From NCBI GenBank assembly GCA_033439255.1, contig CM065880.1:2542001-2606000 (forward strand): a stretch of 64,000 bases of DNA, read 5' to 3'. Positions 1 to 64,000 of this stretch are shown here, one piece after another; the first letter of the stretch is position 1, and the number at the start of each line of letters is the position of its first letter. A model generated the notes under the pieces. The model ran no database searches, was not told where the DNA came from, and saw only the letters and a list, made by a program, of their open reading frames with translations. The stretch is from Hericium rajendrae (Eukaryota > Basidiomycota > Agaricomycetes > Russulales > Hericiaceae). The translations under genes were made by a program, and so were the position numbers.

Positions 1-26
1 ACGTCCACAAGCGCAGTCAATAAAGT

Positions 27-3000
27 TCATGCGCCCCTCCTACCTCGCCTCCGCCCGCCACCCTCATTTTCATCCCCATCTCCATTTCTGTCATTGGTAT
101 ATAACGCAGACGTGCTCCGTTGTGCAGTCCTCTCAACCACGCTGGTCCCGTCACGGAATCGTGTGCGGAAAAGTACGTTCGCATTAGTGAAGAGCCCCTC
201 CTTGAGGGAGACGACGATGAATTGCGCGCCATGGAACCGCGTGCGGAAGAGTGTGCCGATGTGCTGCGTATGCGACAGATCGAGTGCGGCATCGATCTCG
301 TCCAGGATGTAGACGGGCGCGGGCTTGAATTGTAGAAGAGCCATGATCAATGACAGCGCGATGAGCGAACTGCATGATGGATGAGCGTGCGCGCGCTGAG
401 ACCCAGAACGGTACTACTCACCGTTGTCCACCACTCAGTTCCGTCAAACTTTGTTTCCATACGCTGCCGAGCTGCACTTTGATCTCCAGGCCATTCATGA
501 GATCTTGGTTCTCGGGAGGCTGAAGTTTCGCAAAGTTGCCTGGAAGCAGTTCTGCAAATATCCCACCGAAATCTCTGTAGCAGAGTGACGTCGTTAAGAG
601 CCGGAGATGCAGTCTTAAACATGGGTGTGCACATACCCATTGACCTTCTCCCAGGTCGTTTGGAGCGCTTCCCGCTTATACTGATCGAGCTGCTCAATCG
701 TTTGTTCAATCTTCTCCTTGTCTTTCAGAACCGTCGCTAACATCTTCTTCAACGATGTTTCGCGCTTCTCGACGCTAAATGAGACACTGAGATCACATCT
801 TCGGACGAAATTGGGATTCATTGTTGCTCACCTGTCGATCATGTTCAAGACCTTCGGATTGACCTTTTTCTTCATCCCGCGTTGCTGATTCTCAAGCTCC
901 GTTGCTTTGGCGCGAAGAGTCTCCAGGTTCGCATTTTGGAAATCGTACTGAGTACCTTCCTTTCCAAACAACCTTCACAAAAAGTCAATAACGAAAGGGT
1001 AGACGGAAAATAGACGAAACGCACTCGCTATCTTGGAGTATCCAGTCATATTGCTTCTCCAGACTAGTGACATACGACTGCGCGGTCGCCCTCTCCTTGC
1101 CGAGGGTTTGCACGTCATGCTCCATCTTCTTCAATGTGAGCTCAGCATCCGCAACGGCCTGCTTCTTTTCCTTGATGACGTTCTCGAGGTCGCTTAGCTC
1201 AGTATCGAAACGAGTCAACGTGGCACGTTCTTCTTGAAGCTTCCGAGCAGCCTTCGTATGAGAGGCCTGTATTGAGGTGCGAAGAGTCAACATCTTCATA
1301 AGTACGGTCCCAGACTGAGAATGTACCTCCTGCTTTGCATGTTCTGCCTCTAAATTACTCAATTCTTTCATCTGCTTCTCGATACCGGACCTTTGGCTGG
1401 CCTGCTTCTCGTCCGCAGCCTCGATATCTTTCTCGATTTGTTCTAAACGATACTTCGTCAATCACGGCACGGCAGGGCAAGATTACGCAAAAAAAGACCT
1501 AGTTCGAGCGTCGCTGTCTGCAGCTCTTTCTGCTGAGTCTTGACACCAACTGCCTGTTTCTGCAGAGCAGCCTTCCGCTTCGAGATGTCGGCCTACAATT
1601 ATCCCGTAAGACGGGACCGACATCATTTATGTGGGTGATATCATTACCTTGAGTTCATCCGTCTTGCCTTCTTTGTTGTTCTTGAATTCGCTCATGTCCT
1701 TCTCAAGCTTCTTGCACTCTTCCTTGGCTGTCTGCTGCTTCTGCCTCGCAGTCTCCAATGCCGTCTCGAGATCCACAATCGTCTGCTTTACACCGTCCAG
1801 CTGAGCAGCGGTCTATGCGGACGGTGATCAGCCCCGACAAACCTCTGCTCAAAAGGGAAAGGTACCTGTGATGCATTACTACCGTGGACTTGCTGCTCGA
1901 GAAGCCCCATCTCATGCTGCTTGATATCGAGGTTCCGCGACAACGCCCGCCACCTCTCGCGCTTCTCCCTGATCTTGCCCTCCTCGCTCTCGAGCGCGCG
2001 CAACGTGTCTGTAGCTTCCCTCAATCGCCTCTCGATGTCCTGCAGCTCTTTAACTCGGAGCAGGATGCCGCTGCTGGTAGGCGCGGCACCGCCGCTCAGC
2101 GTGCCCGAGGGATCGTAGACATCGCCATCGAGGGTAACAGACCGGGCTCGGACATCACGCGAGAATGTCACGAGCTTGGCCGTCTCTGCGTCGTCGCAGA
2201 TCAGTGTGTCGCCGAAGACGAACGCCATGGCGTTCTCCACCTCGTCGGGGTAACTGACAATGGAAAGCGCGAGGCGCACTTTGCCAGGTGCCAGGCGGGT
2301 CGCGTTGTTGACGCGCTAGAAACCGGGTCTCAGAGACGCATGCAGGATATGTGATAAAGTGACCTACCTCTGCCGGCATCCTATGCGAGCTGATTTTGCT
2401 CAATGGGATGATGGTGACTCGCTTCTTCAGCCTACCGTTCTGCAGCAGCTCCTTGCCGACGCGTTCGTCGTCGACCACGACGTTATACAGTTTGCCACCA
2501 GCGGTGATTTCCAGCGCGGTGGATTTGTCCCTGTCCTTCTCATCAAGGTCGACCAGAGTCGCGACTAAACCTTTGACCTTGCGGGGATCGAAGTTCGGCG
2601 ATGGTGTTGAGTAGTTGAAGTCGAGCTGAGAGAAACGCTGCTTTGCCATGTCTCGTTCCTTGAGGGATCATGAGCAGATGAAAAGGTTAAACGGCTGCGG
2701 CAAGCACGCACCTCTGTCAGCCTTTGGACATTCGACTTCTCTGTCCTCATGGCCATCTCCCGCTGCTGCTCAAGTTCTGCACTCCAACCGCACTGCGCCA
2801 CATCCCGTCCGCACTTCTCGACTTCAGCCTTCAAGGCTTCCAGGTTGTGGGCACCTTCGCCGGCCTCCCGCTCCACCTCTTTCCAACGCGCCTCAAGCGA
2901 CTTCAACTCCTTGCGGTTCATGTCGAGCTTTACGCGGATCTGCTCTTCTTCCGCAGTCGCATGCGCAAGCTGCGCCTTGGCATCCGCAAGCTGGCCCATG

Positions 3001-4825
3001 TAGCCGCCACCAGTATTGTTCGAGGTGTTGGTGAGACCGGTAAGTAGGTTTTGCAGAAGGTCCTCCTTGTTCGCTAGCGCTGTCTGCATCTCGGTGTGCT
3101 TCTCTTTCACGGTGTTATACGAGGCGGTGTGCGTCTCTACCTGGGCTTGCTTCTGCGCCATCGCATTCTCGAGCTGGTGATGATGAGTACTGGAGCAAGT
3201 AGAGAAGGCGCAGAACGCACCTCGGTCCGCTCGGTCTCCACGCCTTTCAATTTAGCCTCTTCGTCTGCGATGGTGGACTTCTTGATGTCGACCTGCGTCT
3301 TGATCTTGACGAGCGTCTTCTCGAGCTCGACCACATCCTCCTCCATCTTCTTGAACTTTCCGCCTTTCTTGAGTTCCTTCTCCCTCTGCTTCTTCACCTC
3401 CGCTGCATCTGCCTCTGCCGCCTCACCCTCCCTCGTAAACCGATCACGCTCCTTCTTCATCTTGCCTATTTCCTGCTCCTTCTTCTTGATCTCCGCCTGC
3501 TTGCGCTCGACGCGGTCGTTGCCCTCCGTCCACTCGAGCGCGCGCAGGACGCGCCCGACGCGCTCGAGCTCGGAGCAGGCCTTCTGCCACTGCAGGAACG
3601 AGCGCTTCTCCGCACGGAGTGTGTCGAGCTTCGGCGTGATCTCCTCCGCAAGGAGCGACGTGATCTCGTCGACGCGCTTTTCCTTTTTACCCATAGTCTT
3701 CTTTGCCTTTTCCTTGCGCTCTTCGAACATGCGTGTGCCGGCGGCCTCTTCGACCATGCCGAGAATTTCCTGCGGGCGCATGTTGAGGACCTTGGTGATA
3801 CGGCCCTGCATGATGAGGAAATTGGGGTTGTTGATGTTGAGTTGAACACTTTGGAATAGCGATTGAATGGTATGTTGCTGTGATTTATGGCCATTGAGTA
3901 GGTATTTTGAAACAGCGGGAAGTGCAATCTAAGGGAGCAAACGCATGTCAGACTCGAATTAAATTTAGCATGACGACAATTATGAGGATGAAAATCTGCC
4001 GATACGCGCACAATCTCGCGATATATTGGACTGCTCACTCGCTCACACGATGAGCGGACGTCCAGTCCTCACCTCCACGTCTGAGTTCTTCTGCGTAGAT
4101 GCGCAGCCCGGGCTCGCGTGCAGCGCTCTCAGTGAGATGTGCGGCATCGGCAAAAATTAGCATGAGAATGTTTATGAGACTGAAGCTCTGACGATGCCTC
4201 GCCAAGCCGAGGACGCTCGCGCACCAGTTCTAGAGCATCATTTCTCACACCATCTTCCGAGTCCCGTGATGCCAACGTACGAGCCTCAAGGACTGGACAA
4301 CTTCGAATATGGGCATGCTGGGCTCGCCTGCGAAGCTCTCGACGGTGGTGTCCGATGGACCCCGCCTTACGCGAAGCCCGGCGATAGCGTCGCTCGTGGA
4401 GACTTCCATCGAGCTTTTGATCACAATGGATGCCGATACCAAACAACGCACCTGTCTTGTAACAGTGATCTGCTTACAGGTCTCTAAGCCCACGGGGCTG
4501 GTGCTTCTGTCCGAGTTGTCGAAAACAATAGTGACGCTGGCTTTGGTGACGCCCGCTTGGCCTCGCTTGTAGATGAGGTCTTGTTGGTTAGTAGCACGCA
4601 TCTACACGTCAAAGTCGCGTATTAGCATACTATACAGACAACACGAGGCAAACGCACCGAGGACATGTTCGTGATGCCCAGGACGAAGCAAATGGCATCC
4701 AGGATATTGGATTTGCCCGAGCCATTGAGACCGGTAATCGCGTTGAACGACGAATCCCAGCCGCTTATAACCGTCCGGACAGGGTATGACTTGAAACCTT
4801 CGATGACGAGCTCCTCGATCCTCAT
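27..4825 (-). CDS. SMC2: Condensin subunit SMC2
   Basis: Structural maintenance of chromosomes ATPase that pairs with SMC4 in condensin to compact mitotic chromosomes. I read 13 exons: 4825-4658, 4601-4452, 3928-3221, 3173-2712, 2658-2368, 2315-1866, 1812-1648, 1592-1499, 1442-1025, 972-832, 774-637, 574-422 and 369-27. They sum in frame to 1226 aa. Walker A is GLNGSGKSN at residues 32-40. The hinge lies in exons 5-6, between two long coiled coils. The signature LTELSGGQR ends exon 12 and Walker B (YILDEID) is near residue 1133. The start is the ATG giving [14 protein letters not shown], the usual SMC2 N-terminus. Intron 2 is 523 nt, ten times longer than the other eleven. After the conserved FRTRF..GTS end there is a 30-odd residue Arg/Gly-rich tail, unless an unseen intron trims it. 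Confidence 0.95.
3929..4451 (-). other. Oversized intron 2 of SMC2
   Basis: Between the exon ending ITVTRQ and the exon starting IALPAVSKY there are 523 nt, against about 50-60 nt for every other intron of this gene. Donor GTGCGT and acceptor CCCTTAG look normal. Two stretches inside, near 4090-4145 and 4305-4350, resemble each other (both contain a version of gggctcgc.tgc..agctctc), which suggests an old internal duplication or a decayed insertion. No coding content is recognised. Confidence 0.6.
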
Positions 4826-5331
4826 CGTGGGCTGAACGCGAAGAGCGAGGCGGTCAGTTGAAAGAAGAGGCGCACGCCACAGACGCGTCGCGTCGTCGGC
4901 TATCATTCGGTCGCCGCTTTTACTTACCTCACGTGGATCAGATCTCAGATATTCGCGCTTCTGAAAGCTTGTGGTCTCCTCGCAGCATGCGCATATATTG
5001 AGACCAGCTCACCACCCACATTCCTTACTCTATTCTCTTCTCAGGTATGTTCTCCCGCCCTCGTATGCTCGGTCAGAGCGAGCTGGATTCTTGAGTCGCA
5101 CATATTGATACGGTAGTGTTGCTGGCAAATATTCGATTATCCGGAAGCATCTGAGTCATGCAATGGTCACTTGGAGTGATTTGACTAAAGAAAGCCTTGA
5201 AAACATCCCCTCGGGCTGTCAGAGAGATCAAATACGCCATTTTATACGCACAAGACGTGTGAAAATGGACCAAACAAACACTATCTTATCCAGTGTTGCA
5301 GCGATGTGCAAGTCACCTGCACCGCGCAGAG
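4826..5331. other. Intergenic: SMC2 promoter and epoxide hydrolase 3' region
   Basis: About 500 bp between the start of SMC2 and the stop of the next minus-strand gene. It should hold the SMC2 promoter and the hydrolase 3' UTR. I see no gene in it. Confidence 0.6.
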
Positions 5332-6874
5332 TCACAATGGATATCCGCTCTTTCCCTTGACGATGCCGAATGCAGGCCCGCCCTTGCGAAACATCGCGCG
5401 CACATCGCCCACGAGCGCTGTGGGCTGTTCATGTGCGGCGAAGTGCCCACCCCGCTCATGCTCCGCATCGAGCACGAGATTCTTGAACGACCACGCCCAT
5501 CTTCCGCGATATGAGCGCGTGCAAATATGGGAAAGCGAAAGGGGCTCACGATTTGGGCTGGTGAATGAGCTCCTTCGGGAAGCGCGAGAGTCCGTACGGG
5601 ATTGACGAGGTCGGCGGCGGCCGCGTGACGACGGCGCCCATGGCCATGGAGGCCCTTACCTCGTAGTATATACGGAGCGAAGCCGCGGGGCCCGCGCGCG
5701 AGAAGAGGTAAATCGAAACCCATGTCAGCACTGCGTGCATCGGTCAGCACCTTTACGCACAGAGAGGGGTAGTGGGGCGGGCACATACCCTCGTCGTCCT
5801 CCCACGGGTAGCTGTCAGTCCACTGCACCAGTTTTTCGTAGATCCATGCGAGCAGCCCAACAGGCGAGTCTGCGAGTGCATACCCCAGCGTTTGCGGCTG
5901 CGTCGACTGCTCCTCGAAGTACCCATTCTGCCGGGTGAAGAACCAGAGACTGCGCTCCTGCCCTGTCTTATCGGCGGCGCTGAGAGGCGTGATGCGGTAG
6001 CGGAGGTAGCGCAAGGGCGTCCGGATTGTAGGCGGAGAGCCGCGGCTGCTGGAGGTGAGAGGGGCCGAAGGGATGCAGAGAAGAAGAAGATCTTACTATA
6101 CGCCGTTCGTATGCCAGGCTTTGACGTGCTTTGGGCCGTTCATGTTCGCGTTAACTCCCGTGATCTGTGCATGATCAAATCACGATGGTGGGTTAGAAGA
6201 GTCAAGGACCACGCACAAGGTTTCCCCAGTCGCCGCCCTGCGACACATACTCGTCATAGCCGAGCGTGAGCATCAGCTTGTTGGCAACCTTCGTGCCCAT
6301 TCAGCACACGTGCTGCGAAGATCAAGCCGAACACACACCTCTGCATATTGCGGGCCTGCGAAGCCCTTCTTGCGTGGTGCCTCTGAGAAGCCATATCCGG
6401 GCAGGCTGAGCGCGACGATGTGGAAGCTCGGGTGCTCGTCCTTCTGTGGCTTCGCGGTCAAGAGTGGCAGGATCTTGCGCACCTCGATGAAGCTGCCCGG
6501 CCCTGCTCTACACATCAGTGTTCAGCAAGATTAACGCGCGCGCTCAACGCACAGCCATGTACGAATAGCAGCGGGATAGCGCTGTCGATCGCGCTGCGCT
6601 TGTGCACGTAATGGATGTTGAGCGTCCCGAAGCCGTCGACTTCGATGTCGCGCGTGAACTGCGGCAGCTCTGCGTTCAGCGCAGCCTCATGCGTGCGCCA
6701 GTCATACCCGTTGGTCCACCGCGTGAGCAGGCGGCGCATATCAGCGAGCGGCACGCCATAGTCCCAGCCTGCCTCGTCAAGCTCGTCCGGGAGTGTCGCA
6801 TGGGCAAGCTTGTTCTGTAGCGCACTCAGCGCCGCGTCGGGGACGCTGATCTTGAAGGGGATTTCGGTGGCCAT
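5332..6874 (-). CDS. Microsomal-type epoxide hydrolase (alpha/beta hydrolase)
   Basis: Opens epoxides with water to give diols, usually in xenobiotic or lipid metabolism. Seven exons (6874-6553, 6502-6339, 6288-6217, 6164-6097, 6048-5789, 5730-5550, 5500-5332) sum in frame to 411 aa, the usual length. An N-terminal epoxide-hydrolase domain (about residues 1-100) is followed by the oxyanion-hole motif HGWPGSF, which is rebuilt across intron 1. The nucleophile elbow GGDWGN is in exon 3. The conserved stretch QPQTLGYALADSPVGLLAWI is in exon 5. The late exon ERGGHFAAHE carries the catalytic His. The protein starts MATEIPFKIS. It is convergent with nothing and shares a 421-bp upstream region with the divergent NUF2 gene. 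No signal peptide is evident. Confidence 0.92.
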
Positions 6875-7295
6875 CGTTCACAGTGGTGTATGAAGCCAAA
6901 GTCGCACGTATATAAGGGAGTGGGAGGTCCCGTGTTCAGTGCCTTCATAACGCCTGGATTACAAATTAGTGTTCGTGATATATTGAGGTTGAGCTTCGAA
7001 ATGACTCTCCTGGGATGCCTCTCGGTTGCCAGTGGCTGCCGGGTGGATTCATCTCCCCAGTATTGAATTGGTATTGAGCACATGGCTTGACATGACACTC
7101 ACATGGCTCCGAGTTCGCGGGGACCAAGCTAGTAGGAGCCACGCCGCGTGCATGCCTGCGGACAGCTGCGGACGCGTTAGTGCGACGCGGTCACGAGATC
7201 TAGACGCGCATGAAGTCGAAGCGGGCAACGCGTTGTTTCTCTTCTCTCTCCCCACCCTACATTGCGGCGGCACACGCTCGCGCCTACCACTCACG
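6875..7295. promoter_or_regulatory. Divergent promoter region, epoxide hydrolase / NUF2
   Basis: A 421-bp region between divergent genes. Apart from the TATA-like sequence near 6910 I recognise no motif or gene. Confidence 0.5.
6909..6915 (-). promoter_or_regulatory. TATA-like box upstream of the epoxide hydrolase
   Basis: A TTATATA sequence on the minus strand lies about 35-40 nt before the hydrolase start codon. With so short a leader it would imply a 5' UTR of only a few nucleotides, so it may be fortuitous. Confidence 0.35.
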
Positions 7296-9064
7296 ATGGA
7301 GAAAAAACAATATTGGTTTCCGTCCATGGATCCCGGAGAGATCGTGCTCTCTCTGCAGGCATGGGGGCTGCAAGTCAACGCCCAGCAGCTCGTCAAGCCC
7401 ACATCGGACTTCGTCACACGCGTATACACCTCCTGTATCGAACAAATGAGCGGAATCAACGAGGAGACGCTTGAGGGCCCGCTAGAACCTCCGCTGGCGT
7501 CGCTCGATGAGCCGAATATGGTGTGTAGTCCATGGTTCTGAGAGCGTGTTGGGATGGCTGACTCGGTGGTAGGACATCTACGCCGGCAGCCTTGCCATGA
7601 ATCTGCTCATCTATCACATGTATAGACTCTGCATTTTCTGCATCTTACTACCGGGAGCTGACCTGGCACGCTAGCACACGCTTCGCGAATGTTGCAAAAA
7701 TCCACGACTTCAGCGCAAAGAACATCTACTTTCCCGAGCGCGAACGCACGCGCTCGATCCTCTCCGCCTTCATTAATTTCATGAAGCTCACCGAGCAGTG
7801 CCAAGAGTTCGTCAATGGCCTGCGTGAGAAGAGCGCTGCACTGGTGGGCGAGCGCGAGCAGGTCTCTCGCGAGCTTGCGGAAGTGCGTCAGCGGATCGCC
7901 ATGATCAGGTGCGTGTCGTCAGTGGGCGGCGTGTTAATGCGATCGTGAAGCTAATCATCTCACAGTGTGCAGAGAGCAGAAGACGAGCCGCTGTGCGAGG
8001 ACCTGTGCGAGGACCTGCGCGCAGAGAACGCGGCGATCACGGCGCACCTCATCGCGACGAAGGAAATCCAGGGCATGCTGCTCAAGGACATCGAGGCGCT
8101 TAAGGCGGAAAAGATAACGGTGCTCCAGCGCAAGGTGCGTGTTCATCCTGTCTTCTTATCCCTGTTTCTAGAACTTGACAACGGCAATGTACTAGGAGGG
8201 CATGAACGCGGACGCAGTGGCGTGAACGCGTGCGCGCATCGTGCAGAGCCCCGAGCGCATCAAGCGGACAATCAGTACGATGGGCGCGACAGGCTCGGAG
8301 GACAAGCGTACGCTTGCCGCGCACGAGGCCAAAACGCGCGAGCTGCAGGCGAAGATCAGCGCGCTGCTCAACATCAAGAAGGTGCTTGTTCCGTCCCCGT
8401 CTGCTGTGTGGGAGTTGCTGATGTGTGAGATAGGACATACGGGCGTCCATCGAACAGCTGCAGACGATCGAGAAGGAGGTGTGCGCACTGGAACTGTCGC
8501 AGCGCGAGCTGGCGGACACGAAAGACAACTAAGATGAGAAGAAGATCGCGCGGACGGGACACGAGGTGCGTTGCTTTCGATCTTTCCTTCTTGGCTTCTG
8601 TTACTGATGCCTTCCTACCCGATAGTGTGTGCACAAGCAACTCGAAAATGCCCACGAGAAGCTAGAACGTGCACAGCGGCATGTCGAGGATCAGTGGGCG
8701 GCGAGGACGCAGACGATCGAGCGGCTGCAGCATGAGCACGAGGAGATTTCGCTGGGGCGGCGGGACAACGGCCGGCAGGTCGAGGAGTTGCGCGGCGAGG
8801 CGGATAGCATCGAGCGTAAGGTGCGTTGCCATCCTTGCCTCTGCATCGGGAGAGGGTAGAGCTGATGCGACTGCTAGATGGCAGAGCATTTGAAGAAGAG
8901 CGAGGCGGAACTGGGCGAATTATTCGCTGAGTATTGGCGCTTGCGGCATGCAACTGGTACGTGTTTTGAATGTACAGAACGAATTGCGATTAGAAATGTC
9001 CATTACAGAGGTGCATATGGAGACGCTTGCGAACAAACTTGGGATGCAAGTCTCGGCGGTATGA
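7296..9064 (+). pseudogene. NUF2: NUF2 kinetochore (NDC80 complex) gene with two in-frame stops
   Basis: NUF2 pairs with NDC80 to bind microtubules at kinetochores. Clear exons are 7296-7520 (MEKKQYWFPSMDPGEIV), 7573-7619, 7675-7908 (DFSAKNIYFPERERTRSIL, calponin-homology region) and 7966-8133, then coiled-coil exons through 8521, 8629-8820 and 8878 to the stop at 9062-9064. The whole family pattern is kept to the C-terminal KLGMQVSAV. Two in-frame stops interrupt it: TGA at 8223-8225, just before the motif RIVQSPERIKR, and TAA at 8530-8532, inside ELADTKDN. The first could be skipped by a longer intron (8134 to the CAG before 8248) at a cost of about 15 residues. I find no convincing intron for the second that keeps the conserved block. 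Either this copy is broken, a sequencing error is present, or a C-terminally shortened NUF2 is made. Confidence 0.85.
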
Positions 9065-9696
9065 GAGCATAAAGCGGTCCCCACGAACTCTATCTCTATT
9101 TTGGTCTGTTTTATAGCTATGATGTGTCGAAGATGTCAACGTTGATGCCGATGCCGAGGCTGCCCTCTAACCGACTTACGAGATTGCTCTCCTACTTCGC
9201 TTCTGTCTTTATCTCAGGCGGGCATTTCATTTCATTCATCATCTAACGTAGGAATTGACAGAGCAGATTCGCAACTGCGAGATCCATGTCTCCTTGTTCC
9301 TTATCTTGCAGGTTGTGTGTCGTTCTGTTCATGCGTTGAATTCAATGAACATTTCCAAACACTAGACATATCGAACGACAAAACAATAACGACTTGTAAC
9401 AATTGGAATCCGCCACAGATTGTAACGTATCAAGAGATCGGGCGGAGACTGTGCCGGAAAACAAATAATGGTATGTGACGCGTGGAAATCACCCTGAATC
9501 ATTTCATGACTGCTCTGTAGATGGGGAATATTCCGTTAAGCACAACGATGCGGTCTGCTAAAATGTGAAAATGCGTACTCAGTAACCCAGTTCATCGAAA
9601 ACATCCTAGAGGTCATGGTATCATGTAGCCTGACAACTGCTAGGAGAGTGACTGCCATGTTTGGCGTCATCGCTGATGGCCCTATCATCTGGTGAA
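9065..9696. other. Intergenic, 3' to NUF2 and 3' to X1
   Basis: About 630 bp between two convergent genes. No gene or repeat recognised. A short stretch near 9600-9690 could hold a decayed last exon of X1 (a faint SDD..CQAT reading), too weak to annotate. Confidence 0.4.
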
Positions 9697-10535
9697 TCAG
9701 CGAATTACAGCGAAGAAGCAAGCTGAGACGCACCCCTCGCTTTCGGATTCAGCATACAGGAAAGGGCAAATAAACTCCCTTCCAGGAAGTCTCTTCTGGT
9801 GCGAGGCTCGTAGTTTATCCGGACTGGAAAACGGTGAGAAAATGCCTCGCTATTATGCAGGAAATAGGTGGACATACTACCACTTCCAGCCCTCCGGCCC
9901 ACCGTGCTTCTCCCAGGCCACACATTCGATGACTCGCTCCCAATAGAGTTGCGTCGGCTTGTACTTCATGTAACCTCCCATAATCTCACACGGTAGGTAT
10001 TTCAGATCCCATGTTGTGACCTGCACGATGCGGGTGAGAAATCCGCAACGAGAACGGAGCGAGAACGCATTCAGCAACTAGGCAAGCATCTATACGCACC
10101 CTGTACTGCTGCTTGGCTACAGTCGCCGTGACCTGAAAAAGACAGAGTCAGCATGAAACCCATATTCGGAACCGCAGTGCTCACCCGATCTTCATGGTCT
10201 AACTGTGATTCGGGCCAGGTGGCGGGATCAGTAGGAGCGGGCTTTGGGGGACGGACAGGCTTCTTCGGTGCTCTTTTCCGTTTCCCGCCTACCATCTGAG
10301 GTGACGGCAGTGGATCTCCATCCTCCGCATTCCGAACCGCGGTCCGCTGACGCTTGGATGGTGGGAGTACCTCATCGCTGGCGTCGCCAGGGCTGATGCG
10401 CTTTTTGCTATTCATCTCACTTCCGCCGTGTGGAAGGATCCCTTCAGCTGGGTAAGAGCTACGCTCAGCGGCAACAACTGGGTCAACTGTGGGAGCTGCA
10501 GACAAAGGGTAGTGAGACCGTGCAATGTTGGTCAT
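9697..10535 (-). CDS. X1: XPA-C-like putative DNA-binding protein, type 1
   Basis: First member of the repeated family of this window; no named function. Exons 10535-10185, 10132-10100, 10020-9878 and 9823-9697 sum in frame to 217 aa. Exon 1 is basic and disordered-looking (SKRQRT, GGKRKRAPKKPVRPPKPA, nuclear-type) and ends DPATWPESQL. Exon 2 is exactly 33 nt (VTATVAKQQYR). Exon 3 has VTTWDLKYLP followed by VIECVAWEKHGGPEGWKW. Exon 4 has DKLRASHQKR. The AKxxY..xxxDL and AWxKxG..xG pattern resembles the XPA/Rad14 C-terminal DNA-binding domain. The C-terminal zinc-ribbon of relatives is nearly absent; only one CVSAC pair remains. Start chosen by the initiator ATG and family-like exon 1. Confidence 0.78.
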
Positions 10536-10893
10536 GAGGACAAGCCTGGGGGAAATTGAAACTCGGTAAAGGCGGGATGAATCGCGGGCAGAAGGAGAGG
10601 AAGGAGCAACAAGGCGAAAGCAACAAGTTGAATTCGTCGCGAACCTATAAGGCCTTCCGCTGTGCGGAAGGAAACCTAAAATGCTTAGTCAGGGATGTTG
10701 AAGTACCGTTCGCATCGTATTCAGCATGACGGTGGAACAAGCAGCGTGGATCGTCGTTGCCGCTGGATAGAGCGACGTGAGCGACAATGATCATGTCAAG
10801 TTGGGATTTTCACCACCAGTGTTGCGTTAGTAAGTGGACATCGTAAGGCCTGTCGATCTTACTCGGCATCATGGCGGGCTGCCGAAACTCTCC

Positions 10894-11226
10894 CTATGTC
10901 CCGGAGTTAGGCGGGTGACATTGAATAGTTTCGAGATGAGCAGCCATGCCAGGCTTCCACTCACAATGACCTGGCCTCATGCCCTCGAGGTTCATGATTG
11001 ATTTTGACAAGTATTCTACGTACAATCTCGCATCATTTAGACATGCGCGCAGAATGAAAAACCTACTCAGATACATTTTCACTGGAACGTGCGTTCCGTC
11101 TGCACGAAACGACGTTTCGACGTGATACATCCAATCCTGGGCAGAGTTAGGAACAAGCTGATAGATAGAATCGTTCTCACCGCGCATCTGCTCATCTGCT
11201 TTCGTCTTCGTCACTGTCTTCGTCAC
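10894..11226 (-). pseudogene. Conserved unknown segment upstream of X1
   Basis: A translatable stretch of unknown function just upstream of X1 in the same direction. It overlaps the end of the F-box gene by a few codons in another frame. It contains WMYHVETSFRADGTHVPVK and NLEGMRPGHCEWKPG. The second motif recurs upstream of X2 (near 15640-15730) as NLEDMRPGCLEGKSG, and the DNA around it is also alike (tggcctcatg.cctcgaggtt). It is either an exon of a small uncharacterised gene or a gene relic duplicated together with the X genes. Confidence 0.4.
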
Positions 11227-13716
11227 TGTCGTCGTCGTAATCGCTATCCTTCTGCCACCTGACTTCTGGTACGATCTTCTCTAGCTTTTCCACAAAATTT
11301 TCCTTGCTGCTCCGAGTCTGCCATCCAATGGAGACCGTTCGAATGGTCTTGACCTTCTGGCGGGTGCCGAGGTGCTCCAAAAGATCCTCTTCAAATGGAA
11401 TATGCACTATCTCATTGACGCGATCGAATTGGATGCCGTCCAGGGTGAGACGATTCAGGTTTGGGAGGAAAAGTACTGTACCATTTAAAACGGTTCGTCA
11501 GTCACGCGTCACAAGGCCCTCTGACGAGACGAAATCTGACCCTCGTCACAGGTCACAGGATAGTCTGACGAAACGGTTTTTCGAGTGTCTGAAAGCATGA
11601 AAATGCCAAGAATGCCAAGAATTTGAGCCCCATAACGCTTCATGGCGTCGGCACATTGACCTCGTATTTCTCCGGGCCACCACACATGATCTTGAGGTGC
11701 AACAAATCGCCTCGGCCACGGCAGCCTGAGCGCTAGGCCCGGACTCAACAATTGAGTGCACGCGCACCTTGCGCTTGCGCTTGGACGCCGGGCGCGGGAG
11801 GGCGCAGGCAGCTGCGAGAGGACAGCGGATTGGTGCCTGTCGAGAGGGCGACACCGGCAGACAGGCAGCATTAGCAGTGACTTGCTGCATTGACATTGAG
11901 TGTGATTTCGAGTACACCACCTACGATGCCACCATTGCTTGAGCAATGTACCTTGCGTATACACCGCTACACATCGTACGTATGTGCGCTTGTAAGTGTG
12001 CTACTCCTTCTCGGACGAAACGGCATGTTGACGAAAATTTGTCTCAAGTCACGGCTACATCCTCGCAATGACGAATTGACAATTTCGTCAGGTCCGTCAC
12101 AGTCACAAGGGGCTGACGAACCGTTTTAAATGGTACAGTATTTCATCGCAGGCCGTGTCCCCGAGAACGCACGTGGCCAATGCAGTGCAGAATGCAAGCA
12201 TCTGCGAATGGTCACAATGAAGTTCGACTTCCTTGACATCCCTGCACCGTCCGAAGGTATTGATCCATTCTTGTGTTGTTTCATATGGCCGTATCGGCTC
12301 ACGTGGCCTATTCCAGATAAATGGGAATTTGACCTGTAGATGTTGTATAGTTTCTATGGAGAACTTATGGCACCAGACGGAGATAGTTTGGGACACCTCC
12401 GGGGGAGAGAGCTGACGGAGAGATCGGCCATTGGATACGTGGGTGGTTGCGACTTCCCCACTACTCCGGGAAATAGAGAAATTAAAACGTAACCAATGGA
12501 TGTCAAGGATTAGGGATTTCAAGGATGTCTGCTCTCTGTTCACGTGTCCATGGAACAGAGAATCGACATCACTGACCATCTGTGCCTTGTCATCGCCATA
12601 TAGTTGTAGATCGCAGAAGGACGGGATTCTGATGTGTTTGAGGAATTCCGAGCACCGAATTGCATGGTTGAATTCTAGTGCCAATGATTTGAGACATGGC
12701 AATTCTATGATGGTCTGGTTGGTGGAGGGTCCCGAGCTCGCAGGAAGGCAAGCCTTTAGATACAGTTTCTGCAAGGCAGACATATTACGCAGGCCATGCA
12801 GCAGTTCATCGAATGGTGACACAGCTGGAGATTGTTCATCATCCGCAAGCCCTGTCATAAATCCTTCCTTCCTACCCCCATTCATAACCGTGAGGTGTGT
12901 CAAGTTGTGAAAAATCGGAGCCGACCAAGGGATGTAGACATTGCACAAATCCACAGAGCGAAGCATAGGTGCATGCTCCTGGAATATGTGTGCGGGCAGT
13001 GAAAGAGTTTTGTGAGCATTGTACTGAGATAGATTCAGATTTCGCAGAACATTGGCTGGAAACGACAGCATCGGCTGTACGATAAGCAGCAAGTTGGATG
13101 CCCCTTGTACACAAACGGTTAAGTCGCGGATGCGAGGGACGTGTTCGGAGAGCTCTTCACCGCGGGGACCTGTGGCGATGTGGCTTCGGAGCGAAACTGA
13201 CACGGGTGTCGACCTTCCACGTGCAAGCACCGCTTTCAGCCAGGGCATGCTTAAACCACTATGAATCATGCTCCAGACGTGAGGATAATGCAGGGCGGTT
13301 TTGCGCCAATTCTTGCATACATGAGTTACCCGCAGCCAACCAAGTTGTCCCGGGACCTTGGTTTCCGTGGCCATTTTAGGTGGGTCGATCTCTGCGCAAC
13401 ATATAAATACGTGGGCAAGGATTTCTGAGGGAAGGTGAGAGACCGGAGACAGCGCATTGCGTGCTGTGCGTAATGCATATATGGCCGCATGCATGGCTGC
13501 CAATTCATTGTCTATCGTCTGGCGAGCATGAGCAAGATCATCGGCATTTTGGGGGAAGGGGGTGTTCTGGATGTGAGAAAGCCTGGTTCGGGCATAAGCC
13601 GACCAGAAATCACTTGCGCTGAATGCACATGCAGCGCCGATGTCAGTAATCTTCCTTATTTACCAGCGAAGCATAGGACAAAAGTGCACTGACTTTGGAA
13701 TTGGCTGACTTTGCAT
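11192..13716 (-). pseudogene. F-box/LRR-like gene interrupted by a DNA element
   Basis: Substrate-receptor-type F-box protein of the kind greatly expanded in mushrooms. Exon 1 13716-13664 (MQSQPIPKSVHF) joins exon 2 from 13618 after a 45-nt intron. The F-box itself reads LSPVSHLPSEILAHVF and is followed by leucine-rich segments. The reading runs to 12139, is broken by the 663-bp element at 11476-12138, and resumes at 11473 (LFLPNLNRLTLDG) to a stop at 11192 after an acidic DSDYDDDSDEDSDEDESR tail. Leaving out the element and one TA copy, the two parts are in frame and would give 604 aa. As it stands, translation ends within the element (YHLKRFVSPL then stop), losing about 95 C-terminal residues. 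The insertion therefore looks recent, or the shortened protein is tolerated. Confidence 0.85.
11476..12138. mobile_element. 663-bp non-autonomous DNA transposon (MITE) with 26-bp perfect inverted repeats
   Basis: Left end CTGTACCATTTAAAACGG.. and right end ..CCGTTTTAAATGGTACAG are exact inverted repeats of 26 bp, flanked by a TA on each side (11474-11475 and 12139-12140). TA duplication is the hallmark of Tc1/mariner-type elements. Further inside, several short CGTCA/TGACG motifs occur near both ends. No transposase reading frame is evident. It sits in the coding exon of an F-box gene, whose frame is restored exactly when the element plus one TA is removed, which confirms the boundaries. Confidence 0.9.
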
Positions 13717-14311
13717 CGTTAGTCCCGACAGATTAAAGACTAAGTATGTTTCAGATGCTATTGAACCGAGGTTAAAGAGACAGACGGTAGAAGACTGGAA
13801 TACTGACGAACCGTGAGACGTAACGTTAATGTTCAAAGGACCGTTGTCACGACCTCGGTTAGAGTTTTTGAGAAAATTGATGTATGCGCTTGTAACCAAA
13901 TTCTAGCTGTTGATCCGCTAAGGCGATGGCAAAAGGAGCAGGCAACGAACTTGAACGTCGACGATAATCACTGGAATCTTGCAACGTTTGAACGTGCTTC
14001 AACGTCGCCGTTGCCTTGCCGTTGCCATTCACCGGCACCTCCACCGGCACAAACTGGCGGCCCGGCGCGTAAACAGGTCCACGTGCCCATAGCATCTGAC
14101 CACGTGCCCGCGTTCCGCGTTCTCGTGAATCTGAAGATCTGGATTATTCGCTTCGCCCAGCAGTTGCTACCAATAATTTTCGAGGAGCATGTGCTGAGTA
14201 TACCATTAAAGTCCGCTCAATTTGTCCACGACAAGTGACAGATACACGAAACTAAAAATACAGATATTGGAGCTTTATCTATCTCTTCCGGGTTCCCGGA
14301 AACTAACACGA
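13717..14311. other. Intergenic between F-box gene promoter and X2 3' end
   Basis: About 600 bp. A 141-codon plus-strand frame at 13813-14238 shows no recognisable domain and I do not regard it as a gene. Nothing else seen. Confidence 0.4.
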
Positions 14312-15449
14312 TCAGGTTTCATTTTGCTCTGGAACGGTGCGGGCACTGCGATGCTGGAAGTTCAGCGGTGAGCAGAGCGCGAACAGACACTGACATACTT
14401 CAGACAAGGCGTGCACAGGCCACCGACCCACAATGGGGATCCTGAAAATATGTATGCTCCACAGGGACATTTCTTTGTGTATACGAAATCCCAGATTGGA
14501 ATCGTAAAAGGCGTCGCAGGATGCTTCTTCGTATATATTTCTCTCAGCCTGTTCAACCTGATCATGGTGTGGAAGGACCGGACATGAGTGATCAGATGGC
14601 TGAACATCGTGCATTCTATACTCACTTCCACTCCCAGCCTTCGGGTCCGCCATGCTTTCTCCAGGCTCGGTACTCGACGTCGCGAGTCTTGTACAGTTTC
14701 ATTGGATTCCAATACGCAGGCCCATTCTTGCTACGCTCTTCATCGTAAGTGAGGTCTAGAAGATCAAGCTGGGTAAGCTGTCAAGCATCCAAGTTAGACG
14801 TGTCGGTGGGCAGATGAGTTGATAGATCCAGGTTACGCACCCTGTATTCCCTCATGGCCGCTGTTGCACAGATCTGAGAGCACAATGAGACAAGAAGTAT
14901 CTGCATCGTAAGCAGGCATACCGTGTCGAAGAAAGGTACCCTCGAGTCTCGCCAAGTGGACGGGTGAGTGGCAGATGGTTTCGGAGGACGACCAGATGTC
15001 TTCTTTTTCTTTTTCTCCTTTTTCTTCTTTCCGCCATCTTTCTTCCTCAGAGACGATTTCTGCAGACGCTCCTGGACACCCTCAGCGGTCGCCTTTTTCC
15101 TGCCATCTGTCCGCTGCCGCTTGGAAGGGGCGGGTGATTCGGTGTCTTCAGCACTCGAACTTCGACTGCGCTTCGTCACCCTCGTCACAGGCTGTGATCC
15201 CGATTGCTGCGTCTCTTCGGCTTTGATCTGAGTTGAAAAGTTGGCGTCTTCTAGCTTGACCGAGGTCTGAGCCTCCTCGGTCTTGAGTGTAACCGGATTC
15301 TGCTCGGTTTTGACAGCTGTCTTCGTCTCCGCTGACTTTACTTCCGCTTTAGGCTCCACCTGAGCGGGTGGAGAAGCAGTGAGCGATGGTGGCTGAAGGC
15401 CCGCTGACGTCCTAGAACGTAACTGTCTGGTAGCGGTGTATACGGGCAT
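14312..15449 (-). CDS. X2: XPA-C-like putative DNA-binding protein with zinc ribbon and SUMO-acceptor motifs, type 1
   Basis: Exons 15449-14922, 14873-14841, 14777-14626, 14557-14399 and 14345-14312 sum in frame to 301 aa. Exon 1 (176 residues) has a run of canonical SUMO-acceptor motifs (VKTE, LKTE, VKLE, IKAE) spaced 9-14 residues apart, then lysine-rich nuclear stretches and HPSTWRDS. Exon 2 is the 33-nt family exon (ICATAAMREYR). Exon 3 has LTQLDLLDL and PMKLYKTRDVEYRAWRKHGG. Exon 4 carries the basic helix LREIYTKKHP and a zinc-ribbon-like CPCG..CTPC pair. Exon 5 adds ten residues. The PMKLYKTRDVEYRAW block is the closest in the window to XPA (where I recall GDMKLYLKLQ). Function unknown. 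Confidence 0.8.
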
Positions 15450-15599
15450 TGCTAGTCAGCAGATAGATGGCCTGGAGAATCTGGGTTCAATGGTGAGAGG
15501 GGATAGTGGGTAAGACATGCTGGCCGGACTTGGGCTTGACTTCGGTAGTGGATATAGATCCGCTGCGCCGCAGCGGAGGAGAACCTAAACGTATTCGGC

Positions 15600-15754
15600 A
15601 CCGAATTCGACATGGTCCTGGACTTAGGCGGATGGTACACAGCGTGAGTGGTGAGTGGCCATGTCAGTCCTGACTTACCCTCGAGGCAACCTGGCCTCAT
15701 GTCCTCGAGGTTACGGCCAGGTATATGATTACTCTGGACAACAGTCATATACAT
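15600..15754 (-). pseudogene. Relic of the conserved segment also found upstream of X1
   Basis: Contains NLEDMRPGCLEGKSG on the minus strand, matching NLEGMRPGHCEWKPG upstream of X1, with similar flanking DNA. Located about 150-300 bp upstream of X2, in the same relative position. I infer duplication of X genes together with their 5' flank. The rest of 15450-15861 shows nothing else. Confidence 0.45.
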
Positions 15755-15861
15755 CCTCGCAGATTGACCAGTGCAGGAAAAGGACCTGCGGACGAGTTCG
15801 AGACGTCATAATCCACTGAATTACAGAGAAGGGCACGGAAGAGCCTTTCATACAGCGGTCC

Positions 15862-17393
15862 TCATAGACCTAGATGGTTGAGCCTGTAGCGGTGGGATGC
15901 AGTAGACGCCGTGGCGCGCCTCCCTAAGCTCTCCACGATCCGCGGTTTCTTCGAGCTGTACTCCTCTAGCTCCGAAATCCCGAGATCACTGGCATCACGC
16001 TTCGTGAATTGTACATTCTGATCCATCGCGAAATCCTGGGCATCCTTGCTATCATTGTCAGGGGTGTAGGTTGCCCGAAAATTCCAGTTGGGTGCGTCGG
16101 CAGCCCTCTGCGATGATACTTTGAGGTCACCATCCCTCTCGACACCCTTGTTGTCTCTTGTCTGGCATATACGCCTGTTCCGCGAAAGCATCGCGCGGTC
16201 CAGTGCCCCTTCTACACAGCCTGAATCGAGTCGCGCCTCTGGCGGCCGCAAAGCATTACACTTGCCTTCCCATCCAGGCTTCCCCGATGCTTCATCAAAC
16301 ATCTTTAAAACCCTCACCGCATCCCGCAGCTCCGCCGCCGCCGCCGCCTGCGAATCTCAAGCTTATAAAAGCTCCAGTCACGATCTTCGTAGGTCAGAAT
16401 AAACGGAGACCGGAGCTCAGAAATAAGCTGCCCAAGCGAGTTCGTGGAGAAGACGTCCCTGAGGCGGGGTTCTCTCGGACGAGGGAAAAGATCCACCTTG
16501 GGCCGCTTTGTCGTGTGCCGCGCCACGGCGAGTAGCAGCTGAGATTGTATTCTTTTTCGATGTAGTGCTCCCCCGGTCAGGCCTGTGCGTGTATAGCGCA
16601 GCGTGAGGTAGCGCAGGAGCCAGAAGAAGGATTCCAGGTCGTGGTGGAGTTGAGGTGGAAGAGACGGATCGTCGTCGGTCCCGTAACAATTGTCTCGGAC
16701 AATTTGATCAGGGAGAAATAGCCAGGTTCCCTAATTATGGATGAGCTCTGGAACTGTTGGGGAAGCAGCAACGACATACCTGTCGCCGACTGTAATGCGT
16801 CAGCGGTTGTGGTTGGCATAGATCTCAATTGACCAGCATACCGCTACCATCGCTATGAATGAGGATTTTCCCTGGGGCGATATCATCATGCAGCTTCACG
16901 TTCTGGAATAGAAATCCGATTGAACTGTCGATGAATGAGTTGGCAAGTTAGTGTTTAACGAGGTGACTGAGGAAAGCAAGTGAACTCGCCTTGTATAGCA
17001 TTTCGGATGACATACTGTAGAGCTCTTTCGACGACGCGATGTAGCTCAGAGTGTAGGTGATGGCTTTTGTGACGGGACTTGAGACGGGACGAGGCGGGAC
17101 ATAGCAAGCAGATGGTTTGCCTAGGTGAGGCAGTGAGGTGATTTCTACCTCATGGGTATCGTCGTCTAGGTGCTTTGAAGGATCACCGACTTGGTTAGGA
17201 AGATGGGGTATCGAAGCCTTGTTGACCATGCCAGGCAGATGAATCCAACGTCTCTGAAATAGTTGAGGAGAATTGCTGGGAAAGAAGGAATATGTCAAAG
17301 GAAACGCTCACTATCAGGGAACGTGAAGGCTTTCGAAAGGAAGAATGCGCATTGATACGCGACAATAAAAACGACCACAGGCAGCGCCCACAT
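15862..17393 (-). pseudogene. FunK1-type protein kinase, decayed
   Basis: Basidiomycete FunK1 kinases are a large family related to eukaryotic protein kinases. From 17393 (MWALPVVVFIVAYQ) an exon joins one giving ALYSM..EMLYKA. Then come KLHDDIAPGKILIHSDG (catalytic loop HxDIAxxxIL with D in place of the usual HRD pattern) and GMLVN-stop-DLC, where the strand before the activation segment carries a TGA near 16826. Next are GTWLFLPDQIV and HHDLESFFWLLRYLTLRYTR, the C-lobe hallmark, followed by a charged tail (SSKKPRIVESL) to a stop at 15862. The N-lobe with the ATP-binding residues is not recognisable. The TGA plus the missing N-lobe suggest a relic; an alternative intron (donor GTAGCG, acceptor TTACAG) could skip the TGA. 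Confidence 0.6.
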
Positions 17394-17484
17394 GATCGCG
17401 ACGCACCATCAATAGCCTAGAAACTCAAACTCATTATGTCCTGTCAATAACTTACAATCCTTATCTTGAATCTTCTGTTAGATC

Positions 17485-18962
17485 CTACAACTTCGACTCC
17501 AACAGCCCATCCACAGCTCTCCCCATCAACCGCCGTCTCCTGCGCTTCTCCTCCCTCTCCGCTTCCTTCACAGCCTCACGCGCCCACTCGCCAAGAGCGG
17601 CTACGAACTTGTTAACGTCCTCCTTGGTCAGGCCCGCGTGCAGACACACTCTGACGCGGTCGAGCCCTTTGGGGACGGTCGGCCATGTGATGGGGCGCGC
17701 ATTCATCCCGCGCTCGAGGAGGAAAGCCGAGAGGGGACGAGGTTGGGGAGTAAGAAGCGGAATTATGGGTGTTGGGGGAAGATCTGATAGTGTCTGCAGG
17801 TATGGAGGAAGGGAGACTATGGTAGAAGGGATGGTGGCGAGTTCTATACGGAGAGCATTGAGGAAGTGACTTGTCAGGTCAAGAAGCTGAGTAGCCAGCT
17901 GGAGAAAAGTTAGATCTCGGCCCACGCAAGCTGTATACGACTCACCTTCCCAGCTGTTCCATCCTCTAGCATGTCGAAGGAACAACCAGCAGCAATTATG
18001 TTCGCATGGCTGAGCGAAGTCGTGTAGATTAGTGGTCGGGCGTAATTGATCAAATAGTCGCGCAGTAGGGTATTCGTCAATATTACAGCTGTCATAAGAA
18101 TTCAGAAGATCAATCAACTAGAGTTGGAAGGATGATACGTACCGCCAGTAGCAGCCAACGCTTTCCCGAATGTATGCAGCCGTGCGAGGACCTTATCCTC
18201 GAGCCCCATCATCGCAACCACACCCCGCCCCTGCGGCCCATAGATCCCCGTCGCATGCGCCTCATCCACCACGAGATACCCATTCCCCCTCGGGAACAGC
18301 TCCTCAAGCAGCGCGACGATCTCCGCCAGCGGCGCCATCGTCCCATCCATACTATACACGCTCTCAACCGCCACAAACACGCTCCGCCCGCCCTCCCCGA
18401 ACCCCGCGCGCTCGCCCACCAGCCGCCCCAACACCGCCCTCAACTTCAGCACTTCGTTGTGCCCGAAGGTATATTGGGAGCCGGCGGCGCGGCCCGCGCG
18501 CACGCCGTCGTGCACGGACGCATGGATGTACTCGTCGCACACGACCGCGTCGCCCTCCTGCGGCACGCACGCGAAGAACCCCGCGTTCGCGTCGAAGCCC
18601 GAGTTGAACAGCAGCGCCGCGGGCGCGCCGAAGAACCCCGCGAGGCGCGCCTCGAGCGCGGCGTGCGCGGTGCCGTTCACGAGCAGGCGCGAGCCGCCCG
18701 AGCCGAGGACGTCGGGCGCGGCGGCGAGCGCCGCGAGGAAGTGCGCGCGGAGGGCGGGCGAGGTCGAGAGCGCGAGGTAGTCGTTCGAGGAGAAGTTTTG
18801 GTAGGGCGGCGCGGAGGGGCGGGTGGGCTCGGGGAGCCGCCGGCGGATGAGGCGGTCTTCGCGCGATGCGAGCGCGGCGGCGAGCTTTTGGTCGAGAGAC
18901 GGCGGTGCGGGCATTTGCGCGATGGTCGTGGTCGTGGTAGAAGGAGGGTATCGGACTGTCAA
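17485..18962 (-). CDS. BIOF: 8-amino-7-oxononanoate synthase-like enzyme (BioF), peroxisomal signal
   Basis: PLP-dependent alpha-oxoamine synthase that condenses pimeloyl-CoA with L-alanine, the first committed biotin step. Exons 18962-18143, 18088-17946 and 17898-17485 give 458 aa. Visible motifs: SSNDYLALS near the N-terminus, GSGGSRLLVNGT, the PLP-ring Asp in DEAHATGIYGPQGRG, and the PLP-lysine in HTFGKALAATGG (about K267). The protein ends ESKL: the last three residues SKL are a peroxisomal targeting signal type 1. Peroxisomal BioF is established in Aspergillus and plants. The C-terminal KRRRRRL stretch is unusual. Exon 1 is very GC-rich compared with its neighbours. A second start (MPAPPS) lies 16 codons downstream. 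Confidence 0.9.
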
Positions 18963-19232
18963 GACAACTTGGCAGAATTCATTCTAGCAGCGAAAAGTCC
19001 GAGTGAGGGTACGAGTCAAATTCTGACTACTATACACGGAGTCAAGCGCCCGCTCTTACTTAGCTCTGGTCCGTAAACGGTGGCAGACATAAATCGTTCA
19101 AACCTCAGCCCACGAATGCATTCCGACGATGACTGGTGTAATAATAGTACATGTGTGCGCATCCTATCCCGCATAATGCCCTTATATCCCGATGAGAAGA
19201 GAAAAAGTGTATCCCAAAATCTCAGATATATG

Positions 19233-20308
19233 TCACGATGGCAGATCCATGGCCTCCAACTCCTTCCATCCCGGCAAACCTATGAGGGAGGGTAATTCTG
19301 CCCATATCTCCTCGCGATGGCGCGTCACGTCCTGTCGAAAGGCACGTTTGCACACACTGCAGATCGTGACATCCTCATCGATCCATTGCACCGCTTGCAT
19401 CATGTTGTGGTACGGCCCTGTCCTAGACGTGAAGGACTGCGAGATGTTATATGCCAGGCGCGAAAACACGCGGGAGCAGTGATTGGGCACGCCTTGGCAG
19501 TTCTCCTCGGCGGTACGCTCGGCGCACGTCCGGCGGATGAAATCTAGGATGAGGTCTATGCGATGTTGGTACATGAGTGTGTAATCTTTGATATCTTGGA
19601 TGGCGAGATGGGATGAGGGGCGTGAGGGGTGTTCGACGGTCAGTTTGGGATGGTCAGCCTGCAGGAGGCCGTGAAGCGGGTATATCGATAGAAAATAGAG
19701 TGCCGATGGCACGATGATCCTCACGTTGGTTTCCCTGGCGAGGTTAAGGACGTGTAGTGGGTGGACGTAGGGGTATGTCGTGCCATTGATGAGTGGAGAT
19801 GACAAAGCGAGGGCCACCATATCGTCATGGCCCTGGAGGGTATAAGCCCAGGTCTTGGTGAGATGTCGGATCGCTTGTGTGCGGAGGTGGGCGATGAAGT
19901 ATTTCGTGGACAACCGAAGGATGCCAGCGCAGAAGAAAAAATCCTGTACGCTGTTATTGGCGAACTGACTGGCACGATCTTTGATCAGAGCGTGCAGACA
20001 TAGACGAAAGTCCGACGAAGCACTCACACCCCGTCGTACAAGGCCTTGATCAGATTGGAGAGCTCAATCGGAAGATCGTACATGCGCACGACCTGGCAAC
20101 TGTCGAGCATCTCAGCTTCGTTCGCAGGCTGGGGCATCTCAAACAACGATCGAAAGACTTCAGAGTGTCGTGCGAGCACACCCCGATGGACTTTGAACGC
20201 CATGAAGCCGTCCTGAGTTTCTGGATTCGAATCGATAAGCAGGACGATGTTTCCATCGTCGAACCAAGGATCGCCTCGACTCTTCAAAGGTACATCGCCG
20301 TGTGTCAT
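19233..20308 (-). CDS. BTB/POZ domain protein
   Basis: Exons 20308-20028 and 19968-19233 give 338 aa. Residues about 15-95 form a BTB fold (NIVLLIDSN..FKVHRGVLARHSEVFRSLFEMP..ALYDG), followed by a helical region (FFFCAGILRLSTKYFIAHLR) and a short CSVCKRAF motif near the C-terminus. This arrangement is common in mushroom genomes; substrates are unknown, and a cullin-3 adaptor role is only a family-level guess. The intron splits the BTB domain after YDG, a conserved position in this group. It is divergent from MON1 across 235 bp, which probably forms a shared promoter. Confidence 0.85.
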
Positions 20309-20543
20309 GATCCAGGCTGCGCCTGTGTGCTACAAAGACATCCCGAGTGATCAGTCTGCGTTTGGGAGGAAAACATAAGAGAGACAGACTGTTTGGACTG
20401 ATCGAGTCTCTCGCTGAGACGCGTCTCGGTTATTTGGCCTTGTATGCCGATCTTATCTTCTTACCTTCAGCGTCAATCTGCTCTACTAATCGTCACCTTG
20501 CTTTCGTTGACGCCGTTATACGCCTGCGTCCAGTCGTGGACCC
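20309..20543. promoter_or_regulatory. Divergent promoter region, BTB gene / MON1
   Basis: A 235-bp region between divergent start codons; no specific box recognised. Confidence 0.4.
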
Positions 20544-22866
20544 ATGTCGGGCGCGAGCACCCCGCGTTCTAGGACGCCCTCGCGACGCGCTCACACTCCC
20601 GGCACAGGCCCATCTCCTTCGCGACTCGTCATACCACCGCCGAGCCTGCGACCGACCAATTCCCTGTCGTCCATGCGTGTCCATACCGCGGGGCCCAGCA
20701 CGGCGTCCCCGCCTCGCATAGGATTCTCGAGCTCAGCCTCCTCAGTGCTCAACTTGGACATGGGCGAGGGGATCCTCGTGCCCGAGGCCGAAGCAGAGGC
20801 AGAGACGGTCGACAGCGAAGCCGTAGGGCATTCCGGGTCGCGTGTGGCAGACGAGGAGTCCAAGAAGGTCCTACGAGATCATCTGCGGCGAACACTCAAC
20901 AAGAAAGAATCTCAGACAGGTGCGTATTTGCTCGATTGATGCCCGCGCACTAGTTCACAGGTGCGTCAGACTTGAAGTCGCGGAAGATTCGCAGAAGAAG
21001 TTCAGGGACAAACGTCGAAGAGATTTCAGCTGAACTCTGTATGGTACTTCATTCCTGCAGTGACTGACGGCTGATGCATGCCTTCAGCTGACGCGTTTCC
21101 GCCTCGACGATACTTCGTCCTAACTGATGCTGGCAAACCTGTCTTCACGAGGTCAAATTAATGCCCTTTTTGTCGTTACATGGCCTCATTTACCTTAACA
21201 GTCAACATGCCGAAATGGACTCGGACGAACTCACATCAACCATAGGCATCATACAGGCTATCATTTCTGTCTTCCTTGACGATGGAGACAAGCTGCGATA
21301 CATAAACGCTGGTCGTACCCGCATCAACTTCCTCCTACGGTCCCCTCTATACTATGTATGCGTATCTTCATGGGGCGAACCCGAGTCAGTGGTCAGTGCC
21401 TCATCTCTCGTGTATCTGCGCTTGAATGCTAGCTGACGATCGAGCGAAAGACACGTACCCACCTGGAGTATCTCCACCTGCAGATATTGAGCGTCGTGTC
21501 TGCAGCACAACTAAAGCGGATGTTCGAACGCAGAGGGGGCTTCGACCTTCGACGTCTTCTAAATGGTATGAGTGCCGACGTCAGTGTCAAATGCGACCTT
21601 CTAACAGGGTACTTCAGGAGCTGAAGTTCTCATCCATTCCTTACTTGAAAGACTGCAGCTGGATCCTGCGATGAGCACATCGTCACTGCATTGCCTCAAA
21701 CTCGCGCCAAATATCAGAATGCGGGCGGCTAATGCGCTAGTTCCAACATCCAAGATGAAGGTCAGTCCATGACCCAACCGCAATCATCTTAGTGCTCAGA
21801 GAACATTCAGGACGTCATGTATATCATTCTTGTCGCACAAGGGCGCGTCATCACCCTCGTCCGACCGAGGAAACACTCCATTCATCCATCAGGTCTGTTC
21901 CTATGTGCAGTTCGTATGCGTAGGTCCTAGGTTCTCACAACGGAGTCGCAGACCTGCACGTATTACTGAACACCGCCCACTCACCCTCGATCGTCAACTC
22001 CTCCGCATCCGCCTCCTGGCTTCCTCTCTGCCTCCCCAAATTCGACCCCGCAGGTTTCGTAAACACGTACATCACGTTCCTGCAGCAAGAGCAGCACGCC
22101 GACAGCACGCCGCGGGAAGGCAGCCCTCTCCCACCATCAGAGAGCACCGAGACAGGCTCAGGCTCGCGCTCCCCAGAGCCCCAATCAAGCGAGACAGCAT
22201 CCCGCAACGAACCCAGCCCACAGCCCAGCCCGCCACCACCCGGCTCCGGCGTCGGCCTGATCTGCGTCAGCCGAACAGGCGACTTCGAGTCCATCCGCGC
22301 ATGGTGCGACACCGTCGTCTCGGTACCCACTCCCACCCCTCCCCCTCACACAGCCCTAACCCGCCCACAGACGCTCGAGAGCGACGGCACGCTCAGCGCC
22401 ATCCACAAGGCTATCCGCACGCGCGCGACGGAGTACTCGGCCTCGGAGCTCGGCATCCCCGGCCTGCGGCACTTCATCTACAAGGCGCGCGCGCACGTGC
22501 AGATCACGGTGCCGCTGTACGAGGCGCCGTACGACGACGCGCGCGAGCAGCGGCGGCTGGTGACGCTGTATCAGACGCTGCATGATAATATCCACGCGAA
22601 GTCCGGGCAGGATCTGCCGCTCAAGCTGCAGTACATCCGCACGGAGAAGGAGAGCCTGCTGGGCTGGGTGCGCGGTTTCTTTCGTTGTGCGTGAGTGGAT
22701 GATGTTGATGTGGATTGGGCAGATCACACAGCCGTTCGAGATGTACATCGCCTTTTCGCCGATGCTTCCGAAGAGCGCGGCGGTCGGGGCTGCGAATGCC
22801 GTTGCGCGGTGGGTGAAGCAGGAGGAGGCGCGGCTGTTCCTGCGGGATGCGCCTGTGTTTTGGTAA
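20544..22866 (+). CDS. MON1: Vacuolar fusion protein MON1
   Basis: Subunit of the MON1-CCZ1 exchange factor that activates RAB7/YPT7 on late endosomes and vacuoles. A low-complexity N-terminus (TPRSRTPSRRAHTPG) precedes longin-type domains: RRYFVLTDAGKPVFTSR, STIGIIQAIISVFLDDGDKL, AGRTRINFLLRSPLYYV, SKMKDVMYIILVAQGRVITL, DLHVLLNT, LCLPKFDPAGFVNTYI, and the last domain from GVGLICVSRTGDFE to LGWITQPFEMYIAF. About eight introns of 45-60 nt. It ends APVFW with TAA at 22864-22866. A serine/proline-rich insert (about 50 residues after FLQQEQ) enlarges one loop compared with yeast. All signature blocks are present in order; I see no break. It is convergent with the CoA-transferase gene. Confidence 0.93.
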
Positions 22867-23112
22867 GTGCCCTTCGCGGAATGTCGCTGGTTGACGTCGT
22901 CTCTGATCTCTTCCCAAGATGCGACTGTCTGTTGGGGGCCGGCTGGCCGTGCTTGCTATATTTATTCGCTTTTCCACCGGGATACCAGTGTACTTTTGCA
23001 TATCCTACCTCTTGGAACAGGTATATTCTGTCAAGGTCCTATTGTAAGGCTACTCAGCCTCTGGAGTATATGGATGGTATATGCTTCGATTTGCCTAACC
23101 CTCTCCTCTGTT

Positions 23113-24899
23113 CTAGATGACACCTTGCTGACGCATTTCTTTCATCTCCTCCGGACTATACCCAAGTTCCGCAAGCACCTGGTTGGCAAATGTCAGCACG
23201 ATGGAACTCTAGCAGATGATCAGACATCGTCCACGACGGACGCACCTCTTCTGTATGCTGCGACAGATACGGCGGCGCACTGCGCACAGGCATCTTCTTA
23301 CCGTTGTACGTGACGGCAGGCCCGACCAGCTTGATCATACCAGCGCGGGGATGCTACAGACTCCAACCCATTAGCAAACAGCATTCAACTGCACAGGCAA
23401 ATACAGACCTCCACTTCGACGACGACTCCGCGCGCCTTGGCCTGCGGATGATCAAAGGTCTGTTTGATGTTGTTAATTGGCCCAAACGGCACGCTACGGC
23501 CCTTTGGTTAGCTTCGTGGCTTTATATGCGTAAGAGGAGGGCTCACCCAAGTCCGGTCAGCCGCTCAAGCCAGTGATCGCGCTCCTCCTGCATGAGCGTG
23601 TCTGTGATTATCTGCAGGATTGCCTCGCGATTTGCGACCCGCGCCGCGTTCGTACTAAACCGAGCGTCGTCCGCGAGCTCTGGACGGTTGAGGATATGGG
23701 TTGCCAGCAGTTTGAACTAGTGCGAGACGCCATGAGCATCTTGCGCGAAAGTACCAGTCGCGCAGACGAACCTGCCTGTCATTCCCAGCACCAATCATGA
23801 TATACCCATTCTTGCACGGGAACACCTGATACGGCACAATCGACGGGTGTGCGGTACCATGCCGCCCCGCCTCCTGCCCCGCAATGAGGTAGTTCGACGC
23901 GATATTCGCCAGCCCTGCGATCTTTCCGTGTCTGAAAGGCGCCGCGGGACGCGCAGGAGAGGACAGCACACACCTGCGACTCGAAGAGGTTGACGTCGAT
24001 CCAGACGCCACGGCCTGTCTGCTGGCGTGAGAGCAGCGCGGCCAGGATCGCGCCGTGCGCGTAGAGCCCCGTCGCGATGTCTGTTGCGGCGACGCCGACT
24101 TTGGCGGGCGGGCGGTCGGGCTCGCCGGTTCTGCTGGGCGTTGAGAGGTGCTTGGAGGCGAGTGTGCGCGAGGACGTACATGTGCATTAGACCTGCTTCG
24201 CCTTCAATGACGACGTCGTAGCCGGCGGCTTTGCGGTATGGTCCGGTCTGACCATAGCCTACACAAGAATTCAGTCACACCAATGAGCTCCCCATAGCTA
24301 CAATTACGCATACCAGTGATGCTCGCGTAAATCAGTCTCTCATTCAAGGCTCTGCAGTCCTCCCATCCGAGGCCCATAGCACTTAACTTGCCTGGTATAT
24401 AATTCTCGACGAGCACGTCCGCCTGCGTGACCAGCTTGCGCATGATCTCCATCCCTTTCTCAGTCTTGAAATTTACCGTCACGGAACGCTTGTTCCGGTT
24501 GGCGGCCAGGAAGTATGCAGACTCGGCAGGAAGGTCGGGCGCAGGTGCGCCGGTTATGAGAGGTGCAGAAGGAGGGTTCCATGAACCTGTGATACAATAC
24601 ACGGGTTCAGGTAGAAGATAGGTATGCGCGGTAATATACGCACGGGTATCGTCTCCACGGGTCACCTCCTCGACCTTGATCACGTCCGCGCCGAGGTCAG
24701 CGAGGAGCATGGTCGCGGTCGGCCCCGCGAGGACACGCGTTATGTCCAGGATCTTGATTCCTTTTAGTGGTGGGGGCATGCCTTCGCCCCCAGGTAGTGA
24801 GGACGCGACATTCTGGAGGTATCGCGCGTTGCGTGTCTGCTTGACTCGGAGGATGCGAGATGAAGCGAATGGCCTGAGCGATGACCGTGCTAGAATCAT
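23113..24899 (-). CDS. Family III (CaiB/BaiF) CoA-transferase, SUGCT-like, probably mitochondrial
   Basis: Transfers CoA between carboxylic acids; the closest eukaryotic relatives I recall are succinyl-CoA:glutarate CoA-transferases. The N-terminus (MILARSSLRPFASSRILRVK) looks like a mitochondrial presequence. Motifs: GIKILDITRVLAGPTATMLL, ADLGADVIKVE, NRNKRSVTVNFKTEKG, GWEDCRALNERLIYASITG, YGQTGPY, GLYAHGAILAALLSRQQTGR and HPSIVPYQVFPCKNGYIMIG, then PFGPINN and a C-terminus SPEEMKEMRQQGVI with stop at 23113. At least eight introns. The family's catalytic Asp should lie in the E..D region after the SITG exon, which I cannot pin down across the splice sites. The acceptor TCCTTGCAG just upstream of the start suggests a 5' UTR intron. 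Confidence 0.88.
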
Positions 24900-24985
24900 G
24901 TTTCTGTGCCGGTATCTGCAAGGAGAAAATTAGATGTCTGCTGCCCAGTTCAAAATAAAAAAGACATGGATATTACTAACCGGCT

Positions 24986-25201
24986 TTAGCTCTCTACACC
25001 ACGTATTGAACAGACCGTTGAACGACGTTCAAATGCGATGCGGGGAAAGTCGAAGTCACGGTGTGGGGGGAAATGTGATCTGACGGCAAGTCGGGCCGGC
25101 GCATCCCGCATCAATTCGGGTCCGAAACTCCGAGTCTTGAACTTCTTGTCCTCGACGTCACTTCCATCATCCCCGCCTTCAAAGTACCGAGTTAACGCCA
25201 T
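24986..25201 (-). CDS. Short reading frame (71 codons) in the leader of the CoA-transferase gene
   Basis: MALTRYFEGGDDGSDVEDKK.. ends at a TAA at 24986-24988. A good intron (GTTAGT.. to TCCTTGCAG) follows at about 24914-24980, and the CoA-transferase ATG is in the next exon. It could be an upstream open reading frame in the same transcript that regulates translation, or a tiny separate gene. No known domain. Confidence 0.35.
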   Translation of the reverse strand: MALTRYFEGGDDGSDVEDKKFKTRSFGPELMRDAPARLAVRSHFPPHRDFDFPRIAFERRSTVCSIRGVES

Positions 25202-26480
25202 GATCGTTACTTCAAACCGCCTCGTTTCATGCCTCGAGTGGAATGCATTTTTGCAGTTTTACTTTTCGGATCTTTTGAAGGACGCCAGAGGACCTGTGCA
25301 CGATCATTGCGATGACCTGTCCGTTCATGTCTATTGACTATCGTCAATTATGCAGGCTATTCAAGGTGCGTTCCCACAATCACTGTGTAAGTCAACATAG
25401 TGTCACCGAACACGTGTGGTACTTAGGTCTCTAGGAGCAATCGCTCTCTGCGGTGATCCAACTGAAAAAGCCTCGTATTTCGCAGTGCCTCATATGGATC
25501 ATTGAATTTCGTTTCTCCTATCACTGCACTCGAAAACATAGGGCTTGCTAGAAAACTATGCAATTCTCGTTTCCTGGTCATCAGGCTTCAGAAAATTGGC
25601 GGCCTGCCCACGACGGAACGAATCAAGTGTAGACCAAGGCACGAACATACATACGTCAGGTCCAGTTTCGCAGGAGTGTATGGGCATTGTTGCCCTTGCT
25701 GCCCTCATGGACGACAACAGGGCAGCGCCATCGGGCATCGTCGTCTGGAACGCGCTGCTTGATCCAGTCAGCAGAATTCGTGGTCACCGGAGGTACAAAA
25801 CTCCTTCCCATGTCGAAAAAGTTTTTGCATGACCTCCGAGTGCGCTTTGCCTCACGACTCGGGGATAGGCTCGAGGCTTACAGCATTCACTAGACGACAG
25901 CTCCGGAAAGGAAGGCCTTGTATTCGAAATGCTTATAAAGACGAACGTACGAGTGCAAGATAGCCGTTTTCGATGCCCCAAGCAAAGACAACCCAGGCTT
26001 CTAGAATGCCGCCGGCATTCGAGGAATGGAGGCAATGCAGCTTCCGAGGGGGCAGGTGAACGCGTGTCGTCCTCGGTGGCTACTGACCATGGAGCTGGTG
26101 CTGACTTCCTGAATGGACCGGGCGAAGGTAGGTCGCAGCATGTGAAACGAGGTCAGACCAATATTGCATCAGAATGCTCACCAAGTCTCTGGAGAAAATG
26201 CCAGGTTGCGAGGGACCAGAGCCCTATGGTTCTATGGCTATCGTCCGCACGATTCCAGTTTTTCCCTGAAATGTCTAAAACTCCTTGCCTACAAGGAGGG
26301 CCCTCGCACAACACGAGGCCCGTTGCTGCCTGCCCTCCTGCCAAATACTGAACAAGGACACTGGAAGACAGTTGGTTATAAGCTTTCGAGTGAGGTTCAA
26401 GATGCCACTTCTCACCTCCAGACAATAGCGTTATTGTTTTTGACACCCACCTCGATTTTCGGCCTGCGATCTCCTCGATC
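25202..26480. other. Intergenic upstream of the C2H2 factor
   Basis: About 1.3 kb. Several frames of 60-150 codons exist on both strands, none with a recognised motif, codon pattern or family-like exon. I see no repeat ends. It probably holds the promoter of the zinc-finger gene. Confidence 0.4.
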
Positions 26481-28186
26481 ATGCAGGCGTTTAACAATAG
26501 CGGCTGGCTTCACGACGACGAGCGCAGCGCTCTATTGTTTCCCATCCAATCACCTCCTCCACTTTATGTCAACCCTCTTGATACCGTCGGACACCAGCCG
26601 TACGACACTTACCCACTGATTTTCGAGGACCCCGCCGATCCGCAAGCGGAATACCTGCCAAGCCCGTTTGATGACGAAGGAGGTCTTGAACAACTTCTAG
26701 GATCTTCAACGTATACTTTAGTCGATGATTACCCCACTCTGGTAGACGACGACCAAACTCTTGTAGGCAGTAGCCAGACTCTGGTAGTCGACGGTCGGAC
26801 TCTGGTAGACGATGGCCAACAATTAGGTGCGAAGGAAATCTCTTCGGCATGGGCGACATACCTCCCTGAGCCGGATGCTCCCTGGGTTACACCAGTCATA
26901 CACCCTCCGGTACGTCCTCAAGCGTTTCTGAGATACAATTGAACTGACCGTTTTTGTTATGCAGGGCGATCTGATCTTCGACAGCCAGACAACGGTGCCG
27001 GACGTCGAGAACAATTACGACGGTCATCTGCTCGTAAGCATCCAACCGGTCCTTGAGATCTGAGCGACGCTCACCTAGCTCTGCATAGGATGCCGCCAAC
27101 CCTTCTTTTCTGTCTACGTTACCTTCTCGATCCTGGGCGGAGGCATCCGAGTTGTTCGATGACAGTGCCCTGCGGTACAAGTCTACGCCCTCGCGCGAGT
27201 CGTCTTTAGCTGCAGTTCTTCCAGAGGCGAAGGAATTGCTCGGATACACCACTGCCACTGCCCAGCACGAGACGCTGCCATGGAAGTTGCTGAAGGAGTA
27301 CGGCCGCGGAGATTCACCAGAGGCGGACGTCTTTCCCGGCCTCCAGCTTCCCCTATCCTTCCTTCCATCTTATGACCCCGTCGGTGATCAGTCTTATGCT
27401 GGCTTCCTCGAGGACTACAAGACTGTTGCACAGAACATGCCAGCAATCAAGGACGAACCGGACCTGCTCACCATTCACAATCCATTGACCTTCCTCACAT
27501 CTTCACCTTCCTATGGTCGTCGCAGCGCTAGTGTCGAGAAATTCTGGACTGTCAACGTACCTTCAGCTACGTCCCTCGACCAGCATTTGCAAGCAGGCGG
27601 AAGCTCTCGTCCGAATCGGAAGCGGAGCAGAGACGAAGACAACGATGTCGAAGCGAAGCCAGCCAAGAGGAGCCGAGATGAGGATTACGTCGTCGTCGAG
27701 ACCGCGCCGCATCCGCAGAAGAGGAAGTTGGAGCACGACGACGAGTTTGACGGGCCTTTAACCAAGAAGGCCAAAACCAACGGCATCCCAGTACTCCGTA
27801 CTGAGGAGCCAGCGCGAAGGGTCTCCCCTGGGACCCTTCGCCACCACTTTAATCGAGGCGCGGATGATTCGCGTGGAGATCTCTCCACGTCTGGAAACCG
27901 CGCCGAACTCGAGTCGAGTGAGGCAGAAGGGCCGACAGAGCAGCCACCTAGCTCTGGCCCCGAAGCCAAGCAGACTCAACCCACCCAACGTGTCTCCTGC
28001 CCCAAAACTGGATGCACCAGGACCTTCTCGAGGAAGAAGGACTTGACGCGACACCTGGAGTCCGGGAAGGCCCACCCGGAAGAGAATAAGGCGAAGTTCT
28101 CCTGCCCAGTGGAGGGCTGCGGCAAGGCGTACGGTCGCTCGGACGTCCTCAAGCGTCACCGCAATACGAAGCACGGAGGATCTTGA
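26481..28186 (+). CDS. C2H2 zinc-finger transcription factor
   Basis: Exons 26481-26909, 26965-27033 and 27089-28186 give 531 aa. The N-terminal half is acidic and proline-rich. A five-fold repeat around the unit TLVDD (near residues 82-115) is encoded by tandem copies of about 21-24 nt. The middle carries SUMO-acceptor IKDE and several basic, nuclear-type runs (RKRSRDED, KPAKRSRDED, QKRKLEHDDE). Two adjacent C2H2 fingers lie at the C-terminus: CPKTGCTRTFSRKKDLTRH near 470-495 and CPVEGCGKAYGRSDVLKRH near 505-528. The two-finger C-terminal layout matches many basidiomycete regulators. Target genes cannot be inferred. Confidence 0.88.
26715..26822 (+). repeat. In-gene minisatellite coding for TLVDD-type units
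   Basis: Five imperfect tandem copies of ctctggtagacgacga-like units, coding for YPTLVDD, DQTLVGS, SQTLVVD, GRTLVDD and similar. All copies keep the reading frame. Confidence 0.8.
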
Positions 28187-30332
28187 ACGTGCCCAGAGGA
28201 GTAGAATGCGCTTCAGAGGACGACGCTGCGCTCAGGGTCGACGCGTGCCGAAGGAGATGGAGGAACGGTGTGCGGTAGGCTGAAGAGCTCGGAACTGGCC
28301 TTTTATACAGCGCGCCACGCTGGACATCATCTTCCCAGTATGGACGGTCTTGTATTCCGCCTGCGCCGTCAGGAAGCCTCGGGGACGACGACATGCAACG
28401 CGACGCATCGACTCCTGCGCCTTTGTACTTCGCCTTGTTCCCGAACTGGCATTGCTGCACCAAGACGGTCGAAGGCTCATTCTCTTCTCTTCTCTTTTTC
28501 GATTATCGCCTATGCTTCTCCTCTTTTCATCCTTTTGCGTATTCGATCTCTTTGGCTCTGTTTTCCGTTTATCTTCTTTGAATTTTGAGCTCGCGCACGG
28601 ACGCTGAATGCCTAACAAAGGACATTACCCTCTACCGATTAGCTTGTACACGTACCTTCTTTCTTGAATACGATCAGAATCCGCGCATAGACGCATTGTA
28701 CATGCAAGGTGCCGAAATGCAGATTCATTATTTTAATGTTTCGTGCATGTCATGGGAAGTCTGTTGAAAGACAGTTTCACGAAAATCGAACGTAATAAAT
28801 GATGGCGGAGGCTGGCGGGCCACGTTCGGGCCGGCGCCTCCAACGTCTCCTCTACGCCGCCTCGCCTCGCCCGACTAATATTCGTTCCAAACCGCTCACG
28901 TCGTTCGATTGACGTTCACGACGAGTCCGAGTCGACTATCTCAGATTCAGGGTGTCTGGAACATTTCTTTCTTCACTTTCTTCCTCAATGCGGCTCCATT
29001 CAAGGTCTTTCTTATTCAGATTCTTAATGCACTGTAGGTAAATGCATCATACAACCAGGGGATCCTCCAAACGAAATGCGAGACGGGACTGAGCGCAGGT
29101 CGGATTCAATCTCTCAGTATCCAACTGTGTTCCTTCCTTCATTCCACAACTCACGAATAGGAGTACTTGAGCACCATCATCTGAAGAACTGCTCGATTTC
29201 CTGAACTCTCTGGATACGTATCTCTGTACTTATTCTTTGTGGCAGATCTGTTCATAGTGTCCACGAGAGCGCGCTGACATCCTGAACCACCTCGCTCACA
29301 TCTGATTTGCCTACGAGCACCTTAAAGGCTTGCCGTCAGATGATTTAGACGTCTTCCCTGCTTCGACCTGCTGCTCGCAGTGTTCTTATTGTTGTGCTGT
29401 GTCTAGCGCCCAAGCTATGTTCAATCCACCACGACGAACGGATGTATCTTTCTTTAGTGCTGATGACATCGATAGCATCCTGACAATTGTATCAAGTCAA
29501 CCAATTGTTGGCTTCGCGGTAGGGAGTATGTGGCTATGCGGAAGTGAGTATCTTTCCTCGCGAGTTTATGCATGAAATCAATTCTAATCGTTCTTGCAAT
29601 TGTTTTAGGTATGGCGATGTAGACAACTCCTGCGGAGGTAATCTTGTTTCAGTGCTTCTCAAAATCCATCACCGTCGTGCAGAGGCTGAGGCGACAATAG
29701 CAGTAATTGTGAGTCGTCGTCGTCGTCGTCGTGTTTCCATCTGTTCAATGTATAGCATTCAAGATTGCTCAGTATTGTCTGGTCAGGAGTGGTGGCACGA
29801 AGCTGGCCATTAAATGCTAAGATCCAAACCTGAGGCTCCATTATGGTCCTAGATACCCGCTGTTCCTCCTCGGTTTACTCTACTGGAAATATTGGCCCTG
29901 GCCCGCCTCTATCTATTCTACGACAACAAGTCCATTACAATTAATTGACAACACCACTTTGACGATCTCGACGGCCTTATCACGCCTGTTTCCAACGAGC
30001 AAGGATGTCATCTCAACGCTCTGATCACAAGACTTCAATCTATACCACGTATAATGGACAACATAATGTTTATCCTTCGTAAGTCACGGGAGAATTGTTG
30101 TTATATGTATCTCACCGTATATCACAGTGGAACCTCAGCAAATGTCGCAGTAACGAACAATCCATATCATTTAACGCAATCAAGGTCACCAGCACACACG
30201 AGCTCGGATCTTATCGACATGAACAATCCCACAAACTGGGGTATATACGATGACCCTACTCAGCCGCTCCGAAATCTGACGTAGGAACCGAAATCGTCAT
30301 CAGCGACTCAGAGGTCCGAATCATCTCATCTG
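28187..30332. other. Long intergenic region with a (CGT)n microsatellite
   Basis: About 2.1 kb. The first part is the 3' region of the zinc-finger gene. A run of six to seven cgt/gtc triplets lies at about 29713-29733. An upstream exon of the next gene may start at 30005 (see that entry). Otherwise no gene recognised. Confidence 0.45.
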
Positions 30333-31422
30333 ATGTCAGCGAATCATAACGATTTCCCCCATCAAATGATGCCTACCGCGATGAGTGCCCAAATGTCGGC
30401 CCCATACTCTCCATACCGTCCAGCTTTCGATAAGTCTTCAAGTAGCTCTTATAGCGACCCCGCCCTGCGAACCTCTCCACAATCGTCATCCGGGTCTCTG
30501 CAACGAGGGAACCATGTTCATCTTTCCCAGGAATCACCAATCACATCAATGCGAGCCATTCCGCCCGCTACCCGTTCCGCACACCAGGGCATTCCGAATC
30601 CTTATGTTGAAGCGGCCACGCGCCCCACGCACTCATCGAGGTCCACTGTGCCGTCGAGTCTCCCTCCACACGGTGGAAGCTCCAAGCGACTCCTTACCCC
30701 TTCCAGAACACATACCTCTGCCGCATCTCGTCCACCCATTCCGACTGAATGGCACTGCCCGCCGTCGCAGCCGCAGCGCACGGAGGCACCGCCAGTCGAG
30801 CCACGCGAGAGAAAGCAGCAAACGCCACGGAAGTCTACTAGAGGTTCGATGCTGGATGGTATTCCCAAGGATCAGATGCAAAGGTTTCGAGTTGTGGACT
30901 TCGGGCCGGGGCCAAGCTCGTCTGGGATGAAACGAACTAGATCATCAGGCAGTGACGTCCAATCTAACGCACAGTTCAGAACTACTGTCCAGCACGGTAC
31001 GGACGGTGAGGACAGGATTCAGAGTAAAACCAAAGTCGAACTGTCACTGGAGGAGGAGAAACAGTTACAGGTGAAGAAGAGAAGGGAGGCTGAACGTGAA
31101 CGACAACAGGCTTACCGTGACAGCATGGGGGATGCGTTCGACGAGCTTCACAAGGAGACATATCCTGACGAAGAGAAGTCTACATTTGTGCGATCTGACC
31201 ATATAAAGCAGAGATGCATGCGAGATGGTGAGTCATTAATTTATTCGTCACGTCCAACTTCATGGCTTAATTCTCTGCTGCCTAGCTGCGCGACAGCTCA
31301 GGGCCTTAAGAGCAGAGAAAGCAGCGTTTCAAGAAGAAATACAGCAGCTGAGAGAGCTCACACATAGCCAGGCGGAGCAGATCGGCGGTTTTATCACAGA
31401 GCTTGGCACTCTGCTCCCATGA
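30333..31422 (+). CDS. Putative bHLH-like transcription factor
   Basis: Exons 30333-31227 and 31286-31422 give 343 aa. The first 240 residues are Ser/Pro-rich and disordered-looking. From about residue 240 there is an acidic-basic helix (LSLEEEKQLQVKKRREAERE, then QQAYRDSMGDAFDEL), a loop, and a second helix running into a coiled coil (RQLRALRAEKAAFQEEIQQL). This looks like a divergent bHLH-zipper; I am not sure of the family. Upstream, an exon from ATG 30005 (MSSQRSDHKTSIYTTYNGQH) splices (GTAAGT..CACAG) into a frame that continues through GTSANVAVTNNPYH. It reaches this reading frame except for a single TAG at 30282-30284. Either that exon belongs to the 5' leader or the longer protein has been cut short. 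Confidence 0.6.
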
Positions 31423-31582
31423 ATCGATCATCGCATAGCTATTTATCAAGACGCGGGACATGGGGACGCCGCTTGCTCCGTGGGTCCGATGACATCAGGA
31501 AAGAATTGTCTCGGTATGAGGTTATTTCCACTATCACGAAACGACGTACAATAATGCTTCATGTATACTATGAACTAAATAA

Positions 31583-32334
31583 TCAGAGTCCTAACTGGGA
31601 GCCGCCAGAGCCATTTCCAAAAATCAGAATCTGAGCTCTTGCAGACGCTTCTCTGCAAACCGAAAACCGAGCTTCAGAACGCTCTCGAGCCCGCTGCCTC
31701 TCCTCTGGGTCAAATATCCGTTCGATTGACTCTTGAGATTCTCGTTCCTGCTTACAACGCCAGTCCTTCACCTTGAGATGGAGCCACTTGATGTTCTGAC
31801 CGTTTGTCTCCGCCTGTGTCCTGATAGCGGCAACGTCTCGCCTCATTTCCCTGAAGTCTGCGATCTCGTGGTCCAGACACTCGTTCACTGAGGCAAAAAT
31901 CAGTGGACTGTTTCGAAACGTCTGACATCTGCGCAACAGTAAGGAATATGCAACTTACATCCCTTGAATATCTCCACGCTATCTTTGCGAGACGTCGGCC
32001 GGGCATCCGGGGGAAATGGTCTCCACTCGTATTGCGCTTCTCTGTATTCTGCATCATCCTTCAGAATCCGGGTGCGTCCGGCAACAAGTGCCGCCTCGCG
32101 TGGATCTCTGTGAGATGCGGCAGAGCTTGAATGACCGGCTTTCCTGCCTCGGTGACGTGCGTTTTCGGCTTTGTATGTCCTTCGCAGATTCTTCTGAGGT
32201 TGCAGTGCGGTCGGCTGCGGTGAGCTTCCTGAGAAATGGCCAGTCCCAGACTGGTTGATATGAAGGGATGACATTCCCGAATAGAGGTTCGGAGGTAACG
32301 CTGAGCTCGCAGGGGGAGGCGGTTGATGGGACAT
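31583..32334 (-). CDS. D: short coiled-coil protein, paralogue of F
   Basis: Exons 32334-31959 and 31887-31583 give 226 aa. It starts MSHQPPPPASSALPPNLYSG, then has QSGTGHFSG..PQ, KAENARHRGRKAGHSSS, a DPREAALVAGRTRILKDDAEY block, and in exon 2 a charged coiled coil (ECLDHEIADFREMRRDVAAI, then RERSEARFSVCREASARAQ). The same order of motifs is present in gene F (36482-36879). Not a family I recognise. D is divergent from X3 and F is convergent with X4, so D and F flank the X3-X4 pair. Confidence 0.65.
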
Positions 32335-33348
32335 GTTGGTCGGCAGCAAGGCAATCTAGTCTCGGGCGACAGCACGTTAGCGCTATTATATAGTTCATAT
32401 ATGACAAAGCCAACCTACCTTGCTCTCCAGGAGGGACGCGACGAGTCCTCGTCAAAGCGATATCAAAGCTTTATAGCGTGAGTGGCAAATGTCGCGCAGC
32501 AATAAACGGAACAAGGCCCACAATATCCGCATGGCAATCATGCTTCGAATCTGGAGTCTGATTAATGTCATTGACATATATGTCTGCGCGCTACGAACAG
32601 TTCACCATGGATAAAGCGCATCCTTCATCGAGTACAAGGAGCAAACAAGCGCCGAAATGGATATTGCTCAATCAAGTCAAAGTCAAGGTATCAGATTGGT
32701 GTACAAGAGCATATGGGCGAACTTGGGTCCATAATCGTAAATGCTAGATCTAGATGCACTGGACACTTTATTCCCGAGAAAGTCGAGCAAGTCGAGCACG
32801 CACTGATACTGGGCAACAAGTTAGCAGACCACGCGGCGTACTAACGCACTTTGATATGTAACTCGTTCCGTGTGCCAGATTCTGCCAGCATAGAGTGGGT
32901 TTCAAAGAAAGCGAGTCCAAATGAACAACCGTGTGGCACTGGCCCGTGGCTACTTAAACCGTTCGTCGTGTCAAGAGGTAACCCGGATGGCGATGATCAT
33001 CTTGGCAAGTCCCCGTTGAACAGATGACTAAGCACATTACTTGTCGTGACCGCTTGGTGACCGCGCACCTTAGACTCTTCCTTCCGTCGACTACTACGCT
33101 CAAATCCAAGACCTGTGTCGTTGAGTACATTAGATCCAATGCCCGCAGATTCAGAGGCCAAGTTCGGCTTTGGGCTATGGAGTGGATGACGCAGGTCGCA
33201 GGTGAGTCTCCGCGACCGCAGCGTTTCTATCCACATAAGCAATTGAGTAGCGCTTCCGCGGGTCTCATATGTGGGCCTCTTGTTAAAGGTCTTGCGTTGG
33301 CTCGTATATTTTCCTCAGACGCACGTCACATCTGGTCAGTCAGCCATC
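32335..33348. other. Intergenic between D and X3
   Basis: About 1 kb between divergent genes. No gene or repeat recognised; presumably the promoters of D and X3. Confidence 0.4.
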
Positions 33349-34430
33349 ATGCTTGTCCATACGAATGAACCACCTTCCGGAACTGTGCGCGTTGCGCAGC
33401 CGCCTCCTGCTCCTCCTGTCACTCCTGAAGAGGCCATCAAAACGGAAATCAAGACAGAGGATATGGAGGGTATCATAATGACAGACTTGCCCAACAAAAC
33501 TGAGGAGACGGAGATTTCAGTAGATTTCAAGAACTTAGCTATCACGGACGTCGAGAAGACAAACAATTCATCCTCTTTGGGCCCCAGCAACTCCGCCGTT
33601 CGCCAGCGATATCGTGAACTAGGTAGCAATACCGCCGGAAGATCGTCAGGCACAAGGCGTCAGCATACCGCTGTACAACCGTACGGACAACGCCCGCAGG
33701 CTCGAGCTCATGGCAACGACGTTCGCCCTCCGAAGCCTGCGCCCACTGACCCGTCGACCTGGCCCGAGTCTACGTTGAATCCTTTCGATAGGGTAAGGGA
33801 CTCGCTCTTCAGTTCGATTCTGGCTAATCTACTGCCCCTATCTGCCAGATCAGTGCAGGACATGCCAGGAAGTACTATAGGGTACGTGGTAACCGAATAT
33901 GTGCTGAGATATTTTTGTAGCTGGTCACTGAATCCTCCTCTCAGCTTAGTCAAGAGGAGCTCTCCGGGTTGAGGTTCATCGTGAAGGCGAGTCGGAACAA
34001 GCCTTACGCCGCACGTTGGAACCCAATGCACCTATATAAGACCTACGAAGTCGAGCGTCTGGCCTGGGAGAAGCACGGCGGGCCTGATGGTTGGAAATGG
34101 GAGTAAGTGCGTTCACTTTTATCTATACGAGTTACTCTGATGTTGCCCTCGCAATCAGACTGGATAGGCTGCGAGATTTGTATGCGAAAAACCATCCGGG
34201 GAAGCGTTTTGCTGCTCCTGAGTCAAGCCGACGCTCTAGAACGGTTCCTCAGCGTGTCAATCAGGCCCTCGAAGAACTGTGAGTGGTTCATCCATCTAGC
34301 AGGTCTCAATGACCCACCTTGCCGCAGCCTCAATGATGATTCCGATGAAGCGTATATTATGGACGATGGCACTGGCTGCTGTGACACTTGTGACAACATT
34401 TGTGCTGCGTTCGCATATGTTGGTCAGTGA
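33349..34430 (+). CDS. X3: XPA-C-like putative DNA-binding protein, type 1
   Basis: Exons 33349-33792, 33849-33881, 33945-34102, 34159-34278 and 34328-34430 sum in frame to 285 aa. Exon 1 contains overlapping SUMO-acceptor motifs (AIKTEIKTED) and ends PPKPAPTDPSTWPESTL. Exon 2 (33 nt) is ISAGHARKYYR. Exon 3: LSQEELSGLRFIVKASRNK, then WNPMHLYKTYEVERLAWEK and HGGPDGWKW. Exon 4: LDRLRDLYAKNHPGKRF. Exon 5: a Cys-rich end CCDTCDNIC. The start MLVHTNEPPSG is the first ATG after a CTCAG that could be an acceptor, so a 5' UTR intron is possible. Best-preserved type 1 member together with X4. Confidence 0.82.
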
Positions 34431-35003
34431 AGGTGAATCTGTCTTTCACCTCGGCGCTGTCTATTTACTTACCGTTCATGGCATATCTGTACAGGTCGTT
34501 ACAGATTCGGGACGAGGAATGGGCCGTATTGTTTTAGTGTTCTGCGTGTTCTGCTTGTACAATGTATAGTAGGTCAGCTTGTCTCGTGTAGCCTTGATTT
34601 TCCGGATCGGATACTTGTGTTCTTCTGTGGGTGCTTGCTTGTTCGGTGGACTCCAGATCTACATGATGGTGATCGGGGAAAAGAGATTAACCGGGATCTC
34701 CGCGACTCTGCAACTTTTATATTCTCGTCGTCGTCTGCACTCTGCACCTTGAACGCTCATAGCGCTCAAACTCAAGCATCCCAACGCAATCGAAAGCTAC
34801 TTGCTCGAGTCCTTCGCCATCCGCAGTACTCGAGTAGTGTGCGCAGTGCGCTCCCCATCTGACTAAGCGCCGCTGTGACGACCCCTCGCTTGAGGAAATT
34901 ACGGCATTCCACGAATTTTCTTGTTCTTTCTAGCTTATCTCGCCATAGTATTTATCACTCTACTCCTGGCCAATTGATCAGCACCAGCACTCGCACTAAC
35001 AGC
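34431..35003. other. Intergenic X3-X4
   Basis: About 570 bp between two genes in tandem; holds the X4 promoter. Nothing recognised. Confidence 0.4.
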
Positions 35004-36105
35004 ATGTCAACATCGGTCGAAAGCTTGACGACGCCCGGGCGCAGGACGAGCGCCCGATTGGGCACACAGGCTCCTGTCGTGCATATGCAGCCAACCGCTC
35101 CGACGCCGGAATCCGACAAGGCTCAGCAGGACTCCAAGGCGACTGCACCTAACGAGGCGTCAAAGGCGCTCTCAGTCACTGGTATGGAGGACTCACAGAC
35201 GGTTATCGAGCCAGTCGCGGCGAAGAAAGGCAGAAAGCGCTCTCGCGCTGCGGCTGCGCAGGATGGCGTTGAGGGATCTGAAGATGCTAGCAGTTCCACT
35301 GCTTCGAAACGGAAGCACACTGGTTCTCAAGATGAAGATGAAGACGCTGAAGGTACACCTCCTAAGAAGGGTAGGAAGGTATCCGGGAAGGCCGCTCGTC
35401 CGAAGAAGCCTGCTCCCACGGATGAGTCTACATGGCCTGAATCTAAGCTTAATGAGGATCGGACGGTAGGTTTCTGCTTTTCATATATCTGTACATCTAC
35501 TCACGTTCATTTTCGCCCAGATAACTGCAGGGGATGCGCATAAATTGTATAGGGTTCGCGCGCTTCTTACTTCCCATTATCCGTGCCTATACGTTCGTCT
35601 GAAACGTCTCTATCAGATCACTAAGCAGGAACTCGATGCGTCCGAACTCAAGTACACCACGAAAAGAAGCGGGAACGGACGCGGCGCATTCCGGAAACCT
35701 ATGCACCTTTACGTTGAGCGTGAAATCGAGCGCTTGGCTTGGAAGAAGCACGGTGGACCCGAAGGCTGGAAGTGGTAGTAAGTCTTGTGCACCCTTGCTC
35801 CTTCTAGTGTGCTCAAGCTGACCTCCTGCTAGCTTGGACAAGCTGAGGGCCACACACGAGAAGCAGCATCCGAACAAGCCTTTCCCTCACCCTGGACAAA
35901 TCGATGAGAGACTTGCACGAGCTTTCTATGCTCCTATCGAAGCGTGCGTTCCATGTCTCCTCTCACTTGATTCTCGCTCACCAATACCTGCAGTGAAATT
36001 TACGATGGAGAAACTCATGCTGACCCTGATGGTGACTATGAGTACCGCTGGGATGATGATTGCTGTGAGACATGCGCCAAGATTCAGGCCCTGTTCCATG
36101 GGTAG
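35004..36105 (+). CDS. X4: XPA-C-like putative DNA-binding protein, type 1
   Basis: Exons 35004-35465, 35521-35553, 35617-35777, 35833-35943 and 35994-36105 sum in frame to 292 aa. Exon 1: PGRRTSARLG, KKGRKRSRAAAAQ, KRKHTGSQDEDEDAEG (nuclear, acidic/basic alternation), PKKPAPTDESTWPESKL. Exon 2 (33 nt): ITAGDAHKLYR. Exon 3: ITKQELDASEL, FRKPMHLYVEREIERLAWKK, HGGPEGWKW. Exon 4: LDKLRATHEKQHPNKPFPHP. Exon 5: acidic linker then CCETCAKIQALFHG. The intron phases are identical to X3, its tandem neighbour. Function unknown; putative nuclear DNA-binding protein by resemblance to XPA. Confidence 0.82.
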
Positions 36106-36481
36106 TCTTGCGTCTGACCGACGAAGGGAACAATTTTTCGATGTCATCTTGCGATGTACGACTTGAACAAAGAACTTTACGTTGAGACGTGTCGTATAGC
36201 TGACCTATTTTCAATGCATCGTAGTCGGATATCTCTGTTGAGGACGTGAGCAAGTACAGCAAATAGCAAAATGATCTTCGAGGATTCTTCGGGATAGTAC
36301 TGCTGATTAGTACTGCTGATGCGGACCACAACATAGTTCGGATTCAAGTAGCCAGCTTGTATGTACGTCTAGTGAGACAATGTGGACTCCTGAGCCTTTG
36401 ATCCATCCAGCCTCATATGTTAAGTTGCTTATGTACATAGTGCAGAAACCATGACACCGACATGCTTGCTGAAGCGCTCCA
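36106..36481. other. Intergenic between convergent X4 and F
   Basis: About 375 bp of 3' flanks. A direct repeat gtactgctgat occurs twice in tandem near 36297-36320. No gene. Confidence 0.4.
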
Positions 36482-36879
36482 TTAGTCGATCGCGTCCAAC
36501 CATTCTAGCTCTTTGCGAAGCCGCTCAGCATGAGCCTCCTTCCAATTGGCTAACAAGGAAGAGATTGGTATCGATGCACGGCATAATGAAGCTGCAACGA
36601 CCTACCCGCGCGAAATGTTGCTTCGTCCTTGATAGTGCGCTTGTGTTCTGCGGAAGCCGCCACAACCTGGCGTGGATCCTTCCAGGGCGCAGAAGAGCCT
36701 GCATACTCACTCTTCCGCGGATGCTGCGGGTGCTCAGCCTTGGACCCTTTAAGTAGGGTCTTCTGAGGTTGGCCTGCATAACCAGTGCCGGCCTGGCCGA
36801 TTTGAGGGGCTGGCATCCCAGGGTTGAGGATCGGAGGCAATCTCGGGCTTACTGGGGGAGTTGGGGGGAAGTACGACAT
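36482..36879 (-). CDS. F: short protein, paralogue of D
   Basis: Exons 36879-36606 and 36549-36482 give 113 aa. MSYFPPTPPVSPRLPPILNP, then QAGTGYAG, PQ, KAEHPQHPRKSEYAGSS, KDPRQVVAASAEHKRTIKDE, and a short C-terminal helix NWKEAHAERLRKELEWL. The motif order and intron position match gene D, but the C-terminal coiled coil is much shorter. No known domain. Confidence 0.65.
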
Positions 36880-37360
36880 GTTGGAGATGGGTCGACAGTG
36901 GTTTCTGGCAAGAAGGTATCAGCAGTACGATGGCTTATGAGTCGAATCGGAAGTACCTTCTCTGCAGAGATGACAAGCTGCGATACGATGGCTCTATGCT
37001 AAAACAGTCTCAAATATTTATAAGGGTGGTGGCAAACATCACTGACAAAAAGGGAACAAGGTCCACTGTAACCAAGTAGTGGCCTTGTAGGGCCTTGTCC
37101 ATGTTGGCATGTCTACGTACAACTGCGTACGCTGTCAATAGTCCTTCATAGACAAAGCCAATACCTCATCGGGGATAAGAAAAGGCATTCACTGGCGTGT
37201 AGGTGAATCTGCATAGATCTCCATCCTTAGTTTATTGTCTAAGTGACGATGGGAACGATGGACGTACATCATAGCTTACAATTCTTGCCAGGCGTTCCGG
37301 TCTTCCTTCGTACATGCATTGTTTCGCACTCAGTCTCATCTGATCGTTGATCAAATGCGA
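36880..37360. other. Intergenic upstream of F
   Basis: About 480 bp; promoter of F presumably. Left target duplication of the mobile element lies at 37350-37360. Confidence 0.4.
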
Positions 37361-38107
37361 GTATATACCAAAAGAGTGGAAGTGAAGTGAGTCTCAACCA
37401 GTGGGAGTCAGTTGAAGCTCCGACTTCCACTGAGACGCATTGTCCACTTCCACTATTTTGACGGCGCGGCGTCGGGGTGGCATCACACTCTCCCGCCGTC
37501 CCGCTTCCTTCCACTGCTCTCTCTATACAATTTTACATTACTTCGCTAGTATCCCACACAGTAATATAATTAGTGTTGTAAATCTAGGAGTATTACAGTA
37601 GCAGCACAAGCATGGGCGGGAGCAACGCGCCGTCCTCGAATGGCAGGTGCGCCCTGCGCCGCCACCGCAAGGTGTGGGTTCAGGACAGTGGGGCCGTGCA
37701 CCCTGACGTGCCGCTCGGGGGCGCGAGAACGTGTGCAAGCATCGCAGGGGTAAATGCAAGCTGCAGCGCCGTTCTGAGTGTGGGCAGCGGTCTCCGAGGA
37801 TGCGCGCGCCACGCCGGCGGCGGCCTGTGCTACACACGGCGAGCAGCCAATTCCCCATGTTGCCGCTCAGCGCCGCGCGCACTATTTGCGTACTCGCGCC
37901 ATTGTCTGCTCATGCCCATGCGACAGAGTTTAGCCGCACGCCGTGCGGAGTGGCGAAAACAACGAAGTCATCGTGGGAATCCCGCCCTTCGGGCGGGGTG
38001 GCGCGGCGCGTCAGTGGGAGTCGGCCTCCACTTCCACTATTCTGGTCGCGTCGGCATTTGCCGACGCGGCCGGTCCCACTTCACTTCCACTGTTTTGGTC
38101 ATGACCC
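37361..38107. mobile_element. 747-bp non-autonomous element with 11-bp target-site duplications (Mutator-like?)
   Basis: Flanked by the direct repeat ATCAAATGCGA at 37350-37360 and 38108-38118. The ends are imperfect inverted repeats: left ACCAAAAGAGTGGAAGTGAA (from about 37367), right, read in reverse, ACCAAAACAGTGGAAGTGAA, with further matching bases beyond. More copies of CCACTTCCACTATT occur subterminally on both sides (near 37449 and 38027). The middle (37610-38000) is GC-rich and codes for nothing recognisable. A target duplication of 9-11 bp with longer inverted repeats points to a Mutator-type element; no transposase is present. Confidence 0.8.
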
Positions 38108-38118
38108 ATCAAATGCGA

Positions 38119-39183
38119 CGAGCAGATGCAAGCGTAAGAGTACAGATGTAAACGCGAGAGTCGAGACAGGATTCGACGACTTCAAGTTCGGGACGGGCGC
38201 TTATCCTGTATTCGGCAAGCGCCAGTGACGCCAGCGGCCAGAGTCACTCGCTATGGTCGTCGTTCAACCACGTCGAGCCCATCGTTGTCGCCGTCGTCCC
38301 TATGAAAGTGTCTGTCACTTCAAGAATCGCCATTCTGTTGTGTAGTGAGTGCCTGATCTTTGACTCGTCACTGGGCACCAGGTCATTCCTTTATTTTTCA
38401 TCCCTTGTTCTGAAATCAACAGTACTGCGCGTGAAGTATCTTGCTTTATGCTTAATATGCATCCTCCCTATCTTTGGGTCCTTTCTGGTGAGTTGCCTTC
38501 AATCGGTGTTCGGCAGCAGATCCAAACTCCACCTGTGGTTTTACTTCTCTTTCCTATCACAGTTTCGTCAAGTCTAGATACTATTTCTTCAACGAGGTAC
38601 GTACCTTTCTTTTCCATATTTCAAGGCCACGACCACAGACAGCTCTTGTTCTCGAGCTCATCCGCTGTCTCTGTACCCAATTCGCCTCCCATTTTCACGT
38701 CACAACGGCCTCATTACGATCTGTGCATCCTAGGTTCCACGATGCGACTTAATTATCCTGCAATGACATCGCAGACAGCTCAATAACCGATCCATCGTGA
38801 GTATTACTGTATCTTTGTCTTCACCGCCATTAAACATGGACATCCTTCAATCGCAAATTCTGGAAGACCAAGCTCCGTTCGTGAACGCTCGAAATAGATG
38901 GCATCACCGCGCGCAGCGTGCCAGCTGTACCTCAGTCGATGCACTCTTCCCATCATACTCGTTGCCCGCACGAGGCCTGCCTTAGGGTGCTGTGCTCGCT
39001 CACAGCAAGTATCATGTGGTCTCCGTCGATGACGGTAGTGGCGGCGACGTGAGAGAACCCGCTGAATTTGACTACTTAAAAGTAAGGAATGGCTGTGACT
39101 CATTATTGTTTCCCTTTTCCCCCTTGCTTTGATCCCTCTACGGCAGTAACACACATGTGCCACTTCCCATTTCGCCCTCCCTG
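38119..39183. other. Intergenic upstream of X5
   Basis: About 1.07 kb. No gene recognised. Pyrimidine-rich tracts near 38340-38720 could be promoter or leader sequence of X5. Confidence 0.4.
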
Positions 39184-40496
39184 ATGTTTATGCCTTCATC
39201 ATCCCAACCATCAGCTGTAGGACAGGCTCCGCCAGTCACGGAACAGCTGCTCGATGCGGACGAGCATCAGCCGGAGATAGAGCCCATCATTCCTGTCGAG
39301 ACTGCAGGCGTTGACGATGCATCGAGAAGCAAAGTCGCAGCCAACGTGTCTAAAGGCAAGAAAGTATTTCGACAGACGAAGTTGTGGAACGACGAGGCAC
39401 CTGTCGTCGTGAAACGGCGGATCACAAGGAAGTCAGCCATGAAGATGCCGAGCACATCGCAAGAGAGCGAGTTGCAACGAGCGAAATGGTTGATGGAAGG
39501 GATTGAACTGGTGGAGCCGACAGGTAAGAAACTTCGGTCTGCGGTGGTGGACGGAACAGCACCACCGTCAACCCAATCTCAAGGGAAGAAGATGCCCAAG
39601 ACGAAGACAAAGGCGAAACATGGGGGAGAGAGAAAGGAATGTCAGGCCATGACAGCATCTACAGACGCTGTCCCAATTTCGCAGGCCAGTGGATCTCAAG
39701 GAACAAAACGGCATCGCCAGACGCAGCCGCATTCTGATGATGCAGATGATACGGAAAAGAAACAGACACCATCGAAGAAAGTGCGAAAGACGAAGGCAAC
39801 CCAGGCAGATGTATCTCTGGCGACCGATCCCTCGACATGGCCGCCGTCTCAGCGTCTCGACACAACGACGGTTCGTTCAGTTTGTGCTTGTCTTCTTACC
39901 TTCTGACTTACGCTTTGTTTTTAGATATTTAAGCAGCATGCTCTGAATTGTTACAAGGTGGTTCTCCCTTCCTTGTGATCTATTCCAGTCCGTGCATTAA
40001 ACTGACCTTCCTGAAGCTGAAAAAGGAAGAGCTTGCCGTGCTCGAGCCCGTCAAAACAACGCGCAAGAAGAATGGCGAGGAATGGCCGATGCATCTATAC
40101 AAAGCAGCTGACATCGAGCTTATTGCTTGGAAGAAGTATGGTGGACCGGAAGCTTTCGAAGCGAAGTACGTCTGTCGTTGCTTTGGAGACCCGTCGACGT
40201 CAGTATTCACCGCCCGTAGGCTGAATGCAATGGAAGAAAAGCATGAGAAGCGCAAAGGCTCTAGGAGGCCGTTCAGGCGCCCACGCTGGAGAATAGAGAC
40301 GGCCCAAACTATGGAGGGTCCAATTTCCAAAGAAAGGCTGTGCCTAAGCCTAAAGTACGTCTCGTCATTCTCCAATCTTTGATTTGGACTCTGCCTTCCG
40401 TAAGATGCACGCCGGCTGACCTTTTGTAGTGAATATAATCTCCAGTTTATGATCATAACGCCTCCGCCTCCCAGTGGGCTAGAGACTCCATTGTAA
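39184..40496 (+). CDS. X5: XPA-C-like putative DNA-binding protein, type 2, no zinc ribbon
   Basis: Exons 39184-39870, 39925-39957, 40017-40165, 40220-40354 and 40430-40496 sum in frame to 356 aa, the longest member. Exon 1 (229 residues) is Lys-rich with a repeated KxxRxTKLW-type stretch (KKVFRQTKLWND, also seen in X6 as LLKQTKLCFD) and ends ATDPSTWPPSQRL. Exon 2 (33 nt): IFKQHALNCYK. Exon 3: LKKEELAVLEP, EWPMHLYKAADIELIAWKKY, GGPEAFEA. Exon 4: LNAMEEKHEKRKGSRRPFRR. The CxxC pairs of the zinc ribbon are missing and exon 5 codes for a different end (ITPPPPSGLETPL). A GTG-started longer frame exists, but the first ATG (MFMPSSSQ) is chosen. Confidence 0.8.
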
Positions 40497-41103
40497 ATCT
40501 CACTCCCCACCATCTCTAACCATGCAGCCCTCGATAATGCAACAGTGCATCATGGGAATCTTCGAATTCAGTTTGTAGGACAGTATCTGAGCAAAAATTA
40601 AATTAAATTGTGTACTCATAGCTGTATGTAAACTGCACCCCAATGCCCGGTGTTCTATGAGGATTTGTCTTCCCCGCGATGTGTTCAGCATCCGTACGAG
40701 TACTCTCAAGTACTTGTGTACCGTTGTGGACGCCTGTCGACCCGTCGTCATCGATCGACACCGCCACTAAGCTCGCCTCGATCGACGATTCGCTCGATCA
40801 GATCTCCGCGATGCAGCACTTTCCTTTGCCGTCGACGCGTCCAACGTTCGGGCGCTCTCCATCTTCAACGTCGACTCCTCGCTCGCCGTTCCCGACAACG
40901 ACTCTCGAACTGCGCTGATGCCTCTCTTCGGACTCTATAGCCCATCGTGGGTGTGGGAACACATGGAGTCTTCTGGAAGGCACAGCCTCACAGCGACGTA
41001 TAAATTCCCTGCCTACGCGGTTTGTTTTCCTCTTTCCTCCCACTTCCAACCACGACAACGAACAGCACACAGCCTACGAATTGGACTTTGAACTCTATAC
41101 AGC
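40497..41103. other. Intergenic X5-X6
   Basis: About 600 bp; nothing recognised beyond the expected X6 promoter. Confidence 0.4.
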
Positions 41104-42276
41104 ATGTTTATTTCTACGGGAAACTCAGACATTGTGGCGTCTCGCTGCGAGCTCGGCCCCAAAGACAACCAATCTGTCGTCCCAATGCAACCGTCAGCTG
41201 CAACCACTGCGCACTCTGAGAACGACGAGCACGCGTCCATGGTCCCATCTCCACCTAACTTCTCCCTAGAGCTCTTGCCGGAGGGTGACTACTCCGATGC
41301 GGACTCGGGGGATCAGGGATCGTTGACGCAGACCCAGTTGTTGGGCGGCATCGCGAAAGGACTGAGATTGAAAGACGAACCGTTTAAGAGACCAGCGCTG
41401 CCCAAGGACAGAGTGCTGCTGAAGCAAACGAAGTTGTGCTTTGATCGCATTAGTCCTGAGATAGTCGAGGGAGCGACTCTGAAGAGAAAGAGAGCTGTAG
41501 CGAAAGATAGCAAGCTAATGGTGCAGACTAGTCTGGTGGAGGATGAGAATGCGGAGCGCGACCCTGCAACTTGGGGAGAGTCGGAGCTTTTACCCGCAAC
41601 TACGGTGTGTTGCTTCGTTTCATGTACAAGAGAAACACTGACCATTCCATGCACATATGTAGATCAACAAGACATGGGCGATGAATTGTTATCATGTAAG
41701 CTGTTCATCTCCCGTCTGCTTCATGAATCATGCTGCACTGATGGGTCTTTTACAGTTATCAAAGTCCGAGATAGAGGAGCTCGACTTCGACCCCGTGCCT
41801 AGGAAAGATGGGACAATGCATCTTTACAATGCGCGCGAAGTCGAGTACCGGGCGTGGCAGAAATATGGTGGTCCCAAAGGGTTCGCAAGAGCGTGCGTCT
41901 TCACATCCTCTGCATATCGGAATATCTAACCTTGAATCGTCTCGATAGGCTTGAGATTATGAAGGACAGACATGAACGGAATCACCGCAGGGGCGTGTTC
42001 CGTTACCCCAAGTGGCGGAGATTTACCGCTCGACGCCGTGGCAAACCTCACGTCGTCGAGATGTTGATCTACGATCTGGAGAAGAATATTAAGTACGTGA
42101 TAATTGCAGGACGTGGTTGTTATCGAATCTAATGCTTTCCGTCCAGTGACAGAAAGAAGGGACGGACAGGAGTGGGGAGGTCTGGGAGAAAGGTGAGCAC
42201 TTTATATTGCAATCGCTTTCTTCTTACTGAGCTCTTCTCGCAGTGGGCGAGGACGCATGGCATCGGGCGCAAGTAG
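41104..42276 (+). CDS. X6: XPA-C-like putative DNA-binding protein, type 2, no zinc ribbon
   Basis: Exons 41104-41604, 41663-41695, 41756-41892, 41949-42092, 42147-42192 and 42244-42276 sum in frame to 297 aa. Exon 1 has an acidic stretch, a SUMO-acceptor LKDE and VLLKQTKLCFD (shared with X5), ending DPATWGESEL. Exon 2 (33 nt): INKTWAMNCYH. Exon 3: LSKSEIEELDFDPVPRK, TMHLYNAREVEYRAWQKY, GGPKGFA. Exon 4: LEIMKDRHERNHRRG, FRYPKWRRFTARRRG. The two last small exons are purely basic (DRKKGRTGVGRSGRK, WARTHGIGRK) where other members have zinc-binding Cys. The tail could bind nucleic acid by charge alone. Confidence 0.8.
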
Positions 42277-43321
42277 GACTCCGGACATTTGAAGAGGCCA
42301 CAGCGCGAACGTGAATGGAATGTAACCTGGATGGATGTGGATGGACAATTTACTAAGGACTTTGGTTTTGGAATCGCATGTGACCTGTACATGTACTCAT
42401 AGGTTCAGCTGCTCTGAATCGATGCTTTTGAGTGATATTTCTCGATGAAGATAGTGATATAACATTCAGCTCCGATAGCACGACCTGAATGCATGAAGTG
42501 CAGATCTAGACGACACCACGATAGCTAACTGATCATGAAGTCGTTAGTTGCTAAGGTGATGTACCTTCCATGAGAGCGTCAAAGAGTCGCGCATTCCACA
42601 TTCTGCATGACGATGGTGAACGTTGTGAACCTCCAGCTTCGACGGAAATCTGAAAATTCGGGGTCGCTGTGGGGACTCGATAATTAATCGCAGAGGCGGA
42701 GATGTGACATCTAATCCGATCAAAACCAAGATCTCACGCGATTCCCCGATTATCGATCCGGCCTTGATCCAAGTCCTTGGCGACACGGATGCAAATTATC
42801 CCAACGCGAGATCGATGTGTTATCTCTCTCCGCAACGACAACGACGACGAGTGCAAAGAGGCTCAAATCTAGCCCTTTGCACGCGGTATGGACTCGGCAT
42901 AAGCTCTCGAAAGGCTGCATATGGAGGTGAGTGCCATGCTTCTGATGAAAGATACCCTCGTATTTATCTTTCGTGTGCTGCCCCACCCTCCGCTGCATGC
43001 AGATCTTGAAATCGAAGCAATTTCATTGTGAACTGTTCGGCGAAGCTTGTCGCGTGAGGGTCATGCGAGCCAGAAGCGGTGCAGCAGTGCCCTTCTCGAG
43101 CCTCGTTTCAAGACTTCTTCACCATTGCCACCGCCGAAGTTGCAATATTCCAACCGCACGACATATGCGCTGATCCCCGTCATTGCGCTGAGTAAGCGTG
43201 CACACTCGAGAAAGCGAAGTAACACCGATAACACATGCTTCTAGTCCTGCTTATAGCGACGAAAGTACGGAGCTCTTATCCCTCCAGCCACTCACAACCC
43301 CCGCACGTTCTCGATCTCACC
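42277..43321. other. Intergenic X6-X7
   Basis: About 1 kb. No gene, repeat end or family exon found on either strand. Confidence 0.4.
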
Positions 43322-44328
43322 ATGTCGCGGCCCCTTCAAAATTCATCCTCAGCAGCACAGACTGGCTTAAAGCAAAAGCCCACGAGTCCTGCGCCCTCGA
43401 CTCCGCATGCTGCAGAGGCGTCAGCGGCAGGTTCAGCTGTCGATACCCAGATGCCCGACGCGCCCAAAGGCAAGAAACGCGCACGCGATGCTAAGGCCAG
43501 CGAAAGTGAGAACGAGAAGCTGCAGACGAAGAAACGCCGTGCGGCAGCAACAGGCAGTGAGGGGAAGGGGCGGGCGGGGCCTGAGGCTCAGAAGGAGATT
43601 GATCCCTCTACTTGGCCACCGTCTAAGCTTTCACCAGACACGACGGTATGTTGTTCTTCGCATCTCATGTTCTTCGCATCTCATATTCTTCGCGTTGATA
43701 TTGATTCTGAATGCAGATCAGCAAAGGACTCGTGAAAGACTGGTACAAGGTGCGTTTACAGAACATGGCAGGATCACATATTATCCGGGAAATATTCTAA
43801 TCTTGTTCATATTAAGTTGACCGACAAAGATCTCAAGCCTCTCAGCTTCGTAGTTGATCGAAACAGAGAAGGATATCCGATGCACCTCTACAAGGCCGTC
43901 GAAGTGGAACATGCTGCATGGCAGAAGTATGGCGGACCTGACGGGTTTGAAGAGATGTATGATTCTTTTGCTGTAATGCTCTTTGAGCGCTTCAAAGCTT
44001 ATTCATGATGTTGACAGGCTGAAGAAGAGAGAAGCAGAATGGAAGGTTAAGCGTCCCGAAAAACCATTTCTTCGTCCGAGCTGGAAGAAGGTGAAACGCT
44101 GCCGCGATTGTGGTGGAGGCGTCTACGAGGATAACGCTGGCTTCTACAAAACGGAGGCCCAGTGTAACAAATGTGAAGCGTGAGTCCCGTTACTTCCTGC
44201 CGTGATTTCGTCTTGGCTATGTCATGCCTTCTGTCGATGCTGACTTCTGATAACTATCTAGCGAGGCTTGGTTCAATCGGCCGAAGAGATATATTCAGTT
44301 TGATCCTGATGACGACGAGAAACTATGA
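43322..44328 (+). CDS. X7: XPA-C-like putative DNA-binding protein with zinc ribbon, type 2
   Basis: Exons 43322-43645, 43717-43749, 43817-43956, 44018-44179 and 44262-44328 sum in frame to 241 aa. Exon 1: KGKKRARDAKASESE, KKRRAAATGSEGKGRAG and EIDPSTWPPSKLSPDTT. Exon 2 (33 nt): ISKGLVKDWYK. Exon 3: LTDKDLKPLSF, GYPMHLYKAVEVEHAAWQKY, GGPDGFEEM. Exon 4: RLKKREAEWKVKRPEKPFLR, PSWKKVKRCRDCGGGVYED, CNKCEA. The CRDCG..CNKC pair forms a plausible zinc ribbon placed after the XPA-like core. The end FDPDDDEKL is acidic. Closest relative in the window: X11. Confidence 0.85.
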
Positions 44329-44588
44329 AGGGTTTCGGAAAGAAACAAAGTTGTAGCCTGTATGAATTTCTGACGTCGTGGCCCGATAGTCAAAAAACAT
44401 GAGTCTGTGTACTACGAGCTTTCGTGTGGACATTAACGGAATCGAGAACTTGAACAGGGCATGAGGGGCGAGAGGCATGAGTGTGCGGGGTCGTGCAGTG
44501 ACTGACCTGCACAACGCATCACGATAACATTGAATATGAGAGAGAGTCGGACCTGCCGTGCACCCCGATTTTCTGCCGGGCATAAAAG

Positions 44589-44962
44589 GTATGCAAGACG
44601 TACGCGCTAGACAGCTACAAGGCATACTTGTTTATCCCTCCAACTTTGTGAACGGTCTAATCCCAGCCACAGCTTAAACCTGCTCACCTCGCAAGCCTCG
44701 CATTCACGTTCCAGACAAGAGTAAAAATGAGCGCAAAATGCACCTCTACAATGCACGGGATGTGGAGCAACTTGCGTGGAAGATACACGGTGGTCCTCAA
44801 GGCTTGAAGAATGGTGTCGTTTTCCTCTGGTTTCAAATGATGACATTAACTTTCATCAGGCTGGACGCGATGGAGAAGGAACACACACGCAAAGGCAAGA
44901 AGAACCCCTTCCGGCGTCCGGTATACGAATCCTCGTTCGTGGCGCAGACGGAGGTAAGATAG
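44589..44962 (+). pseudogene. X8: truncated and frameshifted X-family copy
   Basis: Three family exons without the first: a 33-nt exon 2 at 44589-44621 (VCKTYALDSYK), exon 3 from about 44673 (LKPAHLASLAFTFQTRVK, then after a one-base shift MHLYNARDVEQLAWKIHGG) and exon 4 from about 44860 (LDAMEKEHTRKGKKNPFRRP), ending at 44962. No DPSTWP exon is found upstream, the donor after exon 2 is GC instead of GT, and the zinc ribbon is missing. A degenerate copy of the type 2 group, about 300 bp downstream of X7. Confidence 0.75.
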
Positions 44963-45110
44963 TTAGTGAAAGGCTTATTCGGAAGAAGTGCATTCTCATT
45001 GCTTGCTCCTGGCGTGGCTAATGACTTCGTGTATAGGATCTAGGTGTATGACATACGTGTACATGGACCAACATGTGTAATAAAGCCGGACAAGCTTTCG
45101 CTGCTCCACA

Positions 45111-48100
45111 TCACGAGCCCACTGGGAGTACGACACGACGAGGGCCATTCGCAACGGGATTATCCACGTGAGAATCGCTTTCTGTACCATCCGCAGCGGA
45201 TGGACAGATTAGTGACGCGGTTGAGGGGAGAACATCATTGAGAAAACCAGGTAAGAAGTGCTCCATGCGTTCGTGGGTACTATTCCAGAGGGTTTTCTGG
45301 TCATCTCTTCTCGTGTCCTCGGATGCCGGTGGTGGTACGAGCATTGCGGCTGCATTCATAACTAGAACCACGTTCTTGAGCGACTCAGGTACAATCTCAA
45401 ACTAGCCAATGTTATGAATTTAAATCTTCAACGAACCAAACATTCAGTCACGCACCGTTTGATCTGTTCTGTCTAAGGACAAAAGCCGATCGGTGAGGTT
45501 CAGTATCCACATCCATAAACGAATTTCCGATCCTTTGCTCATCTCGACCTCGCGGATCTTGAAACGTGTGAATGCCTTGAAGAGAAGCAATACTGCGCGC
45601 AAGCGTGTCTCTGCTATTTCCGGATTGAAAGAAGCTTGGAGCAGTTCATCAATTAGGGGGAACAACACTTGATCGAAAAGCTCGTCGACTTCGTCGTCGC
45701 TCGGTACCACGAAAGGGCCAAGTATAGCACGTGAAAGTTGAGAGAAGGCCGCACTTCTAACCTCGTGAGAAGCATTTGTAGATTGTCGGGCTAATGATAT
45801 GAGCACTGGCAAAGCCAGATGACGCCAACCTAGAAAGACTAAGTGAGATGCGTAGAGTAGTCATAGTGAGAAATGTGTACATTTAGGCATTGCTCCGCTT
45901 GATGCATCAGTCAACGTTGGTAACTTTGTTATGATGTCAAACAGAAGGTTGACAGCTTTTACTCCGCGATCAATAACAGGGGAACTGTACGACCTTATTA
46001 GTACCAATGAGTGATACCATGTGGGCGACATTCCCTACCTTGCTAAGTCCGACACTAATCGTCGCTTCGAGTGGTGTTGTGCGACTTCAACCACGGCACC
46101 TCCTGCTGAAGCAAAGTCGTCCAATACGGCAACTAGACCGGGAATGTTGTCAGAAGTGAGACCCTGTTCCGGTCCTTGCCCAATTAGGTCATTGATGAGG
46201 TCAAACGATGTCCGAGCAGCCTCGAGATGAGCGATTGTTGCCCGAACCAGGGCGAAGACAATATTCCACTCAGTTTGTGACCTGGTATACAAATTACGAC
46301 GTAGTGCCGGAGTGAATTATGGAAGCACTGACCTCACGACGTCTCTGTGCTTTTGAAGGATCAAAGCAAGACCGGATATAACTTGTTCTGCAACTAAATT
46401 GGCTACACTTGCGGGTAGTCCGCTTAAAAGATCGAAAGAGATATAGATCTGGTCGCGCAGCGACGGCTTTACCAAAGACTTAGGTATTACCAGCAACCCT
46501 CGGAAGCAACACGCACCTTGGTAGCCAGAATTTGGCAAAGACGCAACAACGAAACGACAGCTCGTTCGACTAGAAGTATACTGTATGAGGTTGAAGCCGA
46601 GAGTACAAGCCTCAGATGCTCGAACACGATTGGCCTGAAAATGCATTAGGAACGAGGTCATCCACAGTTGCTGCTAAATACGTACCAAGTTTCGTCGATG
46701 TGCTGAGGGGTCTGACAGACGATGCTGATCATGGTCTCGAGTAGAAACACAGATGCAGGATCGTAAGGCAGCGACCGGCTGTATCCTTCAGGTGAAGACA
46801 AAGCAGCATTGTCTGAGTTCGCTACGTCATCAGGCTCGTGCTGTAGCCTTGCTACCGTGCGATCATACGCCAAAGCTTCCAATGCGCGAACGGCCGCTAC
46901 TAGGGCGTCGACGTCAAGATGCCTAGAAAACATTCAATTTTCAAGAAGCAACAATAAGCGATGACTGACTGACATGATCTGTGCATATAGTTCGTCCAGT
47001 TGACAGGTCGTAATACAGTCAATAGCGCAAAGCGTGTTTTCCTTGTTGGATTCACTGGCTGATGGTATTTGGTCCTGGTAGGAACTGTATGGTGTCATCA
47101 AGTACGATGACAAAGCCGACAGTAGACCATCGCTCCTCGCTGGCGGCCGATGCGGTTGATTGTTACTTCCTCTGAGAGGAATCATGGAAACTCCGCCGAG
47201 AAAATCTTCCATCTGAAGCATTCGTGTTGGAAGTAGAGAATGAATGAATAGATTCTCGAACATTTCAAATATCTGCTTCGCGGTGAGAAAGATCGTGGTC
47301 AAAAAAACATGGTCACTCACCTGTGTCCAGCCTTCGCGGATTGCGTTACCATTGTGGTTTACGATCTTGAATAGAACTACAGCCGCAAGTTGTCCTTTGA
47401 GGTTGGCTCCAAATGTGACGGACAACGTCGAGATTGTTAGTTCCTGCCCGTCGACTTCGATGATGGGATAGATTGGCACTTCGTGCGGTAGGCTGTCGGA
47501 TAGCAAGCCTGTCGCCTGAGACAGAGAGACAACAACGTAGTCAAAGACATCTGGCATGCCGAAGTGCCCGGCTAATGTCGCACATTGCCTAAAGCCAGTT
47601 ATGGAGCGCTCGATGATATAATCATCGTCAAACGTCATGAAGGCGTATGTGATAGCGGAGATTACTGGTTTCCAAACAGAGTTGAACATCTCTTTATCGA
47701 ACGAGGATGTGTTGCAGATCATAAGCTCTCCTGCGACCGGTCAATAGTTATTACATGGAGGATTGAAAAACTTCCTCACCCGAAAGTCGCGATCGCACGA
47801 GCAGTTCTTTCCAAGCGAATTCGAACCCAAGCTGTCCAGTATGTTCCTCTGGCATGATGATTTCGCGCTCGCGAATTGAATCAAACAATGCTTGCTGTAG
47901 GGCAATCAATAGTTGACCACAATGTATTTTGACACTGAACGCACAAGATATTCAGATGGAAAATCTGATTTGTCGTTGACGCCCCTTAGGTTTCGCGTAT
48001 AATCTTCGATTGTCATTCGTTTCTAGAGCGTGGATGCGTGAGTAATTACATAGCAAGACTGCTTAAACACTCACTCGGATTTGAGGATTATGCTGATCAG

Positions 48101-50653
48101 TATTCAGCATAATTACCGAATACGCCAGAACATGGGTAGCATCTTCACTTTTAATTTCGGCTGTAACAGTCTCAGTGCGACATCTTGGGCAGGAAGAGAA
48201 TGTCCCAATACCTGGCCCGGAAGCGAAATAGATCTGCGCAAACGTCTCGGTGATCCGAGCTATTTGCTGCGACTCCCCAGGCAGTCGAAAAGTTTCCAGT
48301 AATTCACGCATGGCGTCCGCAATCGGTTTCTATGATAGGCACAAGCATAAGCTAAGTAATTATCTGGATCATGTAGAAAGACTAACCCCTTTGAAGTCGA
48401 ATAAGCTGATGAAAGCTCTCAATACCTCGATATTTTCTGGCTTTGAAATGAAATCGCCAAGCACCTTCTTGTCGATTCTCGTGCAGTTCTTCAAGAATAT
48501 GGCAAGGCTGCGAGGCGGAGATACATCCGGGGACAAGTCGTGATAAATCAATCTATTCTCTTCCAGAAAGGCCAGACCCGTTTTTGGCTTTACGTTAAAA
48601 CGAGCAGCTCCGGTCAAGACCAGTTCTTTCATCGACTTGCTGTGCATCAGTTCTTCGGATGAAATATAACTCTGGCCCACATCAGTATTTCGCATACATT
48701 GCATGCTAGCAGTACTCACAGATGGCCACGAAGTACAGAGCTAAGTAAGGTCATTAGTTTAGCTTCCATAAGCAGAGAAAAGAGATACAGACACCATCAG
48801 CACGCGTAGCCATGTCATTCACAAATGTCAACAACAAATCCAGACAAAGATGCTGAGCCGTCCTAGAGCCATGTTGCGCAAGCTCGCTGTAGTAATCCGA
48901 GTACACACCCTTTGACAGGAGAAACGTGCAATCAATAAACGTCAAGAAATTTTGAAAGCACTTACCTTTGTTAAGAGACCAATAACACGTTCGAAGAGGT
49001 TCTCAGAATTGACGTCGCAATCGTAGTTTGTGAAGAGATCCACCATGAAACTTGGGTATTGAGAAATCTGACTCAAGGTCTCCAAAAAAAGGTCCCGAGT
49101 CTCTCCGTGAGCTGGCTGATCGTACGATTTATGAGACGAGCTCGGCCCCCACGTCTCGTTACTGCCAGAGACTGACACAGAATTTGTAGATGTTGTGATT
49201 GGCGACGCGAACCGAGGCGCATCAGACATTCCGGGACGAGGACCCTCGGAAAGTGCGATTGGACCAAGCCTTTCTAGAGTGAATGCAAGAAATAGCTCCT
49301 GTTGAAGTTTGAGATGCTTTCGCATTGTATTCATCATTGTGGCGATTGTGCGCAACGCTAAATGGAGAATAGAGGAATTCTCAGACCGCGCAAGCTGGAA
49401 CAGATACTTGCAGCCGTGATCAAGGATCATCACGCGGAGCGAACTGAATTCGCCTAGTCGAGGGCCAGATATTTCAAGAGCAGCATTGAGAATACCCAAG
49501 GCGATGATGCGAGTAGTGTCAGTGTGAATGCGTTCATTGGGGTCAAGAATGTTGACGATGACTCTCAATAGCTCAACTATCGATGGCAGACCATCTAATG
49601 CCCGAGAGCGCATCAATATATGGAATTTATGGATGCTGTACATCACACGTACATGCTAGCCGTGTCGTGTTATATGCCTCTGTAGTGTTGGGAATCCGTG
49701 TCATTGGACTTTTGGGTACATCGTCGCTAATTACGCGTTCCACGATCTGTAGAGATGGAGCAATAGGCAAATCTGATTCGCCAGTGGCACTGGATCGCAC
49801 CAATTTGCGTTCTTCTTCTTCCGGATCCAGTCGATGCAAACGAGAGAAAACCACTCTCACCAACGCGTGCATAGTCAACTCAGCAGAACGCCGCAGAGCC
49901 TCTAGAACTTAGATTCAATGAAGTGCAAGGGAAGTGTCCGTAAATAAGAACTTGCCGCTAAGCCTCATCTGCGCACAGATGGTCAATACAGTCTCCAGCA
50001 TTTCGCACATCTCAATGTCGCCCAATAGGTCATTAACATCGCCGCATATACAGTCTTCAAATAAAGTCAGAATCCGCAGTAGGACGACTTCATCACCGGA
50101 TGAGTCGCTGGCCTCGAATTTGCAATGCGACACTGCCGAGCTGAGTTCCGTAAGAGCCACATCAATTGAAGGAGAGCCAGCTGATATGATTCCGCAGACA
50201 AAGAAAGAGTGCAATGCGGAGAGTGCTGCAGAGGTGATGGGTCCTGTAGACAAGGAGGAGCGGAGTATCGCGAAGAACGGCGCCAAAAGGATGGAGAGTG
50301 GTATTGTCTTTATGTCTAAAAGCGACGACAAATCGTTAACAAGGAGCAGCTAAAAGTACAAAATACCCACCGTCTGTATTTCTCACTGCTCTTTTCAGCT
50401 CTTCGAAACCCGTCAAAAGATCATCCTCCGCATTTCCCAGCCGCGGTGTGTCCGAACGAGCAGATACTGTCTTCCTGAGGCCTAGGTTGCTGGCTAACAC
50501 AGAATCCCGAGTGTGGATTGTCCGACTTGAGGATGACCATCGAGAGTTTTTGCGCATGACAGACGTTACAGCTAAGACCTCGGAGTAAAGGATATGCTTC
50601 GGAGATATTGTGCCTCTATGTTCATCGTAAACGATTTCTACAATCGGTGGCAT
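45111..50653 (-). CDS. GEA1: Sec7-domain ARF guanine-nucleotide exchange factor (GEA1/GEA2/GBF1 type)
   Basis: Activates ARF GTPases on early Golgi membranes and drives COPI coat assembly. Start at 50653 (MPPIVEIVYDEHRGTISPKH). The N-terminal dimerisation/cyclophilin-binding region runs to about 49900, followed by the HUS box region near 49500 (LALRTIATMMNTMRKHLKLQ). The Sec7 domain covers about 48700-48060: KGLAFLEEN-type helix, GDFISKPENIEVLRAF, the exchange loop LPGESQQI with its catalytic Glu, and YSVIMLNTDQHNPQ. Within it, an intron at the GGGCCAG/GTATTGG junction must be removed to give GPAEIKSEDA. HDS regions follow to the C-terminal NSTHERMEHFLPGFLNDVL. Some 20 short introns. All expected blocks are present in order. 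Housekeeping gene between the two accessory blocks of X genes. Confidence 0.92.
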
Positions 50654-52455
50654 TGCAGAGGCGGCCGCAGGCTAGAGTCAGCAGCAAGCTGCGCGGTTGA
50701 GACTATCAGGGCGTATTGAAGACGCCGTCCAGATGTACGAGTCCAAAGAGAAGCGCTATTCACTTCTGGCAGCGTCCTGGAATGAAGACTAAAAGTGAGG
50801 AAGACTGTACTTAGTCACGGTGTTGTACTGATGTTGTGCAGGCCCGGCTTGAAGGCCGGTTTGGGACAGGATGGGACGGCTCGGCCTCACCTCTCGCAGG
50901 CCGAAGCCCGGCCGGCAGGCCGCAGCCTTCTTGATTAGGAATATGCATGGCGGCAGAGGCCGTTGTGCCACTCTCCACTGCCACAGGCTGAGTGCCAGCG
51001 TCCACGAGCTCAATGGCCGTGCGCACCCTTTTTCCATCTCTTCTCGATCATGTAAAGCATGTGTATGAGGTTCACTGATGGACGGCGCTCGAAGGCGCTG
51101 GGTGAGTAAGCCGAGTTTGAGCAGACGAATAAACTACAATGTCGTGGTCTGAGAGCTTGAGAAGGTGCGGTCCATTAATTCCTCCCAGACGACGTTCCAA
51201 CTCTCACTCTCTTCTTATTACCAGGGTATATGTCATTACTTGACTATCATTTGCAAGTACTCATATTGAAACTCCCTTCGGCACTCATACGCCGCCAGAA
51301 TTTACGATCTCAGCCCAATCAGCAGACTCCGAATGCTGTCGCGCAACCGGCGCTGCCTTCGGCTGTTTCTGAAGGAGGCGTATCGCAAGAAGCGGGCGTG
51401 ACATGGGAGCTCAGACAATGAAGCGAAGGAGGACGGCAATTAGCAGGCGGGGTCGAAGAAAGTGATGACAGGGCAAGAAGGCAGCAGCGAAAGCTAGCTG
51501 CAGAGCATAATCATTCCACTTGGCGGGGGACGAGGCTTTCGCCAAATAATGCAGTATGTCGTGTCTCCATCTATGTTCTTGGCATTGTGGTAGTAACTCT
51601 TTCCCAGAACACCCCGACAAGGTGTACCTCCGATATCCAGTTTGACCCGGAACACGACGAGGGCATTGACGGAGCGAGAAGCTGTAGAGGTCTAACGTGC
51701 TCTATCTCTCCATGTTCTTTTGGAACGAGCCGCATGCATTTGGCTTCTGCTTCAACATGATCTGAAACTCCGTGGCTCAGCGACATTGATGGTCATCGAA
51801 GTCGGTGCTGGCCGAAGTTGAATTGGTCCGTGCTCCTCCGCGCCTAGATGTTACTCTTACATGACACTGAGCACTTTCGACTCTGTGAGCGGGTTCTCAA
51901 CGGCTCAATTTGCATGACTCGCCATGAACTTCCGAAAGGCCACGGTAACTCTTGTGCGAAGACGCCGCCCTTGCGCGAACTTACGTCACGCTCTCGTTCT
52001 CTGCCACTACCAGAAGTTTGACCGCAATTGCAAATTGGGCCGGCCTTTAACGCAATTTCAAATCTGCGCTCTCCAGTCCATCTAGATTCCTTTGCCACCA
52101 CCACCATCGAAGAGCATCGAAGCCAGAGTCGATATTCCGATTCCACGGCGAGTCCGCCATCGACTTTGAAATTCCATGCCTGGGCGAGGCGGCATCTATG
52201 TAAGCAGACTGAGACTGAACAGTGAAATAGGTTTGTGGCCGGTGTGAAATTCGGTTCTACGCTGGACATGTGACGGCTGTGGGTGGTTATTGAACTTTGT
52301 GCGCGTCTTCGAACTTTGTCTATGTTGGCTTTGAACTCTACACGGTGTCTACTGAACTCTGCCTCCCCTCGCCCGCCTCGCATGACATCGTACAGGTATA
52401 TATACCTGGCACCCATGCCTGATGCGTCGCAGGTCACCACTGCGTAGCATTCTTC
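50654..52455. other. Long intergenic region with a GC-rich palindromic patch
   Basis: About 1.8 kb. Near 50838-50935 there is a dense set of ggccgg/ccggcc-type inverted motifs (ggcccggcttgaaggccgg, gcccggccggcaggcc) that can form hairpins; it may be a worn small repeat. A minus-strand frame of 284 codons at 51844-52698 overlaps X9 and has no recognised domain. No gene otherwise. Confidence 0.4.
50838..50935. repeat. GC-rich palindromic patch
   Basis: Clustered inverted GGCC/CCGG motifs over about 100 bp in otherwise average-GC DNA. No target duplication found, so the nature of the repeat is unknown. Confidence 0.35.
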
Positions 52456-53403
52456 ATGTTGACTCCCCCACCGACACCCTTTACGTTGACCCCCCCACCA
52501 ACACCGACAGCCCTGCGGGCGATGGGGCCGCCTCCGCCTCCGCTCAGAAAGCCTCGCACAGTCCCCAACCGAGCCAATCTCGCATCCCACGTCTCCGCAG
52601 GCACCAAGCGTGCACGTGAGGCAAGCCTCGGAGTTGAAGAGGGACGCGACGCCAAAGGACAGGATGCCATTCGCGCTCGCATCCCAGGACAGGACCAACC
52701 TGCCCTGCCCGACTGGCGAGCATCAAGACTTTCGTCGAATGCTACAGTACGTGAATCTCTCTTCGTCTTGACCGCATGCGTGTTGATGATCGTGGCAGAT
52801 AAGCAAAGACGATGCGAAAGAGTTGTACCATGTACGTATGCCCTTGCCTCCCGCGGGTCGCTTTGTCTGACCTTTTCCTTAGCTGAATGATGACGACATG
52901 CGAAATCTCAAGGACGGTTTCTGCCAAACTGGGAAACAGCATCTCAAGGATGTCTGCAAAGAAATGTCAGTCGAGCGCGCCGCCTGGGAGAAGTACGGGA
53001 GTCCGAAGGCCTTCGAGGCAATGTTCATCTCATTCTCTTGCCGCTTCTGTGATTGATGCTGAATCTTTCTGTCAGGCTCAACGAAAAGGAAGCTGAGTTC
53101 AAGCTTACGAACTCCGATAAAGAGTTTCCTCGACCAAAGGAGCCCGAGCCCTTCAAGCTTTGCATCACCTGCCGATGCGACCTTTACGAGGACGACAGCC
53201 CCGCGAACTTCGAGAAGGGTCAATGCTGTACGTGCGAGCTGTGAGTCCTGACTCTTTTCCTCCTACTTATCTGCTCAGTGCAAGCTCAGATTGACTTCTG
53301 TTGATCTCATAGTAAAGCCTGGATTATTCATCGGAGGCAGTTTGGTCAGTTGGGCCAACATCATGGCCAGGAATATTGTAACACGTGTGGTGTGTGGCAC
53401 TGA
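52456..53403 (+). CDS. X9: XPA-C-like putative DNA-binding protein, type 2, divergent core
   Basis: Exons 52456-52746, 52799-52831, 52883-53022, 53076-53240 and 53313-53403 sum in frame to 239 aa. Exon 1 opens with proline repeats (MLTPPPTPFTLTPPPTPTAL) coded by tandem accccc units and ends PALPDWRASRLSSNAT, in which the DPSTWP motif is reduced to PDW. Exon 2 (33 nt): ISKDDAKELYH. Exon 3: LNDDDMRNLKDGF, HLKDVCKEMSVERAAWEKYG. Exon 4: LNEKEAEFKLTNSDKEFPRP, then CITCRCDLYEDD..CCTCEL. Exon 5: WIIHRRQFGQ..CNTCGVWH. It has three Cys pairs, more than any other member. The LYK part of the core is replaced by LKD, so the strand/helix packing may differ. Confidence 0.78.
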
Positions 53404-54598
53404 ACCTGATGATGAGATTGCGGAGGGTAGACTCGATGCTGTAGCCCATGTACTATGATCGACCTGTCAGAGCAACCCATGTATTAGTATCGTACGATGA
53501 AAATATGATGATTTGACCGCGATATCTGGTTTCATTATCGGGGCCGCCCTGACGCTGATCAGCGTCGATCATCCAAACCAGCGGGTTATGAATGTTTGTC
53601 GACATCGTGAAGCACGGCACCGCCACGATGGCGATGATCGAAATCGATACGGAGGCAAATCTGCCATTTGCATCCTCCGCGCTGGGCGCTAATTTATTGG
53701 ACGAAACGGAAGCAGAAGACTCCGTCGTCATCAACATCTCAATGCCGACCATCTCACTTGCCCACTCACCGCCATTCGCAACGCCCAAGACCTTCCTGCG
53801 GTCACAGCATTGGACAAATCCCAGATTCTTTCACGTAACCACAACCCCAGTCCGGGAAAGCGAGAAACATCCACAGGATTCAATAGTAATGATCTCATCG
53901 ATACGACTTCGTACACGCACGTTTCTATGGCTTTCTGGCTTTCTCTGGACCTCTTACTCCATACGTCCGATCAATCGCATCAAGAACCCCCCTTCCTGAA
54001 TTCTTGCGTCCGCAGTCGGTTTCATTAGTGAAATACGATCTGAATATTCAGATCGCGAGTCGGTGCGACTGTAAGTTTGGGTCTCGTTCCGCGTCAGGCG
54101 CACCATTTGTTTGCTCAAACTGGGCTGCTTGTTTCTGTAGATGACGGCACAGGCACATGGCTTCTGTACAAAGGGACGAGGGACCAGGACGAGGCACTGG
54201 CAACGGGGTTATGCCCTGTTATGCCTGCTCGGGGCTGGCAATTTATTGGGGGGATTGGGCGGTGGTAAGTTGCGGTCCACGTAATCGGCGCGCAATTGCT
54301 AAATCTGGGATCGTCCGGTGATCAGGCGCATCGCGTCCGCGGCTGTCGAGTCGACGTCGCGAGTACATACTTCAGGCCTACCCACTTCAAGTCCATCCAC
54401 TTCAGCTCTCTCGAATTCAAGCCCACTCGAATTTTTCCCGCAAAGCTTAGCTTTAGTTTGTGGACGCAGATACACATCTTATCTAAGTTCGAACCTACTT
54501 TCGGATACCAGTCCTATATGAATTCATCGGTATGTCGGCTCATCTCATCTAGAAGCTATTTACATTGATATCATTCGTCGCAAACTAATCTAGAATTC
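53404..54598. other. Intergenic X9-X10
   Basis: About 1.2 kb. A 135-codon plus-strand frame at 53592-53999 starts MFVDIVKHGTATMAM but matches no family; evidence is too weak for a gene. Nothing else recognised. Confidence 0.35.
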
Positions 54599-55790
54599 AT
54601 GGAAGTTCATAACACCATCTCTTCACCCTCCAACATAGTGACTCCAACAATTACACCCGTAAGAGCTCCCATACCGGCCGGTCACGCCATGGACGTCATC
54701 GACCTGACCCAAGACGACGATCCCCCGTATGTGGACCATCCTTCTATAACCACCATGACCCTAACCCACAAACGCAGCACCGGAGATGGGCCTTCATCGC
54801 AACTAAATGACACCCTCCGACGAGCAACCCTCTCGGAAGACGGCTGGGAATTTGCCGACCCCCCCGAGCTGAACCCGACGTCCGTGGCTGAGAAGCGATA
54901 CGCAGACATGACGCAAGCCTCTACAGAGCAAGAAGAGCGAGAGACTGGCGGAGATGCGTCGCGTCTGTTGCAAGTGAGCACCGATACGCGTCAGATGCAA
55001 CTTGGATTTGGGATGAATGTAATTCGTAATTTTTGGTCTTCAGAAGCCAACAAAGTCATCGAGGGCGACGAACCGGGCAGTCGCTGTGGCCAGTTCGTCG
55101 CAAGGTGGGACGCAGCTATCGCAGAGAGAGACGCAGCCATCGGAAGGAAGGGTGCAGTCGTCACGGGGAACCCAGTCATCACAGGCAGGTACCCAGTCGA
55201 CGCAAGTGAGAACCCAGTTGTCGCAAGGAGGAACCAAACTGTGGCAGACGAGACTGAAGTCCAAGGGAGACATGATCGCTCTCGAGAAGCCCGATCCTTC
55301 GACTTGGCGAAAATCTGCACGCCTCCCAGCTACGACAGTGAGCCATGTGTTGCACCATCACCGCCACGCTGATCTAAACCACAAACAGATTTGCAGGACA
55401 GATGCTTTGAACTGCTATAAAGTGTGTCCCGCCTTCACCCCAGTTTGGCATGTGCCATGACTGACCCTTGTTGTAGCTGACCGTCAATGATCTTGGGGCC
55501 CTCATACCCACATACAAGACCTACAAGGGTCGAACGATACACCTTTACAGCGCCGTCGACGTCGAGTTCGCCGCTTGGATGAAGTACGGCGGGCCCGACG
55601 CTTTTGAGGCAATGTCAGTCGATATGTACATCTGTTACTACGGGGCGCTGATCCGTCAACCAGGTTGGATAAGATGCAGAAAGAGTGGGAAAGAGGAAGG
55701 CGCAAGACCCAGTTTTGGCGTCCCGTTTGGACGAAGACAAATCTTGGCATGGAAACATTGGACTTTGAGCAGATGCCGCAGAGAATTTGA
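54599..55790 (+). CDS. X10: XPA-C-like putative DNA-binding protein with SUMO-interacting motif, type 2
   Basis: Exons 54599-54973, 55044-55337, 55390-55422, 55477-55613 and 55664-55790 sum in frame to 321 aa. It has one more intron than its relatives, inside the variable N-terminus. Residues about 31-40 read DVIDLTQDDD, a textbook SUMO-interacting motif (hydrophobic core plus acid patch). The second exon codes for seven near-copies of a TQxSQ-type octapeptide (QGGTQLSQRETQPSEGR and so on) and ends KPDPSTWRKSARLPATT. Family exon 33 nt: ICRTDALNCYK. Core exon: LTVNDLGALIPTYK, IHLYSAVDVEFAAWMKYGG. Last exon: LDKMQKEWERGRRKTQFWRP with no zinc-binding Cys. Confidence 0.8.
55060..55255 (+). repeat. 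In-gene minisatellite of about 24 nt in X10
   Basis: Seven or so imperfect tandem units (cgcaaggtgggacgcagcta-like) in the second exon of X10. The repeats stay in frame and make a Gln/Ser/Thr-rich linker just before the DPSTW motif. Confidence 0.8.
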
Positions 55791-56393
55791 ACAGCGTGCT
55801 GACTGTGAGGCATAACCCAGTTTTGATACCAGGTGTGGACGTACCGAATTGATGGACGATAGTTTTGACCTTGGAGAGACAGAATACAGTAGGCAGTCGC
55901 CTCGAGCTTACTCAACCACCGTGTCTCGGGGCGATGATGGGCATGTTGATGTGCAGCTGAACGGTCAAAGTGTGGATGGTCGAGGTGTATGGATGGTCGA
56001 CAAGGGTGGCCACGCATATCGCTGCCAGCGCAACATGGAGGCTAGAGCGCAACGTCCGATCGCAGAGGGTTTCGGCAATGTCCGAGCCCGTCGCGAGTCG
56101 CGACGGCTGCGTCTCGTCTTCAGAACCGCTCACTCGTCGCCATCTCTGTCGATGCGGTCTACTATCTTTTGCGGCAGCGTAGTCGCAGTGATTCTTCAGT
56201 TCTACCATCAATCACAGTTGCGAGCATAAATAGGCACAGTAACCTGGCCATCTCGGTACGCATCCGCTCTGTATAGCTACCCGAGACAAGGTCTCCTGAG
56301 CTAGAGTATCATGATTCTCCTCAATTGTTCACCCACTGACACATAAACGTCCAATAGAGAACTCTGTCGAACAAGAAGACTTACTTTAACTAC
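55791..56393. other. Intergenic X10-X11
   Basis: About 600 bp; promoter of X11 expected. No gene or repeat seen. Confidence 0.4.
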
Positions 56394-57341
56394 ATGTCTT
56401 CGTCTACAGGTCTGTCCAGCCAAGCTGCACAATCCGCAGCTGCGGCAGAGGCCGTCTCCTCAGATGTGAAGCTTGCTGCTACAGCTGCCCCAAAGGGCAA
56501 AAAGAGAGTGCGAAAGGCAAAACCCGAGGACGATGAAGAAGAATTCAAGGACGCAGAGCCCAAGGCGAGGAAACGTCGTGCTGCGCCGAAGACCAAGAAG
56601 ACGAAGGAGGTATCCGATCCTTCTACATGGCCGCCGTCGACGCTCTCGCAGGATACGACAGTAGGTTTTTTCAACTTGAGCTGTATTTTGCTTGCTCAAT
56701 TTGACTCCGACGCTCTACACAGATTAGCAAGGTGTACGCCAAAGACTGGTATAAGGTCAGCTTCGTTCGTTTGGAGCCTTGCTATGGACCTTTTCAATGC
56801 TATAACTTCAATCCTTACAGCTCAGTGACAAAGACCTGGCACGTCTCAATTTCGAGTCCTTGCGCAATGACAAGGGATATACCATGTATCTCTACAAGGC
56901 AGCCGAAGTCGAACACATCGCATGGGAAAAGTATGGCGGGCCCGAGGGCTTCGAAAAGACGTGCGTTCAATCCATCTTTATTTCCGCTGACTCTGGTCGA
57001 CAACGCACGAATAGGCTCAAGGAGAAGGAAGAGAAATGGAAAGCCAAGCACCCCGGCAAGCGTTTCCCGCGCCCAGACTGGGTAAAAGTGAAGAAGTGCC
57101 GGAAGTGCGGGACCACCATCCGAGAGGATATCACAGTGTTCTTCGCAGGTGCTGTATGCAACACATGCAATCGTAAGGAGTATGTACGCCATTTTTTCTT
57201 GTTCGACCTCTGGGATTTGGACTTTTTGGGCCTTCGCTCTCGCAGATGTCTGATTGTCCTTTCTATAGGGAGGAAGCCATTGCAAGTCGCTCGCGATTAT
57301 ACGATCAATTCGACCCTCTAGAGGGCCAGCTGGATTTCTAG
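56394..57341 (+). CDS. X11: XPA-C-like putative DNA-binding protein with zinc ribbon, type 2
   Basis: Exons 56394-56660, 56723-56755, 56821-56960, 57015-57179 and 57269-57341 sum in frame to 225 aa. Exon 1: KGKKRVRKAKPEDDEEE, KARKRRAAPKTKKTKEV, DPSTWPPSTLSQDTT. Exon 2 (33 nt): ISKVYAKDWYK. Exon 3: LSDKDLARLNF, YTMYLYKAAEVEHIAWEKY, GGPEGFEKT. Exon 4: RLKEKEEKWKAKHPGKRFPR, then CRKCGTTIREDIT..CNTCNRKE. Exon 5: FDPLEGQLDF. With X7 it gives the cleanest picture of the type 2 protein: basic/acidic tail, XPA-like core, charged helix, zinc ribbon, acidic end. Confidence 0.85.
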
Positions 57342-57835
57342 GCCGTTCACTTGGCCATACAGCTCAAATCTTCACTGGTATTTTATGGTATGACTACAGC
57401 ATTGGTATGTATTACAGACTTTATCAATTTGAACTTGAGAGTTACAAAGAAAGTTCAAGAGAGGCAGGGGGAACAGATATCATCGGGGAACTGGACCCTG
57501 CAAGTACGGAGCAAAGCACGAGCGATGTATGTTCTGAGCGTAGATCAAGATAGCACTACTCAGCGGGAAGTGTATTTCCTGTTTCTGATTGTCCCGTACG
57601 TCGCTCGGACCTCACCTTGTATCTTACTTTCGGAGAGCTCGCCGCACATGGGTTCAATGTCTAATGATGAGTCGATCATGTAGACTATATATTGTACAAA
57701 AGATATTCAACGCAGACCAGACATCCTGGGTACAGAAACGAACATACTAGTACGCTGCCGCATAACACAATCCAGGGCACAGGATAAGCAGCAGATAAGG
57801 CAAGAAGATAAGTCAGTATAACGTGTCTCAGCAAC
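57342..57835. other. Intergenic between convergent X11 and DUF6533 gene
   Basis: About 500 bp of 3' flanks. Nothing recognised. Confidence 0.4.
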
Positions 57836-59586
57836 TCAGACCAGCACATCTTGTCGTGATGACAACGCTTCGCTATCCATGAGATGTGCGCGTTGAGGCC
57901 GATCCATGGGTCTCAGGTCGCACAATTCAACCTCCTCAACTTCTTCCACCTTCTCTAGATCATCACCGCCCTCCAATTCAAAAAATGTTCCTCTCAGCTC
58001 ACCTCCGAGATTGCCGACGGAGAGGAAGGTCGAAGCCGTCTGCTGGCTTTCTTCCGCCGTCCTCTTGCGCCAGCGTGTTGCACCGAGATCGGACGAGCTG
58101 CGCCGAGCGCCGAGCGCCATACCAGGATCGCGGGACCCGTCCGACTGGCTTTTCACTTGGCGCAAATTGAGTTGGAGGCGCGCGATCATAATGGCGGTCA
58201 CAATCTGGCTAAAGCTGAGACATGGCAGTAAGCACAGGCAGCACGGCCTACAACCCTTGAAAAAGCTCTACCTTGCTCCCACGGCCTTTAAGTCTTGAGT
58301 AGCACTCTGCGCATATAGGATCCACCCGCGTCGTAAGCGATTTGGCTAGAGTAACCTATGAGTTCGAACTCACGAAATAGATTATGGTGTTCATGAAATT
58401 TGCGCTGAAGATGAGCGCGAAGTATATACTGCCATCGCGGAGGATGACCTGCACAGTACTGTAGAATGAAAAATCAGTAGGATCGATCATGAGGAGCGGG
58501 AGGACAGACCTGCTGTATCCATTTACCGTCCTGTACCGAATGGTTCTCCAGAGTGTAAGAGAGAAGATGCATGAGTCTGTCACGATCGGCGCTGCCCAGA
58601 ATGCTGCGAACCCCTGTGCGCTACCCGTCAGAACACATCCTAAAGTGTTCATGTCAGGCTTCGAGATGTGACTGAATGCCTGATTGTGACATACCCGGAA
58701 AGCCCGGCGGAAGGGGAACAGCTAGGAAAATCAGTGCTCGCACTCGGCTGATGATCAAGGACTGATACTCACGTTCTGAAAAATGCAGCGCCCAACCGGT
58801 AACAACAATTTGACCCGATATGACCAGAAGGAGGAAGGCCAAGACGAACTTATTCCGAAGGTAGAGCGCGTAGATACGGAGGGTCATTATAACTATGGTC
58901 CATGCATGCATGAGTCGTCGATGATACGGAAGGCACGATAAGACTCACGTTCCGCAACTGATGGATTTAGGTTGTAAAGTCGGTTAGAGTGCTAAAGTGT
59001 TGCATCATGGTAAAACCTACCCACAACGAGAGAGAGCGTAGCACCACCATCAAATGGAACATAGCGTCGACACCTAATAGGGATTGTGAGCAGACAAGAC
59101 CTGGCTGCTAGATTGTGAACGAGGACTGACAGCTAGAAACAGAACATCAGGTTCGACTGAGTAAAAAATAATCCTCGTATGGCGCACCGACTCTGACCAA
59201 GTGGTCTCATGAAATTCTAGAGAAAAGTAGATCAGGCAAAATCCACTATTCATTGTCTCGGATACATACCAACTTGAATGATGATAAATTGGCAATGCGT
59301 GATATACCGATTGAGATAAAAAAGCAGGCTTGCGAATGTGAAGGGCTGCGACCAAATTTTGTCGACTTCCTCGGAGAATGTCAACACTAGAGTGGAATCA
59401 AAAAGAAAGGACAAAAATTGGATCGATGATGCGAGCTTACTGTGGTCATATACATACAGAACATATGCTGCAGTTTGAAACTGATAGTTGCCGACGCTTG
59501 TGTATCAAATCGTTAGCGTGGACGGCTCGATAATGAAAGTTGAGTTGAACATACAGGTGGGCGAATGCAGTAGCAGTCGATTCCAT
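57836..59586 (-). CDS. DUF6533-type seven-helix membrane protein
   Basis: Integral membrane protein of a large mushroom family with a receptor-like layout; no ligand is known. Exons start 59586-59555 (MESTATAFAHL), then 59496-59441 and others. Joined exons give the DUF6533 hallmark YVYDHMLTFSEEVDKIWSQP, then LLFYLNRYITHCQFIIIQV. Later hydrophobic segments are IVIMTLRIYALYLRNKFVL, FLLLVISGQIVVTGWAL, GFAAFWAAPIVTDSCIFSLT, YFALIFSANFMNTIIYF and SQIVTAIMIARLQLNLRQV. The C-terminal tail is hydrophilic (SQQTASTFLSVGNLGGEL, then an acidic EGGDDLEKVEEVEEVEL) to the stop at 57836. About eight short introns. The gene looks whole. Confidence 0.85.
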
Positions 59587-61029
59587 TATGCACTGTGAGA
59601 GATATCCTAAACACGACAGATCGAGCTTTATAGGTACATACCAGACGCTGCCGTCACTGCAAAGGCTCAGACTGGTCGCTCGTGGTTCAACGTTAACTCA
59701 ACGACGAGTTGTAGCTCAGATCATCAGCGCTAAGCCGAATCGATGGGAATCAAGGTATCCGAGCATCCGAAGGTTCCAAGCAGGGCATCTGGGTGCACGG
59801 CGCGCTCGATACCGAGGGCCAAGCCATTCACTGGGTTTCTGGAAACACGCAATTTCTGATGTAGTTCGCACCGGCGCAGGGAAAATTGTTCCTAGGTTGA
59901 TGACATCGAACAGCTATTGTTCAGACCACGGCCCTGTTTGCAGGACATGTGAGAGAACTCTGCAGAGTAAAGGAAATTCAGCTGGAAGATGAGCAACATC
60001 CAACACCTACGCCGTGGGTATCATCTTGCTCGACAATAACTCCCGATCATGCGGATGGAGCCGCGCTGTGTGTTTCTTGCGATCACGTTTATACGACCCT
60101 GCCACGATGATGAGTATCAAAAAAATATGAATAGCAGATTCAACATGAGCACTGGACTGTGGGAGGCCATCCCTCTCGATATATCTTCCGCACGGTGTTC
60201 CTGGTGATGGGTTGACCAGTGATGGAAGCCGAGAGCTATGTTCCTCGAGATCTCATCTGACATCCAGGGCCTGCGTTCAAGACATCAGAAGGTAGTGAAC
60301 AGCGTGCTCCAATGGCGCCTGTTTCGTGGGTTCGGTGTTACTCGATATTATCGATATCGACGTTGACGAGTCCTGGTGGCGCCCGAATCACACGCCTTGC
60401 GACATCTAGGCGCTCTGTTTGGAGTCATCAACTCGCCATCGCATTCACAGCTAACCTATCGAGGTCATTTCTTCCCCACATTGGCATCTTCGAAGCTATA
60501 CTATAATTTTCTTCGCTTCCACGATGGGACGTGTTCAACGGTTTTTTCGACAGTTTGATGGTCTTGACGGATTTCTCTTTGACTGTGGTGTGCCAGAGCT
60601 AAGCATAGCCTGACACCAGGCCTTAGCATTAATTCGTTGGCCTTTTCCAACGAAAGTTCGGTAGTCGTCTTTCAGCTCGACTTCAGGCCGTGTTTCAACT
60701 GACGTCCAATTTTGACAGTCGCGCTACGTTGAAGCTCTTAGTCGCTACTATGGCCGGAAACGTGTTGTCGACGCCTTCCGTCACTCCGTGGTACACATGC
60801 GTAAATGGTTCGGGAGCACTGCGCTGTTGATCATCAGCGCTAGATGTGAATGAGCGTGCGAGTGAAGTTTCCTACTCTAGGCTCTAGTTCATCGTTGGCG
60901 TGGTGACTCGTAAGTGGGTGTCTGGTGTCGAGGTCTGTATGCCCACTCTGACTTTTCACTTTGGCGCTGAGGAAATTGCTTTAAATAATTGAATGAATTA
61001 GGTTCTATAAATTAGAATACTAAGTCGCC
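59587..61029. other. Intergenic between divergent DUF6533 and O-methyltransferase genes
   Basis: About 1.44 kb. No gene or repeat end recognised. It must hold both promoters. Confidence 0.4.
61006..61012 (+). promoter_or_regulatory. TATA-like box of the O-methyltransferase gene
   Basis: TATAAAT lies 18-24 nt before the ATG at 61030. If transcription starts about 30 nt downstream, that ATG would be missed and the in-frame ATG at 61090 (MSSNANSAQL) would be the real start. Confidence 0.4.
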
Positions 61030-63145
61030 ATGTTTGCTTGGCTCAAATCCTGCCTCCCATCTGCTCGCTCCCCTCGCTCCCCTCCGGCTATGTCGTCCAA
61101 CGCGAACTCGGCACAACTCACCGCCCTCGCAGATCTCATATCAGACAACGTGAAGACAATAATTGCTCAGTATTCCGCCGCGGGCCGAGCTGTACCAGCT
61201 CTCGATTCAACCATTTCCGACCCATTCGATGCACCGGAGGCCGCACCACCCGCTCTCGCCCAGGCGGTTCGGACGATCGAAGCGGCATGCGCACAGCTCA
61301 CTTACACTGTTGCTAGCCCTGGTCATACTTTAACTAACGTAAGAATTCATGTTTTGCTCAGCACATACATCTGTTAATGTTTCCTATTTTGTACAGAAAA
61401 CCTTTGCAGTAAGCCACTACTTTGCCATGGTACATTGCTCAAACTCACTTGTTCCAGCATTATGAAGTTGCCTGTCTGCTCGTCGTCTGCGATGCGAAGA
61501 TCGCCGACTTGCTTCTCAACAAACCGGAGGGCGTACACGCATCTGAGCTTGCTAAGCAATCAGGAATCGAGGAAGGCAAACTCGGTCGTGTCCTCCGTCT
61601 CCTCGCCACAAAGCATTGCTTCAACGAAGGTCATTTTATTCTCGCCTTTCCTTGCACGCTCACCTCACACCGTTTCAGTTAAGCCCAATGTTTTTGCTAA
61701 CAACCGCCTCAGCATGAAGCTTCTCTCCACTGACCCGGTATCCGGTTTGATTGGTCATGGGTATGCATTATATCTGATGCAAATCGCCGACCAACTAACT
61801 GTCTGTCACTGTATGCAGCGCTGACGAGCTGGCGAGATGCTCTCCGTTCTTGAGCGAAGTGCTCTCTGATCCTGTGACGGCTACATCCTATTCGCCAAAT
61901 GAAACCGCTTTCTTTCGGGCGCATCAATGCGCTATCTTCGACTTCCACAGCACTGTAAGTCTCTAGTATGTGCTCGCAGTATAATTAGTAACTGTCTTCT
62001 TTATACAGCCTGAGGGGAAGAAGCGCAATGACGTATGTCTCGGGAACATCTTGCCAAACGAGCCAATGTCGTTGACATGTCCCTTCTTCAGAGATTCGCC
62101 CGAGCCATGGCTGGCTGGGGCGAAGTCACTGGGGCCGGAAGTCTTCCCAAAGGCGCGCTACCGTCTTGATCATCCCGTGCTCTTAGTTGACATATTACGT
62201 TGATAGTATACCCATGGGCAGCCCTCCCGCAAGGTTCGACCATTTGCGACGTTGGCGGTGGCAATGGACAATTCACTCTCGAACTCATGAAGGCATTCCC
62301 TGGAATCAATGTCATCGTCCAGGACATTCCGACTGTCATCAAACAGGGTAAAGAGGTACCTTTTTCTTGCGGTTGAACTGCTGCAGTGACTCATGATCAT
62401 TCCAGCTGTGGTCCAAAGAGTACCCTACTGCAATACAGAATTCTAAGGTCAAGTTCGTACCATTCAACTTTTTCGAGGACGCGGCCGAACAAGGATGTGA
62501 CTTCTACTATGTAAGGACGATGCAGTATCATAATGGCTCTAGCATTCTAACACTCGAGTTCTTTCTGTAGGTCCGCCATGTCATGTGAGTTCAGTCTTGA
62601 ACCTATCGCGCGGAGGAAGTTCATGAGCCCTAGACACGACTGGCCCGACGTCGAATCACTGAAAATTCTCAATAACGTCCGAAAGGCCATGCGTCCCTCT
62701 AGCAGGCTTCTCATCCGTAAGTCTTATCGTCCCGCTTTCTCTATCCAACGCTCGACAGCCTCTGTCATAGATGAATTTGTACTCCAGCATGTCACCCGCG
62801 ATGATCCCAACCTGGCCATCTTTGATGTGGTGTGTGAGCTCTGCAGTGGAGGTTACGTGACGCTGAACACGCTATTCTAGGCCCCCGCACCGCTCCTGCC
62901 CAACTACGGTGTGGCAAACGTCCGCCGGTACCAACAGGACATCAACATGATGGCTGTGTTCAACAGCAAAGAACGCACGGTCGATCAGTTCATTGATCTG
63001 GGGTAAGTGTTTGCACTACTGTCCGAATCTACGAGTCCCGTTGAACTCGACGTCGTTTCGTTTACGCAGGACTAGTGCGGGTTTCAAGCTTGTCAAGATA
63101 TGGGACTCGGGTGAGACGGCCCTGCTTGAGTTTGCTTTGGCCTGA
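61030..63145 (+). CDS. Class II O-methyltransferase (COMT-like)
   Basis: S-adenosylmethionine-dependent O-methyltransferase, probably acting on a small phenolic or polyketide-type hydroxyl. An N-terminal dimerisation/winged-helix part (QLTALADLISDNVKTII, then HYEVACLLVVCDAKIADLLL, GVHASELAKQSGIEEGKLGR) precedes the SAM-binding motif ICDVGGGNGQFTLELMKAFP and FVPFNFFED. The catalytic His lies in VRHVIHDWPD, assembled from a 14-nt exon and its neighbour. The protein ends LVKIWDSGETALLEFALA, stop at 63143-63145. Around ten introns. The one after SLPK uses a GC donor (GCGCGC) and is needed to give VYPWAALPQGS. The start is the first ATG, but the TATA-like box argues for the ATG at 61090. Confidence 0.88.
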
Positions 63146-64000
63146 GCTGGATTCGACGCACTCGCGAATTCCGAGTGTTTGCTACCGTTCATAGATATTG
63201 CGTTCTTGTCGAATAGACATGTGAATTTTGAATTTAGTGTGCAACGAAGGTTGAGGCCCGAACGTCATCTTGAACTCTGGTACAGAACATTCCGATCCTT
63301 GCAATGTCCAATATTGCAGGATCTAATCACCGATACCACCGTTGCAAATGGCCTGGAACTCCTCACCGGTCCAGCCGTATTCCTTCTGTCGCTCAGCTTG
63401 CGTGACCTCGCCTCATCGCCTGAGAACGCCGCCGTGTGACACCTTGCGCCGCAGCCCTCTCCACGTGAGTAATCTCACCAGATTGGCGTCGTTCGCGTGC
63501 GGGAATTAGGTCTGGGATCTGGCGTATCAACTCTCAAAGAGACACGAACGGAGCGTCATCGTACGGAGCTGGAAGGAGACATATGGATAAGAGAGCTGTC
63601 AGTCCAAAAGAAAAGACGCAGAGACGCACTACATGGATCTGATTGAGGCTCAGCCGAGTAAGGCGAGCTTGAGATAGTCGGCTCCTGAGCGAAAGCATTT
63701 CCTGCAGACATTTTTTGCCAGCATATTGTTGAACGGTAGGGATTGGATCAAACCCATGCCAGCCCAGGCCCTTTGTATGCCGTGCCCGCAGATAGTCCCG
63801 TACCATGACACAAATTAATGAAACGCCTAGGAAAGACATTGGTCTAGCCACCGCATGGCGCCGTCGTGACTCTCTGTATCTAGGAGGCCGAAATGGACAA
63901 TTGGCCATCTGATTCGTTGGATAGAAAGTGGGAGAATGCGCGGAGCATCAGGATGGCAACACAATAGTATACAGACTGACCAGTGTTATGATATAGCCCT
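63146..64000. other. Right-hand end of the window, no confident gene
   Basis: About 850 bp. A minus-strand frame at 63534-63908 (MANCPFRPPRYRESRRRHAV..) has one hydrophobic stretch near its end (FGLTALLSICLLP) and no recognised domain; it could be a partial gene continuing outside, but I cannot support it. Confidence 0.35.

What the first reader, a model, noticed from the sequence alone, without database searches (positions are those of the whole stretch)
9697..57341. Local expansion of an XPA-C-like gene family: ten complete genes and one relic
Genes X1-X11 (9697, 14312, 33349, 35004, 39184, 41104, 43322, 44589 relic, 52456, 54599, 56394) share exon order, intron phases (0, 0, 2, 2) and a core: DPSTWPxSxL, a 33-nt exon with an A..xxY[RKH] end, xL..DL..L, then [MI]xLYxxxxVExxAWxKxGGPxG and a basic helix. 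From memory, the C-terminal DNA-binding domain of XPA/Rad14 has the same sequence of features (ITKTEAKQEYLLKDCDL; GDMKLYLKLQ; a WG..EAL helix). None has the zinc finger that precedes this domain in XPA, so they are not the repair gene itself. I know of no description of such a clustered family; its role (genome defence, chromatin, recombination, damage response) is open.
Basis: partly seen in the sequence, partly recalled or inferred. Interest (0 to 1): 0.92.

Follow-up and report, generated by a model that had tools for sequence, protein, structure and literature searches.

The report
XPA-like DNA-binding gene family, clustered
A stretch of what looks like a fungal chromosome carries ten intact genes and one broken copy whose core is predicted to fold like the DNA-gripping part of the repair protein XPA, but without XPA's own layout, so they look like a separate side branch of that family.

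Summary
Ten intact spliced models and one relic share a 33-nt second exon (10 of 10 intact) and intron phases 0,0,2(2); a six-frame profile scan finds exactly these 11 copies. The XPA reading is supported. A profile of the ten cores hits only Rad14/XPA and the XPA-like SLC30A9 domain among PDB chains (10 of 10 hits at E<=10, best 1.4e-5; reversed control best 0.32, unrelated). AlphaFold models of one member of each subfamily match Rad14/XPA domains. No single protein reaches the curated XPA_C or rad14 cut-offs. A hairpin-tip aromatic, like XPA Trp175, lies within one position in 7 of 10. I judge them nuclear, structure-sensitive DNA binders built on the XPA domain, not the NER factor. DNA binding, pathway and role are untested. 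New variant of a known kind.

The parts
9697..10535 (-). X1: exons 10535-10185, 10132-10100, 10020-9878, 9823-9697; 217 aa; XPA-C-like core, no Cys4 tail
   Evidence: six-frame profile hit E 1e-16
14312..15449 (-). X2: exons 15449-14922, 14873-14841, 14777-14626, 14557-14399, 14345-14312; 301 aa; core with W-N-P-M hairpin, CPC-x15-CTPC tail, four SUMO-consensus-like sites in the N-tail
   Evidence: profile hit E 6.3e-18
33349..34430 (+). X3: exons 33349-33792, 33849-33881, 33945-34102, 34159-34278, 34328-34430; 285 aa; best single-sequence match to XPA_C
   Evidence: AlphaFold model matches Rad14/XPA
35004..36105 (+). X4: exons 35004-35465, 35521-35553, 35617-35777, 35833-35943, 35994-36105; 292 aa
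   Evidence: XPA_C E 0.036; profile hit E 1.9e-19
39184..40496 (+). X5: exons 39184-39870, 39925-39957, 40017-40165, 40220-40354, 40430-40496; 356 aa
   Evidence: profile hit E 1.5e-18
41104..42276 (+). X6: exons 41104-41604, 41663-41695, 41756-41892, 41949-42092, 42147-42192, 42244-42276; 297 aa
   Evidence: profile hit E 4.9e-19
43322..44328 (+). X7: exons 43322-43645, 43717-43749, 43817-43956, 44018-44179, 44262-44328; 241 aa; C-x2-C-x17-C-x2-C after the core
   Evidence: AlphaFold model matches XPA/Rad14
44589..44960 (+). X8 relic: exon-2-like 33-nt stretch, exon 3 with a frame change, exon 4; no exon 1 core motif
   Evidence: profile hit E 1.6e-12; exon-2 stretch and frame change read by eye
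52456..53403 (+). X9: exons 52456-52746, 52799-52831, 52883-53022, 53076-53240, 53313-53403; 239 aa; divergent core, Cys-rich tail with C-x2-C-x17-C-x2-C
   Evidence: profile hit E 2.4e-16
54599..55790 (+). X10: exons 54599-54973 (uncertain), 55044-55337 (start uncertain), 55389-55421, 55477-55613, 55664-55790; 321 aa; VIDLTQDDD in the N-tail
   Evidence: profile hit E 2.1e-15
56394..57341 (+). X11: exons 56394-56660, 56723-56755, 56821-56960, 57015-57179, 57269-57341; 225 aa; C-x2-C-x16-C-x2-C after the core
   Evidence: profile hit E 3.4e-22

Best explanation
These are nuclear DNA-binding proteins built on the XPA/Rad14 DNA-binding fold (homology shown by profile, fold by prediction), cut loose from the NER factor. 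A tail with basic, NLS-like patches leads into one globular domain. As in XPA, a beta-hairpin with an aromatic near its tip would wedge at single/double-strand junctions or distorted DNA, and a long basic helix would hold the duplex (inferred from XPA structures). In part of the family four cysteines at the C-terminal side stand where XPA has its zinc finger at the N-terminal side. Duplication and divergence of tails and hairpins would give members different DNA structures or partners, serving genome maintenance or chromatin at unusual DNA structures rather than acting as the NER scaffold (inferred). Rough step probabilities: XPA-domain homology 0.95; binds DNA 0.7; prefers junctions or distorted DNA 0.5; not the NER factor itself 0.85. 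The rivals below overlap in part, so the odds need not add to 1.
For: Profile of ten cores against PDB: 10 hits, all Rad14/XPA or the SLC30A9 XPA-like domain, best E 1.4e-5; reversed control: 5 hits, all eL32, best E 0.32. Foldseek: 9 (X7 model) and 8 (X3 model) hits at E<=0.001, all from XPA, Rad14 or NER complexes; ranks 1-16 and 1-17 are XPA, Rad14, SLC30A9 or chains of NER complexes that I take to be XPA (one search lists 9pcp and 9pd3 among the entries with the XPA sequence, the others are named by entry title only). Rad14 5a39 chains superpose at 2.1-2.7 A over 77-80 columns, TM 0.52-0.54 by target. Order of elements E-H-H-E-E-H-long H. Trp175 at the XPA hairpin tip stacks on bases at the junction (passages of PMC6599211 and PMC9739396). 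Rad14 has Phe three before M of M-x-L-F, and X3's Trp aligns to it; an aromatic lies at that distance in X1-X3 and one position off in X4, X5, X7 and X11, 7 of 10. The segment after GGP/GSP is net basic in 9 of 10, as XPA's extended helix is Lys/Arg-rich. NLS-like basic runs in 8 of 10 tails by a simple pattern. Third codon positions differ most in 45 of 45 pairs (0.632 against 0.415 and 0.403); dS exceeds dN in all 20 pairs where it is defined, undefined in 25 of 45.
Against: No member reaches a curated XPA_C or rad14 cut-off. The best Foldseek hits by E-value (NER-complex chains) superpose badly as a whole (rmsd 33-36 A for X7, 15-18 A for X3). The hairpin itself is the weaker part of the core: pLDDT 79 for the block in X7, 59 in X3. 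Hairpin aromatic missing in X6 and X9 and off-register in X10; no chance control was run for the 7 of 10, and the copies are not independent. X9's post-GSP segment is net acidic. SLC30A9 shows that the fold alone does not prove DNA binding. No expression, binding or phenotype data. The models rest on 8 and 7 paralogues, with tails at pLDDT 37-64.
Confidence: 0.62

Rival explanations
1. Divergent XPA/Rad14 paralogues that still act in nucleotide excision repair, for example as lesion- or stage-specific versions of XPA.
For: Domain and hairpin as in XPA; TIGR00598 matches in 7 of 10 cores.
Against: No Cys pair before the core and no GGF motif (ERCC1-binding signature, recalled) in 10 of 10; curated cut-offs not reached; ten copies in 48 kb is unlike a single-copy NER scaffold (recalled).
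Confidence: 0.12
2. Sequence-specific transcription factors or chromatin readers that reuse the XPA fold.
For: Basic tails; SUMO-consensus-like sites (X2 4 against 0.31 expected, 0 of 2000 shuffles; X3 2 against 0.13, p 0.0065; all tails 7 against 2.32, p 0.005); zinc-ribbon-like tails in 4 of 10; local expansion as in regulator families.
Against: XPA's domain is known for structure-dependent rather than base-specific binding (recalled); the SUMO test is post hoc, X2 gives 4 of the 7 sites, and 7 of 10 tails have none.
Confidence: 0.2
3. The domain serves protein binding, as may be the case for the XPA-like domain of SLC30A9 (ZnT9), and the family has no DNA role.
For: The SLC30A9 domain 2enk scores almost as well as Rad14 (E 5.3e-5 against 1.4e-5).
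Against: Hairpin aromatic in 7 of 10 and basic segment in 9 of 10; basic NLS-like tails in 8 of 10 rather than a transporter context.
Confidence: 0.12
4. A decaying, non-functional duplicate family or mis-joined exons.
For: X8 is broken, X9 divergent, the Cys4 tail is lacking in 6 of 10; X10 needs an extra, uncertain intron.
Against: Ten of ten intact multi-exon frames although synonymous sites are near saturation; codon-position bias in 45 of 45 pairs; same exon 2 length and core phases throughout.
Confidence: 0.04

Closest known systems
XPA / Rad14 (Pfam PF05181 XPA_C, TIGR00598)
   Same: DNA-binding domain by profile and predicted fold: strand with a T-K-T-like stretch, conserved Y, DL helix, hairpin before M-x-L-Y, VE..A...GG helix start, basic long helix
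   Different: No zinc finger before the domain; four cysteines, when present, come after it; extra S-T-W-P-x-S lead segment; below curated cut-offs; many copies in one place
SLC30A9 / ZnT9 XPA-like domain (PDB 2enk)
   Same: XPA-like domain; similar profile and fold match
   Different: There the domain belongs to a zinc-transporter protein; here no transporter hit, basic tail, Cys4 end in part of the family
Giant-virus proteins in BFVD (Clandestinovirus RAD14, Fadolivirus XPA domain-containing protein; Klosneuvirus, Pandoravirus, Satyrvirus and Catovirus proteins under other or no names)
   Same: Core fold match, E 8.1e-6 to 3.6e-3
   Different: Viral; sequence relatives not found in viral contigs with one DNA pattern

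Membership tests
XPA/Rad14 NER factor | XPA DNA-binding fold (XPA_C) | tested here: met
   (fold in 2 of 10 members); single cores: 5 of 10 XPA_C and 7 of 10 rad14 at E<=10
XPA/Rad14 NER factor | Curated cut-off of PF05181 or TIGR00598 reached | tested here: not met
   best 24.0 of 25 bits and 23.8 of 113.15 bits
XPA/Rad14 NER factor | Cys4 zinc finger (XPA_N) before the domain | tested here: not met
   no CxxC before the core in 10 of 10
XPA/Rad14 NER factor | ERCC1-binding GGF motif (recalled) | tested here: not met
   0 of 10
XPA/Rad14 NER factor | Aromatic at the hairpin tip (Trp175 in human) | tested here: inconclusive
   same distance from M in 3 of 10, one position off in 4 more, absent or displaced in 3; no chance control
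XPA/Rad14 NER factor | Function in excision repair | not testable with these tools
   no functional data
XPA_N zinc finger moved to the C-terminal side | C-x2-C-x17-C-x2-C and XPA_N profile match | tested here: inconclusive
   spacing exact in X7 and X9, x16 in X11, C-x-C-x15 in X2; XPA_N only E 0.29 over 9 residues in X11, none in the other three tails, and DnaJ_CXXCXGXG scores better in X7 (0.0067); PDB profile search of the four tails finds no XPA (2 unrelated hits)
SLC30A9/ZnT9 | Cation-efflux transporter domain | tested here: not met
   no such Pfam hit among ten proteins at E<=10 (X2 and X5 without last exon, X10 core only)

The most novel reading that the evidence does not exclude
A lineage-specific, locally multiplied set of XPA-derived structure-reading DNA binders in which the zinc finger has moved from before to after the DNA-binding domain, with SUMO-regulated tails, used by the fungus to recognise foreign or mobile DNA or recombination intermediates.
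Probability: 0.15. Interest if true: 0.85.

Novelty: new variant of a known kind. Interest (0 to 1): 0.6.

Why it matters
XPA is treated as one scaffold gene of excision repair; in my searches its domain turned up otherwise only in SLC30A9 and giant-virus proteins. A cluster of ten would show the fold used as a free-standing, diversifying DNA-binding module with a different domain order, and would give natural variants for testing which parts of XPA read DNA structure. It would also put a name on proteins that the curated XPA profiles do not call.

Tried and rejected
Whole-genome copy count: no genome is held. Relatives elsewhere: viral contigs and genome contigs gave 9 and 17 pattern matches but no confirmed relative; these collections hold viruses and prokaryotes, and each scan used one short pattern, so this says nothing about other fungi. 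Phage records: one hit at E about 1. PHROGs: nine families, one member each, best 0.0087. The Cys4 tail as a true XPA_N finger: not supported by profile, kept as open. SUMO-interacting motif: VIDLT in X10 has the textbook form (recalled), but the loose motif class is not enriched (1 against 1.58 expected). Shared upstream elements: X1/X2 stand out (z 10.5, 0 of 100 shuffles reach the score), X6/X9 next at z 3.9 (also above its 100 shuffles, 28 against 27), 45 pairs tested. Recent tandem duplication: no direct repeats of 20 nt or more from 13-nt seeds within 33000-45500 or within 51500-58000, so the copies look old.

Literature: eight searches for XPA or PF05181 with basidiomycete, Agaricomycetes, mushroom, Coprinopsis or fungi terms gave no paper in seven and in one a Cryptococcus UV-repair paper, seen in the listing only. 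The library lacks most subscription journals, so this is weak evidence of absence. Two further searches: SLC30A9 (listing only) and Trp175/Rad14 (listing and abstract starts). Seen as passages: PMC6599211, PMC9739396, PMC10810185. Koch et al. 2015 on Rad14 is not held.
Full report
What is there. The window looks like a fungal chromosome segment, probably of an agaricomycete. This is inference: short introns of 48-89 nt and the general look of the genes; no tool named the organism, no genome is held, and an SMC-like reading near 1000-4000 was by eye only (Pfam gave no SMC hit on the one piece tried). Ten genes and one relic share a core. I rebuilt the models exon by exon and checked that 10 of 10 are single open frames ending in one stop. 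All ten have a 33-nt exon 2; phases are 0,0,2,2 in eight and 0,0,2 in X1 and X10. X10 needs an additional, uncertain N-terminal intron. A profile of the ten cores run over 1991 six-frame stretches hits the third exon at exactly 11 places.

What it is related to. Whole proteins give weak matches: XPA_C for X3 (2.3e-4) and X4 (0.036), 2 of 10 (X2 and X5 given without their last exon, X10 as core only); rad14 for X3 (1.6e-4) and X7 (9.2e-3), the two tried. As cores, 5 of 10 match XPA_C and 7 of 10 match rad14 at E<=10, best 3.6e-5 and 2.9e-5, both under the curated cut-offs. One core alone (X3) finds Rad14 in the PDB only at E 0.03, plus a chitinase at 0.58. The pooled profile is much stronger: of 177,635 distinct PDB sequences 10 match at E<=10, and all are Rad14, XPA or the XPA-like domain of SLC30A9, best 1.4e-5. 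The reversed alignment gives five hits, all ribosomal eL32, best 0.32.

Fold. AlphaFold models were made for X7 (8 rows, mean pLDDT 75.9) and X3 (7 rows, 71.4). Ten-residue blocks of the core are 79-95, except 59 for the hairpin loop of X3; the tails are 37-64. Foldseek against the PDB puts XPA, Rad14, SLC30A9 or NER-complex chains taken to be XPA in ranks 1-16 and 1-17. Several of these superpose badly over their whole length (15-36 A), but the isolated Rad14 chains of 5a39 fit at 2.1-2.7 A over 77-80 columns. Against viral models the best are giant-virus proteins, two of them named RAD14 or XPA domain-containing. So one member of each of the two groups, which the tree separates at 100/99, is predicted to have the XPA fold.

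What differs from XPA. No CxxC precedes the core and no GGF motif occurs in 10 of 10. Instead X2, X7, X9 and X11 have four cysteines after the basic helix: C-x2-C-x17-C-x2-C in X7 and X9, x16 in X11, C-x-C-x15-C-x2-C in X2. Human XPA has C105, C108, C126, C129, so x17 as well. But the XPA_N profile gives only E 0.29 over 9 residues of X11, other zinc families score as well or better, and the PDB profile search finds no XPA. Moved finger or independent ribbon is open. X3 and X4 keep one CxxC; X1, X5, X6 and X10 have none.

Mechanistic features. In XPA the hairpin-tip Trp175 stacks on bases at the single/double-strand junction (passages in PMC6599211 and PMC9739396). Rad14 has Phe three residues before M of M-x-L-F, and X3's Trp aligns to it. 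At that distance from M of M-x-L-Y an aromatic lies in X1, X2 and X3, and one position off in X4, X5, X7 and X11; X6 and X9 have none and X10 only one at -5. The copies are related, so 7 of 10 is not 7 independent events, and no chance control was run. The segment after GGP/GSP is net basic in 9 of 10, X9 being acidic. Tails of 8 of 10 have basic, NLS-like runs. X2 has four and X3 two sites of the SUMO consensus, more than shuffled tails, but this was looked for after the fact and 7 of 10 tails lack it.

Selection. Synonymous distance is undefined for 25 of 45 pairs and exceeds dN in the other 20. Differences are most frequent at third codon positions in 45 of 45 pairs. The copies look old and maintained. 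X1 and X2 share about 150 nt of upstream sequence, including a 24-mer, though their cores are only 38% identical.

Judgement. By profile and predicted fold these belong to the XPA domain superfamily. They do not qualify as members of the XPA/Rad14 repair-factor family: tested defining features (leading zinc finger, curated cut-offs, GGF) are not met. They may still work like the XPA domain, i.e. bind distorted or branched DNA; that is inferred. A cross-species study of XPA (passages of PMC10810185) reports ZNT9 as the only other human hit and says that remote homologues with differing domains were discarded, so a family like this could have been left out of such a survey (inference).

Noticed in passing
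11471-12143: MITE-like element: 42-nt terminal inverted repeats, 86% complementary, 589 nt apart. Its right end overlaps the 3' end of an open frame (12103-13503, minus) with a sub-threshold F-box-like hit (22.8 of 24.3 bits).
   Followed up: partly
10969-10992 and 15689-15712: X1 and X2 share about 150 nt of upstream sequence including a 24-mer found nowhere else in the window with up to 3 mismatches, while their cores are 38% identical; a possible shared control region.
   Followed up: partly
37367-38099: 23-nt inverted repeats, 96% complementary, 687 nt apart; possible second small transposon.
   Followed up: no
14922-15449 and 33349-33792: SUMO-consensus-like V/I/L-K-x-E sites in the N-tails of X2 (4) and X3 (2), and VIDLTQDDD in X10.
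   Followed up: partly
39370-39393 and 41422-41445: X5 and X6 tails share a QTKL motif (RQTKLWND, KQTKLCFD); X10 has TKLWQTRL. Meaning unknown; read by eye.
   Followed up: no
BFVD entries: A Pandoravirus quercus protein named F-box domain containing, and unnamed Klosneuvirus, Catovirus and Satyrvirus proteins, match the XPA-like core fold.
   Followed up: no
18114-18962, 24204-24899, 27152-28186, 48942-49646: Neighbouring open frames hit ordinary families over their cut-offs: aminotransferase class I/II, CoA-transferase III, C2H2 zinc finger, Sec7-like HUS domain; the cluster is interrupted by unrelated genes.
   Followed up: no
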